Program-made: the position numbers and the translations under genes
Part shown: in pieces, positions 1 through 64,000 of the stretch
Position numbering within the stretch: the first letter of the stretch is position 1
How the letters are laid out: each line of letters begins with the position of its first letter
Source: Ulota crispa
Lineage: Eukaryota > Streptophyta > Bryopsida > Orthotrichales > Orthotrichaceae
Assembly (NCBI GenBank): GCA_963920765.1
Contig: OY987243.1
Span: 3,658,001 to 3,722,000, forward strand
Direction of reading: 5' to 3'
DNA length: 64,000 nt
The notes under the pieces: generated by a model
Told to the model about the DNA's origin: nothing
Databases searched by the model: none
What the model saw: only the letters and a program-made list of their open reading frames with translations

Positions 1-73
1 ATTCATTTATTTCACATATACTAGGAATGCAAATTGTTTTCATTTCATTTTTAAAACTTAATTTTTTGTTAAA

Positions 74-415
74 TTGGTTTATGTAAATGAAGATTGGGAG
101 AATTATTGGTACCAAAGAGCAACCCACCTTCTTCACTTGCTCCAAGCTAATGATTACTATTATGCTAAGAAACTCTGGGAGAATGAGAGCTTATGGAAAG
201 AAGAGTGGAAGGCAAAGCGGCTTGGAAAATGGCAACTTCTACATCCTCTTAGGACTAAGAAAATGCAAGATCAAATCAAAAAGCGAGCTTTAGAAGACAA
301 CAATATTGAAGAAAAAGAACCTCCAACAATTACAAAAAAAAGCAAGACAAGCAAAGGCAAGCCAAAGCCTACATCAAAAGGCAAAGGCAAAGGCAAGGGT
401 AAAAGCAAGGCATGG
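74..415 (+). CDS. Possible coding exon, lysine-rich tail, unrecognised
   Basis: An open frame runs from near the left edge to a good splice donor (gcatgg|gtatgt) after position 415. The first part is rich in Trp, Tyr and charged residues (DWENYWYQRATHLLHLL) and the last third is a basic Lys-Gly tract (repeated GKGKGK), which suggests a nuclear or nucleic-acid-binding tail. The frame could continue across a 1.5 kb intron to a good acceptor before 1926, where phase 0 reads DPTHLEAALLLIAAELFKAM and then stops. The family is not recognised. The ATG at 74 may not be the true start because the gene could extend left of the window. Coding status is inferred from composition and splice-like edges. 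Confidence 0.4.
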
Positions 416-689
416 GTATGTTTCATTCAAAACACTTTGTTTTCAAAATTCTCTAGTTTTTCTCTTTCATTAGTAGATTTCAATGTCTAGCATTACATTC
501 TAATAAATTTTGGTGGAGGTTGAACTCCAAGTGTGTCCTAGCTCATTTCAAAAAAATTGGTCATTTTGGAAGGAGGTCATTTGTTTTGAAATAACAACAA
601 CAAACACTAAATTATCATAAATGGATTTTTTCCCAATTTTGTGAAAAAATGTTGTCATTCTTGCTTTAGAGATTTTGTGTGCCTCTTAA

Positions 690-915
690 CCCTTCAAGGA
701 CCATAGGGCATAGTATATACGCTACCGTATAATTGGTATTTGCTACCAATAAGAAATTTAATTTAAGATCTCAAATACCTCACAAGAACCGCTTTGATCT
801 ATTCTCCAACTTCTTTGTTGATCTCAAATGTAATATAGGTGTGAATCCATTCTAAATACAAGAAAAATACCTTGTACTGTATTGCTCGCAGCAATAGGCT
901 TAAGTCATTTAGGGG
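690..915. mobile_element. TTAA-flanked TIR element, 226 bp
   Basis: The left end is TTAA followed by CCCTTCAAGGACC (690). The right end is the approximate inverse, gtcatttagggg, followed by TTAA (916-919). It is non-coding and belongs to the CCC...GGG/TTAA group found repeatedly in this window. It lies in the putative intron after 415. Confidence 0.6.
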
Positions 916-939
916 TTAAAAAGCCAGAAAATTCTATTA

Positions 940-1206
940 ATGAAGCTTGCAGTCCCCATTCAAAAGTACCTGGTGAAGTTCCAAAATGGAGAGACAAAGC
1001 AATTGATCGAATATGCAACATGTTTTGGAAGTGCTCCTCGAGTATGTAATTCCAAAGAACAAGTTTCTTATGTTTACTTGAACTGTGATTTTACATTTAA
1101 AGATGGTTCGATAGGGTATTGGAAAGATTCAACTAGTCGGAATTATATTGAGGGGATTTGTGTTGGAAGGGACGTACAAGAAGTTGTGTTTCTATTTAAC
1201 CCCTAA
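940..1206 (+). other. Unrecognised 88-codon open frame between two elements
   Basis: This ATG-led frame has a protein-like mixture of residues (five Cys, several aromatic). Its last codons and stop are supplied by the left terminus of the next TTAA element. It sits in the 280 bp separating two TTAA-flanked elements. No family is recognised. It may be an exon remnant or chance. Confidence 0.2.
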
Positions 1207-1866
1207 ATGCCCAAGGCACCCAATTTGGGTGTTTACAAAACTTTGAAGATGAATAAAATCTTATCAAATTATTATTTTTGGTATTTTCTTCTGAACACAA
1301 GTTTGTTTTGAAGTCTCTTTTCAATATCAAAAATTTGATTTAAAAAATAAACATTGATGATTTTTCTACTCAAGATTTTGTACAAGGGTGTCCAAGATTT
1401 TGTACAAGGATGTCAACTGTCATCTTGAGTTTTTTAGTGTTGGAAGATCTTGAAAATGAGCTTCAAATACACTAGAGCTTGGAGAAAAATCTGCATTAGA
1501 TATCCATTTTAAGAAAATACAAGAGTAGATTTTGAAAGCTGTAAATTGACTAAAGTTAAACATGTAATGACCTTAAACATCATATTTTTTTGATGATCAA
1601 CTTTTTAAATTTGACATGTGAAATGAAGATTAGAAAACTCCAAGTCTCTTTTGCAGTTTTAACACCCTCATGTTCAAACATTATAATCTTTCAAACTATA
1701 AGATATATTGTTGTGTTTTCTTTTTCCATATAATATCTAACATGTCAAATTTAAATTTGTACGGTTACAGTTTTTAAAAAAATGATGAGATTTATGAAAA
1801 GGTTGGTTGATTGGTTTCTTTTCTGAAAATTCCAAGAAGTTCAGATAGGCCTTGGGCATTTAGGGG
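1200..1866. mobile_element. TTAA-flanked TIR element with perfect termini, 667 bp
   Basis: The termini are perfect inverted repeats, CCCCTAAATGCCCAAGGC at the left and its exact complement at the right. TTAA lies at both sides (1196-1199 and 1867-1870). There is no open frame of note inside, so it is non-autonomous. The interior is related to 56255-56874 (shared stretches around 'caagattttgt' and 'atgagc.tcaaatac'). It is the best-preserved member of the family and therefore probably among the youngest. Confidence 0.8.
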
Positions 1867-1925
1867 TTAAGGTAGAGACACTTACTGCACAGAAATGTTC
1901 ATAAAGTTCAAATTTGTGCTTGCAG

Positions 1926-2335
1926 GATCCAACTCATTTGGAGGCAGCCTTGTTGCTGATCGCAGCAGAGCTTTTCAAGGCTATGGAGGGGCTACAAACT
2001 TAGCACAAAGGGCTCAGTTAAAACAATATTGATGTGGATTAGCAAGCCCTATGGACGTGTGCAATTGGTCTAGGATTAGACTTGGCCTTTTCATTGAAAT
2101 AAAACTACCAAGGCTCTGGCCTTATTCACGTTTCTTGATAAAATGGACGAGCAAATTTAATTGTTCATTTCAAAGCTCAACTTATGTGTTTGAAAATATT
2201 TGCGTTGTTGTTGAGTGCAGATTAGCATTGCATGACACAAATCCATCAGTTACAGCAACATGTGTAAAAGCATTGAAAGCGTTGAACACATTGCTAAGCT
2301 ACTCTGCCAATGACTTTATTTCCGGTCATCAAGAG
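1926..2335 (+). CDS. Two possible exons of a helical-repeat protein
   Basis: Exon candidate 1 starts after the acceptor at 1924-1925. Exon candidate 2 (2221-2335) has a clean acceptor (gagtgcag) and donor (gag|gtatca) and encodes LALHDTNPSVTATCVKALKA followed by LNTLLSYSANDF. That is the amphipathic helix-turn-helix look of a HEAT-type repeat, as in RPAP1/MINIYO-like proteins. The family suggestion is weak and from memory. No complete gene can be assembled, so this may be a fragment. Confidence 0.3.
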
Positions 2336-2773
2336 GTATCATTCTCCTATGTAGATAGCTTGCAGCAATGATTTGGTTACTCAGAAGCTTGTCTTAGCTC
2401 TTGAAATGAATTCTCAATTATGGTAGAATCTAGCAAATTCATTTTTCTTAAAATATTGCATTTATAAATAACGTGAAGGCGCTCAGGAATTAAGGGTTAA
2501 AGGGTCGGGTATGGGTGTACAGACTGTATTTGATTTGGTTGCATTGTCACCTAGTTTCCAATTATCATCATTCCCTTTATTTGAATGAATAAATTCATTT
2601 GCTTTTGTGCCTTCCAAGATTATGTTGCAGCATAAGGGTGTTCAAAGTACGTACAAGTTTTCATACTAACTGAAACTATATTGTGGCAACTTTAACTACA
2701 AATACTTTGAAATCAAAATCATTTATTCCCTTAACCATATGCTTCACCTGTAATGTAGGAGGACGCAATGTGA

Positions 2774-2800
2774 GCACCATATTCGTTAATTTGGGAAAAC
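2774..2800. repeat. Isolated end of the CACCATATT TIR family
   Basis: The sequence caccatattcgttaatttgg matches the terminus of the MITE family seen at 25267, 29022 and 30984. No matching inverse end is found nearby, so this is a remnant. Confidence 0.4.
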
Positions 2801-3039
2801 AAAACCTGATTTCTGGAATTTCAAATTTCCCTTTTTCAGGAGTTTTTAAGTGATTTAAAGTGAATTTTATGTTTACTGTTTATAACACCTTACATCAATG
2901 ACATAATATCCTGAAGGAATTATCAAAAAATTCACTTCAAATTATCAATATATTCTCACAAATTCAAAATTCAATTTCTCAAAATATATTTTGGGAAATT
3001 GTTTTTCTCAAATCAACAAATATTGTGTTTTTGGCTATG

Positions 3040-3340
3040 AAAAAACATTATGTATGCCAAATAGGTAGTTGTGTTTTATTTGTTTTTTTCCTAAAAGTGA
3101 TCATGAAAACATGATTAATTCATCAAGGGAGGCAACAAAAATCTCATCAAATACATTCATATTCTTAAGTAACACAAATTGTGAGGAGATTCACAAACAT
3201 GATTCTAGGTCACATACTGTCCTTGCAAATTTCATGAGGTTAGCGTGTATTATTCACGATTGCAACTTTTGGTAACAATATTACCATTTTTAGGCACTTG
3301 TCACACCAATGACACTACTCATACTAGTGAATAATAGTAT
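3040..3340. repeat. Diverged copy of the 21640/48834 element interior
   Basis: Shared words ('caaattgtgaggagattcacaaacat', shortened here, and 'ttcatgagg') align with the interior of the elements at 21640-21983 (same direction) and 48834-49157 (opposite direction). Clear TTAA ends are not preserved. It contains no convincing gene. Confidence 0.45.
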
Positions 3341-3533
3341 AGAACATTGTGGCCAAGTGTAGGTTGCAGCGAGCAACCTCTAATTCAAGGGTTACTTATG
3401 AAAACTAAATTTGAGATATTACTTTTGAATTGCAATCTTCATTGGTTTGAAATTTACCAAGCATCAAACTATTATTATAAATCAAGTTCAGTTACAATTT
3501 CAAAAAAATCTTACATATATTTAACTTGGAACA

Positions 3534-3831
3534 TGGTATTCATTAATTTGGAAAAACAATAGGTACCATTTTGTACTTGACCTTAATCCAAAATTGCCAC
3601 CTTAATTTAAAATAAGGAGGTCACCTGCAACCTAGTTCATGAACTTCTATACAAAATTTTAGAAGTTAATGAACTTTCTGTCAAAAAAGAGCGTATTTTG
3701 GAAGATATATATCTCATTTCATTTGAAAAAAATCAATAGATTCCCAATTCAATGAATATGACATTCTCTAGAAAAAAAAGCCAAGAGTCCCACTTTGTAC
3801 GGTTTATCCCAAATTAATAAATAACACATTT
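3534..3831. mobile_element. MITE of the CACCATATT family, diverged
   Basis: The left end ggtattcattaatttgg and the right end ccaaattaataaataac form an imperfect inverted pair about 300 bp apart. The interior begins with the family's typical 'accattttgtac' stretch. It is non-coding. Confidence 0.45.
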
Positions 3832-4595
3832 TGGATAAATAATGTGGCCTAACTGATAGTTTGGCTTTAAAATTTTAATATAACTTTATAATAAACACAT
3901 AGTAATTACATTATCTAACCAATTCTTTGAGAAACTAAACTTGCAAATTGTATAACATTAATAGACTGATTGCTACATGTCTCAAAATCTAAGCATGTGT
4001 CCCTTCCAAGTCTTTTTAAATCCTTTTTCATCTAATTTGTAGCTTCTCAATAAGCAATGGTAGATGATTTGTAATGCAAATTTTAGGGAAATAGAAGTAC
4101 TTAGAATATTCCCTTATAAAATACCATGTATTTTGTATTTTATGAAAACATAAAAACCAATTCAGGATTTCTGATTTTCATTGTTATATATAATATAATC
4201 AAACGACATAAAATTTGTTAACAAGAAAACACAATCTTTTGAACAAAAAATAAAAAATTTGTGTCAATTTCTTGGGGAGGTCACTCTATGTACATTTTGA
4301 GTACCTCGTGCGATGAGGGGTTTACTTTTTGGGGGGCTATTTATCTTGTAGGCAAGAATTAAAGAATCCCTATAATTACTACTAATTGGCAAAATGGCTT
4401 ATTTGATGGAACTTTATCATTACTTATACTTTCTATTTCAATGCAATTTAATCTAGGCTATATTCTATAAAAAAAAACCAAGAATTGAAAAACAAGTTGA
4501 AAGGAGAAAGATTAGACAAAGAAGTACACAACCCTGTTTTTCTTCCTAAAGCCATAAAGCTACCCATTTTAATTTGAAGAAATTGAGCATCTGAT

Positions 4596-4599
<4 letters not shown>

Positions 4600-4653
<54 letters not shown>

Positions 4654-4655
4654 TC
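4600..4655. repeat. (TA)n microsatellite
   Basis: About 23 uninterrupted TA units are followed by short imperfect ones. The open frame reading (IY)n across it on the minus strand is an artefact. Confidence 0.9.
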
Positions 4656-7600
4656 CAAGTATGCCCCCAATTGTACACACATGCTATTGGAAATTTAGTT
4701 TAGAGGATCCAATACATGACAAACTAAATTATATGTACAAAATACTAATGATCCACATTTGAGGGTTCCCTAAATTACTTATAATTTTTTTCTGGATTTT
4801 AATGGCCTCTATCTTATTTTTTTAGTTTTTTATAAATTTTAACCCAAAAAGAAAAAAAGACTATAGTGCCTAGCTAAGATGAAGGGATCCGGGCAAAATA
4901 TTCATTTCATCTTAAGAGAGCATTCATCATAGCCAAACAGTGTGCGGGGAGTTTTTGAACTTCTTCAGCAAAAAGCCTACATTTCTCATTTTTATCCGGT
5001 TCATTTAGTGCATGCTTTGGCTATTCCCTCTATACTTACATTATAATTAGAACTTTTTTAAAATTTGGTCAGTTTTTAGCCGGTTGATGTAGATTTCAAT
5101 CGGTTTTTTCCTCATTTCATTTGCCTGACTTTCTATTGTTTTTTTATTCTTCCTGTTCATTGTAGCCAAATATCCCTTGCAGCTCCCCAATACTAAATTT
5201 GCTGGGCTACTTCCATGTCAAGGACAGTGATCTTATTCAAGCATTTTTCTTACACATGTTCATCTTAGCCAAGTACTACTGTATTTATATTTTGTCGCAC
5301 GTTGTTTCTAAAATGCACTAAGTTACCTCCTTGAGGCCAAGTTTTAATTGTGCTTGTGCTGCAACATTTTATGTACTTAGAAATATGTCAAAGGCATAAT
5401 AAAGCTAGAGTTGGTTTAAATATTCAAAGAAGTGGTGAATATAGTTGTATTTTATGTTAAAAACATACTTCTGGAATACATCAAATTACAAGACGTTAAA
5501 AGGATAGAATGCTCATGAAAGTTTGGAAGAAGAAGGGGTAAAAGTATGAATCCGTTACCCAAATTATAAGAATATGCCAAGACCAAAATGAACACATATT
5601 GCATTAGAGCATGTAAACTCTTTCAACACAGTAGAGAGTTAAATAGATACTTTTCATTTCAACTACGGATATCTTAATAAATAAATAGTGGTTTTTGGTT
5701 GAGTACCAAAAAAAAATTGAAAAAATATATGACATGGCATGTGAAAACATTTAAAGTGATATTCTATATGCTCAATTAAATAACAAATTTTGACAAGGTA
5801 TATTTTGCTTTGTGAAAACATGACATGCATTTTTATTCACAAATTAATATGAGTTTTTAGATAACCATGTTAATATTGAAGCATCTATCATTTAAAACTA
5901 TGTAAGAACAAGAATTTTGGTATTGAATTAGTGCAAAAAAAATATCCTTTTGTTCAAGCCTTCCACCAAAGTTCACATAAACATGATATAAACTACAAAA
6001 ATTGCATTGTTTTAGGGAATTGCTAAATCAACCACCACACTTTTTACTAAACGCACTGCCTAGCACAATTTCTAGGAGTTTCACAAAGAAAGTAAGGGCA
6101 AATTTTATATTCTATTGGATGATCATTTAATGATTATGGTGAGCATATTTATTCTAGAATTGTATATATGGAAATTAATTCAAGTAAAAGAAAGTAGAAA
6201 GTAACGAGTGAACTTATAGAAAGAAAGGAGGGAAGAGTGGATAAACAAAAGAAAAACAAAAGGAAATACTCATGTATGTTTGCCATCATCATTGAAAGGT
6301 CATTCAAAGTTATCAATTCTTTTCTTTAAGGAACTTCTGAACATGATGCAATGTGGTGGATTTAGTAGTGTCTTTGTTTCATAGCAAAAGGTGGATTTAT
6401 TTGTTCACTGTGATTATTAACAATAATCACAAAAACATAACGTTTTTGTAGCCTTTTATGGTGGTTCATTAGATCTCGGCATGAAGTTGTATTTTCAAGC
6501 CTTCTTTTTAATTATAATATTTCAATGGAATGTGGATTGATGATTGACTTATTTTTGCCAACATTGGTTTAATGATTATTTATAGGTTTAGGATTAGATT
6601 TGATGCTAGTTGGCACTTGTTTTCTTGGGGCTTTTACATTTCCAATATATATGAAGATTGAATCAGTTCTTCATCATCTATTTCAATGTCTTAAATTAGA
6701 TAGTGTTATTTATCAAAAGATTTGTTACTTTTTTGGGAAAATATGTCATGATATATGCAATCCTATGAAGTAACTAGCAAGGCGAGGTTAAATCATGCTA
6801 GCTTAAAGGTGCATTATTGTATAGATGGTTTAGACAAATAATGCGTTTAATCAAAAAATTGCATAGCAATAGGATTTTCTTGTATTATTTACTTATTTAC
6901 TAAAGAGAACCCATAAAGGAATTGCATATATTGTTTTGTTTTGTAATACCATTGAATTTTTAGTTTGTCCAAAATGCACGACAAGCTCAATAATTTAGTT
7001 TCTTAAGCGCCATAATATGCCAAAAAGTCACATGTTATGCATGCTTAATACTATGTTAAAAGTTCTCCAATCCCATTTATATAACTTCTGCATGACCAAG
7101 TAATTGAAAAAATGACTACAATGCACTGCCATAAAAACACAATATACTACCTTATTCTAAGGGAGTGGTCGGCACATCCTTGCCTAATATTCAATTTACT
7201 TGATACCTAAGTTAAATAAATATTAGCATCAGTAATATTCTCAATGACAATTTGACTAAAAAATAATATCTCAAAAACTTTCTCATCTTTTTATTGAAGT
7301 ATTTTCCTCAAACCGCCATCCTTTGGTAAAATGTCTATAGTTCTTTACAATTTACTATTGTGATGTTCTTTATTAGAATGCTACAATATGTATTTAGTAT
7401 GTTAATGATTACTTAATAGTGACAATGGCCATCATAACCAAGATGGCCATGACCCTAAACCACCACCAAAATCAGATTATTGCTTAAATATTTTATGAGC
7501 TTCATGATGCTTGTACATTGAACTTGTTCTCATTGCATTGAACTATTAGAAAATAATGAGATATTGCACAATCCTTCATAACATAGAGGGGAATATGTGA

Positions 7601-7863
7601 TTTTCCAATTTTACAGTTAGTCAAATGCATCGTGTGTTTGTTTTTTTTACACAATCACATATGATCTATGAAATGTAGTTTATGTTTTTCAAGTTTGCTA
7701 TTATTCTATATGTACCAAATTATCTTTCCTTTGTGAACATGAATTAAAAAAAAAATTGTCATTAAGAAAATTTTATCTTTATAGAGACCAAGTGCCTGAC
7801 TTTAATTCCAAGTTCAAAAGTATTGAATTTCATTAGTGAAGTTATGAACTCTCCAAAAGGCCC
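4656..7863. other. AT-rich stretch without recognisable features
   Basis: No long open frame, terminal repeat pair or RNA gene was recognised. Composition is uniformly AT-rich with scattered homopolymer runs. The same holds for 3832-4599 apart from the TA run. Confidence 0.5.
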
Positions 7864-7867
7864 TTAA

Positions 7868-7937
7868 CCCTTTAAGGTCGGGGCTCACTGGATCATTGTT
7901 AAGATTGACCAATTTTGGTTGCCTCGACTCTAAAGGG
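7868..7937. mobile_element. Minimal TTAA-flanked TIR element, 70 bp
   Basis: TTAA occurs at 7864-7867 and 7938-7941. The ends CCCTTTAAGGTCGGGGC and the inverse of CCCTTTAGAGTCGAGGC agree at 14 of 17 positions. About half the element is terminal repeat, so it cannot code for anything. It would fold into a single hairpin. Confidence 0.65.
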
Positions 7938-8579
7938 TTAAGAAGTGTCACAAAGGCTCTCAAGACATGTACTTCTTACATCATATAAATCACTAATCAC
8001 ATATTTCCGCCCACCCTTTGTATCCAATGCAATCATGAAAGTTGTATTGTTGTGCCATCTCAATTGAACAAGAGATGTACAATAAAACCATAATTTCTAT
8101 TTTACTCAATTTGTATAATCAAGAGAAGTACTTGGATAGTCACTAGTGAAGAAAGTCATATGAAGTGGAGCCACTTCACACATGCTTGTAATGTACCATA
8201 TCTAGGCTTAATAAATGTTAAGAGTATCAAATTTTAAGAGCCTTATAGAGGTTTCATAATTTTTTGATACGATGATTGTTGGAAATAAAGTTTGAAGCAC
8301 ATAGTTAATCAACTCAATATCCAAATTGATTTATATGGACATCAAATAAATCATGAAAGTCTCATTGCAAACAAATAAAATACATGAAAAGAACACAATG
8401 CCAATTGAGTGTCACTTATATTCATAAATATCATGTTATGTTCTCTTTGCTATTGTGACAAACAAATTTCAATTATAAATGATAATGTCATATACATGCT
8501 AATGTAATTAGATCTTCAAAGAAGACAAATAAAGTGTAAAACTACATAGCATTCTTGACAAGGACTACAAAATCCCCTT

Positions 8580-11500
8580 TCAATTACATGTCAAATGCTT
8601 CTCACAATTACGGCAAGACACTACATTCTCTCCCTTCTCTATCATACTTTTTGTAAAGCATGCATCACATGCAACTTTTGGAATTCTAAGAAACACAGTC
8701 TTTTTCTTTTTTAAATTTGAAATTAACTTGTGAGGTGGAGGTGTCAAACTAGGTTGAACTTGGCTTACATGCAATGTCTTCCCTCCATCATTCTTCTCTT
8801 TTTGTTGTAGAGATCTTCCATGTCCCATCTTTGTACGTTGCACATTGTTCTGAATAGAGGATATAGAACCTTTGCTTGGAAGTATAATACATGAAGGTTT
8901 TTCAAAAGTAAAAGGCTCCTTCATAGATTAAATACAACCCTTGATTATATCCTTCTTGTACTTCTTCTCCGCTCCTCCATAATTTGCCATGTTGGACTTT
9001 GCTTCTAAAAGTAGTGATTCCACTTCATGGATAACTTGCAAGAAATCCTCACCGTCATCATTGTCCGTTGTATTATCATTTATAATATCTTCATTGTGGA
9101 AATCTTCTGTGATAGGTTGAAGAAGTGGTTCTATGTTTGTACTAGAACAAGAAAATCCTTCATCATATAAATATTGATAATGTTCCTTCAATATCAATTG
9201 CACTACAAGAATGTGTTTGCATGTTCATATAGTTGAGGCACAATCACAAAAATGAGTACATACGGACATAGTGTACCTAGTATTTGGAGTAGTCTCACTT
9301 GCTATATGGAAGAGCATTTGATTGACATCCAGAACCTCTAAAACATCTTCAGGTTGACTTTCAAACTTTTGGAAAAGTCTTTGTGCTCTTGCTAGACGAC
9401 GTCGATGAGGCTTATCATTTGCTCTTCTAAAGAACCTCCCAAAATCACCTATAATATAAAAAAAAATTTAGATGTCAAATATGACACAATTGAAAATGTA
9501 CTAATAATCCAAAAACTAAAAAACAACAAGAATTTCACATAAGAAATACTTACTTATAACTTGAACTTGTTTGAAGTGGTCTACTAGAGTAGGCCCTCCA
9601 ATGCAACTTCCATCCGCTGCACTTCCAATGATGGCAACAATCAAATCTCAAACTGATCAATTTACTTTTCCTTGTAGTAGGGTATACTTGATCCACTCCC
9701 AATGTTTTTCTACATGATTTGTTGTGTCAACACCGCCATATTCAAATAGTCTCCCAAATTTAGGCCACATTCTTCTCCAAGAGATTGTATCATTTGCCCA
9801 TCCAAGTTTTATATACTCTTCTACCCCAAGAATATGCTCAAAATCTGCATAGAATTGTTGTTACTTTTGTTCAAAATGATCTTCTCATGGGCAATTCAAA
9901 AGTACATGAAGACTTTGCCACACTTTGTCTTTCTCTAGTATAGGTACACGTGTGAGAAAGTTCTCACTCCATGCTTTCATAACATGAAACCAACAAAAAA
10001 AAACCCGTCCTGCAACTTGCTCTTCTCCAAGTGATCCATCCTTCCAACAATGAATATCATTGTTAACAATACGTGTTATAGCATTCAACAATGTCTTGCA
10101 TTTATCAATTATGAATGCTAATGGTCTAACCTCTCCAATATTGGAAAATACATAAGTCAATTCAAGTTCTATTGCTATTCCTTCATGCCCTCCATTTTTG
10201 TCTTTGGTACATAACATATAGAAAACATGCATGGCTTTTCCATCTTGATTTGGAACTACTATGGCATATAGGGGTAAGTCATAATGATTAATTTTGAAAG
10301 TTGAATCAAAAACCCATGAATTACCCCTTGAAAATTGCTTCGCATTTCTTTTCATAAATTCGTCTTGTATTACAACAACAAAAGGCCGTTGGTTTGGATC
10401 TTTGTGCTCTGGGCAATATTTTTGATAGAAAATAACATTTTCTTGTTTTTGAAGCCTAATGACTTCCACATTGGCAGCATCCCAATCATTGGTTCTTAGT
10501 GCATCTACAAAAACCACAATAAACATATACAATGAATTTTTTTTATAAAAAATATATTTAGAAACATGCAATTCAAAACAGCCGTAGAGAGAAAAATACC
10601 ATTTGATCTCATGGAACATGATAGTTGCTCAACTTCCTTCGGAATAAGGAAAAATTGATATGTTATACACTCCATATCAGAAACCATAGCTTGCATTTTC
10701 TTCTCTTCTTGAACAGATACTAATGCCATTGTAGATGTACATATCATAAGCTTCAAATTTTCCATTGCAAAGGAAACAACCATTGGATGTATAGGCAAAA
10801 ACATCTTGTCCACTTCCAAACCAGGATGATGCCCACTGTGCTTTGAATGCACAAATATTTTTGCTTCCAAAGAAAATTTTGAGTTTGTTGAACATATTTG
10901 GCTATTAAGAAGTATCAATACTTTTATTTGAAACTTGCATTTGCATTTCATAGACTTCCTTTCTCTTCTGTAAATAGAAATGCTCACATCATCTTCTCTT
11001 TTCCTCTTTCTTGATCTTTTCTTTCCACCTCTATGGCATCGAAAATATGCAATTCATTCACGATTTGTAAATTTTGATTGAGAAACATGCCTTATTACAA
11101 TATGAGTGTTGCATATATCATCTAATTTGGCATCAACAAGTTCACAAGGGATACTGTGAACCTCATCCCAAAATTGTATATCTTGACAATGTAGACAAGA
11201 TTTTAAACAATTGTCAATGTATAATAGGGATATCCCACCTACATTTTCAGCAATAGCCCACCTATTGTGTATAGCAGAAGTCGTGGCATGCAATGATAAA
11301 TGCTTCCCGCTAAGACCAACATGAGAAGTAGACACAATAGATGACCAAATTCCTCTATGAGGTATTTCCTTCTCTTTTGTATCATTTGAAGTTGAGAGAC
11401 CAACTCCATCAACAATTTCTATTAAATTCAAACTATTTTGAAGTTTCACCCACTGTTCAAGAGTGTGAATAGGATCATTGACATCTATAGGTCTTCCATG

Positions 11501-11944
11501 GCTTTTAAGAAATGGACAAAAATTCCCATCTGCTGCACGAATCTCATTGAAAGTAGGATTTGTTTATTTTTATAAACAAACAATCATAAGATTCCTACTA
11601 TCAAGTGTAAATTGAATGAATTTAGTAAAAGATTCTATAGGAACATGATCAAAGGAAGGTTTGGAAAGCTCATCTATGAGATGTGTTAAGTCAGCAGTCA
11701 CAAAGTTTGATTCCCGCCCAACATCTCTTTCCCACGTGCGCTCCATGTCTTCATCAGAATCAAAACTTGACTCAAAATCAGATAAATAAAAGTACGCATC
11801 TTCTATAATTGAGGAAGAAGTTGACAATTGAGCCTCCAAAGATCCATGAAGTATGTCTTCAACTTCTATTATGTACTCCACATCGTCTTCAAAATCAGTA
11901 GGATAGTAGGAATTATCTTCATTGAAGTCAATGTCCTCTTCCAT
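8580..11944 (-). pseudogene. Mutator/FAR1-like transposase gene, decayed
   Basis: Read on the minus strand from 11944, pieces occur in the order expected for a MULE transposase. First is an acidic N-terminus (MEEDIDFNEDNSYYPTDFED). Second is a region with CLKSCLHC (11449-11054). Third is a FAR1/WRKY-GCM1-like zinc finger, KCKCKF followed by HSKHSGHH (10987-10800). Fourth is the DDE core with FDSTFKINHYDLPLYA (first Asp), FIIDKCKT (second Asp) and FCWFHVMKAW (10619-9885). Fifth is a region with TNHVEKHWEW (about 9700). Sixth is a SWIM finger, CDC..CKH, near 9230-9270. Last is a Cys-rich tail, CDACF...CRNCEKH. Stops interrupt several segments, including one inside the SWIM finger, and the frame changes after 11570 and 9885, so it is probably inactive. 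Some gaps could be introns. Cut-and-paste transposition of MULEs by DDE transposases is established; activity here is not. Confidence 0.75.
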
Positions 11945-12530
11945 GACAAAACCCTAAAATAAAGCAAAACTCCAAAGCTTCATAATAAAATGTCCTAAAC
12001 CCTAAACCATAAACCCAAGAAAGACGGTGTTGTAATATGCTCATTATAAGTGCTTAGAAGTGAGTACTCCCATTACAACCCTAAATATTTGATAGAAAAA
12101 ATGAGAGAGGAAAAAATAGAAATGCCCTACAAAGATTTCAAAGATGAAATGTTTCAAACCCTAAACCTTGAAACTAGAAAACCTCACAACTACACTATGA
12201 GTGTTTAAAAAAACACTATTTTTGTAACCCTAAATCTTTAACACAATGTTTATAAGTGGAAAATATTGAAGTTTTTACAAAGAGTTTGATAATAAAATGC
12301 TCTAAACCTTAAACTCCAAGAGGAGAAGGTGAGTACAAGCATCCTCTAAGTATTTAGAAGAACACTCTTTATGTAACCATAAACTCAAAGAATAAAAGAT
12401 GAGAACAAGCATCCTATAAGTAATTAGAAGAACACTCTCTACACAATCTTAAATCTCCAATACAACAAAAGCTAGTGTTGAAAAGAAAATGAAATCTCTA
12501 CTAGGATGTTAAGAATGCAATGCTAGATAC
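11945..12530 (-). promoter_or_regulatory. Upstream region of the transposase with telo-box motifs
   Basis: AACCCTAA-type telo-boxes recur upstream of the transposase start (near 11949, 12001, 12078, 12158, 12226 and 12526). There are also repeated units 'acaagcatcct.taagta.ttagaagaacactct' around 12330-12440. Telo-boxes are known promoter elements of growth-related plant genes. Their role here is inferred; they could be subterminal repeats of the transposon. Confidence 0.35.
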
Positions 12531-13250
12531 CCTAAACACATACTTCTAATTACCACAAGTGACAAGCATCCACAAAGTGTTACAAGAACCATCTCTCTAC
12601 AAGCCTAAACCTCTAAATGAAGAAGTTGAAGTATCCAAGAACAAATGAAGACCCTACTAGGGTTTGTCTCCCTTTCTCTTCCCTCTCCAAAGGCACAAAG
12701 CTAAATGATATAAATAGAGAAGTTCATTGTTAGCAATGTATATTGTATCCACTGATAATGTATGCGCTATTTTTTCTCCAATATTTTTTTGGGATTGAAA
12801 AAATGATATCCCACTCCAATATATGATATATAGATACTTAAAATAAATCCTTTGTATGAACTAAAATCAATCCCATAAACAAATTTAAAAATGACATATT
12901 CCAATCTCACATGTGAAAACTCAAATTTAATGATTGTAAATAATTTATTTTAATTAATAAGAATAGATCATAAAACAACATGCAATGACAATTTGCCAAG
13001 TTTCCTAAATCTTTTATTTCTCCTCATTCCTTATCAAAATCCTATTCAATTAAAATTCTAAGTATTAAGAATATATATTTTACAAAAATGATCAAATCAC
13101 GGCTTAACAATTAATTTTAATTATGGATAACCATATTTTTTTGACCAATTTTATTTTTCATTTAAACTTAAATATCATGTGGTACATGTTGCAAAACCTT
13201 GTATTCAAGTGGTGACCATCCATTATTGTCCATAATATGCGATTTAGGCA
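12531..13250. other. AT-rich stretch, nothing recognised
   Basis: No open frames, terminal repeats or RNA genes seen. Confidence 0.4.
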
Positions 13251-13267
13251 AAGGAAGCCCATATACT

Positions 13268-13585
13268 ATAGGGAATAGTGTATGGCCTCTCTCTAAAATT
13301 TTATGAGATGTGGCCATACACTATTGCCCAAAGTGCATGCCCATGGCAAAGTGAGCCATACACTTTGAACAATAGTGTATGACCTCTTTTTAAAATTGTA
13401 TGAAGTGTGGCCATACACTATTGTTCAAAATGTGTGGCTCATTCCAGAATGAGCCACACACTTTGAACAACATTGTATGGCCACACCTCATACAATTTTA
13501 AAAAGAGGCCATACACTACTGTTCAAATTGTATGGCCACTCCAAAGTGAGCCATACACTCTTAATTCCAGTGTATGGCCACCCAA
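13268..13585. repeat. Long imperfect fold-back repeat
   Basis: Two arms of about 70 bases (about 13374-13443 and 13447-13518) are inverse copies with about six differences, centred at about 13446. The motif 'ggccatacactattg' also occurs as a direct repeat in 13268-13380 and again in 13519-13585. The transcript would form a long hairpin. No coding function is apparent. Confidence 0.75.
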
Positions 13586-13830
13586 CTTGCCGCGAGGGCC
13601 AGAACAACGAACTTGCCGCAATGAATTTGGAGTAATGAGGGTGGATAAACCTAATCCAGAAATCCAGCTCCGGAGCACCAGCCGATATCCAGACTGGAGA
13701 CAGCGGGTATCCATGGGCAGAGAAGGGCAGAAGAAAGCTAGAAAGCTAGGCAGGAGAAGGCGGGCAAGTGGGCAGAGGCGTTTGACGAGAAGCGACTGGG
13801 ACTTAGTGCCAAGGGTTGCCCCCACCACAG
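13586..13830. other. Local GC-rich island, origin unknown
   Basis: This 245-base block is clearly richer in G+C than its surroundings. Frames are open on both strands across it, but the protein has low complexity and is not recognised. It may be a captured piece of a host gene promoter or exon. Confidence 0.35.
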
Positions 13831-15500
13831 TAACTTATGGGAAGTTTTATGGGAAATCAATACATTTCCTAGTTTTGTTGATTAGGTTTGGCGATGTTTT
13901 TTTCACTCCGTGGCTGCCTAAAGCTCACTTTTTTCTTGGTGCAAATGTGTCATTTCTATTTACCATTCAATAAATTGCCGAATTTTTGAATTTCTCCTTG
14001 GCATATTCCCAAAACGTAATGTGTAAAGTTGGATTTTTTTTTTCATTATTACATGAAATTTTTAAAGGGGTTCATGCGTAATTTATGGTCTCATAATTTC
14101 ATGTTCTTAAGAGGAGTTGAACTTGACCAAGCCTCCACCTTCTTGCAAATAAGAAATGTTGCTTTTGAAAAATGTGTGGATCCAAAAGAGGGTACATGCA
14201 TTTTCTTAAAGGCTAGTTAGTACAACAAAACAACACATGTAATTCAACCCAACTTACTATTTTGAGAATCAAGTCAAACAAACATAAAACATTGTTTGAA
14301 TTGAGGCCAATTAAGAAAATAATGTATTTTAAAAGGTTAACATAAAAAAACAAAAGTTGATTTCATTTTTCCACAAAAAATTATCATTAACCCCTAAAGG
14401 CCCAAACCCTCTTTTCTGTGAAAGTCACTAAAAACTGCCACTTTGGGGGGAATGAGTAGAAAAGTAGGAAATAAACTTTGTTTTGCAAATCCAATAGTAG
14501 GATTTTGCGTTAGACTAGAAGAGGTACTGTGGGAAAAAATTAGGTCATTCTAGATGAAAAGGAGGGAGATATTTACATCTGAAGGGAAAAAAAGGTTTTC
14601 TTTTGTGTTGTCCAAAAAATTCAAAAGCCTTTGACCACTCTTACATGACTAAAATAGCTCTACAAAAAGTTGAGATTTCTTTTTTCCATGTAGAAGACCA
14701 AGTTAGGTATGTGTGGGAAAATCTTCAAATCAATTGGAACTATACAACACATGGGAAAAAAATAGTAAGTAAAAAGAAATAGAGAATGAGTAAAATCACT
14801 AAATTGTTAAGAATTTAATTATTAAAATGAAAAATGCAAATCCTAATGGTTATAATGTTGTAATAAGAAATCTACTTCCTTTAGTTTAGTTTTTATTTCC
14901 AAATATTGAATACTGTGGAAAATAGAGGACTTCAAAGTTTATTTTAGAGTAGAGAACTCATAATTGCCTACAAACAAAAACTCCTCATAATTTTCATCTC
15001 ATTGATTGAAATTGAATGATTAAAAGCTTCCCACATATAAAAAAAATCTAAAGAACCAATTTTAGATTATTATTTTTAAAGGATACAGTTTTTAAAGAAA
15101 TTTTTGGGCTGCTTAGATTGCCCTCCCTCCCTCGGGTTGCAAAAATTCTTGCATAACTTCTTTGCCAAATATTAGAATGAAGAAAAAATTAGATGCCTGT
15201 GTAGGTCTTGGGAATCCCCACCTTCAATAAAAGTTTCAAAAAATGACACAAAATAGTTTTGCTATAGGTACATGCCCAAAATCCATTTGTCCCCCTAGGG
15301 GACAATTGAGGGGTTAATGATAGATCCAACACCTCATTTGGCCCTTCCAAAGCAGTTCTAAGCATGGCATCTAAATTCTTGCTCCAAATTCACAACACAA
15401 TCTTGCTTTTGCAAGTCAAACTCAAAGACAAAAAAAAGACCCCTCTCACTTGGTTGCCACTCCTTGCCATCTTGAGCTCTTCAAGATTAGATTCTAAATC
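13825..15500. repeat. Dispersed repeat R2, copy 1 (carries an insertion)
   Basis: This copy aligns with 47335-48190 over its whole length (shared words 'gggaagttttatgg', 'gtggatccaaaagagggc' with one change, 'ttgcttttgcaagtcaaact'). It is interrupted by the TTAA element at 14391-15313, which the other copy lacks. R2 is non-coding and its own ends are unclear. Confidence 0.7.
14391..15313. mobile_element. TTAA-flanked TIR element, 923 bp, inserted in repeat R2
   Basis: TTAA occurs at 14387-14390 and 15314-15317. The left end is CCCCTAAAGGCCC and the right end is the inverse of CCCCTCAATTGTCC. The interior is closely related to 32392-33745 (for example 'aaaaaattaggtcattctagatg' shortened here). 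The corresponding empty site is at 48000-48003 (TCAA within 'atcatcaatgata'), so the duplicated target is the tetranucleotide TTAA. No transposase frame is present. Confidence 0.8.
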
Positions 15501-16428
15501 AAATGTATACATTAGGATTAGATTCTAGACCATTTGATTTGTGAGATGTTGTTTATTTGTAAAGTTGAATGTTGCATTACCCATACATGTCCAACTCACA
15601 CAAAGTGTGTGCTTGTATACTAATATATGTATATATATACATATATATAGAGAGATGTGGACAAAAAGATCCATTCCTCACTCAAATCCTTTCCATGTAA
15701 TTAATTTTTCACCAAATCTAAAACCAATGACATATTTAAAAGCTTATAAAGGGAGAAAACATGCATCAAATTTTGAAACATAGAGTATTCCAACTCTATG
15801 CCTTTAACCCGTGCCAAGTGTAATTTTGCACTATCAAATATGCTGTATTCATCAACTTTTAATCTTCCACCAACAATTTTTTAGCTTTTAACCACCTTTT
15901 GGAGCTTGAAATTGCCTCAACTCAAGCAAGCCTCTTGTAGAAAAAAGAGGGAAACAGTGCACTAAAATTTGACATGAATCAAATTAGGGGAAGTGTTAAT
16001 AAAAAATCATTTAGAAAAAACATCAAATTATGATTACAATGATTTTAAAATCATTACAAGTCCACCATCAGTCTACGACCAATACATTCTCACCCCGTTA
16101 TTAGAGCTTTCAACATACATAATTTTAAATTTTAGATTTAGTGAAGTATTGATGGTGTGGGAGGGGTGTGATTGAGGAATGGATATTTGTATCCTTGTCT
16201 CTATATAGATATATAGGGAATTACTATTGCAACACCCTAAATTGCTAACGGGACACCCCTTGTGAGCATGATACTTGATAATTTAATGTTTTTATTTATT
16301 TGTTTATTCAAGTGGTCCATCATTCTTCCAATCATGGCATTATTACCTCCTTGAAAGAAAATAAGAAAAGCACAAATTTTTGTTGAAATATCAGTGCACC
16401 AGTACTATTTTTTTGATGTCTTTTTGCT
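15501..16428. other. AT-rich stretch, nothing recognised
   Basis: There are only short TA-rich runs near 15620-15650 and small frames without protein character. Confidence 0.4.
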
Positions 16429-16432
16429 TTAT

Positions 16433-17343
16433 CCCCTAAAAGCCCAAGGAGCCCACTTTAGGCTTTAAGAGAACTCGGACAGGCTCTATTGACTTCATAA
16501 TTTCAAAATTTTTCATGAGATTTTTAGGATGGATGCTACTCATCATAACCTACATGTGAAGCTTTATTTCATGTCATTCCAATAAGTAATGCAAAAATTA
16601 TAAGGTTTTTTCAATTTCAATGTCAAACTGGGCAGCAAAAAATATATTCTAAAATTTTTATTTTTATTTTTATATAATTTTATAGAATGATACCTACTTA
16701 AAAAAATTGAATCACTCAATTCCAAATAATGAGGTAAGAGTTAAAAGGAGTTTTATTTTGCGGGCAATGAAGGTAGGAAGAGGGTAGAAAAAACATATAA
16801 AGTTATCTTTTACTCTCAATTTTGAAAATTTTCAAATGAAAATGAAAACTAAAGTTACGAATTGTTTGTTAGAGCATTCTCACCATTGGGATTAACAATT
16901 TTCAAATTCTTCCAAAACTTATTAGCATATAAGTTACATCTTTCATTCATCAATACCTTTCACTTTACAATTTTTGTAAAAATAAATCCAAAGTTTTTTT
17001 TGGTTATATTTTTTATATATGCTTTCAACTTGTTTTCCAACATATTGCAAAAATTGCACAAGAAATACAACATACGTGTTTTTCTCTAAAAAGTTTGAAA
17101 AACAAAATTTCACCTTCTAGAAGGATTAGAAAAACCTACATTTTGAAGTTTGGATACATTGATCTTGCAATTGGTGGGGATGTTCATTTTGAAATTTTGG
17201 GACAATGTTGTTGTGCAAGTCAACTAAAGGATCCTATAGTTGGATTTTTGAAAAAGTAAGTTTCAATGAATATTTAGACCCTAGTTTGGGGACTAGTATT
17301 TTGAAGCAGTTTTGGGCCTCTAAACACAAAAGAATTTTAGGGG
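16433..17343. mobile_element. TTAA-type TIR element, 911 bp
   Basis: The left flank TTAT (probably a changed TTAA) precedes CCCCTAAAAGCCCAAGG. The right end is ttttagggg followed by TTAA (17344-17347). Nine terminal bases are perfectly inverted. The interior is AT-rich and non-coding. Confidence 0.55.
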
Positions 17344-17482
17344 TTAAGTAACTCAAAAGTCCTATATTTTTAGTTTCAAATTTAAGCACACCTTTTTTTT
17401 TCTAGTATAGCCTTAGAAAGATAAAGGTGAAATGAATCTTTTGATCCAAATAAAAAAATCAGTATTAAAAATCACATTTCAT

Positions 17483-17682
17483 NNNNNNNNNNNNNNNNNN
17501 NNNNNNNNNNNNNNNNNNNNNNNNNNNNNNNNNNNNNNNNNNNNNNNNNNNNNNNNNNNNNNNNNNNNNNNNNNNNNNNNNNNNNNNNNNNNNNNNNNNN
17601 NNNNNNNNNNNNNNNNNNNNNNNNNNNNNNNNNNNNNNNNNNNNNNNNNNNNNNNNNNNNNNNNNNNNNNNNNNNNNNNNNN
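17483..17682. other. Assembly gap, 200 N
   Basis: Exactly 200 unresolved bases. The round number suggests a scaffold gap of arbitrary size. Frames crossing it are meaningless. Confidence 0.99.
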
Positions 17683-18762
17683 TAAACTTCTTTTAAAAAC
17701 AAATCAAACCTTGTAACTAAAAGAGTGTAGGAAAACAAAGAAACTTGGACTTTGAATAAGCTTAAATGTGAAATTTAATTCAAATTACAAAGATTGCAAG
17801 AATTTACATGTATTGGTTTGGTTAGCTTTTCAAGTAATACCAATGTCTTTCTTATATATAAACATTATGTTTAGCAATCATTGCAAAAGAAAATCATGTA
17901 ACAAAGAATCTTCTTTTCTTAGTTCTCAAAATTCCTTAAAAACCTAAATAGGTTTTAAAGCTTTTGAGCAATCTTGCAAGTTGAATAATTGAATATGGGT
18001 ACCGTTGCAATATTTTCCCTAAAACAAAAAGTTGCAATGCTAATGTGTGAATTATTTGAGTTGGATTTTGGCTTCATATGCATTTTCTAGGGGTAGTTTC
18101 AATATATTCTTGCCAAAAGGGGCATTTTTATGATTTAACATGGCTTGTAAAAACTTGCCAAATAAATGATTCCTATTGGGCAATGATGTGAGTATTTATT
18201 TATTCATGAGCTAAAATTCCAATAAATAGAACCATACCTTCTTTTGCTTATTTATTTTTTCAGTGATTTTTCTATAACTTTTTTGGTATAATCATGATTC
18301 CATGATCCGCCATTGCAATTAACAACATGCTCTTTCTTGAATTTAATAAAAAGATTTCACATGATTAGTCATGAGAGTGTTCTTCACATGGTCATCTTAA
18401 TGCAAATTCCATGGTAATTGCATAAAGTACAATAAAGTTGCTGATTTTGATAAAAACCTTGTAAATCCATGGATGTACAATAGTGTAAACTTTGCAGATC
18501 AAATTCCACATCCTCTAATTTTCATTGAGTTTTGGAATAGAAAGGCACACTTGGGCATGCAAGGAATTTTTTTTGGCTCAAAATGCAAAAAAATACATGG
18601 AACTAACAAGATGTTTACATTGTTTTGCAAACATTGAAGCTATGTTTTTAAATTAATAATTTTCAACAAAGTCAATTATTTCTATTCAATAGTAACAACA
18701 TATTAGCCATTTTGACACTTTTGGGAGGAAAAATTGTACATATAAAAAATTATTGGTATATA
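17683..18762. other. AT-rich stretch, nothing recognised
   Basis: No open frames of note and no terminal repeats seen. Confidence 0.4.
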
Positions 18763-18905
18763 CATTACCAGAAAAATGTGTCCTAAATGATTAGTTCATA
18801 ATGATTTCAAATATTGACAATGACTATTATATGATTCAATTGTAATCATCATAAACATTTGCAATCATTGTGAACCAATCATTTGAGGCAAATTTTCTAG
18901 TAGAG
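18763..18905. mobile_element. Small fold-back MITE with CACTA-like ends
   Basis: The left end cattaccagaaaaatgtg and the right end, read inversely as ctctactagaaaatttg, continue into a matching inverted stretch around 'aaatgatt.gttca.aatgatt'. The pattern ACTAGAAAA recalls CACTA transposon ends. It is 143 bp and non-coding. Confidence 0.45.
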
Positions 18906-19184
18906 ATACAACAAAAAATATGACAAATTTAAAGCAATATATACCGTAAAGGGATTGAATAGCGTTTATTTTGAATGAGTAGTATGAATATTAAATTTTG
19001 CTACAAATAATAAGAAATAGTATTTGAGAATATGAAAGCGGTAATTGCTTCAGACCTTGTAGTCCTGTACGGTCGGCAACTGAGGTAGGCACGGCCATGT
19101 ACTGAGCAGGTCAGTGATCCGCTGTAAAATAACCTTCTCCCCACCGCGTGAAGTCAGAGCAAAGATGCTTCTCGATATTTCACT

Positions 19185-19260
19185 CCACTACTACGTGGCA
19201 GTGCCTCAGATGTTTAAACACGTGGCAGCTCTTTGTCCGACACGTTAGTGGCCTAGTTGG
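19185..19260 (+). promoter_or_regulatory. ACGTGGC (ABRE/G-box type) motifs upstream of the C2 gene
   Basis: Two copies of ACGTGGC occur (in ctacgtggcag at about 19194 and aacacgtggcag at about 19219), with a third ACACGT nearby (about 19240). They lie about 300-350 bases before the C2 gene ATG. ABRE-type motifs bind bZIP factors in abscisic-acid and stress responses. That use here is inferred. Confidence 0.5.
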
Positions 19261-19534
19261 CAGCTTCGAAGAAGAGCCAGCGGCGTTGTTGCCGCTCTCA
19301 CGACTCCCTCTCCGACACGGAGCCACCACCCGCGCATCACCTCTCTTCTCCATAATACATATCGTCCATCCTCCCCTGTCGCATTGCATATTTAGTTTCT
19401 CCATGCTGCTTCTTGACTTTGAAAGGTAGAGTTTAGTTTCTATTTTCGCGATCTGGATCAAGTTTACGCAGAGTGTGTGCGTTATTTTCAGATTGAACGT
19501 GAGCAAAGGGGCAATAGTAGCAGACTCCATAGCT

Positions 19535-20360
19535 ATGGGGTCGCAGCGGGAGGTAGAGGTTACGGTGCTTTCGGCACAGGACTTGAAGAATGTGAAGCTA
19601 ACAGGGGGATCCATGAACCCTTACTGCGTAGCGTGGGTTCAGCCTCACGTGAAGAAGGCTGGTGCAGTCAACAATGGCGGAGGTGTTAATCCTACTTGGA
19701 ACTCTGTCATCAAGCTTCCTGTTGACGAGAGTCTGATCGAGCAAGGGAACGCCAACGTGACGGTGGAGATTTACAATCATGGCAAATTCTCAAACAAGTT
19801 CATTGGGTTGGCGCATGTGCCTATTTCTGCCCAAAAAGGTCAAACGGGAGGAACTTCGTTTCAGGTTAGAGCTTGTTCTGTCTTTTGCTTACCCTACGAT
19901 TGTGTTGACTTTTTGGGAATGATGTTTGTTTGTTTGTTTGAGATGAAATTTGCTTAAAATAATGGATGACGATGTGCAGGTTCGGAAAAAGTCGGGGAAG
20001 AACCAGGGTGTGATAAACGTAGCGGTGAAGCTGGGAAGGATCTTGACAGAAGAAGAAATAGCGAAGAGTGCACCTCCAGTCATGGCATACCCGGCCATGG
20101 GTATGGGTGGGCAGAGCTCGCAGCAACAATTCTATGGTCAGCGAGGCCAACAATATCCGCAACAGTATCAGCAGCAGCAGTATCCCCAGCAGCAGTATGT
20201 GTACCAGCAAGCGCAGCCGAGGAGAGGCGCAGGCGGTTTTGGGGGGGCAGGCATGGGATTGGGCGCTGGGCTGTTGGGCGGAATGCTGCTTGGTGGGGCT
20301 ATGGATGGTGGAATGGATGGGGGCGGTGGAGGATGCGGCGGTGGAGGCTGCGGCGGTTAA
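19535..20360 (+). CDS. C2-domain protein, SRC2-like, with Gln- and Gly/Cys-rich tail
   Basis: There are two exons, 19535-19864 and 19980-20360, with a 115-base GT-AG intron, giving a 236-residue product. The ATG at 19535 was chosen because the C2 domain begins immediately after it (MGSQREVEVTVLSAQDLKN). Residues 5-125 form a single C2 domain with the plant SRC2 signature (NPYCVAWVQP, NPTWNSVIKLPV, FSNKFIGLAHVPIS). One loop Asp usual in Ca2+-binding C2 domains is Asn (SMNPY), so calcium binding may be reduced. A Gln/Tyr-rich segment (QQYPQQYQQQQYP) follows, then a hydrophobic Gly-rich stretch (GLGAGLLGGMLLGGAMDGG) and a Gly-Cys terminus, as in SRC2 proteins, which associate with membranes and respond to cold. 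It is intact and the ABRE-like motifs upstream fit stress regulation. The closest function is inferred from family resemblance. Confidence 0.88.
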
Positions 20361-21636
20361 TATCGCTGCCATCCGATCTCTTTAATTTAGCGTAGTCCTT
20401 GTACATAAACCTGTGCAGGTTAGAGTTGTACTTTGTTCGTATGAAGGTCAGGTTGCTCGTCCCTGTACCAGGTGAAGTAGCAGCAGGGGTCGATCTAAAA
20501 TTTTCCAATAAATTTTGACACTGTGGTAGTCTGGACTCTGGAAAATCTTCTTTGGTCGTCAGGACTACAAAATGTTCTCTCTTTGATATGCACATGGGTT
20601 TTCATTCTGTGCTTAACAAAGGTGCCACAGATTGAGAACTCCAATTTTTTAGGGAATTGCGACTGAGTTTTCACAAGTGAAATAACACACCTGAACATAT
20701 ATTGCTAGACTTTATCTATCTATGCCACTGGTTTACATTGTAACATCTGGATGTGAAGGGAGGACTGTTTTCATGTGTAACTTCGGATTGGGTTGTTGTT
20801 ATGTCGCATTGTTACTAATATTCTTTGTTACTATTGTAGCACACGAGGATTGTGTGTAAAATCAGAGGAGTTTACTTTACCAACGTACGCATCTGTCTTT
20901 GTAATTACTTGTCAGACAACCTCTGTTTATCAGCAATCTGTCGGAGCACGTGTCATGCAGTATTTGTAAGCTAACGGTTGTTGGAAAGGACAGCTCACGC
21001 TATCACTGTGCATGAAGGTTTGGTAGAATTGGTAGCGGCACAATCTGTTGTTTTATTATGACAGCAGCTTGTACATTGGAACATAAATTTGATAACTTTA
21101 TACAGAACATTGTATCATATATGGTTGACACATACGCAAGGAAGAATTCAGTAAAAAGAGACTATGTAAATAAAATAAATCGGAGCACATAGCATTTGCA
21201 CTTGGACACTGAATGATTGTTCACTTCTTCTTTTGCCGCTTTTCACAAATAGTCTACAGCTTTTATGCATACGATGAACTTATCTGCTGCTAAGAGAGAG
21301 CAAAGAGACAAGGGTAGAAAGAAGTTCTTGACTGGATGCCTTATTCTCATTTCAATCCTCATGCCGTATACTTAACTGTATACTCCCATAACATTCAGTA
21401 GCACTCAGCAGGTCTACCCTCCCTCCAACTGAAGAGTGTGAATACTCCACACTCTTTCATCCAATTGGATGAGAGAGTGTGTAGTATTCCACACCCATTA
21501 GTAGTTAAGAGGATACTTGGTTGAATTTGATAAAGAGTTTATGAAAGAGAAGCTTAGTTTAGTGCACATACGTCGCATATAAACCCTCAAAAGAATGCCC
21601 AAAAGAATTAAGGTAATCGTATCCATATCCGAGCAT
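20361..21636. other. 3' region of the C2 gene and spacer
   Basis: Probable 3' untranslated sequence follows the stop codon. Around 21425-21495 'gagtgtg.a.tactccacac' occurs in inverted form, a possible hairpin. No gene was recognised. Confidence 0.4.
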
Positions 21637-21639
21637 GAA

Positions 21640-21983
21640 CCCCTAAACGTCGAAGAGGACAAAAACGTCTACTAGTTCTAAAAAAATTTGTGATTCAAAA
21701 AAAGTTGTTTTTCATTTGATTTTTTTTTTAGAAGTGACCATAAACACATGATCCATAATGGAAGACCTCTTGAGATGCATTCATTTTTTTGTAACCCAAA
21801 TTGTGATAAGATTCAGAAACATGGTGTTAGCTCCTAAGTTGCCCTTCTTGCAATTTTCATGAGGGCACCATGCACTGTTGACTTTTCCAACTTTTTGAAG
21901 CAATACTATTGGTGCCCATGTGCAAAACATTGTAGACTGCTACATGCGAGGCAAGGCACAGTGATCCATCCATCCTTTAAGGG
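21640..21983. mobile_element. TTAA-type TIR element, 344 bp
   Basis: The left end is CCCCTAAACGTCGAAG, preceded by TGAA. The right end is cctttaaggg followed by TTAA (21984-21987). The interior is the inverse of 48834-49157 (shared 'gagggcaccatgcact'). It is non-coding. Confidence 0.6.
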
Positions 21984-22490
21984 TTAAGGGTTTAGGGTAC
22001 TTCAAGGTCTTGGAAAATTCAAGAAAAAATTCTTAGGGTTAGCCTTTCAACAAGTTATCATGGAATGTAATTTTTGTGGAAAAAAATATTGTAGATTATT
22101 TTATATTAGAGGGCAAAGTTGTAGCTCACAAAGTCCTTATTAGCAACTCTAGATTACCATTGAAACTACTTTGATGTGTTCCTATACATGTGTTTGACAG
22201 TCCCAATCTCAACTGTCTCACAACAACTTAGCAATTGACATATGGCAAGATTTGCTTGTGCAAGTGACATTCATTGCTCCACTATGGGTTCAAGAGTGTG
22301 TGAGAACACTCCAAATGTAGAGTGCAGGAATGGGGACTGCTCACGTATGGGTACGGTTACCTTAGTCACTGAGTTATTTGGTCAATTCACTTGCCTGCAT
22401 GACATTACGTCAATCTCCATATCATATGCCTTGGTTGCCATTGTTTTAGAGATGATATTGTCACGTGTGACTATAATATCATAGTTCCAA

Positions 22491-23028
22491 GGGAAAATTT
22501 CATGGATACCCTTGAAGTTTGTCATATTTTCATAGATACCCCTACTTTTTCAAAAATTTCTCAAATACCCTTGGATAAATAAAAAAGGCATTTTTTGTTG
22601 TGGAAAATTTTGAAAAAGATCCCTATAATTTTTTGTATTCCAAAAAGCTACCTTTGTAATTGCTAAAATATCTCTGTAGGGGTTCAATAGTATGGTGCAA
22701 CTCTATTGTGGCAAGTAAAAAGGTTCCAACCACCTCCAAGCACCCATACATGATACAAAAGAACACCAAAATATCTTGTCTTAATTCACCTCTAAACAAG
22801 CAATTTAGTGCTAAACAATAAAGCTAATAACTTAATGTATTTGCATAATCACTTTACTAAATAAAGTGTTTGCAATATTGGGCATGGAAGCATTGCCTTG
22901 AACATGTGTGCAATTTAATGTATCATTGTAAAGTAGTATTTTACAAAATCCCTATAAGGATTTTTGCAATTTTGGAAATTTCAAGGGTATTCTTCAGCAA
23001 AATATAAGGGTGTTTTTCAAATTTTCCC
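22491..23028. mobile_element. MITE of the GGGAAAATTTCA family, 538 bp
   Basis: The ends gggaaaatttcatgg and caaattttccc are inverted. The interior has the family's repeated 'atacccttg' words. The flanks do not show a clear target duplication. Non-coding. Confidence 0.55.
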
Positions 23029-24440
23029 AATACTCAACCCGCAAAAAACTTTCCTAATGTTGAAGTAGTTAAAGAGGGGCAATCCTCCCTTGTAGCTTGC
23101 CCTTACAATCCCAATTTTTCAAGTGGTCACGAAGCTATCGCTGTTGCTAGACAACACTGACGCTTACAAATAGCTAGTCAGTACAATGCTAAAAATATCC
23201 ATGAAATTATGAATTACATGTTTAAAGTAGCATGTTTTAGAGTGCTGAATTATAACATTCAACCACTTCACTTTTAAGTAGATATTTAGACTCTAAAATT
23301 CACGGAAAGAAAGTGCTTGAGTATTGATAAAATTTTAATATTTTTATACAACTGGCGGTTTTATATTAATTAACGAAGATGTAAAAAAATCACAATCACA
23401 TTGGTTAAATTTCTCCTCTTTCACTTTACAATCCCCACTTACAAGAAGTGCTCTGAAAGAAATTCGTTGAAATAAACCACTACTTTTATAGGCCAATAAA
23501 TTGCAATTAAAAAAAGTTGAACAAAAGACCATCTATTCTCTGAAACAATAAAAAACAACAAACAAAGAAAAGAAGAAGAGTAAAACCACAAAAAAACAAG
23601 AGAGAAATTCTTTCACACAGTGGAGAAAGACATATCTAACTGGCTTGGAGGAAAATACTTTATTCATCCTCTACCCTAGCTTATTTGAGATCTTGAGTAT
23701 TTTATGAAAAAATATTGGTGGGACTTAGGTTAAAAGTTGGGGTTAAACCAAATGGTTGCCTAAAATCTTGAGCAAAATCCTACTTTCTTGGTATCAAAAC
23801 TTTTAAAAATACTACCATGTATACAAAATATATGTAGGTAAAATGCAAGGAAGTAGAACATGAGACTTGGGACATGGTTTGAATTGCCCCTAAAAAGTGT
23901 AATACATTCTCAATTAAAATTTCACAATAATCACACAAATGTTGCACCTACTAGGGCCGGTTCAAAAGTAATAGGTTTCATGCTTGGCTTAAGATACTTC
24001 ATATTTCCTGTTATAAAACTGGCAACAAACTGGAGTTCTTTAACACGAAGAAATCATGTCAGTGTTGAGTTTAAATCTAGACAAGAGCTTCAAGTGTCTT
24101 ATTTAATTAGAGATTTAGTGTCTTAGATAATTGGAGAAAGAATCTCTAGAAGTTGAGAACCTGCACTAAACAGTGCATTTAGGTTGCCTTAATAGGTTGC
24201 CTTGTAAAGTTACCTCATGCCTCATTGTTTGGCCACTTGCAGACGCATGTGACTCTCAAAATATTATGACTTCAATAATTTATGATTGGTTTATTTTTTT
24301 ACAATGTTGTTATTGTTGTTAAGTTCTTATTGTTATTTAAAATTTATTTGCTGAAATAATTATTGATAAAAATTACTGTAGTATCAATAAATATTTATAT
24401 AGTGTAAATTGTCAAGAAATTAATGTGGGGCAACCTAAAT
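23029..24440. other. Spacer, nothing recognised
   Basis: There are short frames only (for example 23860-24126), without recognisable protein character. 24440-24770 is somewhat GC-richer and directly precedes the U2 sequence. Confidence 0.35.
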
Positions 24441-24775
24441 GCGTGATTTAGTGTGCTGACAAGTTTGATGATGATTTTCGCGGGGTGACTTGTGGAGCCA
24501 GGCATTTTGCGAAGCCGTTCGTAGGTCTGCTTGGTGATGGCGGTCTCTGGCTCTTGCCTAGCACGACTTGGCTTGGAAGAAGCAAGTAGGCGGTAAAGAT
24601 GTAGATCCGATGGCAAGCACAGAATCGTAGCAAGATTGATGAGAGGCTGTCTCGGAGTTGGATGCATGCTGGAGGAGTTCCATACTTCCCAACGGTGGCG
24701 GATTTGCACCATAAGGGTTGATGAGAGGAAGGCAGGAATGGGGGTAGAAGAAGAGCGAGAGGAGAAAGAAGAAGC

Positions 24776-24969
24776 ATACCTTTCTTGGCCTTTTGGCTAA
24801 GATCAAGTGTAGTATCTGTTCTTATCAGTTTAATATCTGATACGAGGCTCATCGAGTCTCATGATATTAATCTAATTTTTCTGCGGGTGCGGGTCCACCA
24901 TGCAGCTTGCTACCCAGACTCGCAAGCGTCGCCTTGGTATTGCACTACCTCTTTTGGCAGGTGCAGCCC
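24776..24969 (+). ncRNA. U2: U2 spliceosomal snRNA
   Basis: The sequence starts ATACCTTTCTTGGCCTTTTG and continues through the invariant branch-site recognition segment (gtgtagtatctgttctta) and stem IIa (atcagtttaatatctgat). Stem IIb, GAGGCTC/GAGTCTC, keeps pairing with a G-U pair. An Sm-type site (aatttttctg) and the 3' stem-loops (cgcaagcgtcgccttggtattgc; ...ggcaggtgca, shortened) follow. Length is about 194 bases, normal for plant U2. U2 pairs with the intron branch site in the spliceosome. The usual plant snRNA upstream element (RTCCCACATCG at about -70) is only weakly echoed by 'ttcccaacggtg' near -90, and no TATA-like box is seen at -30, so this may be a promoterless copy although its RNA body is intact. 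Confidence 0.9.
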
Positions 24970-25266
24970 TAAACCCTCTCTTACGAGAGGGATCCAATTC
25001 AAATACCAAACTGGATTTCACTTTTTCCTTCCGAACCAATGCCGCACTCTTGACTTGCTAGAAGTGACAGTTTCATTATTGTTGATAGCTTTACTACGGG
25101 AGTGTGAGTAGTTTGATTTATCCCTAGTTATTGTGAATTCTAATATTGTTGGTGATGACTGCTATAATCTAATTTGAGGGACTTTTGTTAAACTGAGTTC
25201 GAGGGTGCTTACTAGGCTGGCTTCTACATTTCATGTTCAGTAGAAAGGTGCTCTTTGGGTGTAGAA

Positions 25267-25534
25267 CGCCATATTCGTTAAATTGGGAAAATGCAGTTTA
25301 TAAATTGAACTTCACCTTAAACCCAAAAAGTTACCTTGAACCAGATTTGAAGGTATCAGATTTAGTTTAAGCCATTAAGATTTTTTCCCTCGTAAATTCC
25401 TCCTTTCAAGTGAGGGCACACATACCAAAAAAATGTTGCTTAAACCTAGAGATTGGTTTAAGGCTTAAAGTGATCACCGTAAACCTTCAAAAGTCCCAGA
25501 TTTAAACATAGTTCCCAAATTAACGAATATAGCA
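25267..25534. mobile_element. MITE of the CACCATATT family, 268 bp
   Basis: The left end cgccatattcgttaaattgg and the right end, the inverse of tgctatattcgttaatttgg, are imperfect terminal inverted repeats. The interior shares 'gtatcagattta' and 'aaggtatcagattt' words with 29022-29261 in inverse order. Non-coding. Confidence 0.65.
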
Positions 25535-25654
25535 CAAGGAGATTATTTCACTTTACCACTTATCAATGTAGTAAAATCATAGAAATCACCACTTTGTAAA
25601 ACAACCACATGTGATGATTTGGAATTGCTACATGCAATTTGAAGCATTTTACTA

Positions 25655-25830
25655 CATAACATGGTAAACAACCCATTTTTACTACTTTCTTCCAAACACA
25701 ACAAAATGTAACATGATAAACCACACACTTTTACTACTTCCTCACAAACACAACAAAGTGTAACATGGTAAACCACACATTTTTACTACTTCCTCAAATA
25801 CACTACAAATATGACATGGTAAACTACACA
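25655..25830. repeat. Tandem repeat of about 57 bases, three units
   Basis: Units contain 'aacacaacaaa.tgtaacat', 'ggtaaaccacaca' and 'ttttactacttcctca', repeated three times with small changes. Minus-strand frames across it are repeat artefacts. Confidence 0.7.
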
Positions 25831-26465
25831 CAATAATCAAGTAATGCCAATGGTTATTTGGATATTTTCAAAGAGACCAATGAATACTTTTTGCCTACAA
25901 AAAAAACTCATGATATTGCAAATATCCATTCATACTGGCCACCTTCAACTCCAACCAAAATAGGGATAGAGCCTACAAAGTACAAACCATTTTCAAAAAA
26001 TGCCACACAACCATTGGTCAAAAAACCAAAAACAAACCTTGCTTATAGCTATCAATAACAAGGCGTATGGCAAATCAATGACTTCACAATTAACCAAAAA
26101 AAAGCATCTTCACCAAGAATATGGTTGCACAACCACATGAATTGATCCAAAAAAGCAAAGAATTATTTAAATGAAGATCCTATACTTGACATTCAAAATG
26201 TTGAGGGTACTAGTGGTTATTCCACACCATGTCATCTAGCTCGTGCACCATTTTCAAAAAAACCTGAAAGAAAATACCAGGATCAGCCCAAGTTTCTCGT
26301 GTGTTTGTATTAACTCAGTGTGAATGAATACATGTAAAAAAACCCCTTTTTCTTTGAGAAAAAAATCCCTGAAACCCAATGTGGGGGAAAAACTGGGTGC
26401 TAAGGAATTAACAAGTGTTCAGGACTGTAGTTCCATAAAATACAATTTCCTATTGCACTACAAAA

Positions 26466-27605
26466 CTAAATTAGTGTCTTGACCCATTCTAACTTCAAGG
26501 CAATCTCAAGGGCTAGTGTAGCATCAAGCAACTTCTCTGCTTGACCGTGACAAGAGTCACATTTGTCAAAGAAAAGTCACATTCCACAAGAAGGTAAACT
26601 AATGAATAATCACTATAAAGCACATGAGTTTCCATTTTGAAAATTGATTAAAACAGCAATCTTACACAACAATTTTTGCACATTCCATACCAAATGAAGG
26701 ACATGAAATGCAATTTTTTGGTACTCAAACTTACCTTGTAAGTAGTATTCAAGGAGCACTTCAATTTCCTCTTCCTTGTCTGCAGATATAGGAAAACACG
26801 TGAGACAAAGGAGTATTGTGCGTTTTATATTTTGTTATTAGAAAAATTGCGTCATTACAAGATTATATGTAAAGACTCATATACACAAACAAAACCAAAA
26901 TGGGAGCACCTTCTGCAGTCTGCTTGTCCAAAGGGATTGTGCATTCAATGGAGCCATCCTTCTGGCATACTTTACATGTCCGCCCCATAATGGTCATTTT
27001 CTGTATGTCCTTTAGGTGCTCTAGCATCTCCAAAAGCATTTGACACAAGGCACCAGCCTTTGCAACTAACTCCACTTGCAAAACATAGAAAACAAAAAAC
27101 ATATAAATCCTTCTCACTTTAACACTGGCTTAAAATAAAGGAATTTTTTATGAATGCCTCTCAAATTTGAAACATTTGTATACATACCCCTGCTTTTTTA
27201 GGAATTGCACAAATAACCTTGACATAGTTATTTTGCTTTCTCAAAATCATTGTTTTTAGATCTTGCAATGAATGCCTAAATGTTCAAATCATAGGAACAG
27301 AGAAAGATGGAAAAAAATAATTGAAAAAATACTTGCAAAACTACCTTGAGATGCTCCTTTGAGATGTCAAGGGTTGTTGTGCAATTTCTGGAAAATCAGG
27401 GGTATCTATACAATTATTGCAAATTTCAAGGGCATTCATAATAAATTTTGCAAATTTCAGGGGTATCCATCAAATGTTCCCTAAAATAATTTGGCTTCAA
27501 CTTCATTGGCCAAAGAGTACATACCAGAGCTTGTTTTCCAAGGCGGAGCTCCTCCAACACATCACATGTACATCGAATTGGCAATACCTTCGGTGATGCC
27601 ATTAC
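26466..27605 (-). pseudogene. MRS2-11-type magnesium transporter, internal exons only
   Basis: Four exon-like blocks lie on the minus strand: 27525-27605, 26910-27075, 26735-26779 and 26466-26563. In order they read LPIRCTCDVLEELRLGKQAL, VELVAKAGALCQMLLEMLEH, IMGRTCKVC, CTIPLDKQ, EEEIEVLLEYYLQ and CDSCHGQAEKLLDA. This follows the chloroplast MRS2-11/GMN10 branch of the CorA-like Mg2+ channels, just before their first membrane span. The exons encoding the GMN motif and the two membrane segments are missing, as is the N-terminal half. Two acceptors lack the canonical AG (before 27075 and before 26563), and the last block ends in a stop soon after the homology. A MITE sits in the first intron. 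It is a non-functional host gene fragment that kept its introns, so it arose by DNA-level copying or by decay of a full gene. Confidence 0.75.
27140..27481. mobile_element. MITE of the GGGAAAATTTCA family, 342 bp, in the MRS2-like intron
   Basis: Ends ggaattttttatgaatgcc and ...atccatcaaatgttccc are inverted. The flanks taaaataaa (27131-27139) and taaaataat (27482-27490) agree at 8 of 9 positions, the 9-base duplication typical of Mutator-type elements. Confidence 0.7.
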
Positions 27606-28439
27606 CTGCGTGTGTCAGGAAAGGTAGGTTCCATGAGGCATCATCTGAAATGTAGAAATCGCCAAAAACAAAAAACAAAACCCAAGAAATCGTAACTTAT
27701 ACAAGTACTAGCTCAATAAAAGGCTATCCCTTTTGTAGAGTGCCAATTTTCATCCAATCTTCTACAAGACTTGTGGTTAGCTATCGACATCAGATTATCA
27801 AAAAGCAATAAAATACCAAGAAAAGAGGTGACAGATAAACTAAATTTGAGCCACTAAAACAGGAGGATGAACCAGAGAACAGAGCCCATGGTCAGCTATC
27901 GACATCAAATTCTCAGAAAGCAGGAAAACAACATAAAAAAGGGGTGATATATAAACTAAATATGAGCCATTACTGAATACAATCAACAGCAAGTCACAAA
28001 TTTTCATCATAGAAGAAGTATACAAGAATGATAAAGAGACCTAAAGAGGGTAGCCAGAGTTAAATGAGACTTGAGAAGCCTCTTCCCACAGCCTTGTCTT
28101 TTGCTTTATCTTATCACCTTCCTCCAAAGAGCAGTTTGCTTGTCCATTTCAAACTCAATAGCTTTCTGCATTGCTGAGAACAAATTCATTTCTTAATTTC
28201 TACCTGTTCACAACACCACTGCACTCAATTATATGCTATAGCCAGAACCATAAGGAGTGCTTTTGAATTACATAACCCCTTTTACACCAAATTCATTAAA
28301 AACATAATTGCACCTTCAGCGTAAACTTCTCTCAAGCAGTATTTACGCAAAATATATTAAGAGGCGGGGAGGGGAGGGGTCAAAGAGCTATCTATTACCT
28401 ACTTCTAAAATTAGTCTATAAATATCATAACACTAAGTA
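27606..28439 (-). other. Spacer between the two host-gene fragments
   Basis: Minus-strand 28055-28175 holds short frames of protein-like character (MQKAIEFEMDKQTALWRK and, in another frame, QKTRLWEEASQVSFNSGYPL). They are not recognised and may be a further exon remnant. Confidence 0.25.
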
Positions 28440-29021
28440 TCAATTAGTGGGGTGAGTAGTGGTTGTTACTGTAGAGTCGAATTGTGCCTTGGTGGCACCA
28501 CATTTTACAGCAATGGCCACAGCTTGCACACCCAATTCAAACATATGATACACGGACAACAAGGTAGAGCAACAATAATGAAATGGCTTTTTTATACACT
28601 AGCATTCTTTTAAAGGTGTATATAATCAAGGAATCCATTTACTCCATCCCCAGCTTTCCTAATTTCATATTGTTTCCCAAACAGTTTTGATCCCTAACAG
28701 TACCAAGGGGTATCATAAAAAATGATGTTTTCTGGGCAAATATATATCAAAAGTTGTATCCGCCATTACAACCCAATAATGCACAAGCAGAAGTTCCAGA
28801 AAATTAGCTGTTATATAAGAGTTGGATGAACAAAATCCGTGCAACACAATGAACCAACTATACAAATGCGGGCTCTCATAGGGGTTAAACACCATTGGAT
28901 GAACTCATTATCAAATCCTGACCATTAATTGCATACCTTGATTGTCTAAATTGACAAAAAAACATCCAGTTTTAGGGAGTAATTTTAGTTGAGAAAGGTG
29001 GGATGTATTTTATGAAAGTAA

Positions 29022-29261
29022 CACCATATTAGGTAATCTGGGCAAAAGGGTACCTTTTGGGACTTTTAGGTTCTAGGTGATCACCTTAAACCAAGCTCAA
29101 GGTTTTTTTTTTCTCACCTAAGAGGAGGAATTTGTGAGGGAAAAAATCTTAGTGGCTCACACTAAATCTGATACCTTCAAATTTGATTTAAGGTAACTTT
29201 TTGGGACTAAGGTGGAATACAAAATGGTACCTCCCTTTTTCCTAGATTACCTAATATGGTG
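29022..29261. mobile_element. MITE of the CACCATATT family, 240 bp
   Basis: The termini caccatattaggtaatctgg and the inverse of caccatattaggtaatctag are nearly perfect. The match extends outward through TAA/TTA on both sides, so the target duplication (TA or TAA) is ambiguous. It lies in the last intron of the glutathione reductase fragment. Confidence 0.75.
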
Positions 29262-29610
29262 TTAAGTATAAAATATGGCTATTTCTAGAAGGCCTAAGAG
29301 AAAATATAAGATGAAAACTGGAGTTTAGGCAGGATTTGTAACAGACCTGAATGGTTTCTGCATCATCAGTACCAACTATAGCAGCTCCCACAACTTTGTC
29401 TATAGCAACGTCAACGACCAGTTTCACGAATGTTTCCTCATTTTGCCTGCAAGAAGAAGTTACAACATTTTATTAAGCATTAAATCTAATGAAACTGGGG
29501 AAAGAAGTTGTAAGTAAACTACACCGTGCAGTCTTACCGCTTTAAAGTATATGGAAAACACACACAAAGTATTATTTAGTGTAGAGGACCACGGGTATTA
29601 GTAAAAACTA

Positions 29611-29933
29611 GGAAAAAATTCATGCATACCCTTGAAGTTTGCAATATTTACATAGATACCCTTGCTTTTTCAGGAATTACACAAATACGTTTGAACCACA
29701 ATTTTTAGGTATTTATTTGTTGTGCTCATACTTCTTTCATGGCCAATGTTGAAGAAGGGAATGTAATGAAACAAAAAAAAGCAACGTGCGCACAAAGGAA
29801 GAAGGGAAGTGGCATGCACAACAAAACAAACGCCTTAATTCTAGTCCAAGAGTATTTGTGAAATTTCTGAAAAAGCAAGGGTGTCTACATTTATATTGCA
29901 AGCAAACTTCAGGGGTATCCATGAAATTTTTAC
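29611..29933. mobile_element. MITE of the GGGAAAATTTCA family, 323 bp
   Basis: The ends ggaaaaaattcatg and the inverse of gtaaaaatttcatg match. Flanks taaaaacta (29602-29610) and taaagacta (29934-29942) agree at 8 of 9 positions. It lies in the first intron of the glutathione reductase fragment. Open frames across it on both strands are incidental. Confidence 0.75.
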
Positions 29934-30181
29934 TAAAGACTAAAGAGATCAAAACTTTCCTTTTTAAAATAGTCTTAAATTCAAAAGATCAGCTTCTTCT
30001 TGCAAGTATTTCCCAAGAGGTTGGATTGTATGATGGTGCTCAAGGGTTGTTGAGAATACACACTTACCCAGAAATGGTGTTCTTCATGAGATTGAATGAG
30101 GTATTGAACACAAGTATGTCATTCTTAGCTTGCTTCACAGCTTGCTCTTGTGTTAGACCTACACCGGACATGGGTGGTTTG

Positions 30182-30983
30182 CTGCAAGAAGCAACAAGAA
30201 GTTAGCTTCTTTGCAAAACTGAGGGAAAAAAAAATATTGAAGAAAAACTGGACGGAAATTTAGGCTTTTCAAAAACGCATGGCAAGCAAGAACTTACTAG
30301 AAAACAGCACTTGCAATGTTCATATAAGTGTTTCATACTAGTTATTTAACATTGCTCCCATTCATTTATCTGACCAGCAAGGAAGTCTTGTATTTTAGAA
30401 TGAAACGTGCTTTGAAAACTACGACGGGAGCCTGGTGTTTACCGTGTTATAATAAGAGTTACGCTTGAAAGGGATACTCAAAGAAGAATAAGCTCAGCAA
30501 TAACAGTCTATAAGCTAAGCTAATCACAGTAACTCAAATCTCCCGTGTCATGAACGCTAAGGTAGGAGCATCCATAAGCGTCAAACTAAGGGTTTTGAAT
30601 ATGATGAGTATTAATAAACAGCTAGCAAATTATAGGATCCCTATGAGGAACAAAAAAATATTCAATTTGCACTTTTGAACGTATTATTTGGATACTGTGA
30701 GAATAAGTTGTGAATTTTTAAAGAGCAAACTGCCATTGCACCCATAACCACTTTTAAGATTTCACGTTCACATGTTGTACATCCTTGTAATTACATCTAT
30801 TCATTTCCACAGATTTTTCAAGATTTTAGAGGTGACAATTATGGGGACAGTGACATTTATGCGTGTTCCTACCTTACTCCAAAACATAAAAGAAAACATT
30901 ACCTTTTGTAGCCATTGATGGACATTAATGCATGTGCATAACACACACAATATGAAACACTTCATTCCTAAAAACACTATCAA
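30182..30983. other. Spacer, nothing recognised
   Basis: Upstream side of the glutathione reductase fragment. No exon of its missing N-terminal domains could be found. Confidence 0.35.
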
Positions 30984-31227
30984 CACCATATTACATAAAT
31001 TGGGAAAAACAATACATTTTGGGATTTTTCACCATTACGTACATTTTATCATATTACAAAAAAACAAGCGTGCATTTTCCTGTACAATAATGAAATCTTA
31101 GTGATTGCCACCAACAATTTTCATAATTCCAACTTTGAGCAATAGCTATGCCCCATATTTATTGGATGCGAGATTAAGGTGGAGTACAAAATAGTCCCTT
31201 CTTTTCCCTAATTTACCTAATATGATG
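30984..31227. mobile_element. MITE of the CACCATATT family, 244 bp
   Basis: The left end caccatattacataaattgg and the right end, the inverse of catcatattaggtaaattag, pair. The interior ends with the family's 'tggagtacaaaatagtccctt'-like segment (shortened). Confidence 0.65.
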
Positions 31228-32387
31228 TATCTCACAGCTAGACTCGTGTACACAACGACTAAATTGGCCATATATTTATCGTAAAGCATGCTCATTGAAG
31301 CACCAAGTTTTATGAGGAATGAATTGCACAACAATAACTAAGAAGTATACAGGCAAGGGAAGTTTGGGTAACTTTCTCCTTACCATTGGCATTGGATACA
31401 AACAGAGGATCACCTAACCTGTCCACACCACGACCAGAGAACGAGGTTAGCAACCAGTTTTTCATACTCGATGGTAAAAGCACACTTTTGTGCAAACAAA
31501 TAGGCATATAGAGAACGTGATAACTGCAACAATCAGAGCAAGAAGCCGACTGATAGTCCTGTAATTTATGCACCTCTGACCCAAAACCCTAAAACCTCAT
31601 CGAAGACTCCTTTCTAATCAAACTTAAGGAACTGAGTCCTATTAACAAGTATAAAGTGAACGGTGAATAAAAGGAGCGTTTCGAATAGTGGACCTCATAA
31701 AGTACTATTGTATCCCAACATGAAATTTTTACTTTTTTTAGCACTTAAAAAAAAAGTAACATCTAAAAACGTCGTCATTTCTTAGTTCTCTACAACAAGC
31801 AAGCAATCAATTTTCCAGCAAGCAATTGAAGCTGGCAGGCATATGTTGCCCACGAATTACACGTACAGTGCAGCATGAAATGAAACAGCACCTCTTCGGC
31901 TCAGACCGTCCAATCCACTGCAGATTGCTGATTGCATTCTCGTTTGCTTCTTTGGTAAAATGGCGCCCTTCTGGTTTCTGTGGGACCAGATTGCGGTAAG
32001 GTCTTATTTGTTCTTTCGGTACTTTTAATTGATTTGGCATCTGCCCTTCCTTGGAACCTCAGATACTATGTCAGCGAAAGTTTAAAATCAAGAACTCTTA
32101 ATAAAAATGACAATCTAGTCCTCCTGCAATCGAAGTTCCGATTCACTTGCAACCCGGAAAGGCCAACAAAACCGAGGATTGAACAAGGCTTGATTGGCCT
32201 ATTCGGTATTTCGGCAAAAAAATCAATTGAATTGGAACAGATTGAGTTTCTCAAATGAATCCTCAGATTTAGGCTCTCTCAATTTAGTTTGCAACTACAT
32301 GCAATCCAACAATTTGAGAGTTAAGGAAGAGGATTAAACTATCACTTTTACTTGTAATAAAAGTAGATCATGATAGTGCTTAACGGC
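31228..32387. other. Spacer with unrecognised frames
   Basis: On the minus strand near 31560-31470 a frame encodes a hydrophobic segment (LLALIVAVITFSICLFVC) like a single membrane helix, preceded by a splice-acceptor-like 'aattacag'. It could be an exon remnant. 31800-32260 is GC-richer with short frames on both strands, none recognised. Confidence 0.25.
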
Positions 32388-32391
32388 TTAA

Positions 32392-33745
32392 CCCCTCAAG
32401 GACCGAGCCCTTTTTTCTTTTTTTTTTTTGCCAAAATCAATCAAAACTACCACACTTCTAGAGGATGACTAAGAAAGTAGGTTTTTTTTTTTTTTTTTTA
32501 AATTTCAAAATTCAACCATAGAATCTTGTCTTAGACTAGAAGAAGTATTTGTGGGGAAAAAATTAGGTCATTCTAGATGGAGAGGAGGGACATATTTACA
32601 CCTGAAGTGAATGAAAAAGTTTTTTTCCCAGCTGTTTGAAAATTTCAAAAGCTTTTGACCACTCTTACATGGAAAAAATTACTCTACCCAAAGTTGTGCT
32701 TTTAATTTACCATGTAGGTGATCAAGTTAGGTATATGCGGGAGAATTTTCAATTCAATTGGAACTATACAACACATGGGAAAAAAATAGTAAGTAAAAAG
32801 AAGTAGAGAATGAGTCAAAATACTATATTGTAAACATTTAATTAATGAAATGAATGCAAATCTCAATAGTTATAATGTAATAAACGATCGGGCATTGATA
32901 TGTGTACCACAGCCCCTGGGTAAAATTTAGATTTCTACCATCAAAAAGCTGAATTTGAGAATTTGGAATTCAAATTTGGACTTAGAGACCATGATTCTGT
33001 CGAGAACCATGAATTTTTTTGCAATTCAACAACATCCAATGAAAAAGTTTATATTTTTTACAAAAAAAGTAAAAGTAATACTTTTCTCCCTAGCTAAATT
33101 TTTTTATTGAGTGTTGTTGAATTGCAACTTTTTTTTATGGTTCTAGACTAAATCATGGTCTCTACGTCCAAATCTCAATTCCAAATTCTTAAATTCAACT
33201 TTTTGATGGTAGAAATCTAAAATTTGCCCCGGGGGTGTGGTACAGTAGTTCAAAGGGTGTGGTACACATATTAATTCCCTGAACAATCTACTTCTTTTAG
33301 TTTAATTTTTTTCCCAAAATATTGAAAGTTGAGTAAAATAAAGGACTTCAAAGTTTATTTTAGAATAGAGAATCCATAACTGCCTGCAAACAATAACTCC
33401 TCATAACTTTCATCTCATTGATTGAAATTGAATGATTCAAAGCTTCCCACGTATAAAAAAAATCCAAATAACCAATCTCAAGTTTTTATTTAAAAAGAAT
33501 GTGAATTTTAAAAAAGTTTTTTGGATTGCTCGGATGGGCATTCCTCCCCAAATTTTCATAAATTCTTGCATAACTTCTTTGTCAAATGTCAAAATGAAGA
33601 AAAAATTAAATGCCCACGTAAACGTAAATCTTTGAATTCCCCATCTCCTCCATAAAAGTTTCAAAAAATCACACTAAGTAGTTTAGCCATAGGTACATGC
33701 CCAAAATCTCATTTGTCCCCCAAAGGGACAATGGTCCTTTAGGGG
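32392..33745. mobile_element. TTAA-flanked TIR element carrying a nested MITE
   Basis: TTAA occurs at 32388-32391 and 33746-33749. The ends CCCCTCAAGGACC and the inverse of CCCCTAAAGGACC differ at one base. The interior is homologous to 14391-15313 apart from a 390-base insertion at 32890-33279. Without that insertion the length (about 960) agrees with the other copy. Non-coding. Confidence 0.8.
32890..33279. mobile_element. Fold-back Mutator-type MITE, 390 bp, nested
   Basis: The ends gggcattgatatgtgtacc and the inverse of gggaattaatatgtgtacc continue into long inverted arms with 'tagatttctaccatcaaaaa' on the left and its inverse on the right. Flanks taaacgatc and tgaacaatc agree at 7 of 9, and the related uninterrupted element at 14391 has taagaaatc there. 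It is therefore a real insertion with a 9-base duplication. Confidence 0.85.
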
Positions 33746-33760
33746 TTAATTATAACTTAT

Positions 33761-33995
33761 GGGAATTGATATGTGTACCACATCCTTTGAACTATTGTAC
33801 CACACCCCTAAGGTAAATTTTAGATTCCTAACTAAATATTTTCATTGGGTGTTGTTGAATTGCAACTTTTTTTCTATGATTCTAGACTAAATTGTGGTTT
33901 CTAAGTCCAAATCTAAATTTCAAATTCTCAAATTCGACTTTTTGATGGTAGAAATCTAAAATTTACCCCGAGGTGTGATGCACATGTCAATTCCC
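33761..33995. mobile_element. Fold-back Mutator-type MITE, 235 bp, perfect 9-base duplication
   Basis: Same family as 32890-33279, with the interior shortened. The target duplication ATAACTTAT is perfect (33752-33760 and 33996-34004), which points to a comparatively recent insertion. It begins only 16 bases after the end of the neighbouring TTAA element. Confidence 0.88.
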
Positions 33996-34004
33996 ATAAC
34001 TTAT

Positions 34005-35400
34005 ACCAGATTGTCAACATCACAACCTCCATAGGAAACCCTAAACCATTCTCGATCTTGCCCATTTCATTTCTTCAGAGATTGCTGGTGAGCTCGGTCT
34101 CTTTCTTTCTCGATGGTGTCAATTATCTGTTTCTTGGGCGAGGCGAAGAAGTACAATTAGTTTTCATAGTTTTCTAGTATATGAGAAGTTTGCTGCGGAA
34201 TTTCATTTCTTGTTCCTTGGTAGGCATTGCTTTAATGAAAAAGAAAAAGAAAACAACCATGTTGCGGAGCGATGGCTCTTATTATTATGGCTTCTATGCT
34301 CGCCATTGCAGGTATTCACGAAACCTTTGCAACACGATCGCTTAGTTTGTATGCTGATGAAATTTGATACATGAGCTTGTCCTTTTGAGTTTTCGATCAC
34401 CTGGAGGACCTGCAGCTGATGCTCCTTCTTGATCAAGGTTAGGCGCTTCCTCTTTTGCTGACTTAGCCATCCTTACCTATTAGAGCCAAAAACTTCTTGA
34501 CATTGAATATTTATTACTATGTATCGCCTTTGTATTGTTTGAATCCTTCGCAAGTGAGATTTTCTATGAGGAACAGTAGTTAATCATATTTCTATTTAAA
34601 CTGTGTAAGTATATATTGAGGGAAGTCGTGCTTACGCCACTGCATAATTTGAAAGCGAACGGAGTGCATGCTTAGATGAGCTGCTGTTGATATCAGTTTA
34701 GCGGACGGGATTATGGCCCTAAATGGTTTAGGGTTTCTCTATCTTAACTGAAGGCTCAAGTTTTTTTCTTCCCTTCTGCACTTATGTAATGTAGGTTTGC
34801 CTGGTTAAGCTGAACTGCTGTCACTGTTAATCGAGCTCTTGGTGTCACTGTTAATCGAGCTCTTCGAGTCGTGGTTGTTGTTGCTGGTGCAGTGACAAAG
34901 GAGGCGTGAACATATCTTTTTGGTACTCTTGTGTAGTAGTGATGCATCCAATGGTTTGCTCGACTGACAAAAGTAAAAAGAAAGGTGTGTTCAATTTTGG
35001 TTTTGGTTCAGAATCATGATGCGAGTTTTTGGTTTCTCTAAAATTCCTGAAAGAATTCTACTTTCAGTATACATGAACGGAAGATGTAGAGAGAATCCCA
35101 TTCTTGCTACGCCTATTCTTGTTACAAAAGCAAGTCTTTTTTGGTTACCTCCTGCAAATTTGTCCTGTATACTGTAACATGAAGGATTGGTGTTCCAATC
35201 TAAAGTTTAACAAAAGTGCATCATGTTTCAACAAACACGTGTAATGATTCGTTGTATCTAAAGGTATCTGGTTATGCATGGTAGCATGACCTTAGAGTAT
35301 GAGTTCAATGCAGCATGGTTAGAAGGTGAGCAATGAAGATACGTTGGTTTTGATTTCACAGTGGTTCTGGTTTTATGATATCCAGTCTTAGGTCCACTTG
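34005..35400. other. Spacer before the F-box gene
   Basis: Only short frames. A direct repeat 'ctgttaatcgagctctt' occurs twice at about 34823-34865. This may include 5' untranslated sequence or promoter of the F-box gene. Confidence 0.3.
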
Positions 35401-35423
35401 GTGGTGAGCATTTTGATGCTAGA

Positions 35424-37021
35424 ATGTTGCGTTCTCGATCCTTGAAATCAAGCTCTTCTGATTTTGCAAGCACGGACATGCAAGAAGAGTCTTTACCATG
35501 GAGGTTGCTGCCCAATGACATTCTCGAACGAGCCCTTGCTTTGCTTCCCTTACCAGACATCTTCCGACTGCGTTGTGTGTGCAAGAGATGGAATGCTTTG
35601 ATCCACTGTGCGGAGTTTCAATGCCGTGTAGCATGGGGACCATTTTATTTGCCTTGAGTTAGATGGGATGGGACAGGATCGCGTATGGTTCCATGGTCTT
35701 CATACGACCTTGGTGAAAGGAAGAGGATACCTATGCCTCCATTTGAATTTCCATTGCAGAATCCACAATCTGGCTATCTAGCTGGAGTTTGAAGGCAGCC
35801 AATGGAGGACTCGTTTGCTTTGGATCTTGGGATGGTCGAGGAATCCTTGTTTGTAACCCTTTGACCAACAGGTGGAAGGAGCTTCCCGCTGGGAGGTTGA
35901 ATTCTTCACGACAATTCAACGAATAGAGAATCTCTTACAAGATCCTCCTTGTGGGTAATGCACTGATCATTGTCGCCCTGCCTCTTGTTTGCGTGTTGCA
36001 CTTAAGCTGCTATCATGTAAATCAAGCATATACTAGGTAGACAGAATTGTGTGGTTGTAAGTTTCTCTTGCCTCTTAGTTTCCAAATCTTGATCCGACTC
36101 CTTTTGTAACTGCGAGTGCTCAAATGACCAAAACCAGACAGTTCCAAATTTGTAGGAGGTGAAGTAAATGATTTTGGATGTTTCATAGGAGGTGAGAAAA
36201 TGGATCATGCAAAATGACGAAATCATACCCTGAATTTGGAATCAGGTAAAACTGAATGTTCTGAAAACTATTAATAGTTGGAAGTGTATTCTTTATTTTG
36301 AGCTTGGGTAGTTGGGGGTTGACTAGGGGTTTACAATCTAGATGTGAGAATTCAATTTTGTGGTTGCTACAGAGTTGTTGTGATACTAATGAAATTGAGT
36401 TTTGTTCTTGCAGGTAATGCTACTTACAGGTGTTCCGATTCTAGATATGGCAATGTAGGTTTGTACGACTCCATGATGAACACGTGGAGTCTCGGTCAAA
36501 GTATGTTTGTTGGCAATCTTGTGAAACGTGAAGCTTATTGCAGTGGTGAATTGTATGTTGGGAAATGGCCTTGCCAAAAAGGTTCACATGCAGTTGAGAT
36601 ATTGGATTTGACCACACTGAGATGGAGGGAGGAAACCATCCCAATTCCAAAAGGATTTACGCATGACCCTTTTGTCGTAACTTGCTTGGGTCAGATATAC
36701 TTGGTGCGTGAAAGGAGTAATACAAACAAGTACCCCTTAGCAAGCGTTGTCATTTTCCAGCTAGATCAAAGTAAGAGATGGACCCAATTAAGCAAATATT
36801 CAAATGAGCACTTTTTTGGGCACTCAAGAGTACTTCATGGATGCTGGTCAAACAGCTCAAAGATTCATGTGCTAACAAATTTGGGCGGCATATGGGTCAC
36901 GGTTTACAATAGTGCAACAAGTTGTTGGGAAGAGCCCATTCGCATAGGCAATGTCATTGATTTTCAGAATATGTTTCAAACCAAGTTCACCTTCCAACCC
37001 AATTATCGAGTTGCACCTTGA
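35424..37021 (+). pseudogene. F-box protein with kelch-like propeller domain, damaged
   Basis: Starting at the ATG 35424, an F-box is clear at residues 23-70 (SLPWRLLPNDILERALALLP then LRCVCKRWNALI). The downstream propeller part appears in several frames: PMPPFEFPLQNP (about 35730), then ANGGLVCFGSWDGRGILVCN with PLTNRWKELP (35790-35910). A second exon, 36414-37021, follows a good acceptor (cttgcag) and encodes YDSMMNTWSLGQ to a stop after NYRVAP. F-box proteins bring substrates to SCF ubiquitin ligases through SKP1. The frame closes after 35657 and again twice before 35930, so at least two shifts separate F-box and propeller. It is probably a pseudogene, unless sequencing errors or unusual splicing explain them. 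The type resembles plant At5g15710-like F-box/kelch proteins. Confidence 0.7.
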
Positions 37022-37595
37022 GGACCACTTGCAGAAACTAACTCGGGTCCTCTTTCTAGTTCTTCATTCATTTGGCTATAGTAGTAACTTTTTTTGCTGG
37101 CGGAATCTTCACATTTGAGTGACACTGGGCGGAATGGTGACAAAAAGTCGTTTTTGTGTGAGTTCTCAAATTCACATGTATATGAAAAGTCTGTTGCGTC
37201 ATATAATCACGGATGTGTCGCGTTTCCTTCTGTACTGGTTTACCGAACTCCTGAATCCTTTGATTGGTTTATCAAAACTCTGAATGACTTGATTGTTACT
37301 CCGTATTTGTTATCAAGGCGGGACACAGAGCACCAAAATTGTAACCTTTGAGTGTTCAAAACTCTAAAAATTAAGACTCCTGTACATCTGAAGTTCCAAA
37401 TGGATCAATTTCACGGAATTTAGCCATGTCAACGAGCATGACAATATATTTATTAATTCAGGCAACAAGCCAAGCATACTGAAAAAGCAATAATCATTCC
37501 ATGAGAAGTGCTCAGGCTTTCACGGCGATTTATCCAAAATTTGATCCTCGATTAGCTAGCTAGATAGATATTAACTGAATATCGCTGTAAGAAAA

Positions 37596-38339
37596 TTAGT
37601 ATAATCTATCACTCCACCCCGACGGCAGCTGGTCATTGGCTCGATCCAACAGACATTGCAACATGACGGTGTATTCAAGCATTTCGTTTTGCATTTCAAT
37701 TTGCTGCTTCTCGAGCGCCCGGCTTTCTTCAAGGTCTCGAACCAACTCCACGTTCCTTTCCAGCAAATCGATCTCCACCTCAAGCCTGCGGGTTCTCAAG
37801 AAGGAGATCCGCCTGTCTCTCTGGTGCACAGCTCGTCTCAAGGCCGTGTTCCTAACTTCCAACACTCTCATCCGATGTTCCAAATTGACTTGGTTTTGCG
37901 TCAATCGGTGCACGCAGTGTCTCTCCTGGAGAAGAGCATCGGATAGCTGGTTCATGAAAATATCGCATGCTGTGAGCACAGATTTTGGAATGAAACTTCT
38001 GCTAATTCTAATGAAATTTTCACTGCGTGAACCTGCCATGAATGGAGAACCCATGCCGAGTAGCGGATTGCGCGGTCGCGGTGGAATAATTATGCTGTCC
38101 GACTCGGGAGTTCTAGCGGCTGCACTGCCACTGCCATGGCTTGGATCTGCACGAGCTCCATAAAGAGGAATGATGTCGAGGTCTCTTCTCAGGATGTGTC
38201 TGCAAACCGGGCACGGCATTCGCCGGTTCTGGAGCCATTGGTATAAGCATGGCCAGCAGAAGACATGACCGCACGAGGTTGAAATTGGATCTGTTGGAGG
38301 GCCCATGCAGATGAAGCACTCTAGCACATTTGAATACAA
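37596..38339 (-). CDS. RING-finger protein, RMA/RNF185-like, with coiled-coil tail; start unclear
   Basis: A C3HC4 RING lies at the very N-terminus: CFIC, then CGHVFCWPCLYQWL, then CPVC. This arrangement and the FCWPCL signature are those of the RMA1/RNF5/RNF185 family of E3 ubiquitin ligases. After a Ser/Pro-rich linker (PPRPRNPLLGMGS), residues 125-235 are rich in Leu, Arg and Glu and look like a coiled coil (LEVEIDLLERNVELVRDLEE). The C-terminal membrane anchor of RMA proteins is absent. The frame has no ATG before the RING: position 38339 is a TTG, and a TAG lies 16 codons upstream. A good ATG-led frame (MSTGQAEQEDRLEWSSETVA, starting near 38447) lies in another phase just before it, so either a small intron or a frameshift separates start and RING. 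The paralogue at 40190 is also broken. Confidence 0.65.
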   Translation of the reverse strand: MYSNVLECFICMGPPTDPISTSCGHVFCWPCLYQWLQNRRMPCPVCRHILRRDLDIIPLYGARADPSHGSGSAAARTPESDSIIIPPRPRNPLLGMGSPFMAGSRSENFIRISRSFIPKSVLTACDIFMNQLSDALLQERHCVHRLTQNQVNLEHRMRVLEVRNTALRRAVHQRDRRISFLRTRRLEVEIDLLERNVELVRDLEESRALEKQQIEMQNEMLEYTVMLQCLLDRANDQLPSGWSDRLY

Positions 38340-38812
38340 AGGAACTGCGTCTGGTTGGTCATCGTAACTACGCTAGAAACGGTAGCTGCCACGGTCTCTG
38401 AACTCCATTCCAATCGATCCTCTTGCTCGGCCTGACCAGTACTCATGATTCCAACTCAGTTTTACCACTCAACACTCCTTCGCACTTTGCTAGACGCAAC
38501 TCGTACAAAGTCCGGATTGGACACTAAGCTCTTGCACGATAACCCCAAATGGTATATGTCTGGAGTCCTAATCCTTGCAGGTCCTCAATTCGCTCTACCA
38601 GAAGCTCCAATTGCTCTGTTTCAATATTGCTTTCACCGAATATCGAATCCCTCACGTACACTCAGGAATTGAATGGGATTGTGGCTTAGGTGCTCTGGCA
38701 ATCTCTGCTTAATATGTAGGACCTGCGAAGTGAGGCCTCGGTCGAGAGGTTTGGCCTCGGTCGTTATGGTCCAGCTTCGGCACTCGGGACCTCGTGGAGT
38801 TGTGTAGTTCGA
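38340..38812. other. Upstream region of the RING gene
   Basis: Contains the out-of-phase N-terminal frame described for the RING gene (about 38447-38360) and probably its promoter. No other gene recognised. Confidence 0.35.
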
Positions 38813-38821
38813 TTTAGTCAT

Positions 38822-39498
38822 GGGAAAATATCAAAAATGCCCCTCAATTCTTTCAAAATATCAAATATAGCCCCTATATGAAATATCAAATTTACCCCTG
38901 GCTTTTAGAAGAATATCAAATATACCCTTGCTACCTCTGAAAATTACAAAAACACCCCTTTCTTCTTGCGCCTCTCCATTGTAATTATTTGTCCTTCTAT
39001 CTTTGTCGTTTCCATGTTCCTATTATTTCCAAATTTCAAATCTCAAGGATTGTTTGAAACAAGAAAAATACCCAAGTGACCAATACGCCTATTGCTCACA
39101 AAGGCTAACAATTGAAATACCAAAAATATTCAAAGTAATTGATATTTATCAAGATAATTAGCATTTGAATGCATGATGGTATTCGCAAGTTGTTGGACCA
39201 TGGCTTAGTGTTAACTGTAAAAGAGCTGGGGTCCCTACAAGCGCATGTATACTTCCAAAAAAAGGTGAGAGAGTTTGCAATTTGCATTTAGTTTTTGAAA
39301 ATTCAATTCTCATGGCAATAAGAAAAACATGTGCATTGGAGAGGTGCAAGAAACAAGGGATACTTATGAAATTTTCAGAGGTAGCAAGGGTATATTTGAT
39401 ATTCTTTCACAAAGCCAAGGGTATATTTGATATTTCATATAATATAGGGGTATATTTGATATTTTGAAAGAATTGAGGGGCATTTTTGATATTTTCCC
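38822..39498. mobile_element. Mutator-type MITE of the GGGAAAATATCA family, 677 bp
   Basis: The ends gggaaaatatcaaaaatgcc and the exact inverse at the right continue inverted for about 45 bases. The target duplication TTTAGTCAT is perfect (38813-38821 and 39499-39507). The interior repeats 'aaatatcaaat.ta.cccc' many times. Non-coding, and probably a recent insertion in the RING gene neighbourhood. Confidence 0.88.
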
Positions 39499-39507
39499 TT
39501 TAGTCAT

Positions 39508-40189
39508 TGATGTTTCCATTAAGTCTCGGTGATCAGTAAATTCTCAATGGAATGTACTCGTACTTGTATCCGTTTCCGTGTCCTCGAGACAAAAACACAC
39601 GGCTGACTGTCAAGTGACTCGGCAGTCGGGCTGGGCACTTCAGACAGCTAACCGAGGCTTCGATCGAATGAATTCCACCAACGAGGTGTAATTGACACAG
39701 GCTTTGAAAAAAGGCAAACAGCTCTGGACTTTGGTGTCTTAATTTCCCGTTTTGCCTCCTTCCTGAGCGAGAAATCGATTCCATGCAATTCAAGTTTCGG
39801 TGAGAGAAAAAGCAATGCGCGGAAGGAAGGGTAGCATTAGATCAAGGGTTTACACGTTCTAGCTCTTGGCGGTGCTCAAGGTAGCCTTTGCTCGTCAAAC
39901 TCTTTCGGCTCTTCTGTTGGGTTGCAACTATTTGTACTATACGTGTGGTACCGCTTTGATCACACAAACAATATTGGGAATTGGCTCAGTTTACATAAAT
40001 CCTTGGGAGCCATCTAGGTCTTCTTCGGAGCTCATTTTGGAGGTTGCCAATTGAAGTGACATTGCAATACTACGTCCATCATTCCCGATCTAGACAATGC
40101 AATTGTTGGTTTTATATGAAACCTCTGTATTCAACTGTACAGGGTTCAGTATGAAATAGCCAGAGCTGTCTGCTTTTCGAAACCACAGC
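39508..40189. other. Spacer, nothing recognised
   Basis: Small frames only (for example 39866-40054, 62 residues, unrecognised). Confidence 0.3.
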
Positions 40190-40898
40190 ATGGACGCAAC
40201 TCTGATTTCGGTGGAGCTTAGCGGTGAATTGATTTTCTGGCTAAACGCCTTTGACATCTGCATAGAAACAGCGACTAGTCCATCTAGTGACCAATTGCGG
40301 TCACTTATTCTGCTGGTCCTGCTTGAACGAAGCGTTTCTCGGAGAACAAGCGCGGCCATGCCCAGTTAGCAGCGCTGATCTTCTAGATGATACAGTGCTC
40401 AACTTTCCTGTAGACAGATCCGAGGCTTCTGTGACGCCAAGTATCGAGGCTGCTGATTCGGGCATCCCCATTTTAAATGCCTGCACTACTGGACTAGTAC
40501 CAGCTCGCTCCAGTTCGATATCAATGGCTCGCATGGACGTTGTGCTGGACTACCTGGATGAAAGGAAGGACCGCACACACGCCATGCAGTTAAATCTAAA
40601 CCGAGACGTTAGTGACATGAGGAGCGACCGCATCAGGCAGCTGGAGCAACACTTGGAGAATTTGGTATAATCGAACTTGGCCTTGATTCGAGATATGGAG
40701 GAGCAAGAACAAGCGAGACGCCGAATGAGCCGAGGGGTAGCGGAGCTGGAAATCCGCGCCATGAGCGACGCCAGCGCAGTTGCAACGCGAATCAGCAGAC
40801 TTGGAAGAAGAATCGCTTCCTTTCCAATTACTGGAGCAAGTGTACAGTCTGTCGAGGAGTCCGTGGTCGGTAGACTCTTTACTACTACTACTACTTAG
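40190..40898 (+). pseudogene. Second RING-finger gene copy, broken
   Basis: An ATG at 40190 opens MDATLISVELSGELIFWLNA and runs into FDICIETATSP, the first half of a RING. The second half (NCGHLFCWSCLNEAF, then RPCPV) continues from about 40284 in another frame. A four-base duplication near 40280 (ctagt/ctag) explains the shift. The first RING Cys pair is incomplete and the last is PVSS instead of PVC. The rest parallels the RING protein at 37596: a Ser/Pro linker, then a charged helical region (MDVVLDYLDERKDRTHAMQL). An in-frame stop at 40668 is followed by more of the same frame (EEQEQARRRM) to 40898. It is a paralogue of the neighbour, in the opposite direction, and has lost function. Confidence 0.65.
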
Positions 40899-42149
40899 AG
40901 TGTCGGTACTCGGGGACGAATTAGCACTGCGCTGCATCCGCTACTTAACACTAAATTGCATATGAACTGTCAATATTCCATCAAAAGCTTTTCTTCCATA
41001 GTCTCCACATGATCTCAATGCAGACAAGTGCTGCCGTAGTGGCAAGTTGAGGTTGGCAAAGAAGGGGCAGTGGTTACAACTCATAATGCTAGGATTCTTC
41101 AAAGTTTAGGGTATGCTAAATTATTGATAGAATTCTGGCAAAGGGTCATAGTCTGGGTCTCCAGCTATGCAATGTAAAAATACAGAATAGTTGGAACAGG
41201 GAAGGTATTGCAATAAACTTGAATGCTCAGTTACTCATTTTCTTAAGCCTCATTTGCTTGTTGTAACAGATGCATGTGTAGAGAGATGGTGATTGACTTG
41301 ATTACTTGTGAGAATTTGACTAAGGAAGTATGTGCCCATTAGCGTTGAGGCCAAATAGGGTTACACTTATCTCGAGTTACTTTGAAATTTGAAAACAATC
41401 AAGACATTTGGATTTTACTTCTTTGCCATTTCGGTCGAATCCCTTGTAGGCAAATTATGAGTTCATGAGTTTTACAAAAGCGTTTTTTTCAAAACACTTG
41501 TAAATTGTGTGAATTTCAGAGGTAATGGAGGAAAATGCTTCTTAGAATAATCTTCAAACAAATTCAAAGCAATCAATTAGAGGCTTTATTAACATACATC
41601 AATATTGTGTCACATGTAAAGCCAAATATTTGTATAAAGTAAGTGGTCAACAAGCATATTACACAACCTTGTTCATCAATGGTGACAAGGTGTCTTTCAT
41701 GCCCAAACTAAAAGAACACAAGAACAGAGGAATTTGGGGAGCCGATAGTTCAAATTTCAAATTACAAGACGTTTGCCTAGGTCTCCCTTGTAGTATTTAC
41801 TCTGTGCTCTACTCCTACCTCGAGCCACAATTACATCATTACATAATGTTACGTACAGAAAATTATTTAGTCATACTTGTATGATATTAAGTTGCCCAAT
41901 GCTCTGGGAACTGAAATGTTACATTTTTGACACTAAAAAGTTGTCATGTGAACAAAATAACAAATCTGAAGTAAATTTTGAATGCCTACCACAAACTTTG
42001 GCACTCCACAATGTGCCGATTTATTAAATACGAGGTTTTGTATTCTGATGAAAAAGTGCCTGCAAAAAATATAATGACTACAAGAAACACAAAGGCAGTG
42101 CCATCTTTTACATATCCGAACATAATGAGTTTAATGAAACTTGAAAAGT
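40899..42149. other. Spacer, nothing recognised
   Basis: AT-rich. The frame at 41630-41884 has no recognisable protein features. Confidence 0.35.
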
Positions 42150-43890
42150 GATTTGGTATCACATTCCAGAAATCTGTATTCCGCTCCTTGGACGTGAAAA
42201 GGAACGCTGCATAACTGAGGATTTATCTTCGGTGATGTGCAACTGCAAAACTAATAGCCGCCAATTATAACACCTGTGACACAGAAAATTGATCAATTAA
42301 CAAAAAAGATAAAATTTCAAAACATGACACAACATTTGAGAGCGCTGGGACATTCTGGTTCTCAATGCATTACTATATTTACGTTAAATGTATGTTTCAA
42401 TTACTTCAAAGACATTTCACATCAACGCAAAATACATTTTTCCACAAACGAATCTTTACGTCGCATCTGAAGCTCATATTTGTTAAAATGGTGAACTTCA
42501 GAGAAAATGACGCTTCAGTCGCCCAACTGAGACCTCAGATCCATACCATTTCTAGAGCTCTGTATACTTGGAAGTCAAGATTTTGGCGATTTGGAACACG
42601 CCTTTTTAACGAACTCGACCATTTTCACTCGTATAACATGACAGCCTTACAAAAATTTATAACTTGTAATGCCAGGCATTCCAATTGACTGGCTGCTTAC
42701 CACATTGATCCCCGAGGAGGAAATTACGTCCATCAATACTCTCGGCGATAGAAGCCATTCCGGAAATCTGAAGGAGAAAATGGTTAAAAGAGCGTGCAAT
42801 ACGGGTGTCATTCATGAGCCACAGAGATCCCGAGTGATCTTGACGGTTGACGCCACAAAGACGAATATACATTTGAGACGTAGAACTCTAGCCTGTAATG
42901 CAAATAGCGAACCTATACTACTTACGAAAAGATGTCAGACGTTAAGTGCGAGATGATGAAACGATGCTGGAATTAGAGAAATCAGGTCTGAAAAATGCAA
43001 AAGGCTTGACAAAAAAGATGAAAGGAGAGGGTCGCACCAGCTCTCCGACAACAGCCACTGATGGTGATCCTTCCCAAAGACTTGCTTCAGCACCTTCATC
43101 TCCTAAGTCGTCAAGCGCAGTGCAAGCAGTCCGAATCCAGATGACCAGTCCAATCAGGTTTGTCAGCTTCACCTCTTCCCCTGCGCTTCAGATGACCGAT
43201 TTCCTGCCCAATGCCAGCACCTGCACTTCCAACACCAACAATTAAGATCTAGGAAAAAAAGCGGAGTATGAGCCTATCCAATTTACAGACCAAGATTACA
43301 TCAAGAGGATAACCAATTCAGATTTTAAAAAATCAGAGAAAAAAAGAGTTAATATAAATAAAGAATCTAGTACCCTCTTCAAAGACATGGCAAGAATTGA
43401 GATTTACTCCCAAGAGGTCTCGCAGAGTGACCAATTTTACAAGGAATCAAGTGAGAGTTCTATGTTGTTGCATCAACCTTCTCCAAGCTAAGACCTACAA
43501 TCCCTCGTGAGCCCGATGTAATTTCAAAAAGTACCGGAACACATCAATACAGGATGAAGCTAGCGATAAGTTGAAGGAACCTCAGAGTCCCAATCTAATC
43601 ATTGACTCAAATACAAATCCAAAAGGTAAAAACCAACTGAACAAGCACGGTACCTGGGGTGTCTGTTGGCTCTGGACCGCAGGAGAGGATTGCATCGAGA
43701 GAAGCTACCCAGAGGAAGATTGAGTAAGGTAGCGAGCCAGCGCTACAAGGACAGAGCCTCTCCAGCCTCTCGTAGCGTAGCTGCTTATTTGAATACAAAG
43801 TTCATGTGAACGTGACAAATTGGAGAAGAACCCCAGAAAATACACATAGAAAGAAATCCATGCCAGATCTTGGGAACGATGATCCATGGA
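42150..43890 (-). pseudogene. Partial duplicate of the DRP1 gene 5' end
   Basis: This stretch aligns with about 54000-55740, in the same direction. The copy of exon 1 (43038-43172) reads MKLTNLIGLVIWIRTACTAL and ends SVAVVGEL where the parent has SVAVVGGQ, so the P-loop glycines are damaged. Exon 2 is recognisable at about 42706-42773 (IAESIDGRNFLL) and exon 3 at about 42160-42275 (WRLLVLQLHI), both degenerate. Intron sequence is conserved between them. The match continues upstream of the ATG to about 43890 ('ccatgccagatcttggg' against 'ccgtgccagatctaggg'). All exons from the fourth on are absent. The copy arose at DNA level, since introns and 5' flank are included, and has decayed. Confidence 0.85.
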
Positions 43891-43946
43891 GCAGCAGGCA
43901 CTGAGATAACTAGACTTGGATTGAATGCGCGACGCAACCGAAGTTG

Positions 43947-46316
43947 CTACATCTGTCGCGCAATCCTGATCTTCTCTACATGATTTTGAAAGGTCCGTGC
44001 TTGCGCTTGTTCAAACACTTCCATTTCACTCACAAGCTTCCTCCATCTCTCGTTTTCGTCCCTGAGTGCCTTAATGTCTTCGTCATACTTTCTCATTGTG
44101 GCATGCTGGGTAGCGACATGCTCCCGAGCATTCTCAGCCGCTTCTTGCAGCCTTGCCTTCTCTATCTCGCTGCGTTCAAGCAAGACACGAGCTGTTCGGA
44201 GCTCGGACCGCACAAGCTCGGCAGCTGCCTCGGCACTCTCACGGGAAGAAACGACCTGTGAGATCTCAGTGGAAAGAACAGAGTTGGCTCGCCTCAAATC
44301 ATCCCGATCCCTTTCCAAGGCATCTGCCCGTGTGTTTTCCCTCTCTAATTGTTTGGCAAGGCGATCCACGGTTTCCTGAAGAGTACGTGAAGATTCTTTC
44401 ACTGCCACCAGCTCCCCTGCCACCCTCTCCAGCTTAGTTTTCGACTCTGCTAATTGACTGTTCAGAGTGAATTTCTCTTTCTCTTGATTGTCTTTCGCTT
44501 GCTCAAGGTTTCGAAGCTCCACTTCCATCTTGTGTGCCTTCATTCTGTGTTCGTTGCACTCAGAAGTTGCGGCATTCCTCTCCATCTTCGCTTCTTCCAG
44601 CAAACGACTCATTTCAGCAACCTTGGTCTCTGCTGATCCAAGCGTCTGAAGAGTCTTGCTAAGCTCTCTGTCTCGTTCTGCATATCTTCCCTCCATTGAG
44701 GAAAGTCTCGATTTCATGTCAGACCGCTCTCTTGCCTTGTCAGATTTCTGCGTCTCCAACACCTGGAGCCCTGACTTAAGGTTAGCATTCTCTGCGGTAA
44801 GACGCTCCAGTTTATCATTCAATGTCGAGATTTGCTGTCGGTGGACTTCAAGGTTGTGCTCCAGAACAGCATTCCGTTCTCGTGTGTCCGTTGCGCCGAC
44901 ACTCTTGGCTCGAATCTCACCAGTCAAAGCAGCCACTGTTTGTTGCAAACTAGCTACCTCTCTCCGCTGGACATCCAGATCATTCAACCTCTCCGTCCCG
45001 TCTGACCTTGATTTCGTCACTAGCTCATGCACCTGCTCCTTCACCTTCAGGAAATCCTGCGCTAGTGGAGGCGTATCCGACAGCTCAGTCACTGGAAAGC
45101 CCGGAGCAACATGACCATCCTTACCATTTGCATTCAAATTGTAATCCAGAGCCCTTGTAGATAGCCGTCGGGATTTCTTGGTACTACGCCACCCCTCAAT
45201 TGGCCCTGGTCCGGCCTCCTCCACTGGGAAAGAAAATCTCCGATTGATCTTTCTCACGTGAGGAACATCCTCAACATCAGCAAGCCCTGTGACCTCAGAG
45301 AATTTGCGAAGCACGAACATATCATCAAATGTCACTCCTGAACCACCATATCCACCAAAAAGATAAAGCGCGTCCCCTTTCGCAATCAAACTATGCGCTG
45401 CTCGACCACCAGGGCTGTTGCTCGACAGAGCCTCGGCTGCTGCATCATCACTTCGTTTCCGACCTCGAGGTTTGGCAATGGGCTCTTGTGGAAAAACATG
45501 CCATGTCAATCTAAGTTGAGCTAGATTTCCAGAGCTTACATTAAGTGCAAAGGTGTCACGCAGTCGCTCACTTCCATTACGACCTCCGTGAATTACAACA
45601 AGATTCTCCCCAATCAAGGTAGCGGCGTGGTTTGAGCGGTGAAGAGGAGCTGTCCCTTTGATCTCAACACGGTCTTTCCATGTATTAGTAGCACTATCAT
45701 AAACATTGAGATTGTGATCACCTGAAACAATACCACGGTCGCTTTTCCCTCCATATAGCAAAACATTGTGCCCTACGGAGGTCATGGTGTGGTAACCTCG
45801 AGCATTAGGCGAAGGTCCCATCGGATTTAGCACCTCCCACTCCAATGCATCAGTGTGAAGAACAGCAAGGTCACTCAGCCAGGAATCCACACCGCCGTAG
45901 CCACCATAGATCAAAATTGCACGAGTGTTCAAAGGATGCACAACCGCCGCATGAGTAGCGATCAATCTCCCTGCCAAGGTTCCTTTGGTCGCTGGAGTCG
46001 TCCATTCAAGAGTGTTGACGTTGAAAATGTGAACGTCACCATACATGGTCACCTTGTCACTACCACCGATGATCCAAAGCTCCTCGTCTCCGACCAGAGT
46101 CGCCGTGTGGTAAGCCCGAGCGCTGATGGAAGCATGCGCCTGCAGCAGCTCCCATTCCTCCGTCACCGTATCGAAACCCCACACATCGTTGTGAAAAATA
46201 TTCCCGTTCCGACCACCAAATACAAATATCGTTTTGCCAACTAGCGTTGCCGTGTGCCCTGCTCTGCCCTTCAAACTACGGTGCCCTGGCAAGCGCTGCC
46301 ACCTGAATTGAACCAT
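43947..46316 (-). CDS. Kelch-repeat/coiled-coil protein, 789 residues, intronless
   Basis: One uninterrupted frame from ATG 46316. Residues about 15-345 hold six kelch blades, each with the pattern H-x-A-T-L-V...GG...D...W: for example GRAGHTATLVGKTIFVFGG, AYHTATLVGDEELWIIGG, GYHTMTSVGHNVLLYGG, SNHAATLIGENLVVIHGG, AAHSLIAKGDALYLFGG. These should form a beta-propeller. A linker with basic clusters follows (KKSRRLS), then about residues 430-785 are a long coiled coil with Leu/Glu/Lys heptads. This layout resembles kelch-coiled-coil proteins such as ACBP4/5-type plant proteins without their acyl-CoA-binding domain, or Tea1-like cell-polarity proteins. A scaffold or trafficking role is inference. 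The upstream bases 'caattcag|gtggcag' could be a splice acceptor inside the first codons, so an additional 5' exon is possible. The 3' end lies 57 bases from the duplicated DRP1 5' flank. Confidence 0.88.
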   Translation of the reverse strand: MVQFRWQRLPGHRSLKGRAGHTATLVGKTIFVFGGRNGNIFHNDVWGFDTVTEEWELLQAHASISARAYHTATLVGDEELWIIGGSDKVTMYGDVHIFNVNTLEWTTPATKGTLAGRLIATHAAVVHPLNTRAILIYGGYGGVDSWLSDLAVLHTDALEWEVLNPMGPSPNARGYHTMTSVGHNVLLYGGKSDRGIVSGDHNLNVYDSATNTWKDRVEIKGTAPLHRSNHAATLIGENLVVIHGGRNGSERLRDTFALNVSSGNLAQLRLTWHVFPQEPIAKPRGRKRSDDAAAEALSSNSPGGRAAHSLIAKGDALYLFGGYGGSGVTFDDMFVLRKFSEVTGLADVEDVPHVRKINRRFSFPVEEAGPGPIEGWRSTKKSRRLSTRALDYNLNANGKDGHVAPGFPVTELSDTPPLAQDFLKVKEQVHELVTKSRSDGTERLNDLDVQRREVASLQQTVAALTGEIRAKSVGATDTRERNAVLEHNLEVHRQQISTLNDKLERLTAENANLKSGLQVLETQKSDKARERSDMKSRLSSMEGRYAERDRELSKTLQTLGSAETKVAEMSRLLEEAKMERNAATSECNEHRMKAHKMEVELRNLEQAKDNQEKEKFTLNSQLAESKTKLERVAGELVAVKESSRTLQETVDRLAKQLERENTRADALERDRDDLRRANSVLSTEISQVVSSRESAEAAAELVRSELRTARVLLERSEIEKARLQEAAENAREHVATQHATMRKYDEDIKALRDENERWRKLVSEMEVFEQAQARTFQNHVEKIRIARQM

Positions 46317-47334
46317 CAGTGCTCAACCGAATTTCACAAACGTAGCACCTCGTCCCTTCTTACGCCTCACCAGGCAAGAGATATCCCTAAAATTCAGTGC
46401 AATGTTTTGATTGAACACCTAAACTCTTCCCCAAAGTAAAATTAAATCGCAGCGAAAATATTGCAAATAAATTATCCACTACCAGTGCATATCTCTAAAA
46501 TCTATCAGCTGATTCTTAATCTCGCCAGCCTGCCATCTCCTAATAAGCAATCCACTCTTCAGCTCTACCAGAATGAGCTCACTCCACCGCCTCGTGGAGG
46601 TCAATACCAAACAAACATAAAACTGCTTCCTTTATTCAAACAGAGTCCAATCACTTGACCCCAATTCTCCAATAACCAAAAAATCTCGGAAACACAGAAC
46701 ACCACTAGATTGCTCAAATTCTGCCTTGGGAACTCCGCCAACACTCACTGCCAAAACGCGCAGAGAATTGTTTCGAAATCCCGAAAGTGGAATCTCAAAG
46801 CGCCGGAGCGAGAGTGAGCGATTGCAGAATAACAGAATCGGAGTAGTCAGGATGTGATTGACAGCCTGATCGTGCGCACATCTGCCACCCAGAATCACCA
46901 AATGCAGAGCTATACTGAATTACCAGATCGAGCGCAAGCAGAAATTTGTTACACACTTGGTGATCTATAAGTTAATGCGTGAGCGAGCTTGGGAGAACGG
47001 CGTCTTCGATTGAATTGGACAGTACGGTCAGTGAAGTCACGGTTTTGAATACTCATTACTGGAGAATCTGCACGGGAATCTATTCCCTTCGACAGCTTCA
47101 AGTGCAATCTTCATCGCAAGCAGCCTTCTTCAACACGACGCCCGCAACCCTAATTTACTGATTCCAGGAAGCTCCTTGAAACCGGTCACCATGAGTGCCA
47201 CATGGACGGATGATAAATTGTTGACGAATGAAAAACCTTTCATCGTTGGTACACGTGTTTCACATTTCGAAGAGCACGTAATGGGCCTCAGGAAAGAGCA
47301 CCACTAATCAGTATTCAGTACTCTGACTAAAGAC
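46317..47334. other. Upstream region of the kelch gene and spacer
   Basis: Moderately GC-rich sequence, probably promoter and 5' untranslated region of the kelch gene on the minus strand. Small frames here are not recognised. Confidence 0.35.
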
Positions 47335-48190
47335 CACAGTCTGGGAAGTTTTATGGAAAAATCGGTGCATTTTCTAATTTTGTTGACAAGAGTAATTTTT
47401 TTCCGTTGATAGCTGTTTAAAGCTCATGTTTTTTTTGGATAAATTTACCATTTCTTTAATTTATATTATTTGGCAAATTCTCAAGTTTCTGAATGTCTCC
47501 TTTTTGAAATGTAATGTGTATATTGTAAGTTGGTAGCAGGTTTGGCACTTTTCATCCTGCAGCTCCACTACTAGTAGTGCAGCCACATGATGAAAAGTGC
47601 CAAACCTACTATCATATTAGAGTAGTTAATTATTTTTTCAAGTTTTATTTTCCTTTGTGGTACTTTCAAAGAAAATTCATGCATAATTTAGGGTTCCATA
47701 ATTTAACATTCTTGGCATGAGTTGAATTTGGCCAAGTCCCATCTTCTTGGAGCCAAGGATGTTGACTTTGAAAAATGCGTGGATCCAAAAGAGGGCCCGT
47801 GTCTTGTCTAGATGCTAGTTAGTGCAACAAAACAACACATGTGATTCAACCCAACTCACTATTTTGAGAATCAAGTGAGTCAAACAAACATGAAGCATTG
47901 TTTGGACTAAAATTAACTAACAAAGTTAAGTAACTTAGAGGATTAGCATTAGGCTTTTTTTGATATTTACCTTCATTTTTTCACAAAGGTATGACATCAT
48001 CAATGATATGATCAAACTCCTCACTTGACCCTTCCAAAGCAATTCTAAGCATGAAATCTAGATTCTTACTTCAATTTCATAACCCAATCTTGCTTTTGCA
48101 AGTCAAACTCATAAACACAAAAAAAGAAAATATCAACTTTGGGCCCCTCTCACGACGCTACCACTTTTTGCCATCTTGAGCCTTGATTTA
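47335..48190. repeat. Dispersed repeat R2, copy 2 (uninserted)
   Basis: Aligns with 13825-15500 but lacks the 923-base TTAA element. The corresponding empty site is at 48000-48003. It has its own 80-base hairpin insertion at 47531-47614. Non-coding. Confidence 0.7.
47531..47614. repeat. Short perfect-stem hairpin, 84 bp
   Basis: Left arm tggtagcaggtttggcactt and beyond pairs with 47589-47614 over 26 bases with one or two mismatches. The loop holds a second palindrome (actactagtagt). It is absent from the other R2 copy, so it is an insertion (tiny MITE) or hairpin element. Confidence 0.7.
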
Positions 48191-48829
48191 GTTTTAGTTT
48201 TAATTTTAGTTTTAATTCTATTTTTATTGTTTATTCTACTTATTTTTTCTAGTAAGCTTAAGTTTCCATCATCTCAACTTAAATTTAAAAAATAATCACA
48301 AACAATAAATATCTTAAGTAATGGTGGTTGCCCAAATTGCCAAGACTTTTTTTAAACCTTTTCAATCAATTTCCTATTTTTCATTTGTGGGGGCAACCTC
48401 ATCCAATTTTTTTCTATGCCACTCTAAAAATTTCAATTTTTTTGTAAACAAACCTCGACAATCTATTGCTTGAGCCCAGGGTATTTTTTCTTGACAAATT
48501 TTTGCCTAACCTCATGTTTGCCTAACCTCATTTTTGCCTAACCTTGAACTGTTACACGCTGCCCATTACACTAAAAAAAATCGGGTGAAAAATTGGGTGA
48601 AACCGCCAAATCCCTTCTCCAGCAAACACCAAGTTCACCAAAGTTTGGATGAAAGTAACAAATTTTATTGATGCACAAGCACATTCATTGTTTCAATCTA
48701 ATTTTATTCAATTTTCCTTACTTGCTTGCACTCCTAGGTGTCGGTCGCTTTGCCCTAAACAAACCAAAGTAAACCTTGTGCCCTTCAATCATTTCCATAA
48801 TTATCCAACAAGCGTCATTTTAACCCTTG
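48191..48829. other. Spacer, nothing recognised
   Basis: Low-complexity 'ttttagttttaat' tract at 48185-48240 and a threefold 'tgcctaacctca' repeat near 48505-48545. No gene. Confidence 0.4.
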
Positions 48830-48833
48830 AACG

Positions 48834-49157
48834 TTCTACAGTGGTCTCTGCAACAGTTGGCAAGTGCTCGCTCATCATAATATTGTTTTCTAAAGTTGCA
48901 TAAGTCAATAGTGCATGGTGCCCTCATGAAAATTGCAAGGACAACTTGGGACCTAACAACGTATCTTTGAATCTTTTCACAATTTGGGTTACCTACTAAG
49001 ATAAGTGTGTTTGGTGAGGTTGTTTCTTGCCTTCCATGATGCACGAGGTACTTGTAATCACTTCTAAAAAATTCAGGTGAAAATCAACTTTTTTTTGTAG
49101 TACAAAGTGTTTTTTTGGTGACCAAGGAACGTTTCCGTCTTCTTTGACGTTTAGGGG
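48834..49157. mobile_element. TTAA-flanked TIR element, 324 bp
   Basis: TTAA occurs at 48830-48833 and 49158-49161. The left end CCCTTGAACGTTC and the right end, inverse of CCCCTAAACGTCA, agree at most of the first 12 positions. The interior is the inverse of 21640-21983. Non-coding. Confidence 0.7.
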
Positions 49158-49304
49158 TTAAAACACATAATGAAGGCCATTTTGAAACCATCACCTTCTA
49201 CCCCAATATGCACACTTTCACTCCTAACAAACCACAATTGTAAGTGACTCCACTTCACAATGCTTAGTACATCAACACGCAAAACACTAATTAAACTTCC
49301 AATA

Positions 49305-49666
49305 AGGTAGGCGCACCCATCCCCGTCATGTCCCTATGGGCGTTATATGACATTGTCAAGAACTAACAAATATAAATCAAATGGTTATGGGTGACAAAGT
49401 GATGGTTGTGGCTGACTTTTTGAGTACCCACCTCACTATTTAAGAACCAACAAGCCTTGTTTTTAGCATCTCTTACACATGGTTCCTAGTTCCTACAGTT
49501 TCAGTGATTTTGAACTTTGAAAATCTTTGTGAACAAATGCTTGCAGTTGGAACCTTGAAACTGATGCCAATATTTTTGGTTTGCACTTCGTAACTTCAGT
49601 ATTTTTAGTCAATTGTTTTACCTACTCCAAAACCCTTGTTTCCACGCTTATGGGTGCGCCTACCTT
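49305..49666. mobile_element. TIR element with TA flanks, 362 bp
   Basis: The left end aggtaggcgcacccat and the right end atgggtgcgcctacct are exact inverses. TA lies at each side, which would fit a Tc1/mariner-type (Stowaway-like) element, although the terminal sequence is not the Stowaway consensus. Non-coding. Confidence 0.65.
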
Positions 49667-50207
49667 ATATCTCAGAGGTACGAGGGCATCAACAATAGGT
49701 AAAACAACATTACCTTTCGCATACAAAACATAACAGGTTCAATAGTAAATTCTTCAAATTGCCAATAAGAACACATCAAATTCTGACCAGTCAAATGATA
49801 ATTTTTTTTAACTCAACACCTAAAGTGGCAAAAGAAAGGATCCATATCGGAAGTGCTGTGCCCTGCATAAATATGTCGCAGAGGCCACCAACCGAATGAA
49901 CTAATCTATCATGGACCAGGCAGTTACTTCAATCTATTGCGGCCACAGGAGCTGTGCTAGAATTGCGCCATCAATAAATCTTGTCGGAGTAAGAATGGGT
50001 CAAACGTGGTGCTGTAGATCAACATTTGTATATTGATTCGGCACTTGTACTATAAAAAATAGAAGAAAACTATAAATCCGCAACATCAATGAGCTGCACT
50101 ATATTTGGTGTTTCCAGTAAAAAGAAAGGGTGCTATCTCTAAACACAAGTTCCATACAGAGAGAGATGACTTGAAACAAATGGTTGTGGTGTGGTTTCGT
50201 ACTTCGT
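49667..50207 (-). other. 3' untranslated region of DRP1 and spacer
   Basis: Sequence following the DRP1 stop codon. No separate gene is recognised. Confidence 0.4.
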
Positions 50208-53200
50208 CTACTTCCAGGCCACCGCATCAATCTCGTCTCTGGCTTGTTTGTAGAGCTCCAGCCTCTTGGACAGCTGCACTCTGCGCTCCATCAACGCAGG
50301 GTCCTCATCCAGCATAGTTGACAATTGCTTTCCCTGCCGATCCACAAGAAAATAAATCAGAAAGATGAGCCCTAACAGAAAGGACCTTGATAAGGAATGC
50401 TGCAAGAAGAATACTTCGTAAATCAGACAGTTTCGGGACATTCTCAGCAACGTCAAAAGCCTCATAATTCATGAGGAGGTCTCCCTTTGGCCGGTTGTTA
50501 AAAGGTAGTTCTATTTCAAGAGTCCTGATTTTACTGCAAACCTTGTTGAATCTCTTCCTATTTGGATACAAACTGAAACAGTCAAAATATACTGGAGTAA
50601 TGATTTTATAATTTCTCGTTTTTCTAAATGTGCAGGCATATGCAATAGAACGGTCACCTCACGCTTGCCGATTTGAGTATAAAAGTGATCCAGCAAAGAT
50701 CGCCTCGCTTCTCGGACTTGACAATGAACAGCTGCTTTGGGTAAAGAGTTCCTCAGTTGATCGCAAACCATGCCGATGTAGGCGGACACGTTGGAACCTG
50801 TGATTAATTCAAAAAACGTTACCCAAACAAATGAATAGGATGACGAATGGAGGTCATAAAGAAGGGATTCATAAAACTAACTAGCAAGGGAGGTATCCCC
50901 ACCATAAAAACTTAGTTCCCAAATACAGTAATGGACACGTTGGCACAAGTGCAAGCAAAAAACATTCGGAAAGTTCTCATCGTTACCAATTCGTCGCAAG
51001 TGGCCGTCGGTGTAACGATCAGACGCTGAGGCAGCTGCATTGCCGCCCTTCCCTTCAATTTCCTGAGGAAGTTTTCGGAAAAAGTCTACCGTCAAATAGC
51101 TCGCTTCCATATCCACCATCCTCAAAGTGGTCTTCTTACTATCATCTCTCATCCTCTCTAGCGCCTCAATGGATGCTTGCGCGAGTTCCCCTTGGAGGGA
51201 CGGAAACCTTTTCAGCTCCTGCTCGAGCAAAGTTGTTGTCAGAACATGAGGATATATACAGAATCAGCAGACTATGATTCACATCACCAAAACAAAAAAA
51301 ATTCATCGAGTCTCACAGCAAAGACATGACGATGACATCGAAGAAAAAGATGCGAGAAAGTTTGATTACCGAACACTCTCCAATAGACTTTCGGACGAGA
51401 TCCCTCAGAATGAAGTGCACCTGAACGTTTGCGAAACACATATCAGCAATATATTATTGACTTCGTTATCAATAGTAAGGTTATCAGAACTGGACATCTG
51501 AGTTATTAGATCTTGACGTCTTCAGAATTAGCAGGGAGTCAACTCAAATGATCATGCCTGCCAAGCATTAAAGGTAAGATTCTAGAAGCGGATTAGAGTC
51601 ACAATGTGTAGGGATGGAGTCATGGTGTTGTTGCAGGGGGGACGTACTGCGTCAACAACTGCCTCTGCTGGGCCTCTAAAGAAATGCAGGGAACTCTCGA
51701 TAAGGCGCCGGTAACCTTGCTCTGGGGCAATAAGATGGGGCTGGTAGCCATCAGCCTCGGACACAATTCTTCGTACATTCTGGCCAGACAGATGCTTGTC
51801 GAAGGGGAGTTTCTTCAACGCAGCGGGCAGTTGATTGTCAAAGACGGCATATATCTTCTCACCACCAGGGCGTCTGGAAGATGCAAAAAAATCCAGACGC
51901 TATTTAATGTGCAAAGTTCAAAAGGCAGTGCTTGCAAAAACAATAGAGAGCAAATACAAAATAGACACAACAGGAGTGTTTCTGACTTACGCTCCCTCTA
52001 AATGCTCTTTGAAGATGCGGTCGAATGCCCTACAAAGTTCCAAGATGGTGTACAGCTGAGCCTGCACATCATATTAAAGATTCTGTTAGTTTCCATGCAA
52101 AGTGATACAAAATCAGTGGTGGAACGAACAAAGCTGACTATGAATATGAGTGATCGGCCTTGAAGACAGCAGATTCCCACATACGACTTACCCCAGCATC
52201 ATTTGCAAGAGGCCTGCCGATTTGATTCAACTCCGACTCAATATCATCGATGCTCTTGTTAATCATAGCTAGAATGCTAGGAATGCGTGACCTGATGACA
52301 GCTTCCAGATGCTGCAGTAGAAACAACAAATAATCTTAGAAAAAATGTTCAATTTATACTACTGTAAAAGCTTTGAAACCATTGGCAATAGCTGAAATGC
52401 AACTTAGAGCACTTGCAGCCTGGCGATGGGAGAGACGCTTTTCAATACCTTTGAGAGAAGTTTGCCAAGATATTCAGAACCCATCTTGCTACCGAGGTGG
52501 CCGTAATCTTGGCTGCTTGCAAAGTACTCTCGTTCTCTGCGTCTGGCTGCAATCATATCCACGTTCTTGTTGATGTCCTGCTGAGAGCGGTTGACCACGC
52601 CCACCCATTGATGCTGTAAACGGTAGGAGCGGCCTTCTAGGACCTGTTCACACCAACAGAAGCGTTTCAGTGTTATATTACTAGAACCCTCCGAGAACCA
52701 AGCCAACTGTCCAGATCATGCCCTGTACAATCTCATCTAAATGTAAGCGTAAAGAACCCGAAAGCAGGTGAGCAGACCAACAAAGATGCCCACTGGTTAC
52801 AAGGAGCAGCTGGTACTTACATCAAGAGCATTGGTACCCTTGTCCATGAGATCCAACTTTGTGAGGACACCGAAGGTTCTCTCTCCTGCAACATGATGGA
52901 AATAATCAAATTAAGGGACCAACAGAAATATGTAACAAGTGGCCCGAGACGCAGCTGCATTCTTAAGTCAATAAATCTAAGACTCCCACACAGAGATGAA
53001 AAGGAATAAACTACTCCACAAGAAATAAAGTGAACTGAATATAAGTTCGAAGGTACTGATAATCACCATTTGGATCAACTTCTCTGGCTATCTTGATAGC
53101 ATCAGACGTAGCGATATCTTGATTCGCTGGCGAGACAGCAAGAATGATCGAATTTGGCTGCAAAAAGCATTGATTATCATTTCAGTCCAAAAATGAAACT

Positions 53201-55138
53201 ATTTTAGTTCTCAGTTGTAGCAACCTACAATGTGGGATTTTTAGATAGCCTCCTTTGAAAATTAGCACATTGAAACTCCAATACAGAAACGGGATATGTA
53301 GTACAAGTGTAAAGGGCCATGATAAGGGTAAACCAAAAGTACCTTCTCAATATAAGAACGGACCATGTCCTCAATGTCTCGTACAATGCTATCGGCTTGA
53401 CCGTCTGCACAAGTATACTTCTTTGAGAAATGGGACCACTCTTAGGTCAACAGTACATGTTTAGTGAGTGTAACTATAAGCATGACTTAGAATTCATCTA
53501 AAGCAAGAAGAGACAAAACCTTAACTAACTAACTGCATACTGCATGGAGAAACATAATTGTGCTGTACAACGTGGCAGAGATCTTACCGATAGCAATCTT
53601 GGTAAGACCCGGAAGATCGATAAGAGTCAAATTCACAACTGTCAAAGTATAACTGTAGTCAGTGCTGGGTTGATGCAAGAAGACAGAAAGTCAAATCCTC
53701 AAAAAAGAATTCCCGACATTTAAGAGAGTGACAAGCAAAGAGGCTGAAAAAAGAATGTACCGTTGGGAGAATATACACTCAGATGGATCGGCACAACAGA
53801 AATGCCCTTGCCGCGTCCAGTGATTCGGTCTGTCTCGTCTGAGATTTCTTTCCTTACAGCAGCTGCATAGGAGAACATAATAATACTCAACAATACATTA
53901 TCGGTGTAGCTTTCGTTTATGAATATACTATCCTTATTACAGTTTAAATCTATAACCAGCAAGAGATGATTGTATCCAACCGTGCTAAGATCATAAGGTT
54001 ATGGAAGTGCTTTGAGATCACACACCAAAGTCTGAAAACCGCCTCTTGGGCATGTGAAGAAACTCTGCATACTCGGCAGCTTTTTCTTCAAGTTTATGCA
54101 GCTGCAAAACTAATGGCCGCCGAGTAACAATACCTGTAACAAAGAACTTCATTCAGTTGACGGAATCTAGAAACGTCAAAAACTAACATTACAGAGGTTG
54201 AAAGCGCTGGAAGAGTGTGGATCTCAACACACCACTGAGAATATTACTGTACATATACCTCATTTGAATTTCCATGTATGCAAGCAGACATTACTTCATA
54301 AACAGATATTTGCGTCCAATTCGAGTTTCGAAAAAATCTGACGCAAACAAATGACACAACTATCCCCACACGCGGCTAATGCTTAACAGCATCGGCATTC
54401 CAATCATCGGTTGCTTACCAGAACCGCGAGGAAGAAAATCACGTCCAACAATACTCTCGAGGACAGAAGACTTTCCGGAACTCTGTATAATACAACAATC
54501 AACTAGTTAGCAGTGCGTGAAACGCATATTTTATTCAAGAGTCCCGAAGATTCGGCTTTGTGATCACAGCGACTTTCCGAAAAGAAGGATTACATATAAA
54601 ACTATGATAAAAACTAAGATAATAGAGCTCTAGCTGGCATTGTAAACAGCAAAACCCACTTCGTTCTCTGAAGAAGATTACAAACACTAAGTTCAACATG
54701 ATAACAAGCTGTCGAAAGTGTCAAGGGAAATTAGGTCATCTCTCACATATAACTCAGTTAGATAGATAACTGTTCAAGGGCCATATAGTCAGAAAAGGAA
54801 AGCTTCACGTTCGCTAAAATGGCGGATTTTGGAAAAATTGACGCAAGTTCAATTGCCCAAAATAAACCTCAGATCTCTTGTAGACCTAGTTTTCAGAACC
54901 CCGAAATATTAATGTCACAATATTGGGGCTTGCACACACGCCATTACAAAGAGATGACCATAGTTTATTGAACAAGCTTGATCGGAAAGATGAAAAGAGA
55001 GAGCCCTACCTGCCCTCCGACAACAGCCACTGATGGTAAAGCCTCCCAAAGACTGGCTGCAGCGCCTTCACCTCCATAGTCACCAAGAGCAGTGCAAGCT
55101 CTCTGAATCCTATTCACCAGCCCAATCAAGTTATCCAT
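50208..55138 (-). CDS. DRP1: Dynamin-related protein 1 (phragmoplastin type), 16 exons, complete
   Basis: Exons on the minus strand: 55010-55138, 54419-54482, 54026-54133, 53761-53862, 53588-53638, 53343-53404, 53067-53157, 52821-52885, 52449-52643, 52192-52311, 51991-52061, 51648-51873, 51370-51420, 50987-51218, 50658-50797, 50208-50333. They total 1833 bases, in frame, giving 610 residues, the length of Arabidopsis DRP1A as I recall it. The start [20 protein letters not shown] is the family's. The GTPase motifs are intact: P-loop GGQSSGKSS across exons 1-2, switch I IVTRRP, DLPG, and TKLD. The middle domain and GED ([35 protein letters not shown]) are present. No PH or Pro-rich domain, as usual for DRP1. 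The protein self-assembles on membranes and acts at the cell plate in cytokinesis and in clathrin-mediated endocytosis. A decayed duplicate of its 5' end lies at 42150. Confidence 0.97.
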
Positions 55139-56254
55139 CTTGACCTTTCCCGCAGCGCTTCAGCTGCACTCTTCCTCACGCAATGCTGGCACCTGCACTT
55201 GAATCTCCCAACGATCAAGATCCTGGAAAGCCAGAATTCCAATTCTGAGAACTAGACCACATCAAAAATTAAGAAAGTAAAAATGAAAAAATGAAAAAGG
55301 ATAAAAGTTAAAAGTCTTGATTCCTCTTGAAATACACGCCATATGTTAAGATCTCTTTTCAAGAACTATCGCTGCGAAACTAATTTTACAACGCAAGATC
55401 TCGCTACGCCAAGTTGAGATCTAAAATACTTCGTAAGCCAATGCAGCTTCAAAAAGTACTCGATCAACTACAGATAGAACCGGCGAGGACCTCAAAATCT
55501 CGATATAATGCATCCATCCATTCGGCACGATCCAAACGAGGAAAGAGTCACGGACAACCAAAATATCATTTTGCTCAGATTCAAATCCGAAGTGTAAAGA
55601 AAAACGGCTGAAATAACAAGGTACGGCGGGAGGGTTGATGGTTTGAATACAGAGTCAAAGTCAATGCGAAAAGACAGAAGGAAAACCCCAGGAACACAAA
55701 TGGAGACGGATCCGTGCCAGATCTAGGGGACGCCGTACCTGATAGTGCCACAACGAAATGCAGAAGAGGGAGAAATGAGAACGGTCGGCGATGGCGATCG
55801 GAGTGCGAGGACGGAGGAGTGGTCGAATGCGACGAGGGTTGGATCGGTAGCGATGTCACTGACAAACTACAACGGTGGCAGGAAGTCAGGAAGAGCAGCG
55901 GGGGCGAGGTTTTGGGACGAAGGATTTGAAGGTGCTGGCGAGGTGCAAGAGCTCATCAGTGCAGTCTGGATGAAATGATTGGATGGATTATTGATGGCGT
56001 GAATCAGTTTTCATTCGCTGGCTGTTCTTTGTGCTTTCCTGGAACGCTCCTACTGTAAGTGCTGCTGGAGTGCTGGACTGTGACGCGCGGCGTTGTCGCT
56101 ATCAAGCCGCGTCCACTTCAGTGGTTCCCAGATCTCGATCATCTCACTGGCTATCACTTCAGCGGCCTAGATGGAGAGCTGGCGTAAGAGTATTTCCTGC
56201 CACCCACTCCAAAGCGTCTTTGAGGACAGAAACGGTCCTCGACCAATTTTCGAG
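55139..56254 (-). promoter_or_regulatory. Upstream region of DRP1
   Basis: 5' untranslated sequence and probable promoter, GC-richer than the surroundings. The part up to about 55740 is conserved in the partial duplicate (to 43890). Open frames at 55581-56264 on both strands are not recognised as protein. A 5' intron is possible. Confidence 0.45.
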
Positions 56255-56874
56255 GTTAAATTAAACCTGAACCTGATCAAATTACTATTTTACTTATTTT
56301 ATTATTTTTAGTAGATTATTTTTTGAAAATTTCTTTCTGAAGTTTTGTTTTAGCTTCAACAATCTGATTTTTCAAATGATTAATTATGTTTTTTTTATTC
56401 AAGATTTTGTGCACAGGTGTTCACTGCAATCTTGACTTTATGTAGTGTGTAGGGCTCTTGGGAATGAGCCTCAAATACATTACATTTTTGAGAAAATTTC
56501 ACATTAGAAATTCATTTAAAAAAATTGTAAAGTAGATTTTGAGAAGTCAAAAATTGATTGGGGTTATGCATGTTAGGCTCTTTAACCTCATATTTTTTTG
56601 GTGACCAACTTTTTTGATTTGACATGTGAAAAGAAGAATGAAAAACTTCAAATCACTTTCACAGTTTTAACACTCTCATGATCAAACATAATAATCTTTC
56701 TATCTATAAGAGATATTGTTGTGTTTTCTTTTCTAATGTGATTTCTAACATGTCTAGTTTGATTTTATATGGTTACAATTCAAAAAGAATTAATACAACT
56801 TATCAAAATATTGGCTTTTAGTTCAAATTAGAGAAAATTCCTAGAAGCCCTGGAAATGCAATGTCACTTTGGGG
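56255..56874. mobile_element. TTAA-type element, left end lost
   Basis: The interior aligns with 1200-1866 (shared 'caagattttgt', 'gag.ctcaaatacat', 'tttttttg.tga.caactttt'). The right end cactttgggg is followed by TTAA (56875-56878). The left terminus is not recognisable. Confidence 0.55.
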
Positions 56875-56878
56875 TTAA

Positions 56879-56905
56879 CCCTTGAGCGCCCAGGCCGTTT
56901 TCACC
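56879..56905. repeat. Left terminus of another TTAA element
   Basis: CCCTTGAGCGCCCAGGCC begins directly after the TTAA that closes the preceding element, so two elements share one TTAA. No partner end was found downstream. Confidence 0.4.
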
Positions 56906-58771
56906 AAAATCAAGGTTTTGAGAGACTTACAACTTTGATGCATTATATCTTAGTCAATCAGATGATCCACAAAAACTGACCATTGAAAGGCCCCGCTGTT
57001 GCACATTGACAAGTACAGTGCTATTGGAGACTTGAAGCGCAAAATCCGTTACAGGTGAACCTCGGGGCTCATTTGGCGGGTGACAAGAGATGCTCTAAGG
57101 TAACACAATCCACCCCCCTAGCTCCTTTCAGAAATTAACCTTCCCCCACCAAGGTAGGAGGCTCATGCTAGAACTAAATTTTGGGAAGTGAAACATCTTG
57201 AAGTATTTTTCAGTAAATTATCCTTGAAAGAAAAGAAGCATTGGCATCTAACCCAAGTTGTTTCATATATTTTGGAGTGTTGTGGAATTAGTTATGAAAT
57301 CTTGAAGTTGAAGTGGCATATGGCTCTAAAACCACCCACCTCCTCAAATTTACATTGCTTGTACACTTTTAAAGACTATGGAAAACAACATGTACAAATT
57401 GAGTATATTTGAAAAAGTGGGCAATTTTAGAATTTGGGCATTTTTAGAACCTTCTACCTTACCAAGTGTTACAACCATTTAGTAGTACTAATTGGTTACT
57501 CAAAGAAAAGTTGAACATAAAAGAAAATTGCAATTTCTTCCTTTATGAGATTTGAGGTAGTAACTTTTTTTTTATTAGAGCCCACAGACATTTATTAAAT
57601 TGTTCACAAAAAATTAGGAATTTAAAAGACAAGAGTTTATCATTATCACAAAATTTGAGTAAATTTGACTAGAATAGAATTAGCATGTTCCCCAATCAAA
57701 CAAAATGGTGATGATGTTTATTTATTTAAGGCGTTTCTAGTAGCTAATATATGTTTGCATCTAGAAACAAGATGACAAAATGATTTTTATAGGTTCATTA
57801 GTACTTTGTGCAAAACATGGTGTTTGAAAAATGAATGGAGTTCAAAGTTTTACCTTAACTTGTTTACAACACCTTTGCTAATTTTCCTGGAAACTAACAC
57901 TTTTGTTAACATCATTCTTGACACCACATGCTAATAGACCTTAAGATAAGTACATTCAAAAGCGTCTTATCAAATTTAAACTATTTAGTTAATATTGATT
58001 TTTTTTTAACATTGATTGAAGACTTCAAGTGAGGTTAGAAAGTATATTTAAATTACTATAGGAATGAAATGTTAGAATTTTAAAGTGCTAATTGTAGATG
58101 AAATTTCAAAATAGATCCTAGTCTCTTATTATGCTTGAAAGGTGTATCCAATAGAAGAAATGAAGGGCTTGTGAAGGGCTCTTAATAGTGAGCTTTTTAT
58201 GAAACAATAGATTGCCTATGAAACAATAGATTGCCTATGAAACAATAGATTGCCTAGTTGGAAAAATGTTAATCAAATGCAATTTGTTGGTATTCTTAAC
58301 AACTACCATCACATAAGCAAATCTTTCTAATTTGCAATTAATTCATATCCAAATAAGAAGCTTTTAATGCATTGCAATCAAATTGGAAAAAGAGACAACA
58401 TTTACATGTTTCAATAAACAAATCCACACAACTACTCATATATATCATTTGAATTAAGATCATAGCAAGCAACCAAATTAAAGTATGTGATGATAAGTAT
58501 CATTCAAACATTAACATACTTTCTAGACATATCAATTTGTCCTCATAGTGATCTTACACTTGTAGTCACTCAAAAGAAGATTTATAAAAATGTGCTTAAA
58601 GTCCAGCATCAATGCATGAAACTAATTTATTGGAGGACCAAAATTTTGTGTAATGCTATAGATGATAAGATTTAAGGGCCAATTGTTCAACAAGTTGCAA
58701 ATTTACAATATATAGACTAAATACCAAAGTTTGAGAAAAACAAAGCGATATATCCACGGACATGTTATTCA
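56906..58771. other. AT-rich stretch; one short tandem repeat
   Basis: Nothing recognised except three copies of the 19-base unit gaaacaatagattgcctat at about 58199-58256. Confidence 0.5.
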
Positions 58772-59611
58772 TGTTGAGATAAGTATTCTATTATTACGCT
58801 CTCCATTGTAGTTAACTAGAGTTTACTCTAGTAAAGGAATCCCATGGATCAATAGGAGAGAAGGACCTTTACTTTATATCCTCTCTCCTTAGTATATATG
58901 TGGAAACTTACTTGGAATAAAAAGACTTCTAAACTTCTTCTTTTCCATATATCTTTTGCGTCCTTGTTGAGTTTTCTATTCCCAACACATTATCAGCACA
59001 AAGCTCTAACCACCTAGCTTAACATGTTATCCAACACGTTATCAGTACGCTCTTCTGCTTTAATATCTTTGAGGGAATTTATTAGTACTATTCTTCATCT
59101 CTCATGGCTACTTCACGTTCTTTTGCTGCCACATCTATTGTAGTGCCAGCAGTTACTCCTAATGTTGAGACACTAAGGCTTCAGCCTCTTCTCTTTGCAC
59201 AATTGGAGGTTGAGGGGAGCAATTACCTACTATGGGCAAAAACTGCAAAAGCAATTATTACATTCGGGAGCAATTATCACAGTGCATTGTTTCTGACCAA
59301 CCTCGTACTATAAGTACTTCTAATTTTTATCATTGTGTTTGTAAGACATTGCTTTTGTTTCTTTTATAACAACAATGATAAGCATCCATTAGAGATGCAT
59401 TCTTGCTACAAATGTAAGTTCTGAGTGGGCCATGTGACATAATACTAAATTTCACTAGTAGAAAACTCCTTCCAAAACAACAGAAAACCAACAGTTTCTT
59501 GTTGATTTGGGCGCTTGCCCACGCTAATTGACTAATTTAACAGAATTCTGTAAAAAACTAAATACGTTCTGTTGATTTGGACACCATTATCTAAATCAAC
59601 AGAAATTTTGG

Positions 59612-60270
59612 AATCTTTTGAAGATCTTTTGGGAATTTTTGTGAATCTTTAAGAATCTTCAAGAATCTTTTGGAAATCATCAAAAATCTTTTCAAGAGTT
59701 TTAAGAATATTTAAGAATCATTTCGAGATTTTAGAATCTTTGAGAATCTTTTAGGAATCTTCATGAATCTTTGGAAATCTTTTGGAATCTTTTTAAGTTA
59801 TTTTTGGAATCTTTGAGAATGTTTGAGAACAATTGAGAATCTTTGAGAATCTTTGAGAATCTTTTTAGAATCTTTGAGAATCTTTGGGAATCTTTGGGAA
59901 TCTTTGGGAATCTTTTCAAGTTTTTTTGGAATCTTTGAGAATGTTTAAGAACAATTGAGAATGTTTGAAAATCTTTGAGAATCATTGAGAATCTTTTAGG
60001 AATCTTTGAGAATCTTTTGGAATCTTTGAAAATCTTTTCAAGTTTTTTTGGAATCTTCGAGAATGTTTGAGAACAATTGAGAATCTTTGAGAATCTTTTA
60101 GGAATCTTTTTGGAATCTTCAAGAATCTTTGCAAATCTTTGAGAATCTTTGAGAATCTTTTAGGAATCTTTTGAGAATCCTTTTTGAAATTCAAAAAATC
60201 TTTGAAAATTTCTAAAAATTTTCAAGAACCTTTTTGGAATCTTTGAGAATCTTTTTAAAATCTTTATGGA
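59612..60270. repeat. Minisatellite, GAATCTTTGA-type units
   Basis: Roughly sixty imperfect copies of a 10-12 base unit (gaatctttga, gaatcttttgg and variants), arranged in higher-order blocks of about 125 bases that each include 'gagaatgtttgagaacaattg' (shortened). It lies inside the CACTA element. Confidence 0.85.
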
Positions 60271-60717
60271 ATTTGTTAAAGTACTTCAAAATACTTATAG
60301 AAATAGAATCTCTTAGACTGAATTAGAGTCCTTTAGGAATCTTTTTGTAAATCATCAAAATACTTTCAAAAAAACTATTACAATAGTTTAGGTTTGTTTT
60401 TGAAATCTTTCTAAAACCTTTTTGGACCTCATTAAATTTTTTTGAAGTTTTAAAAAATAAAAGAAGCTTTCAAAAAAGAAGAATCTTTTAGAAGTTTGAG
60501 TGTACATTGACTGGTTTTATTTTCTTTACTTTTCACAATTTGGTAAGATTTAAACTTAGCAGCCTTTAAAGTCAAGTAAAAACATGACCATAATAACAAA
60601 AAACTCAACAGTTTTTTGTTGATCTAGATACTTTTGGACACACCTTCACTAATTCAACAAAATTTTATATAAAACGTACAACATTTTGTTGTTTTAAATA
60701 CCAAAATTTCTTTACAA

Positions 60718-61043
60718 AAAAATATAAATGATGCTCCTCAATTCTTTAAAGAAATCATAAATGTCCCTTAAGGATTAAAAGTACCAAAAATATCTTTGTG
60801 TTACATGATAACCAAGTGTATAGTTTAATGCAAATTCTTACAAGAAACCAAAGGTGATTTTTACATTTCAAATAACACAAGGATATATTTAACATTTCAA
60901 AATAGAAGAGTTTTTTATTAATTTTCCAAAATAATAGGAGTATAATTGATATTCCTACAAAAAAGGGACTATTTTTTATGTTTCAAATAATTTCGGCGTA
61001 AACTTGATATTTTGTAAGATTTAAAGGACATTTTCAGTATTTT
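60718..61043. mobile_element. Diverged MITE of the GGGAAAATATCA family
   Basis: 'aatgatgctcctcaattct' at the left and the inverse-type 'aaaggacattttcagtattttt' (shortened) at the right parallel the ends of 38822-39498, with 'aagatatttaacatttca'-like internal words. It lies inside the CACTA element. Confidence 0.45.
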
Positions 61044-61115
61044 TCCTTCTATTACTAACCAAATGAATTTTAAAAAAACCAATCTTATAAAATATTTTTA
61101 CAAGCTTTAAAAGAT

Positions 61116-61527
61116 GGGAATTGATATGTGTACCACACCCTTCCAATTATTATACCACACCACAGGGTAAATTTTAGATTTCTACCATCAAAAAGCTAAA
61201 TTTGAAAATTTTGAATTCAGATTTGGGCTTAGAGACCATGGTATTGTCTAGAACCATAAAAAAAATTGCAATTCAACAACACCCAATGAAAAAGTTTAGT
61301 TATGAAGAAAATTGTTAATTTTACTTTTGTTTGTAAAAAAAGATAAGCTTTTTCATTGGGTGTTGTTGAATTGCAACTTTTTTTATGGTCCTAGACAATA
61401 CCATGGTCTCTAAATCCAAATTTGAATTCAAAATTCTCAAACTCAAATTTTTGATGGTATAAATCTAAAATCTACCCTGGGGGTGTGGTACAGTAGTTCA
61501 AAGGGTGTGGTTCATATATTAATGCCC
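61116..61527. mobile_element. Fold-back Mutator-type MITE, 412 bp, nested in the CACTA element
   Basis: Third copy of the gggaattgatatgtgtacca family, with long inverted arms centred near 61320. Flanks ttaaaagat and ttaaaaagt agree at 7 of 9. Confidence 0.8.
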
Positions 61528-62045
61528 TTAAAAAGTATTCAAAACTATTCAAAAGTCAATAGAATTTTGATTTTATAATTGCAAGGATTTAATTCCGTAA
61601 CTTTTCACGACTTCATGTTATTTGAAGCTATCAAACTATAGAGGCTATTTTAACAAAATAAGGTTCTTTTTACAAAAAAACTAGCACTAAATAATAATTG
61701 TTAATGAATCCAACCTTTGCCTGCAACAATCCTTATGAGATTTGTGAATTCCAAAAAAAATTTATAAACAAAATCAAAAGGATGGAAATAAACAATTTAT
61801 TTAAAATTTCTAAACACCTTTTCTGATTTTAGCTCATAACTTTTGATAAAAAGATTGAAATCCAAAAAAAGTTGTTGGAGGTGAAAGTAAAATACTTTTA
61901 CCAACTATTTTTAGTTCAAAGTTTTTTGAAAAAAAGTCTTTTAATGGGCGGAAATAGCCTCCAAAGTTTACTGGATTACTAAAGACATGAACATTTAATG
62001 TACAAATAGAATCAAGATACTCATGTGTGCATGTACGTTTGCAGA

Positions 62046-62230
62046 TTCTCTAGTGGTTTTGAGAATGTGCTAAGGTTGTGGAGTGTGAGAGGAGAGGTGG
62101 AAGGTTCAAACCCCGCTATCAGCAGTTGTTGGGGGCTCAGGCAGCAGCCCGGAAATTCGGGCAGCTGCTTGGAAGTTTGGGCAGCTGCCCGAGGGCTGGG
62201 GTAGCTGCCCGAAAATTTAGGCAGCTGTCC
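62046..62230 (+). repeat. B-box-like sequence and GGCAGCTGCC minisatellite
   Basis: 'ggttcaaacccc' at about 62104 resembles the internal B box of tRNA genes and follows 'tagtggttttgagaatgtg', so a tRNA-derived SINE fragment is possible. From 62128 about four units of 'gcagctgcccg.aa.ttt.gg' follow. It does not fold into a standard tRNA by eye. Confidence 0.3.
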
Positions 62231-62489
62231 ATTCTTTAAAAATTTTACATTTTCGTAAAATAAAAACAAATTCTATGAAAATAATAATTTAAAAATGAAA
62301 AGAATAGAATTGAACAACATAAAATACGTAACAGAAATCAACAACAAATTAACAGAAAATTGTAAATAATCAACCAAAAATCAATAGAAAAGTACCCAAA
62401 TCAACTTGACCAAATTCACAGAATAAATCAACAGTTTTTGGTTGAAATTCTGTTGATTTTGTGCTGAATTTTCTACTAGTGGTTGTGGG

Positions 62490-62690
62490 AACAATCTTTG
62501 CTATAGCAAGTGGTTTATATTGGATTGCGATCTGACCACTTGATAAAGTTATGAAACCTTTGCTGCAGTAAGTGGTTTGTATTGGATTGCGGTCCAACCA
62601 CCTAATGATAAAGTTGTGGAAATAGCCTTTGCTACGGGCAAGTGATTTGTATTGGATTGTAATCCAACCATTTGGTGTATCCAGTTTGTA
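62490..62690. repeat. Tandem repeat, three units of about 65 bases
   Basis: Each unit contains 'tttgct', 'caagtggtttgtattggatt' or near variants, and 'ccaacca.ttga.aaag'. It lies between the CACTA element and the retrotransposon 3' remnants. Confidence 0.7.
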
Positions 62691-63720
62691 TTATCTTGTA
62701 AAGATAGCAAAAAAACTTTCAACTTGGCATGGACTATTGGCCCACTTAGGTTCTACGTTGTACAAAAAAATTATTCCATGTCTTGTTAGACATAGTGATA
62801 AAGATGATCAATCCTATAAACAAAGTAGTGTGTTGCTTTGATTGGTTAAAGTGAAAAGTTGATATCAAGGAGGAGTATGCTTCTTTGCGTAAGAAGAAAG
62901 TCTTTTGTTTTACTGGCTACATAATTAATGATCCTTATTGTCCTTGCAAAAAGGAAGAGGATCCATTGGATGAACAATATCCATACCTTGCTGCAGTTGG
63001 AGCGCTTTTATATTTGATTATATCTACAAGACTTGGTATTGCATTTACAACCAATCAAGAACTTGAAGTTAAGATGATTGTGCTATCAAATAATCATGTG
63101 GATCTCTTCACCAAGGCTCTTCCATTATTTACTCATCGTTGATTTATTCATGGCATTGGAATGCGGCGACTCAATACTTTGGAGCAAGATATTCAATAGG
63201 TTTATATTATAAGAACCTTTGCTACCTTTCCATGGATTTTTCCTATTGGGTTTTACCATGTGAATGGATTGTTGAAGGTGTTGTACTCTTTTTCCTTCAT
63301 CTATGGCTTTATCCTTGATCATTAACAAGATTTTTCCGGATAAGGTTTTAATGAGGCAACAATCGTAAATCTTACAAGATTACGGGAGTTATCATATAGA
63401 GCATTATTATTTAGGATTCCATGCAACTATATATCAAGCGATTTGAGATAAGTATTCTATTATTATGCTCTCCACTATAGTTAGCTACAGTTTACTTTAG
63501 TAAATGAACCTCATGGACCAATAGAAGAGGACCTTTACTTTATATCCTCTCTCCTTAGTATATATGTGGAAACCTACTTGAAATAAGAAAACTTCTAAAC
63601 TTCTTCTTTCCCATATATCTTTTGCATCCTTGTTGTGTTTTCTATTCCCAACACGTTATCAGCACGAAACTCTAACCACCTAGCTTAACATGTTATCCAA
63701 CACTGTTATCAGTACGCTCT

Positions 63721-64000
63721 AGATTTTTTCAACTAGATAGAGTCGCACATAAAGAGAAACAAAAGTCGGGAATTTGAGTTTGAAGAAATGCAATACATGA
63801 AGTGAAACAAACAGTAATTTATCGAGTTTTCAAATAGCTTTATTTTGAGGAGGTAATAAGTAATCATGATAGATGGAAAAGGACATACTCAATTCTAGGG
63901 ATACATCTATTGCACAACATCAAAGTTCAAAAGAAGTTATCTACCATAAGTCGATAGCAGTTTGGGTACTCCTTGTCAAATTGAAGACCGGTAGGCAACG
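63721..64000. other. Right edge, nothing recognised
   Basis: No frame or repeat recognised after the Copia-related sequence ends. Confidence 0.4.

Follow-up and report, generated by a model that had tools for sequence, protein, structure and literature searches.

PiggyBac transposons are known mainly from animals and fungi, CCC ends fit this superfamily, and animal piggyBac MITEs have TTAA duplications. The TTAA duplication is not unique to piggyBac; Kolobok is an example of another TTAA superfamily.

One survey, which covered 207 plant genomes including four bryophytes, places MITEs in five superfamilies plus Micron, and the word piggyBac is counted zero times in its indexed text (PMC12550479). 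The first-pass annotation of the DNA described here had taken piggyBac elements to be rare or undescribed in land plants, which is fair but not absolute: in the excerpts available, a review includes PiggyBac among the angiosperm MITE superfamilies (PMC10004981), plants are named among piggyBac hosts (PMC10813416, PMC8086355) and a fern repeat table gives 1,230 PiggyBac copies (PMC6890710). The words piggyBac and MITE both occur in a paper on coral MITEs (PMC2872659) and in one on a database of insect MITEs (PMC5199201). Among the papers listed from the open-licence literature, none describes piggyBac in a moss genome, and an earlier description elsewhere is possible. The Sphagnum genome paper does not mention piggyBac. 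The Niphotrichum genome paper, the one moss-genome paper among those listed to contain the word, was considered as a moss report and rejected, its two occurrences of the word being 'expression piggybacking'.

The elements described below are almost certainly non-autonomous (MITE-like) piggyBac transposons in a moss nuclear genome. Their movement would have been in trans, driven by piggyBac (DDE_Tnp_1_7) transposases of longer elements, 5 to 6 kb in length, that have ends of this kind and lie in the same genome.

Elements of the window and their flanks

The window (the whole stretch of 64,000 nucleotides of Ulota crispa DNA analysed here) holds the elements listed in Table 1. The first-pass annotation had described eight CCC...GGG elements at TTAA, and each of these (8/8) carries inversely oriented CCC(C/T)T ends adjoining TTAA or a one-base variant, with the departures at 16433 and 21640 as it gave them. 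Its left end for the last element (48834) was wrong; the correct position is 48824, and the element is therefore 334 bp long. It had also reported single ends near 56874 and 56879. Two ends do abut one TTAA (56875-56878), but the left one is the end of a degenerate ninth element; a search from 56900 to 61000 gave no right end that could pair with the one at 56879.

Table 1. Coordinates of piggyBac-type features in the window
Feature	Position	Strand	Remarks
MITE, 226 bp	690..915		TTAA both sides; sits in a multi-copy repeat; interior without relative among compared sequences
MITE, 667 bp	1200..1866		Family A ends (CCCCTAAATGCCCAAGG); TTAA both sides
MITE, 70 bp	7868..7937		TTAA both sides; without relative among compared sequences
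MITE, 923 bp, CCCCTAAAGG subfamily	14391..15313		TTAA both sides
MITE, 911 bp	16433..17343		Flanks TTAT and TTAA; only a 62-bp relative among compared sequences
MITE, 344 bp	21640..21983		Flanks TGAA and TTAA
MITE, 923-bp subfamily, 1354 bp	32392..33745		Nested foldback element at about 32890-33279
MITE, 334 bp	48824..49157		TTAA both sides, left one at 48820-48823
Degenerate ninth element	56243..56874 (start about)		Aligns to 1200-1866; decayed on the left, GGGG then TTAA on the right
Single left end CCCTTGAGCG	56879..56890	+	Shares TTAA 56875-56878 with the ninth element

The length of the element at 32392-33745 is due to the foldback element (about 390 bp) nested in a 923-type element. Relatives of 21640-21983 were present in loci L038, L031 and L026 and at 48824-49157. 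For 690-915, 7868-7937 and 16433-17343, with at most a 62-bp relative, the tie to piggyBac consequently rests on their ends and on TTAA.

The pattern TTAACCCYTNAA was matched 13 times in the window (0.15 expected), a number reached in 0/100 shuffles. When CCCYTNAANG was searched with no flank condition, 11 of the 13 window sites followed TTAA and the other 2 were one base off; TTAA itself starts at 0.64% of window positions. The terminal inverted repeats are short: within the outermost 12 bases, 7 to 12 match. In the window and loci L019-L038 together, ends of CCCCTAAANGNC lay on exact TTAA in 22/27 cases and one base off in the remaining 5; by the same count of TTAA flanks, looser CCCYTNAANG ends lay on TTAA in 40/61. 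Inward end pairs numbered 22 (including one 65-bp pair within the L036 element and an L034 pair with neither flank exact TTAA), against 6 neighbouring outward pairs as a control.

Transposase genes, target sites and probable recent movement

The profile PF13843 (DDE_Tnp_1_7, piggyBac transposase domain) gave at least 120 matches in the assembly (best E 1.3e-73), some of them bracketed by the same kind of ends as the window elements. The matches listed were all over the family cut-off and were located on contigs C1 to C11. Stop codons were present in 110 of 120 listed domain matches (by reading; frames taken without an intron model). A 365-aa open frame (L019) was aligned to the solved transposases piggyBat (9c0f, E 2.5e-20) and piggyBac (6x67, E 7.2e-19), and the aspartates of its TVDE, DN and GVDxxDQ motifs were in register with both. 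These aspartate motifs are common to eight moss frames where covered, with the exception of L021, in which the third motif reads GVNVGDQ. On re-scanning with PF13843, 6/8 open frames matched, and the upstream frames of L030 and L023 matched nothing. The moss open frames shared 32 to 43% identity with the first frame of the alignment, and the genome contains several divergent transposase families. One frame (L003) terminates in a cysteine-rich stretch, as read from the sequence. Viral contigs scanned with one moss transposase yielded no relative.

Empty target sites were sought in copies of the repeats that host two of the elements. For the L028 element, the alignment covered 9 of the 10 other copies of the host repeat, and all nine run across the site ungapped (two of the 10 non-self matches stop before the site; one was extended and aligned, the other excluded). 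The insertion into the target repeat is clean; the empty site reads TTAA in 1/9 copies and TTGA in 6/9. For 690-915, scoring took in 40 of 164 candidates. Of 39 non-self matches, 29 extended 12 bases or more beyond the junction, and 8 of these were read; TTAA was found in 0/8 and a 1-to-2-base gap lay at the site in 2/8. Insertion is shown less cleanly for this element, the site itself being somewhat ambiguous. Uninterrupted target copies, a check proposed in the first-pass annotation, exist for both elements; they are mostly not TTAA themselves. When joined flanks were searched, those of L031 and of the window element at 48824 matched only themselves, and those of L021 gave one partial match, from query position 80, seven bases before TTAA, and no good two-sided empty copy.

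Two 5.2-kb copies (L022, L023) are nearly identical, with 5 substitutions over 5,228 aligned columns, and their 1-kb flanks gave no match to each other. Hence at least one family has moved in recent times, barring a local inverted duplication that chanced to begin at the element ends. That the families are instead long dead, with relics only and a high copy number left by old bursts, is conceivable but somewhat doubtful: the many interrupted transposase domains agree with it, as do the longer matches of window MITEs to relatives, only about 69 to 85% alike, but the near identity of L022 and L023 at unrelated flanks argues against it. We give even chances to the wider reading, a moss lineage in which piggyBac has become a leading DNA transposon, represented by about 20,000 copies and several transposase families and mobile until recently or even now. 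It would then rank as the first well-documented native transposon of a plant for which footprint-free excision is expected.

Shared ends, abundance and identity

Both ends bracketed a transposase in four of 20 fetched loci (L023, L030, L035 and L036), 5.2 to 5.7 kb apart; these loci were not a random sample but had been selected by a high score or a low number of stops. The right end only was seen at L022, and at the other 15 loci the pair of ends was not resolved. Three further transposase places, taken as 4-kb stretches, had no recognised ends. The ends of the transposase-bearing elements read TTAA-CCCCTAAATGCC... or TTAA-CCCCTTGAGG..., and in the four full-length elements resolved, which bear PF13843 (the profile searched), six of the eight ends begin with CCCC and two with CTCC. 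The similarity of L035 to L036 (89 to 93%) runs precisely from one TTAA to the other, and their 1-kb flanks gave no BLAST match to each other.

The left 33 bp of the MITE at 1200-1866 were 91% identical to an L030 end, and 41 bp matched an L023 end at 85%. This MITE is non-coding and has termini in common with a transposase-bearing relative (L030), which supports the piggyBac transposase family that had at first been inferred from ends and flanks. The first 54 bp of 14391-15313 were 80% identical to an end at L029, 1.9 kb downstream of a transposase domain, its partner end not resolved. Similarity to the ends of a bracketed transposase was thus found for one window MITE only, and bracketing ends were resolved at few of the fetched loci, as would be seen if the elements came from another TTAA superfamily (e.g. 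Kolobok) and the piggyBac transposases of this genome were unrelated to them; since ends like those of 1200-1866 bracket piggyBac transposases in both L030 and L023, we regard this as very improbable.

In the 275-Mb assembly, slightly longer TTAA-CCC-type ends were found 40,141 times, against 158 for the reversed control. The 14-base terminal motif CCCCTAAAGGACCA has 8,876 copies genome-wide, 7,555 of them directly after exact TTAA. For the family A pattern, 21 bases long with TTAA counted, there were 2,291 occurrences, and 0 for its reversed control. Among 100 places listed for this pattern, 16 inward pairs within 1 kb were counted by eye, 13 of which span 637 to 664 bp, TTAA included. The genome contains roughly 20,000 elements. 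A second rbcL-type match, on C97, indicates that the assembly may contain small foreign contigs, but contamination, with the piggyBac sequences belonging to some animal or fungus that lives on the plant, is exceedingly unlikely given about 40,000 ends in the assembly, transposase matches on C1 to C11, including C2 (the contig with the window and the only rpoA-type match), and two elements inside repeats present on many of the same contigs.

For elements of piggyBac origin, the transposase would recognise the CCC-type ends, excise the element and insert it at a TTAA tetramer, which would then be duplicated on both sides of the insertion. The MITEs were probably mobilised in trans and probably arose by internal deletion, each subfamily presumably from one source family. 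By analogy with insect piggyBac, excision would be footprint-free, and the elements may still be active. The mechanism is ordinary piggyBac; the surprise is the host, a plant, and the scale.

Comparison with known systems

A native plant piggyBac would be a candidate exception, open to direct test. The success of the superfamily reaches land plants, which raises the question of horizontal transfer, and the present elements suggest that an abundant class can escape plant repeat surveys that work with five MITE superfamilies.

The moss elements resemble the piggyBac superfamily (insect piggyBac, bat piggyBat) in their DDE_Tnp_1_7 domain with the same aspartate motifs, TTAA duplication and CCC...GGG ends. 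They differ from the insect and bat systems in being in a land plant and in their very high copy number, and the resolved full-length moss elements are longer than the insect one. The piggyBac MITEs of corals and insects have animal hosts, whereas the host here is a moss. Like the plant MITEs of Stowaway, Tourist, hAT, Mutator and CACTA types, the moss MITEs are short and non-coding, with inverted ends and thousands of copies; unlike them, they have a TTAA duplication and a piggyBac transposase.

Termini and abundance of the elements

All eight TTAA-flanked elements named in the first-pass annotation were found in the window. Their ends carry CCC(C/T)T in inverse orientation and adjoin TTAA or a one-base variant of it; the left end of the last element, placed at 48834, was corrected to 48824. 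The eight have a summed length of 4,829 bp, which covers roughly 7.5% of the window. The motif TTAACCCYTNAA matched 13 times in the window against 0.15 expected and, when CCCYTNAANG was searched there with the flank unconstrained, TTAA preceded 11 of 13 sites. The common element end CCCCTAAA (1200-1209) resembles the plant telomere unit, CCCTAAA, probably by coincidence.

The window (contig C2, 3658001-3722000) belongs to an assembly of 274.8 Mb in 157 contigs, which was also searched as a whole. TTAACCCYTNAANG gave 20,111 and 20,030 matches (84 and 74 for the reversed control), from which about 20,000 elements are estimated, provided that most ends are paired; solo and decayed ends make the figure approximate. 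Exact TTAA stood directly before 7,555 (85%) of the 8,876 matches to CCCCTAAAGGACCA. For CCCCTAAANGNC ends in the window and 20 fetched transposase loci (L019-L038), TTAA was present at 22 of 27, the remaining five being one base off; with the looser CCCYTNAANG it was present at 40 of 61, with nine one base off. The pattern of family A, whose ends are of the kind found on window element 1200-1866, matched 2,291 times in the assembly (TTAACCCCTAAATGCCYAAGG; reversed control, 0).

Transposase genes and their termini

A piggyBac transposase (DDE_Tnp_1_7), anticipated by the same annotation, was present: a PF13843 profile search of the assembly returned at least 120 matches, a lower bound (528 candidates, 116 scored), and none in any of 14 prokaryotic control genomes. 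Ten of the 120, read by eye, were free of stop codons. When a 365-aa open frame of L019 was aligned to structurally solved transposases (piggyBat and piggyBac), its conserved aspartates fell in line with theirs. Eight open frames were compared and shared their motifs wherever covered, with Asn replacing an Asp in L021.

The 20 loci were chosen for score or few stops. The gene lay between both ends in four (L023, L030, L035 and L036); only the right end was seen in L022, because its first 13 bases were replaced, and in the other 15 the two ends were not both recognised. Ends of L023 and L030 begin C(C/T)CCTAAATGCC(C/T)AA and those of L035 and L036 C(C/T)CCTTGAGG. The latter two, on different contigs, are 89 to 93% alike precisely from TTAA to TTAA, with no match between the 1-kb flanks compared. 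Window element 1200-1866 matched one L030 end (91% over 33 bp) and one L023 end (85% over 41 bp). The first 54 bp of 14391-15313 matched, at 80%, an end downstream of the L029 transposase, whose other end was not recognised. No relative of 690-915 or 7868-7937 was found among the sequences compared (window and fetched loci).

In L023 and L030, the full-length family A copies, there is another long open frame upstream of the transposase (see table), and a Pfam scan gave no match for it in either. At L026:4210-5496 two adjacent piggyBac-domain matches, perhaps two exons, contain no stops; no matching TTAA-CCC pair was recognised around them, and they could represent a decayed copy or a piggyBac-derived host gene.

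Insertion sites and age

Empty sites (copies of the target repeat lacking the element) were read first for the L028 element (8718-9774), located within a repeat. Its joined flanks gave 10 non-self matches, eight of them across the site, and nine aligned copies each held a single tetramer and no gap at the site (TTAA in one, TTGA in six, others in two). The left flank of 690-915 matched 39 other places; in 29 the match extends at least 12 bases beyond the junction, and in the other 10 it reaches no further than the TTAA end or breaks off within 3 bases of it. In eight copies read the repeat runs on past the site, with TTAA in none and a 1-to-2-base gap in two; this site is therefore better evidence for insertion into a repeat than for duplication of 4 bp. 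A portion of this host repeat also occurs, at 74%, inside the L022 and L023 piggyBac copies, so an older piggyBac relic probably surrounds the 690-915 MITE. Searches with three other pairs of joined flanks gave no useful empty copy.

L022 and L023 lie in opposite orientation, separated by about 14.5 kb. Their alignment of 5,228 columns contains 5 substitutions and 33 gap columns, and there was no match between the 1-kb flanks compared. The pair most simply reflects recent local transposition, though L022 has a damaged left end. Where window MITEs match relatives in the window and fetched loci over longer stretches, similarity is about 69 to 85%, so most of these are older.

Other features and relation to known systems

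Foldback elements with ends like GGGAATTGATATGTGTACCAC, which resemble Mutator-type MITEs, also occur in the window, and the MULE frame is possibly related to their source.

Coordinates of additional features (window positions unless a locus is named)
Feature	Position	Strand	Remarks
Foldback element	32890-33279		Nested in a piggyBac MITE; ends like GGGAATTGATATGTGTACCAC
Foldback element	33761-33995		Ends like GGGAATTGATATGTGTACCAC; 9-bp duplication ATAACTTAT
Foldback element	61116-61527		Ends like GGGAATTGATATGTGTACCAC
MULE transposase domain in open frame	9885-10619	minus	PF10551, E 1.8e-11
Kelch-repeat protein gene	43947-46316		Likely host gene
RING-finger protein gene	37596-38339		Likely host gene
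C2-domain protein gene	19475-19957		Likely host gene
Second open frame, L023	6202-7563		453 aa, Q/E-rich, upstream of transposase
Second open frame, L030	5999-7249		416 aa, Q/E-rich, upstream of transposase

Elsewhere in the assembly, rbcL, of land-plant form by appearance, lies on contig C157, and the C-terminal domain of a plastid-type RNA polymerase alpha subunit was found on C2 only and not on C157; in mosses rpoA is gone from the plastid and has moved to the nucleus. A moss is accordingly the most probable host. A second RuBisCO large-chain match, on the small contig C97 (118173-118940, locus L040; 964-aa open frame), is perhaps organellar or foreign.

Among the papers listed in searches of open-licence literature, none was found to report piggyBac from a moss genome. 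PiggyBac is included among the angiosperm MITE superfamilies counted in one paper (PMC10004981) and plants among piggyBac hosts (PMC10813416; PMC8086355); a fern repeat table has 1,230 PiggyBac copies (122,417 bp; PMC6890710) and a grass table a single match of 75 bp (PMC8319324), and a plant MITE survey including four bryophytes gives five superfamilies and Micron (PMC12550479). The window elements have the main piggyBac-defining features among those tested, and are assigned to piggyBac because of their termini, the TTAA statistics and the bracketed transposases. The mechanism is already known; what is new is the host and the abundance.
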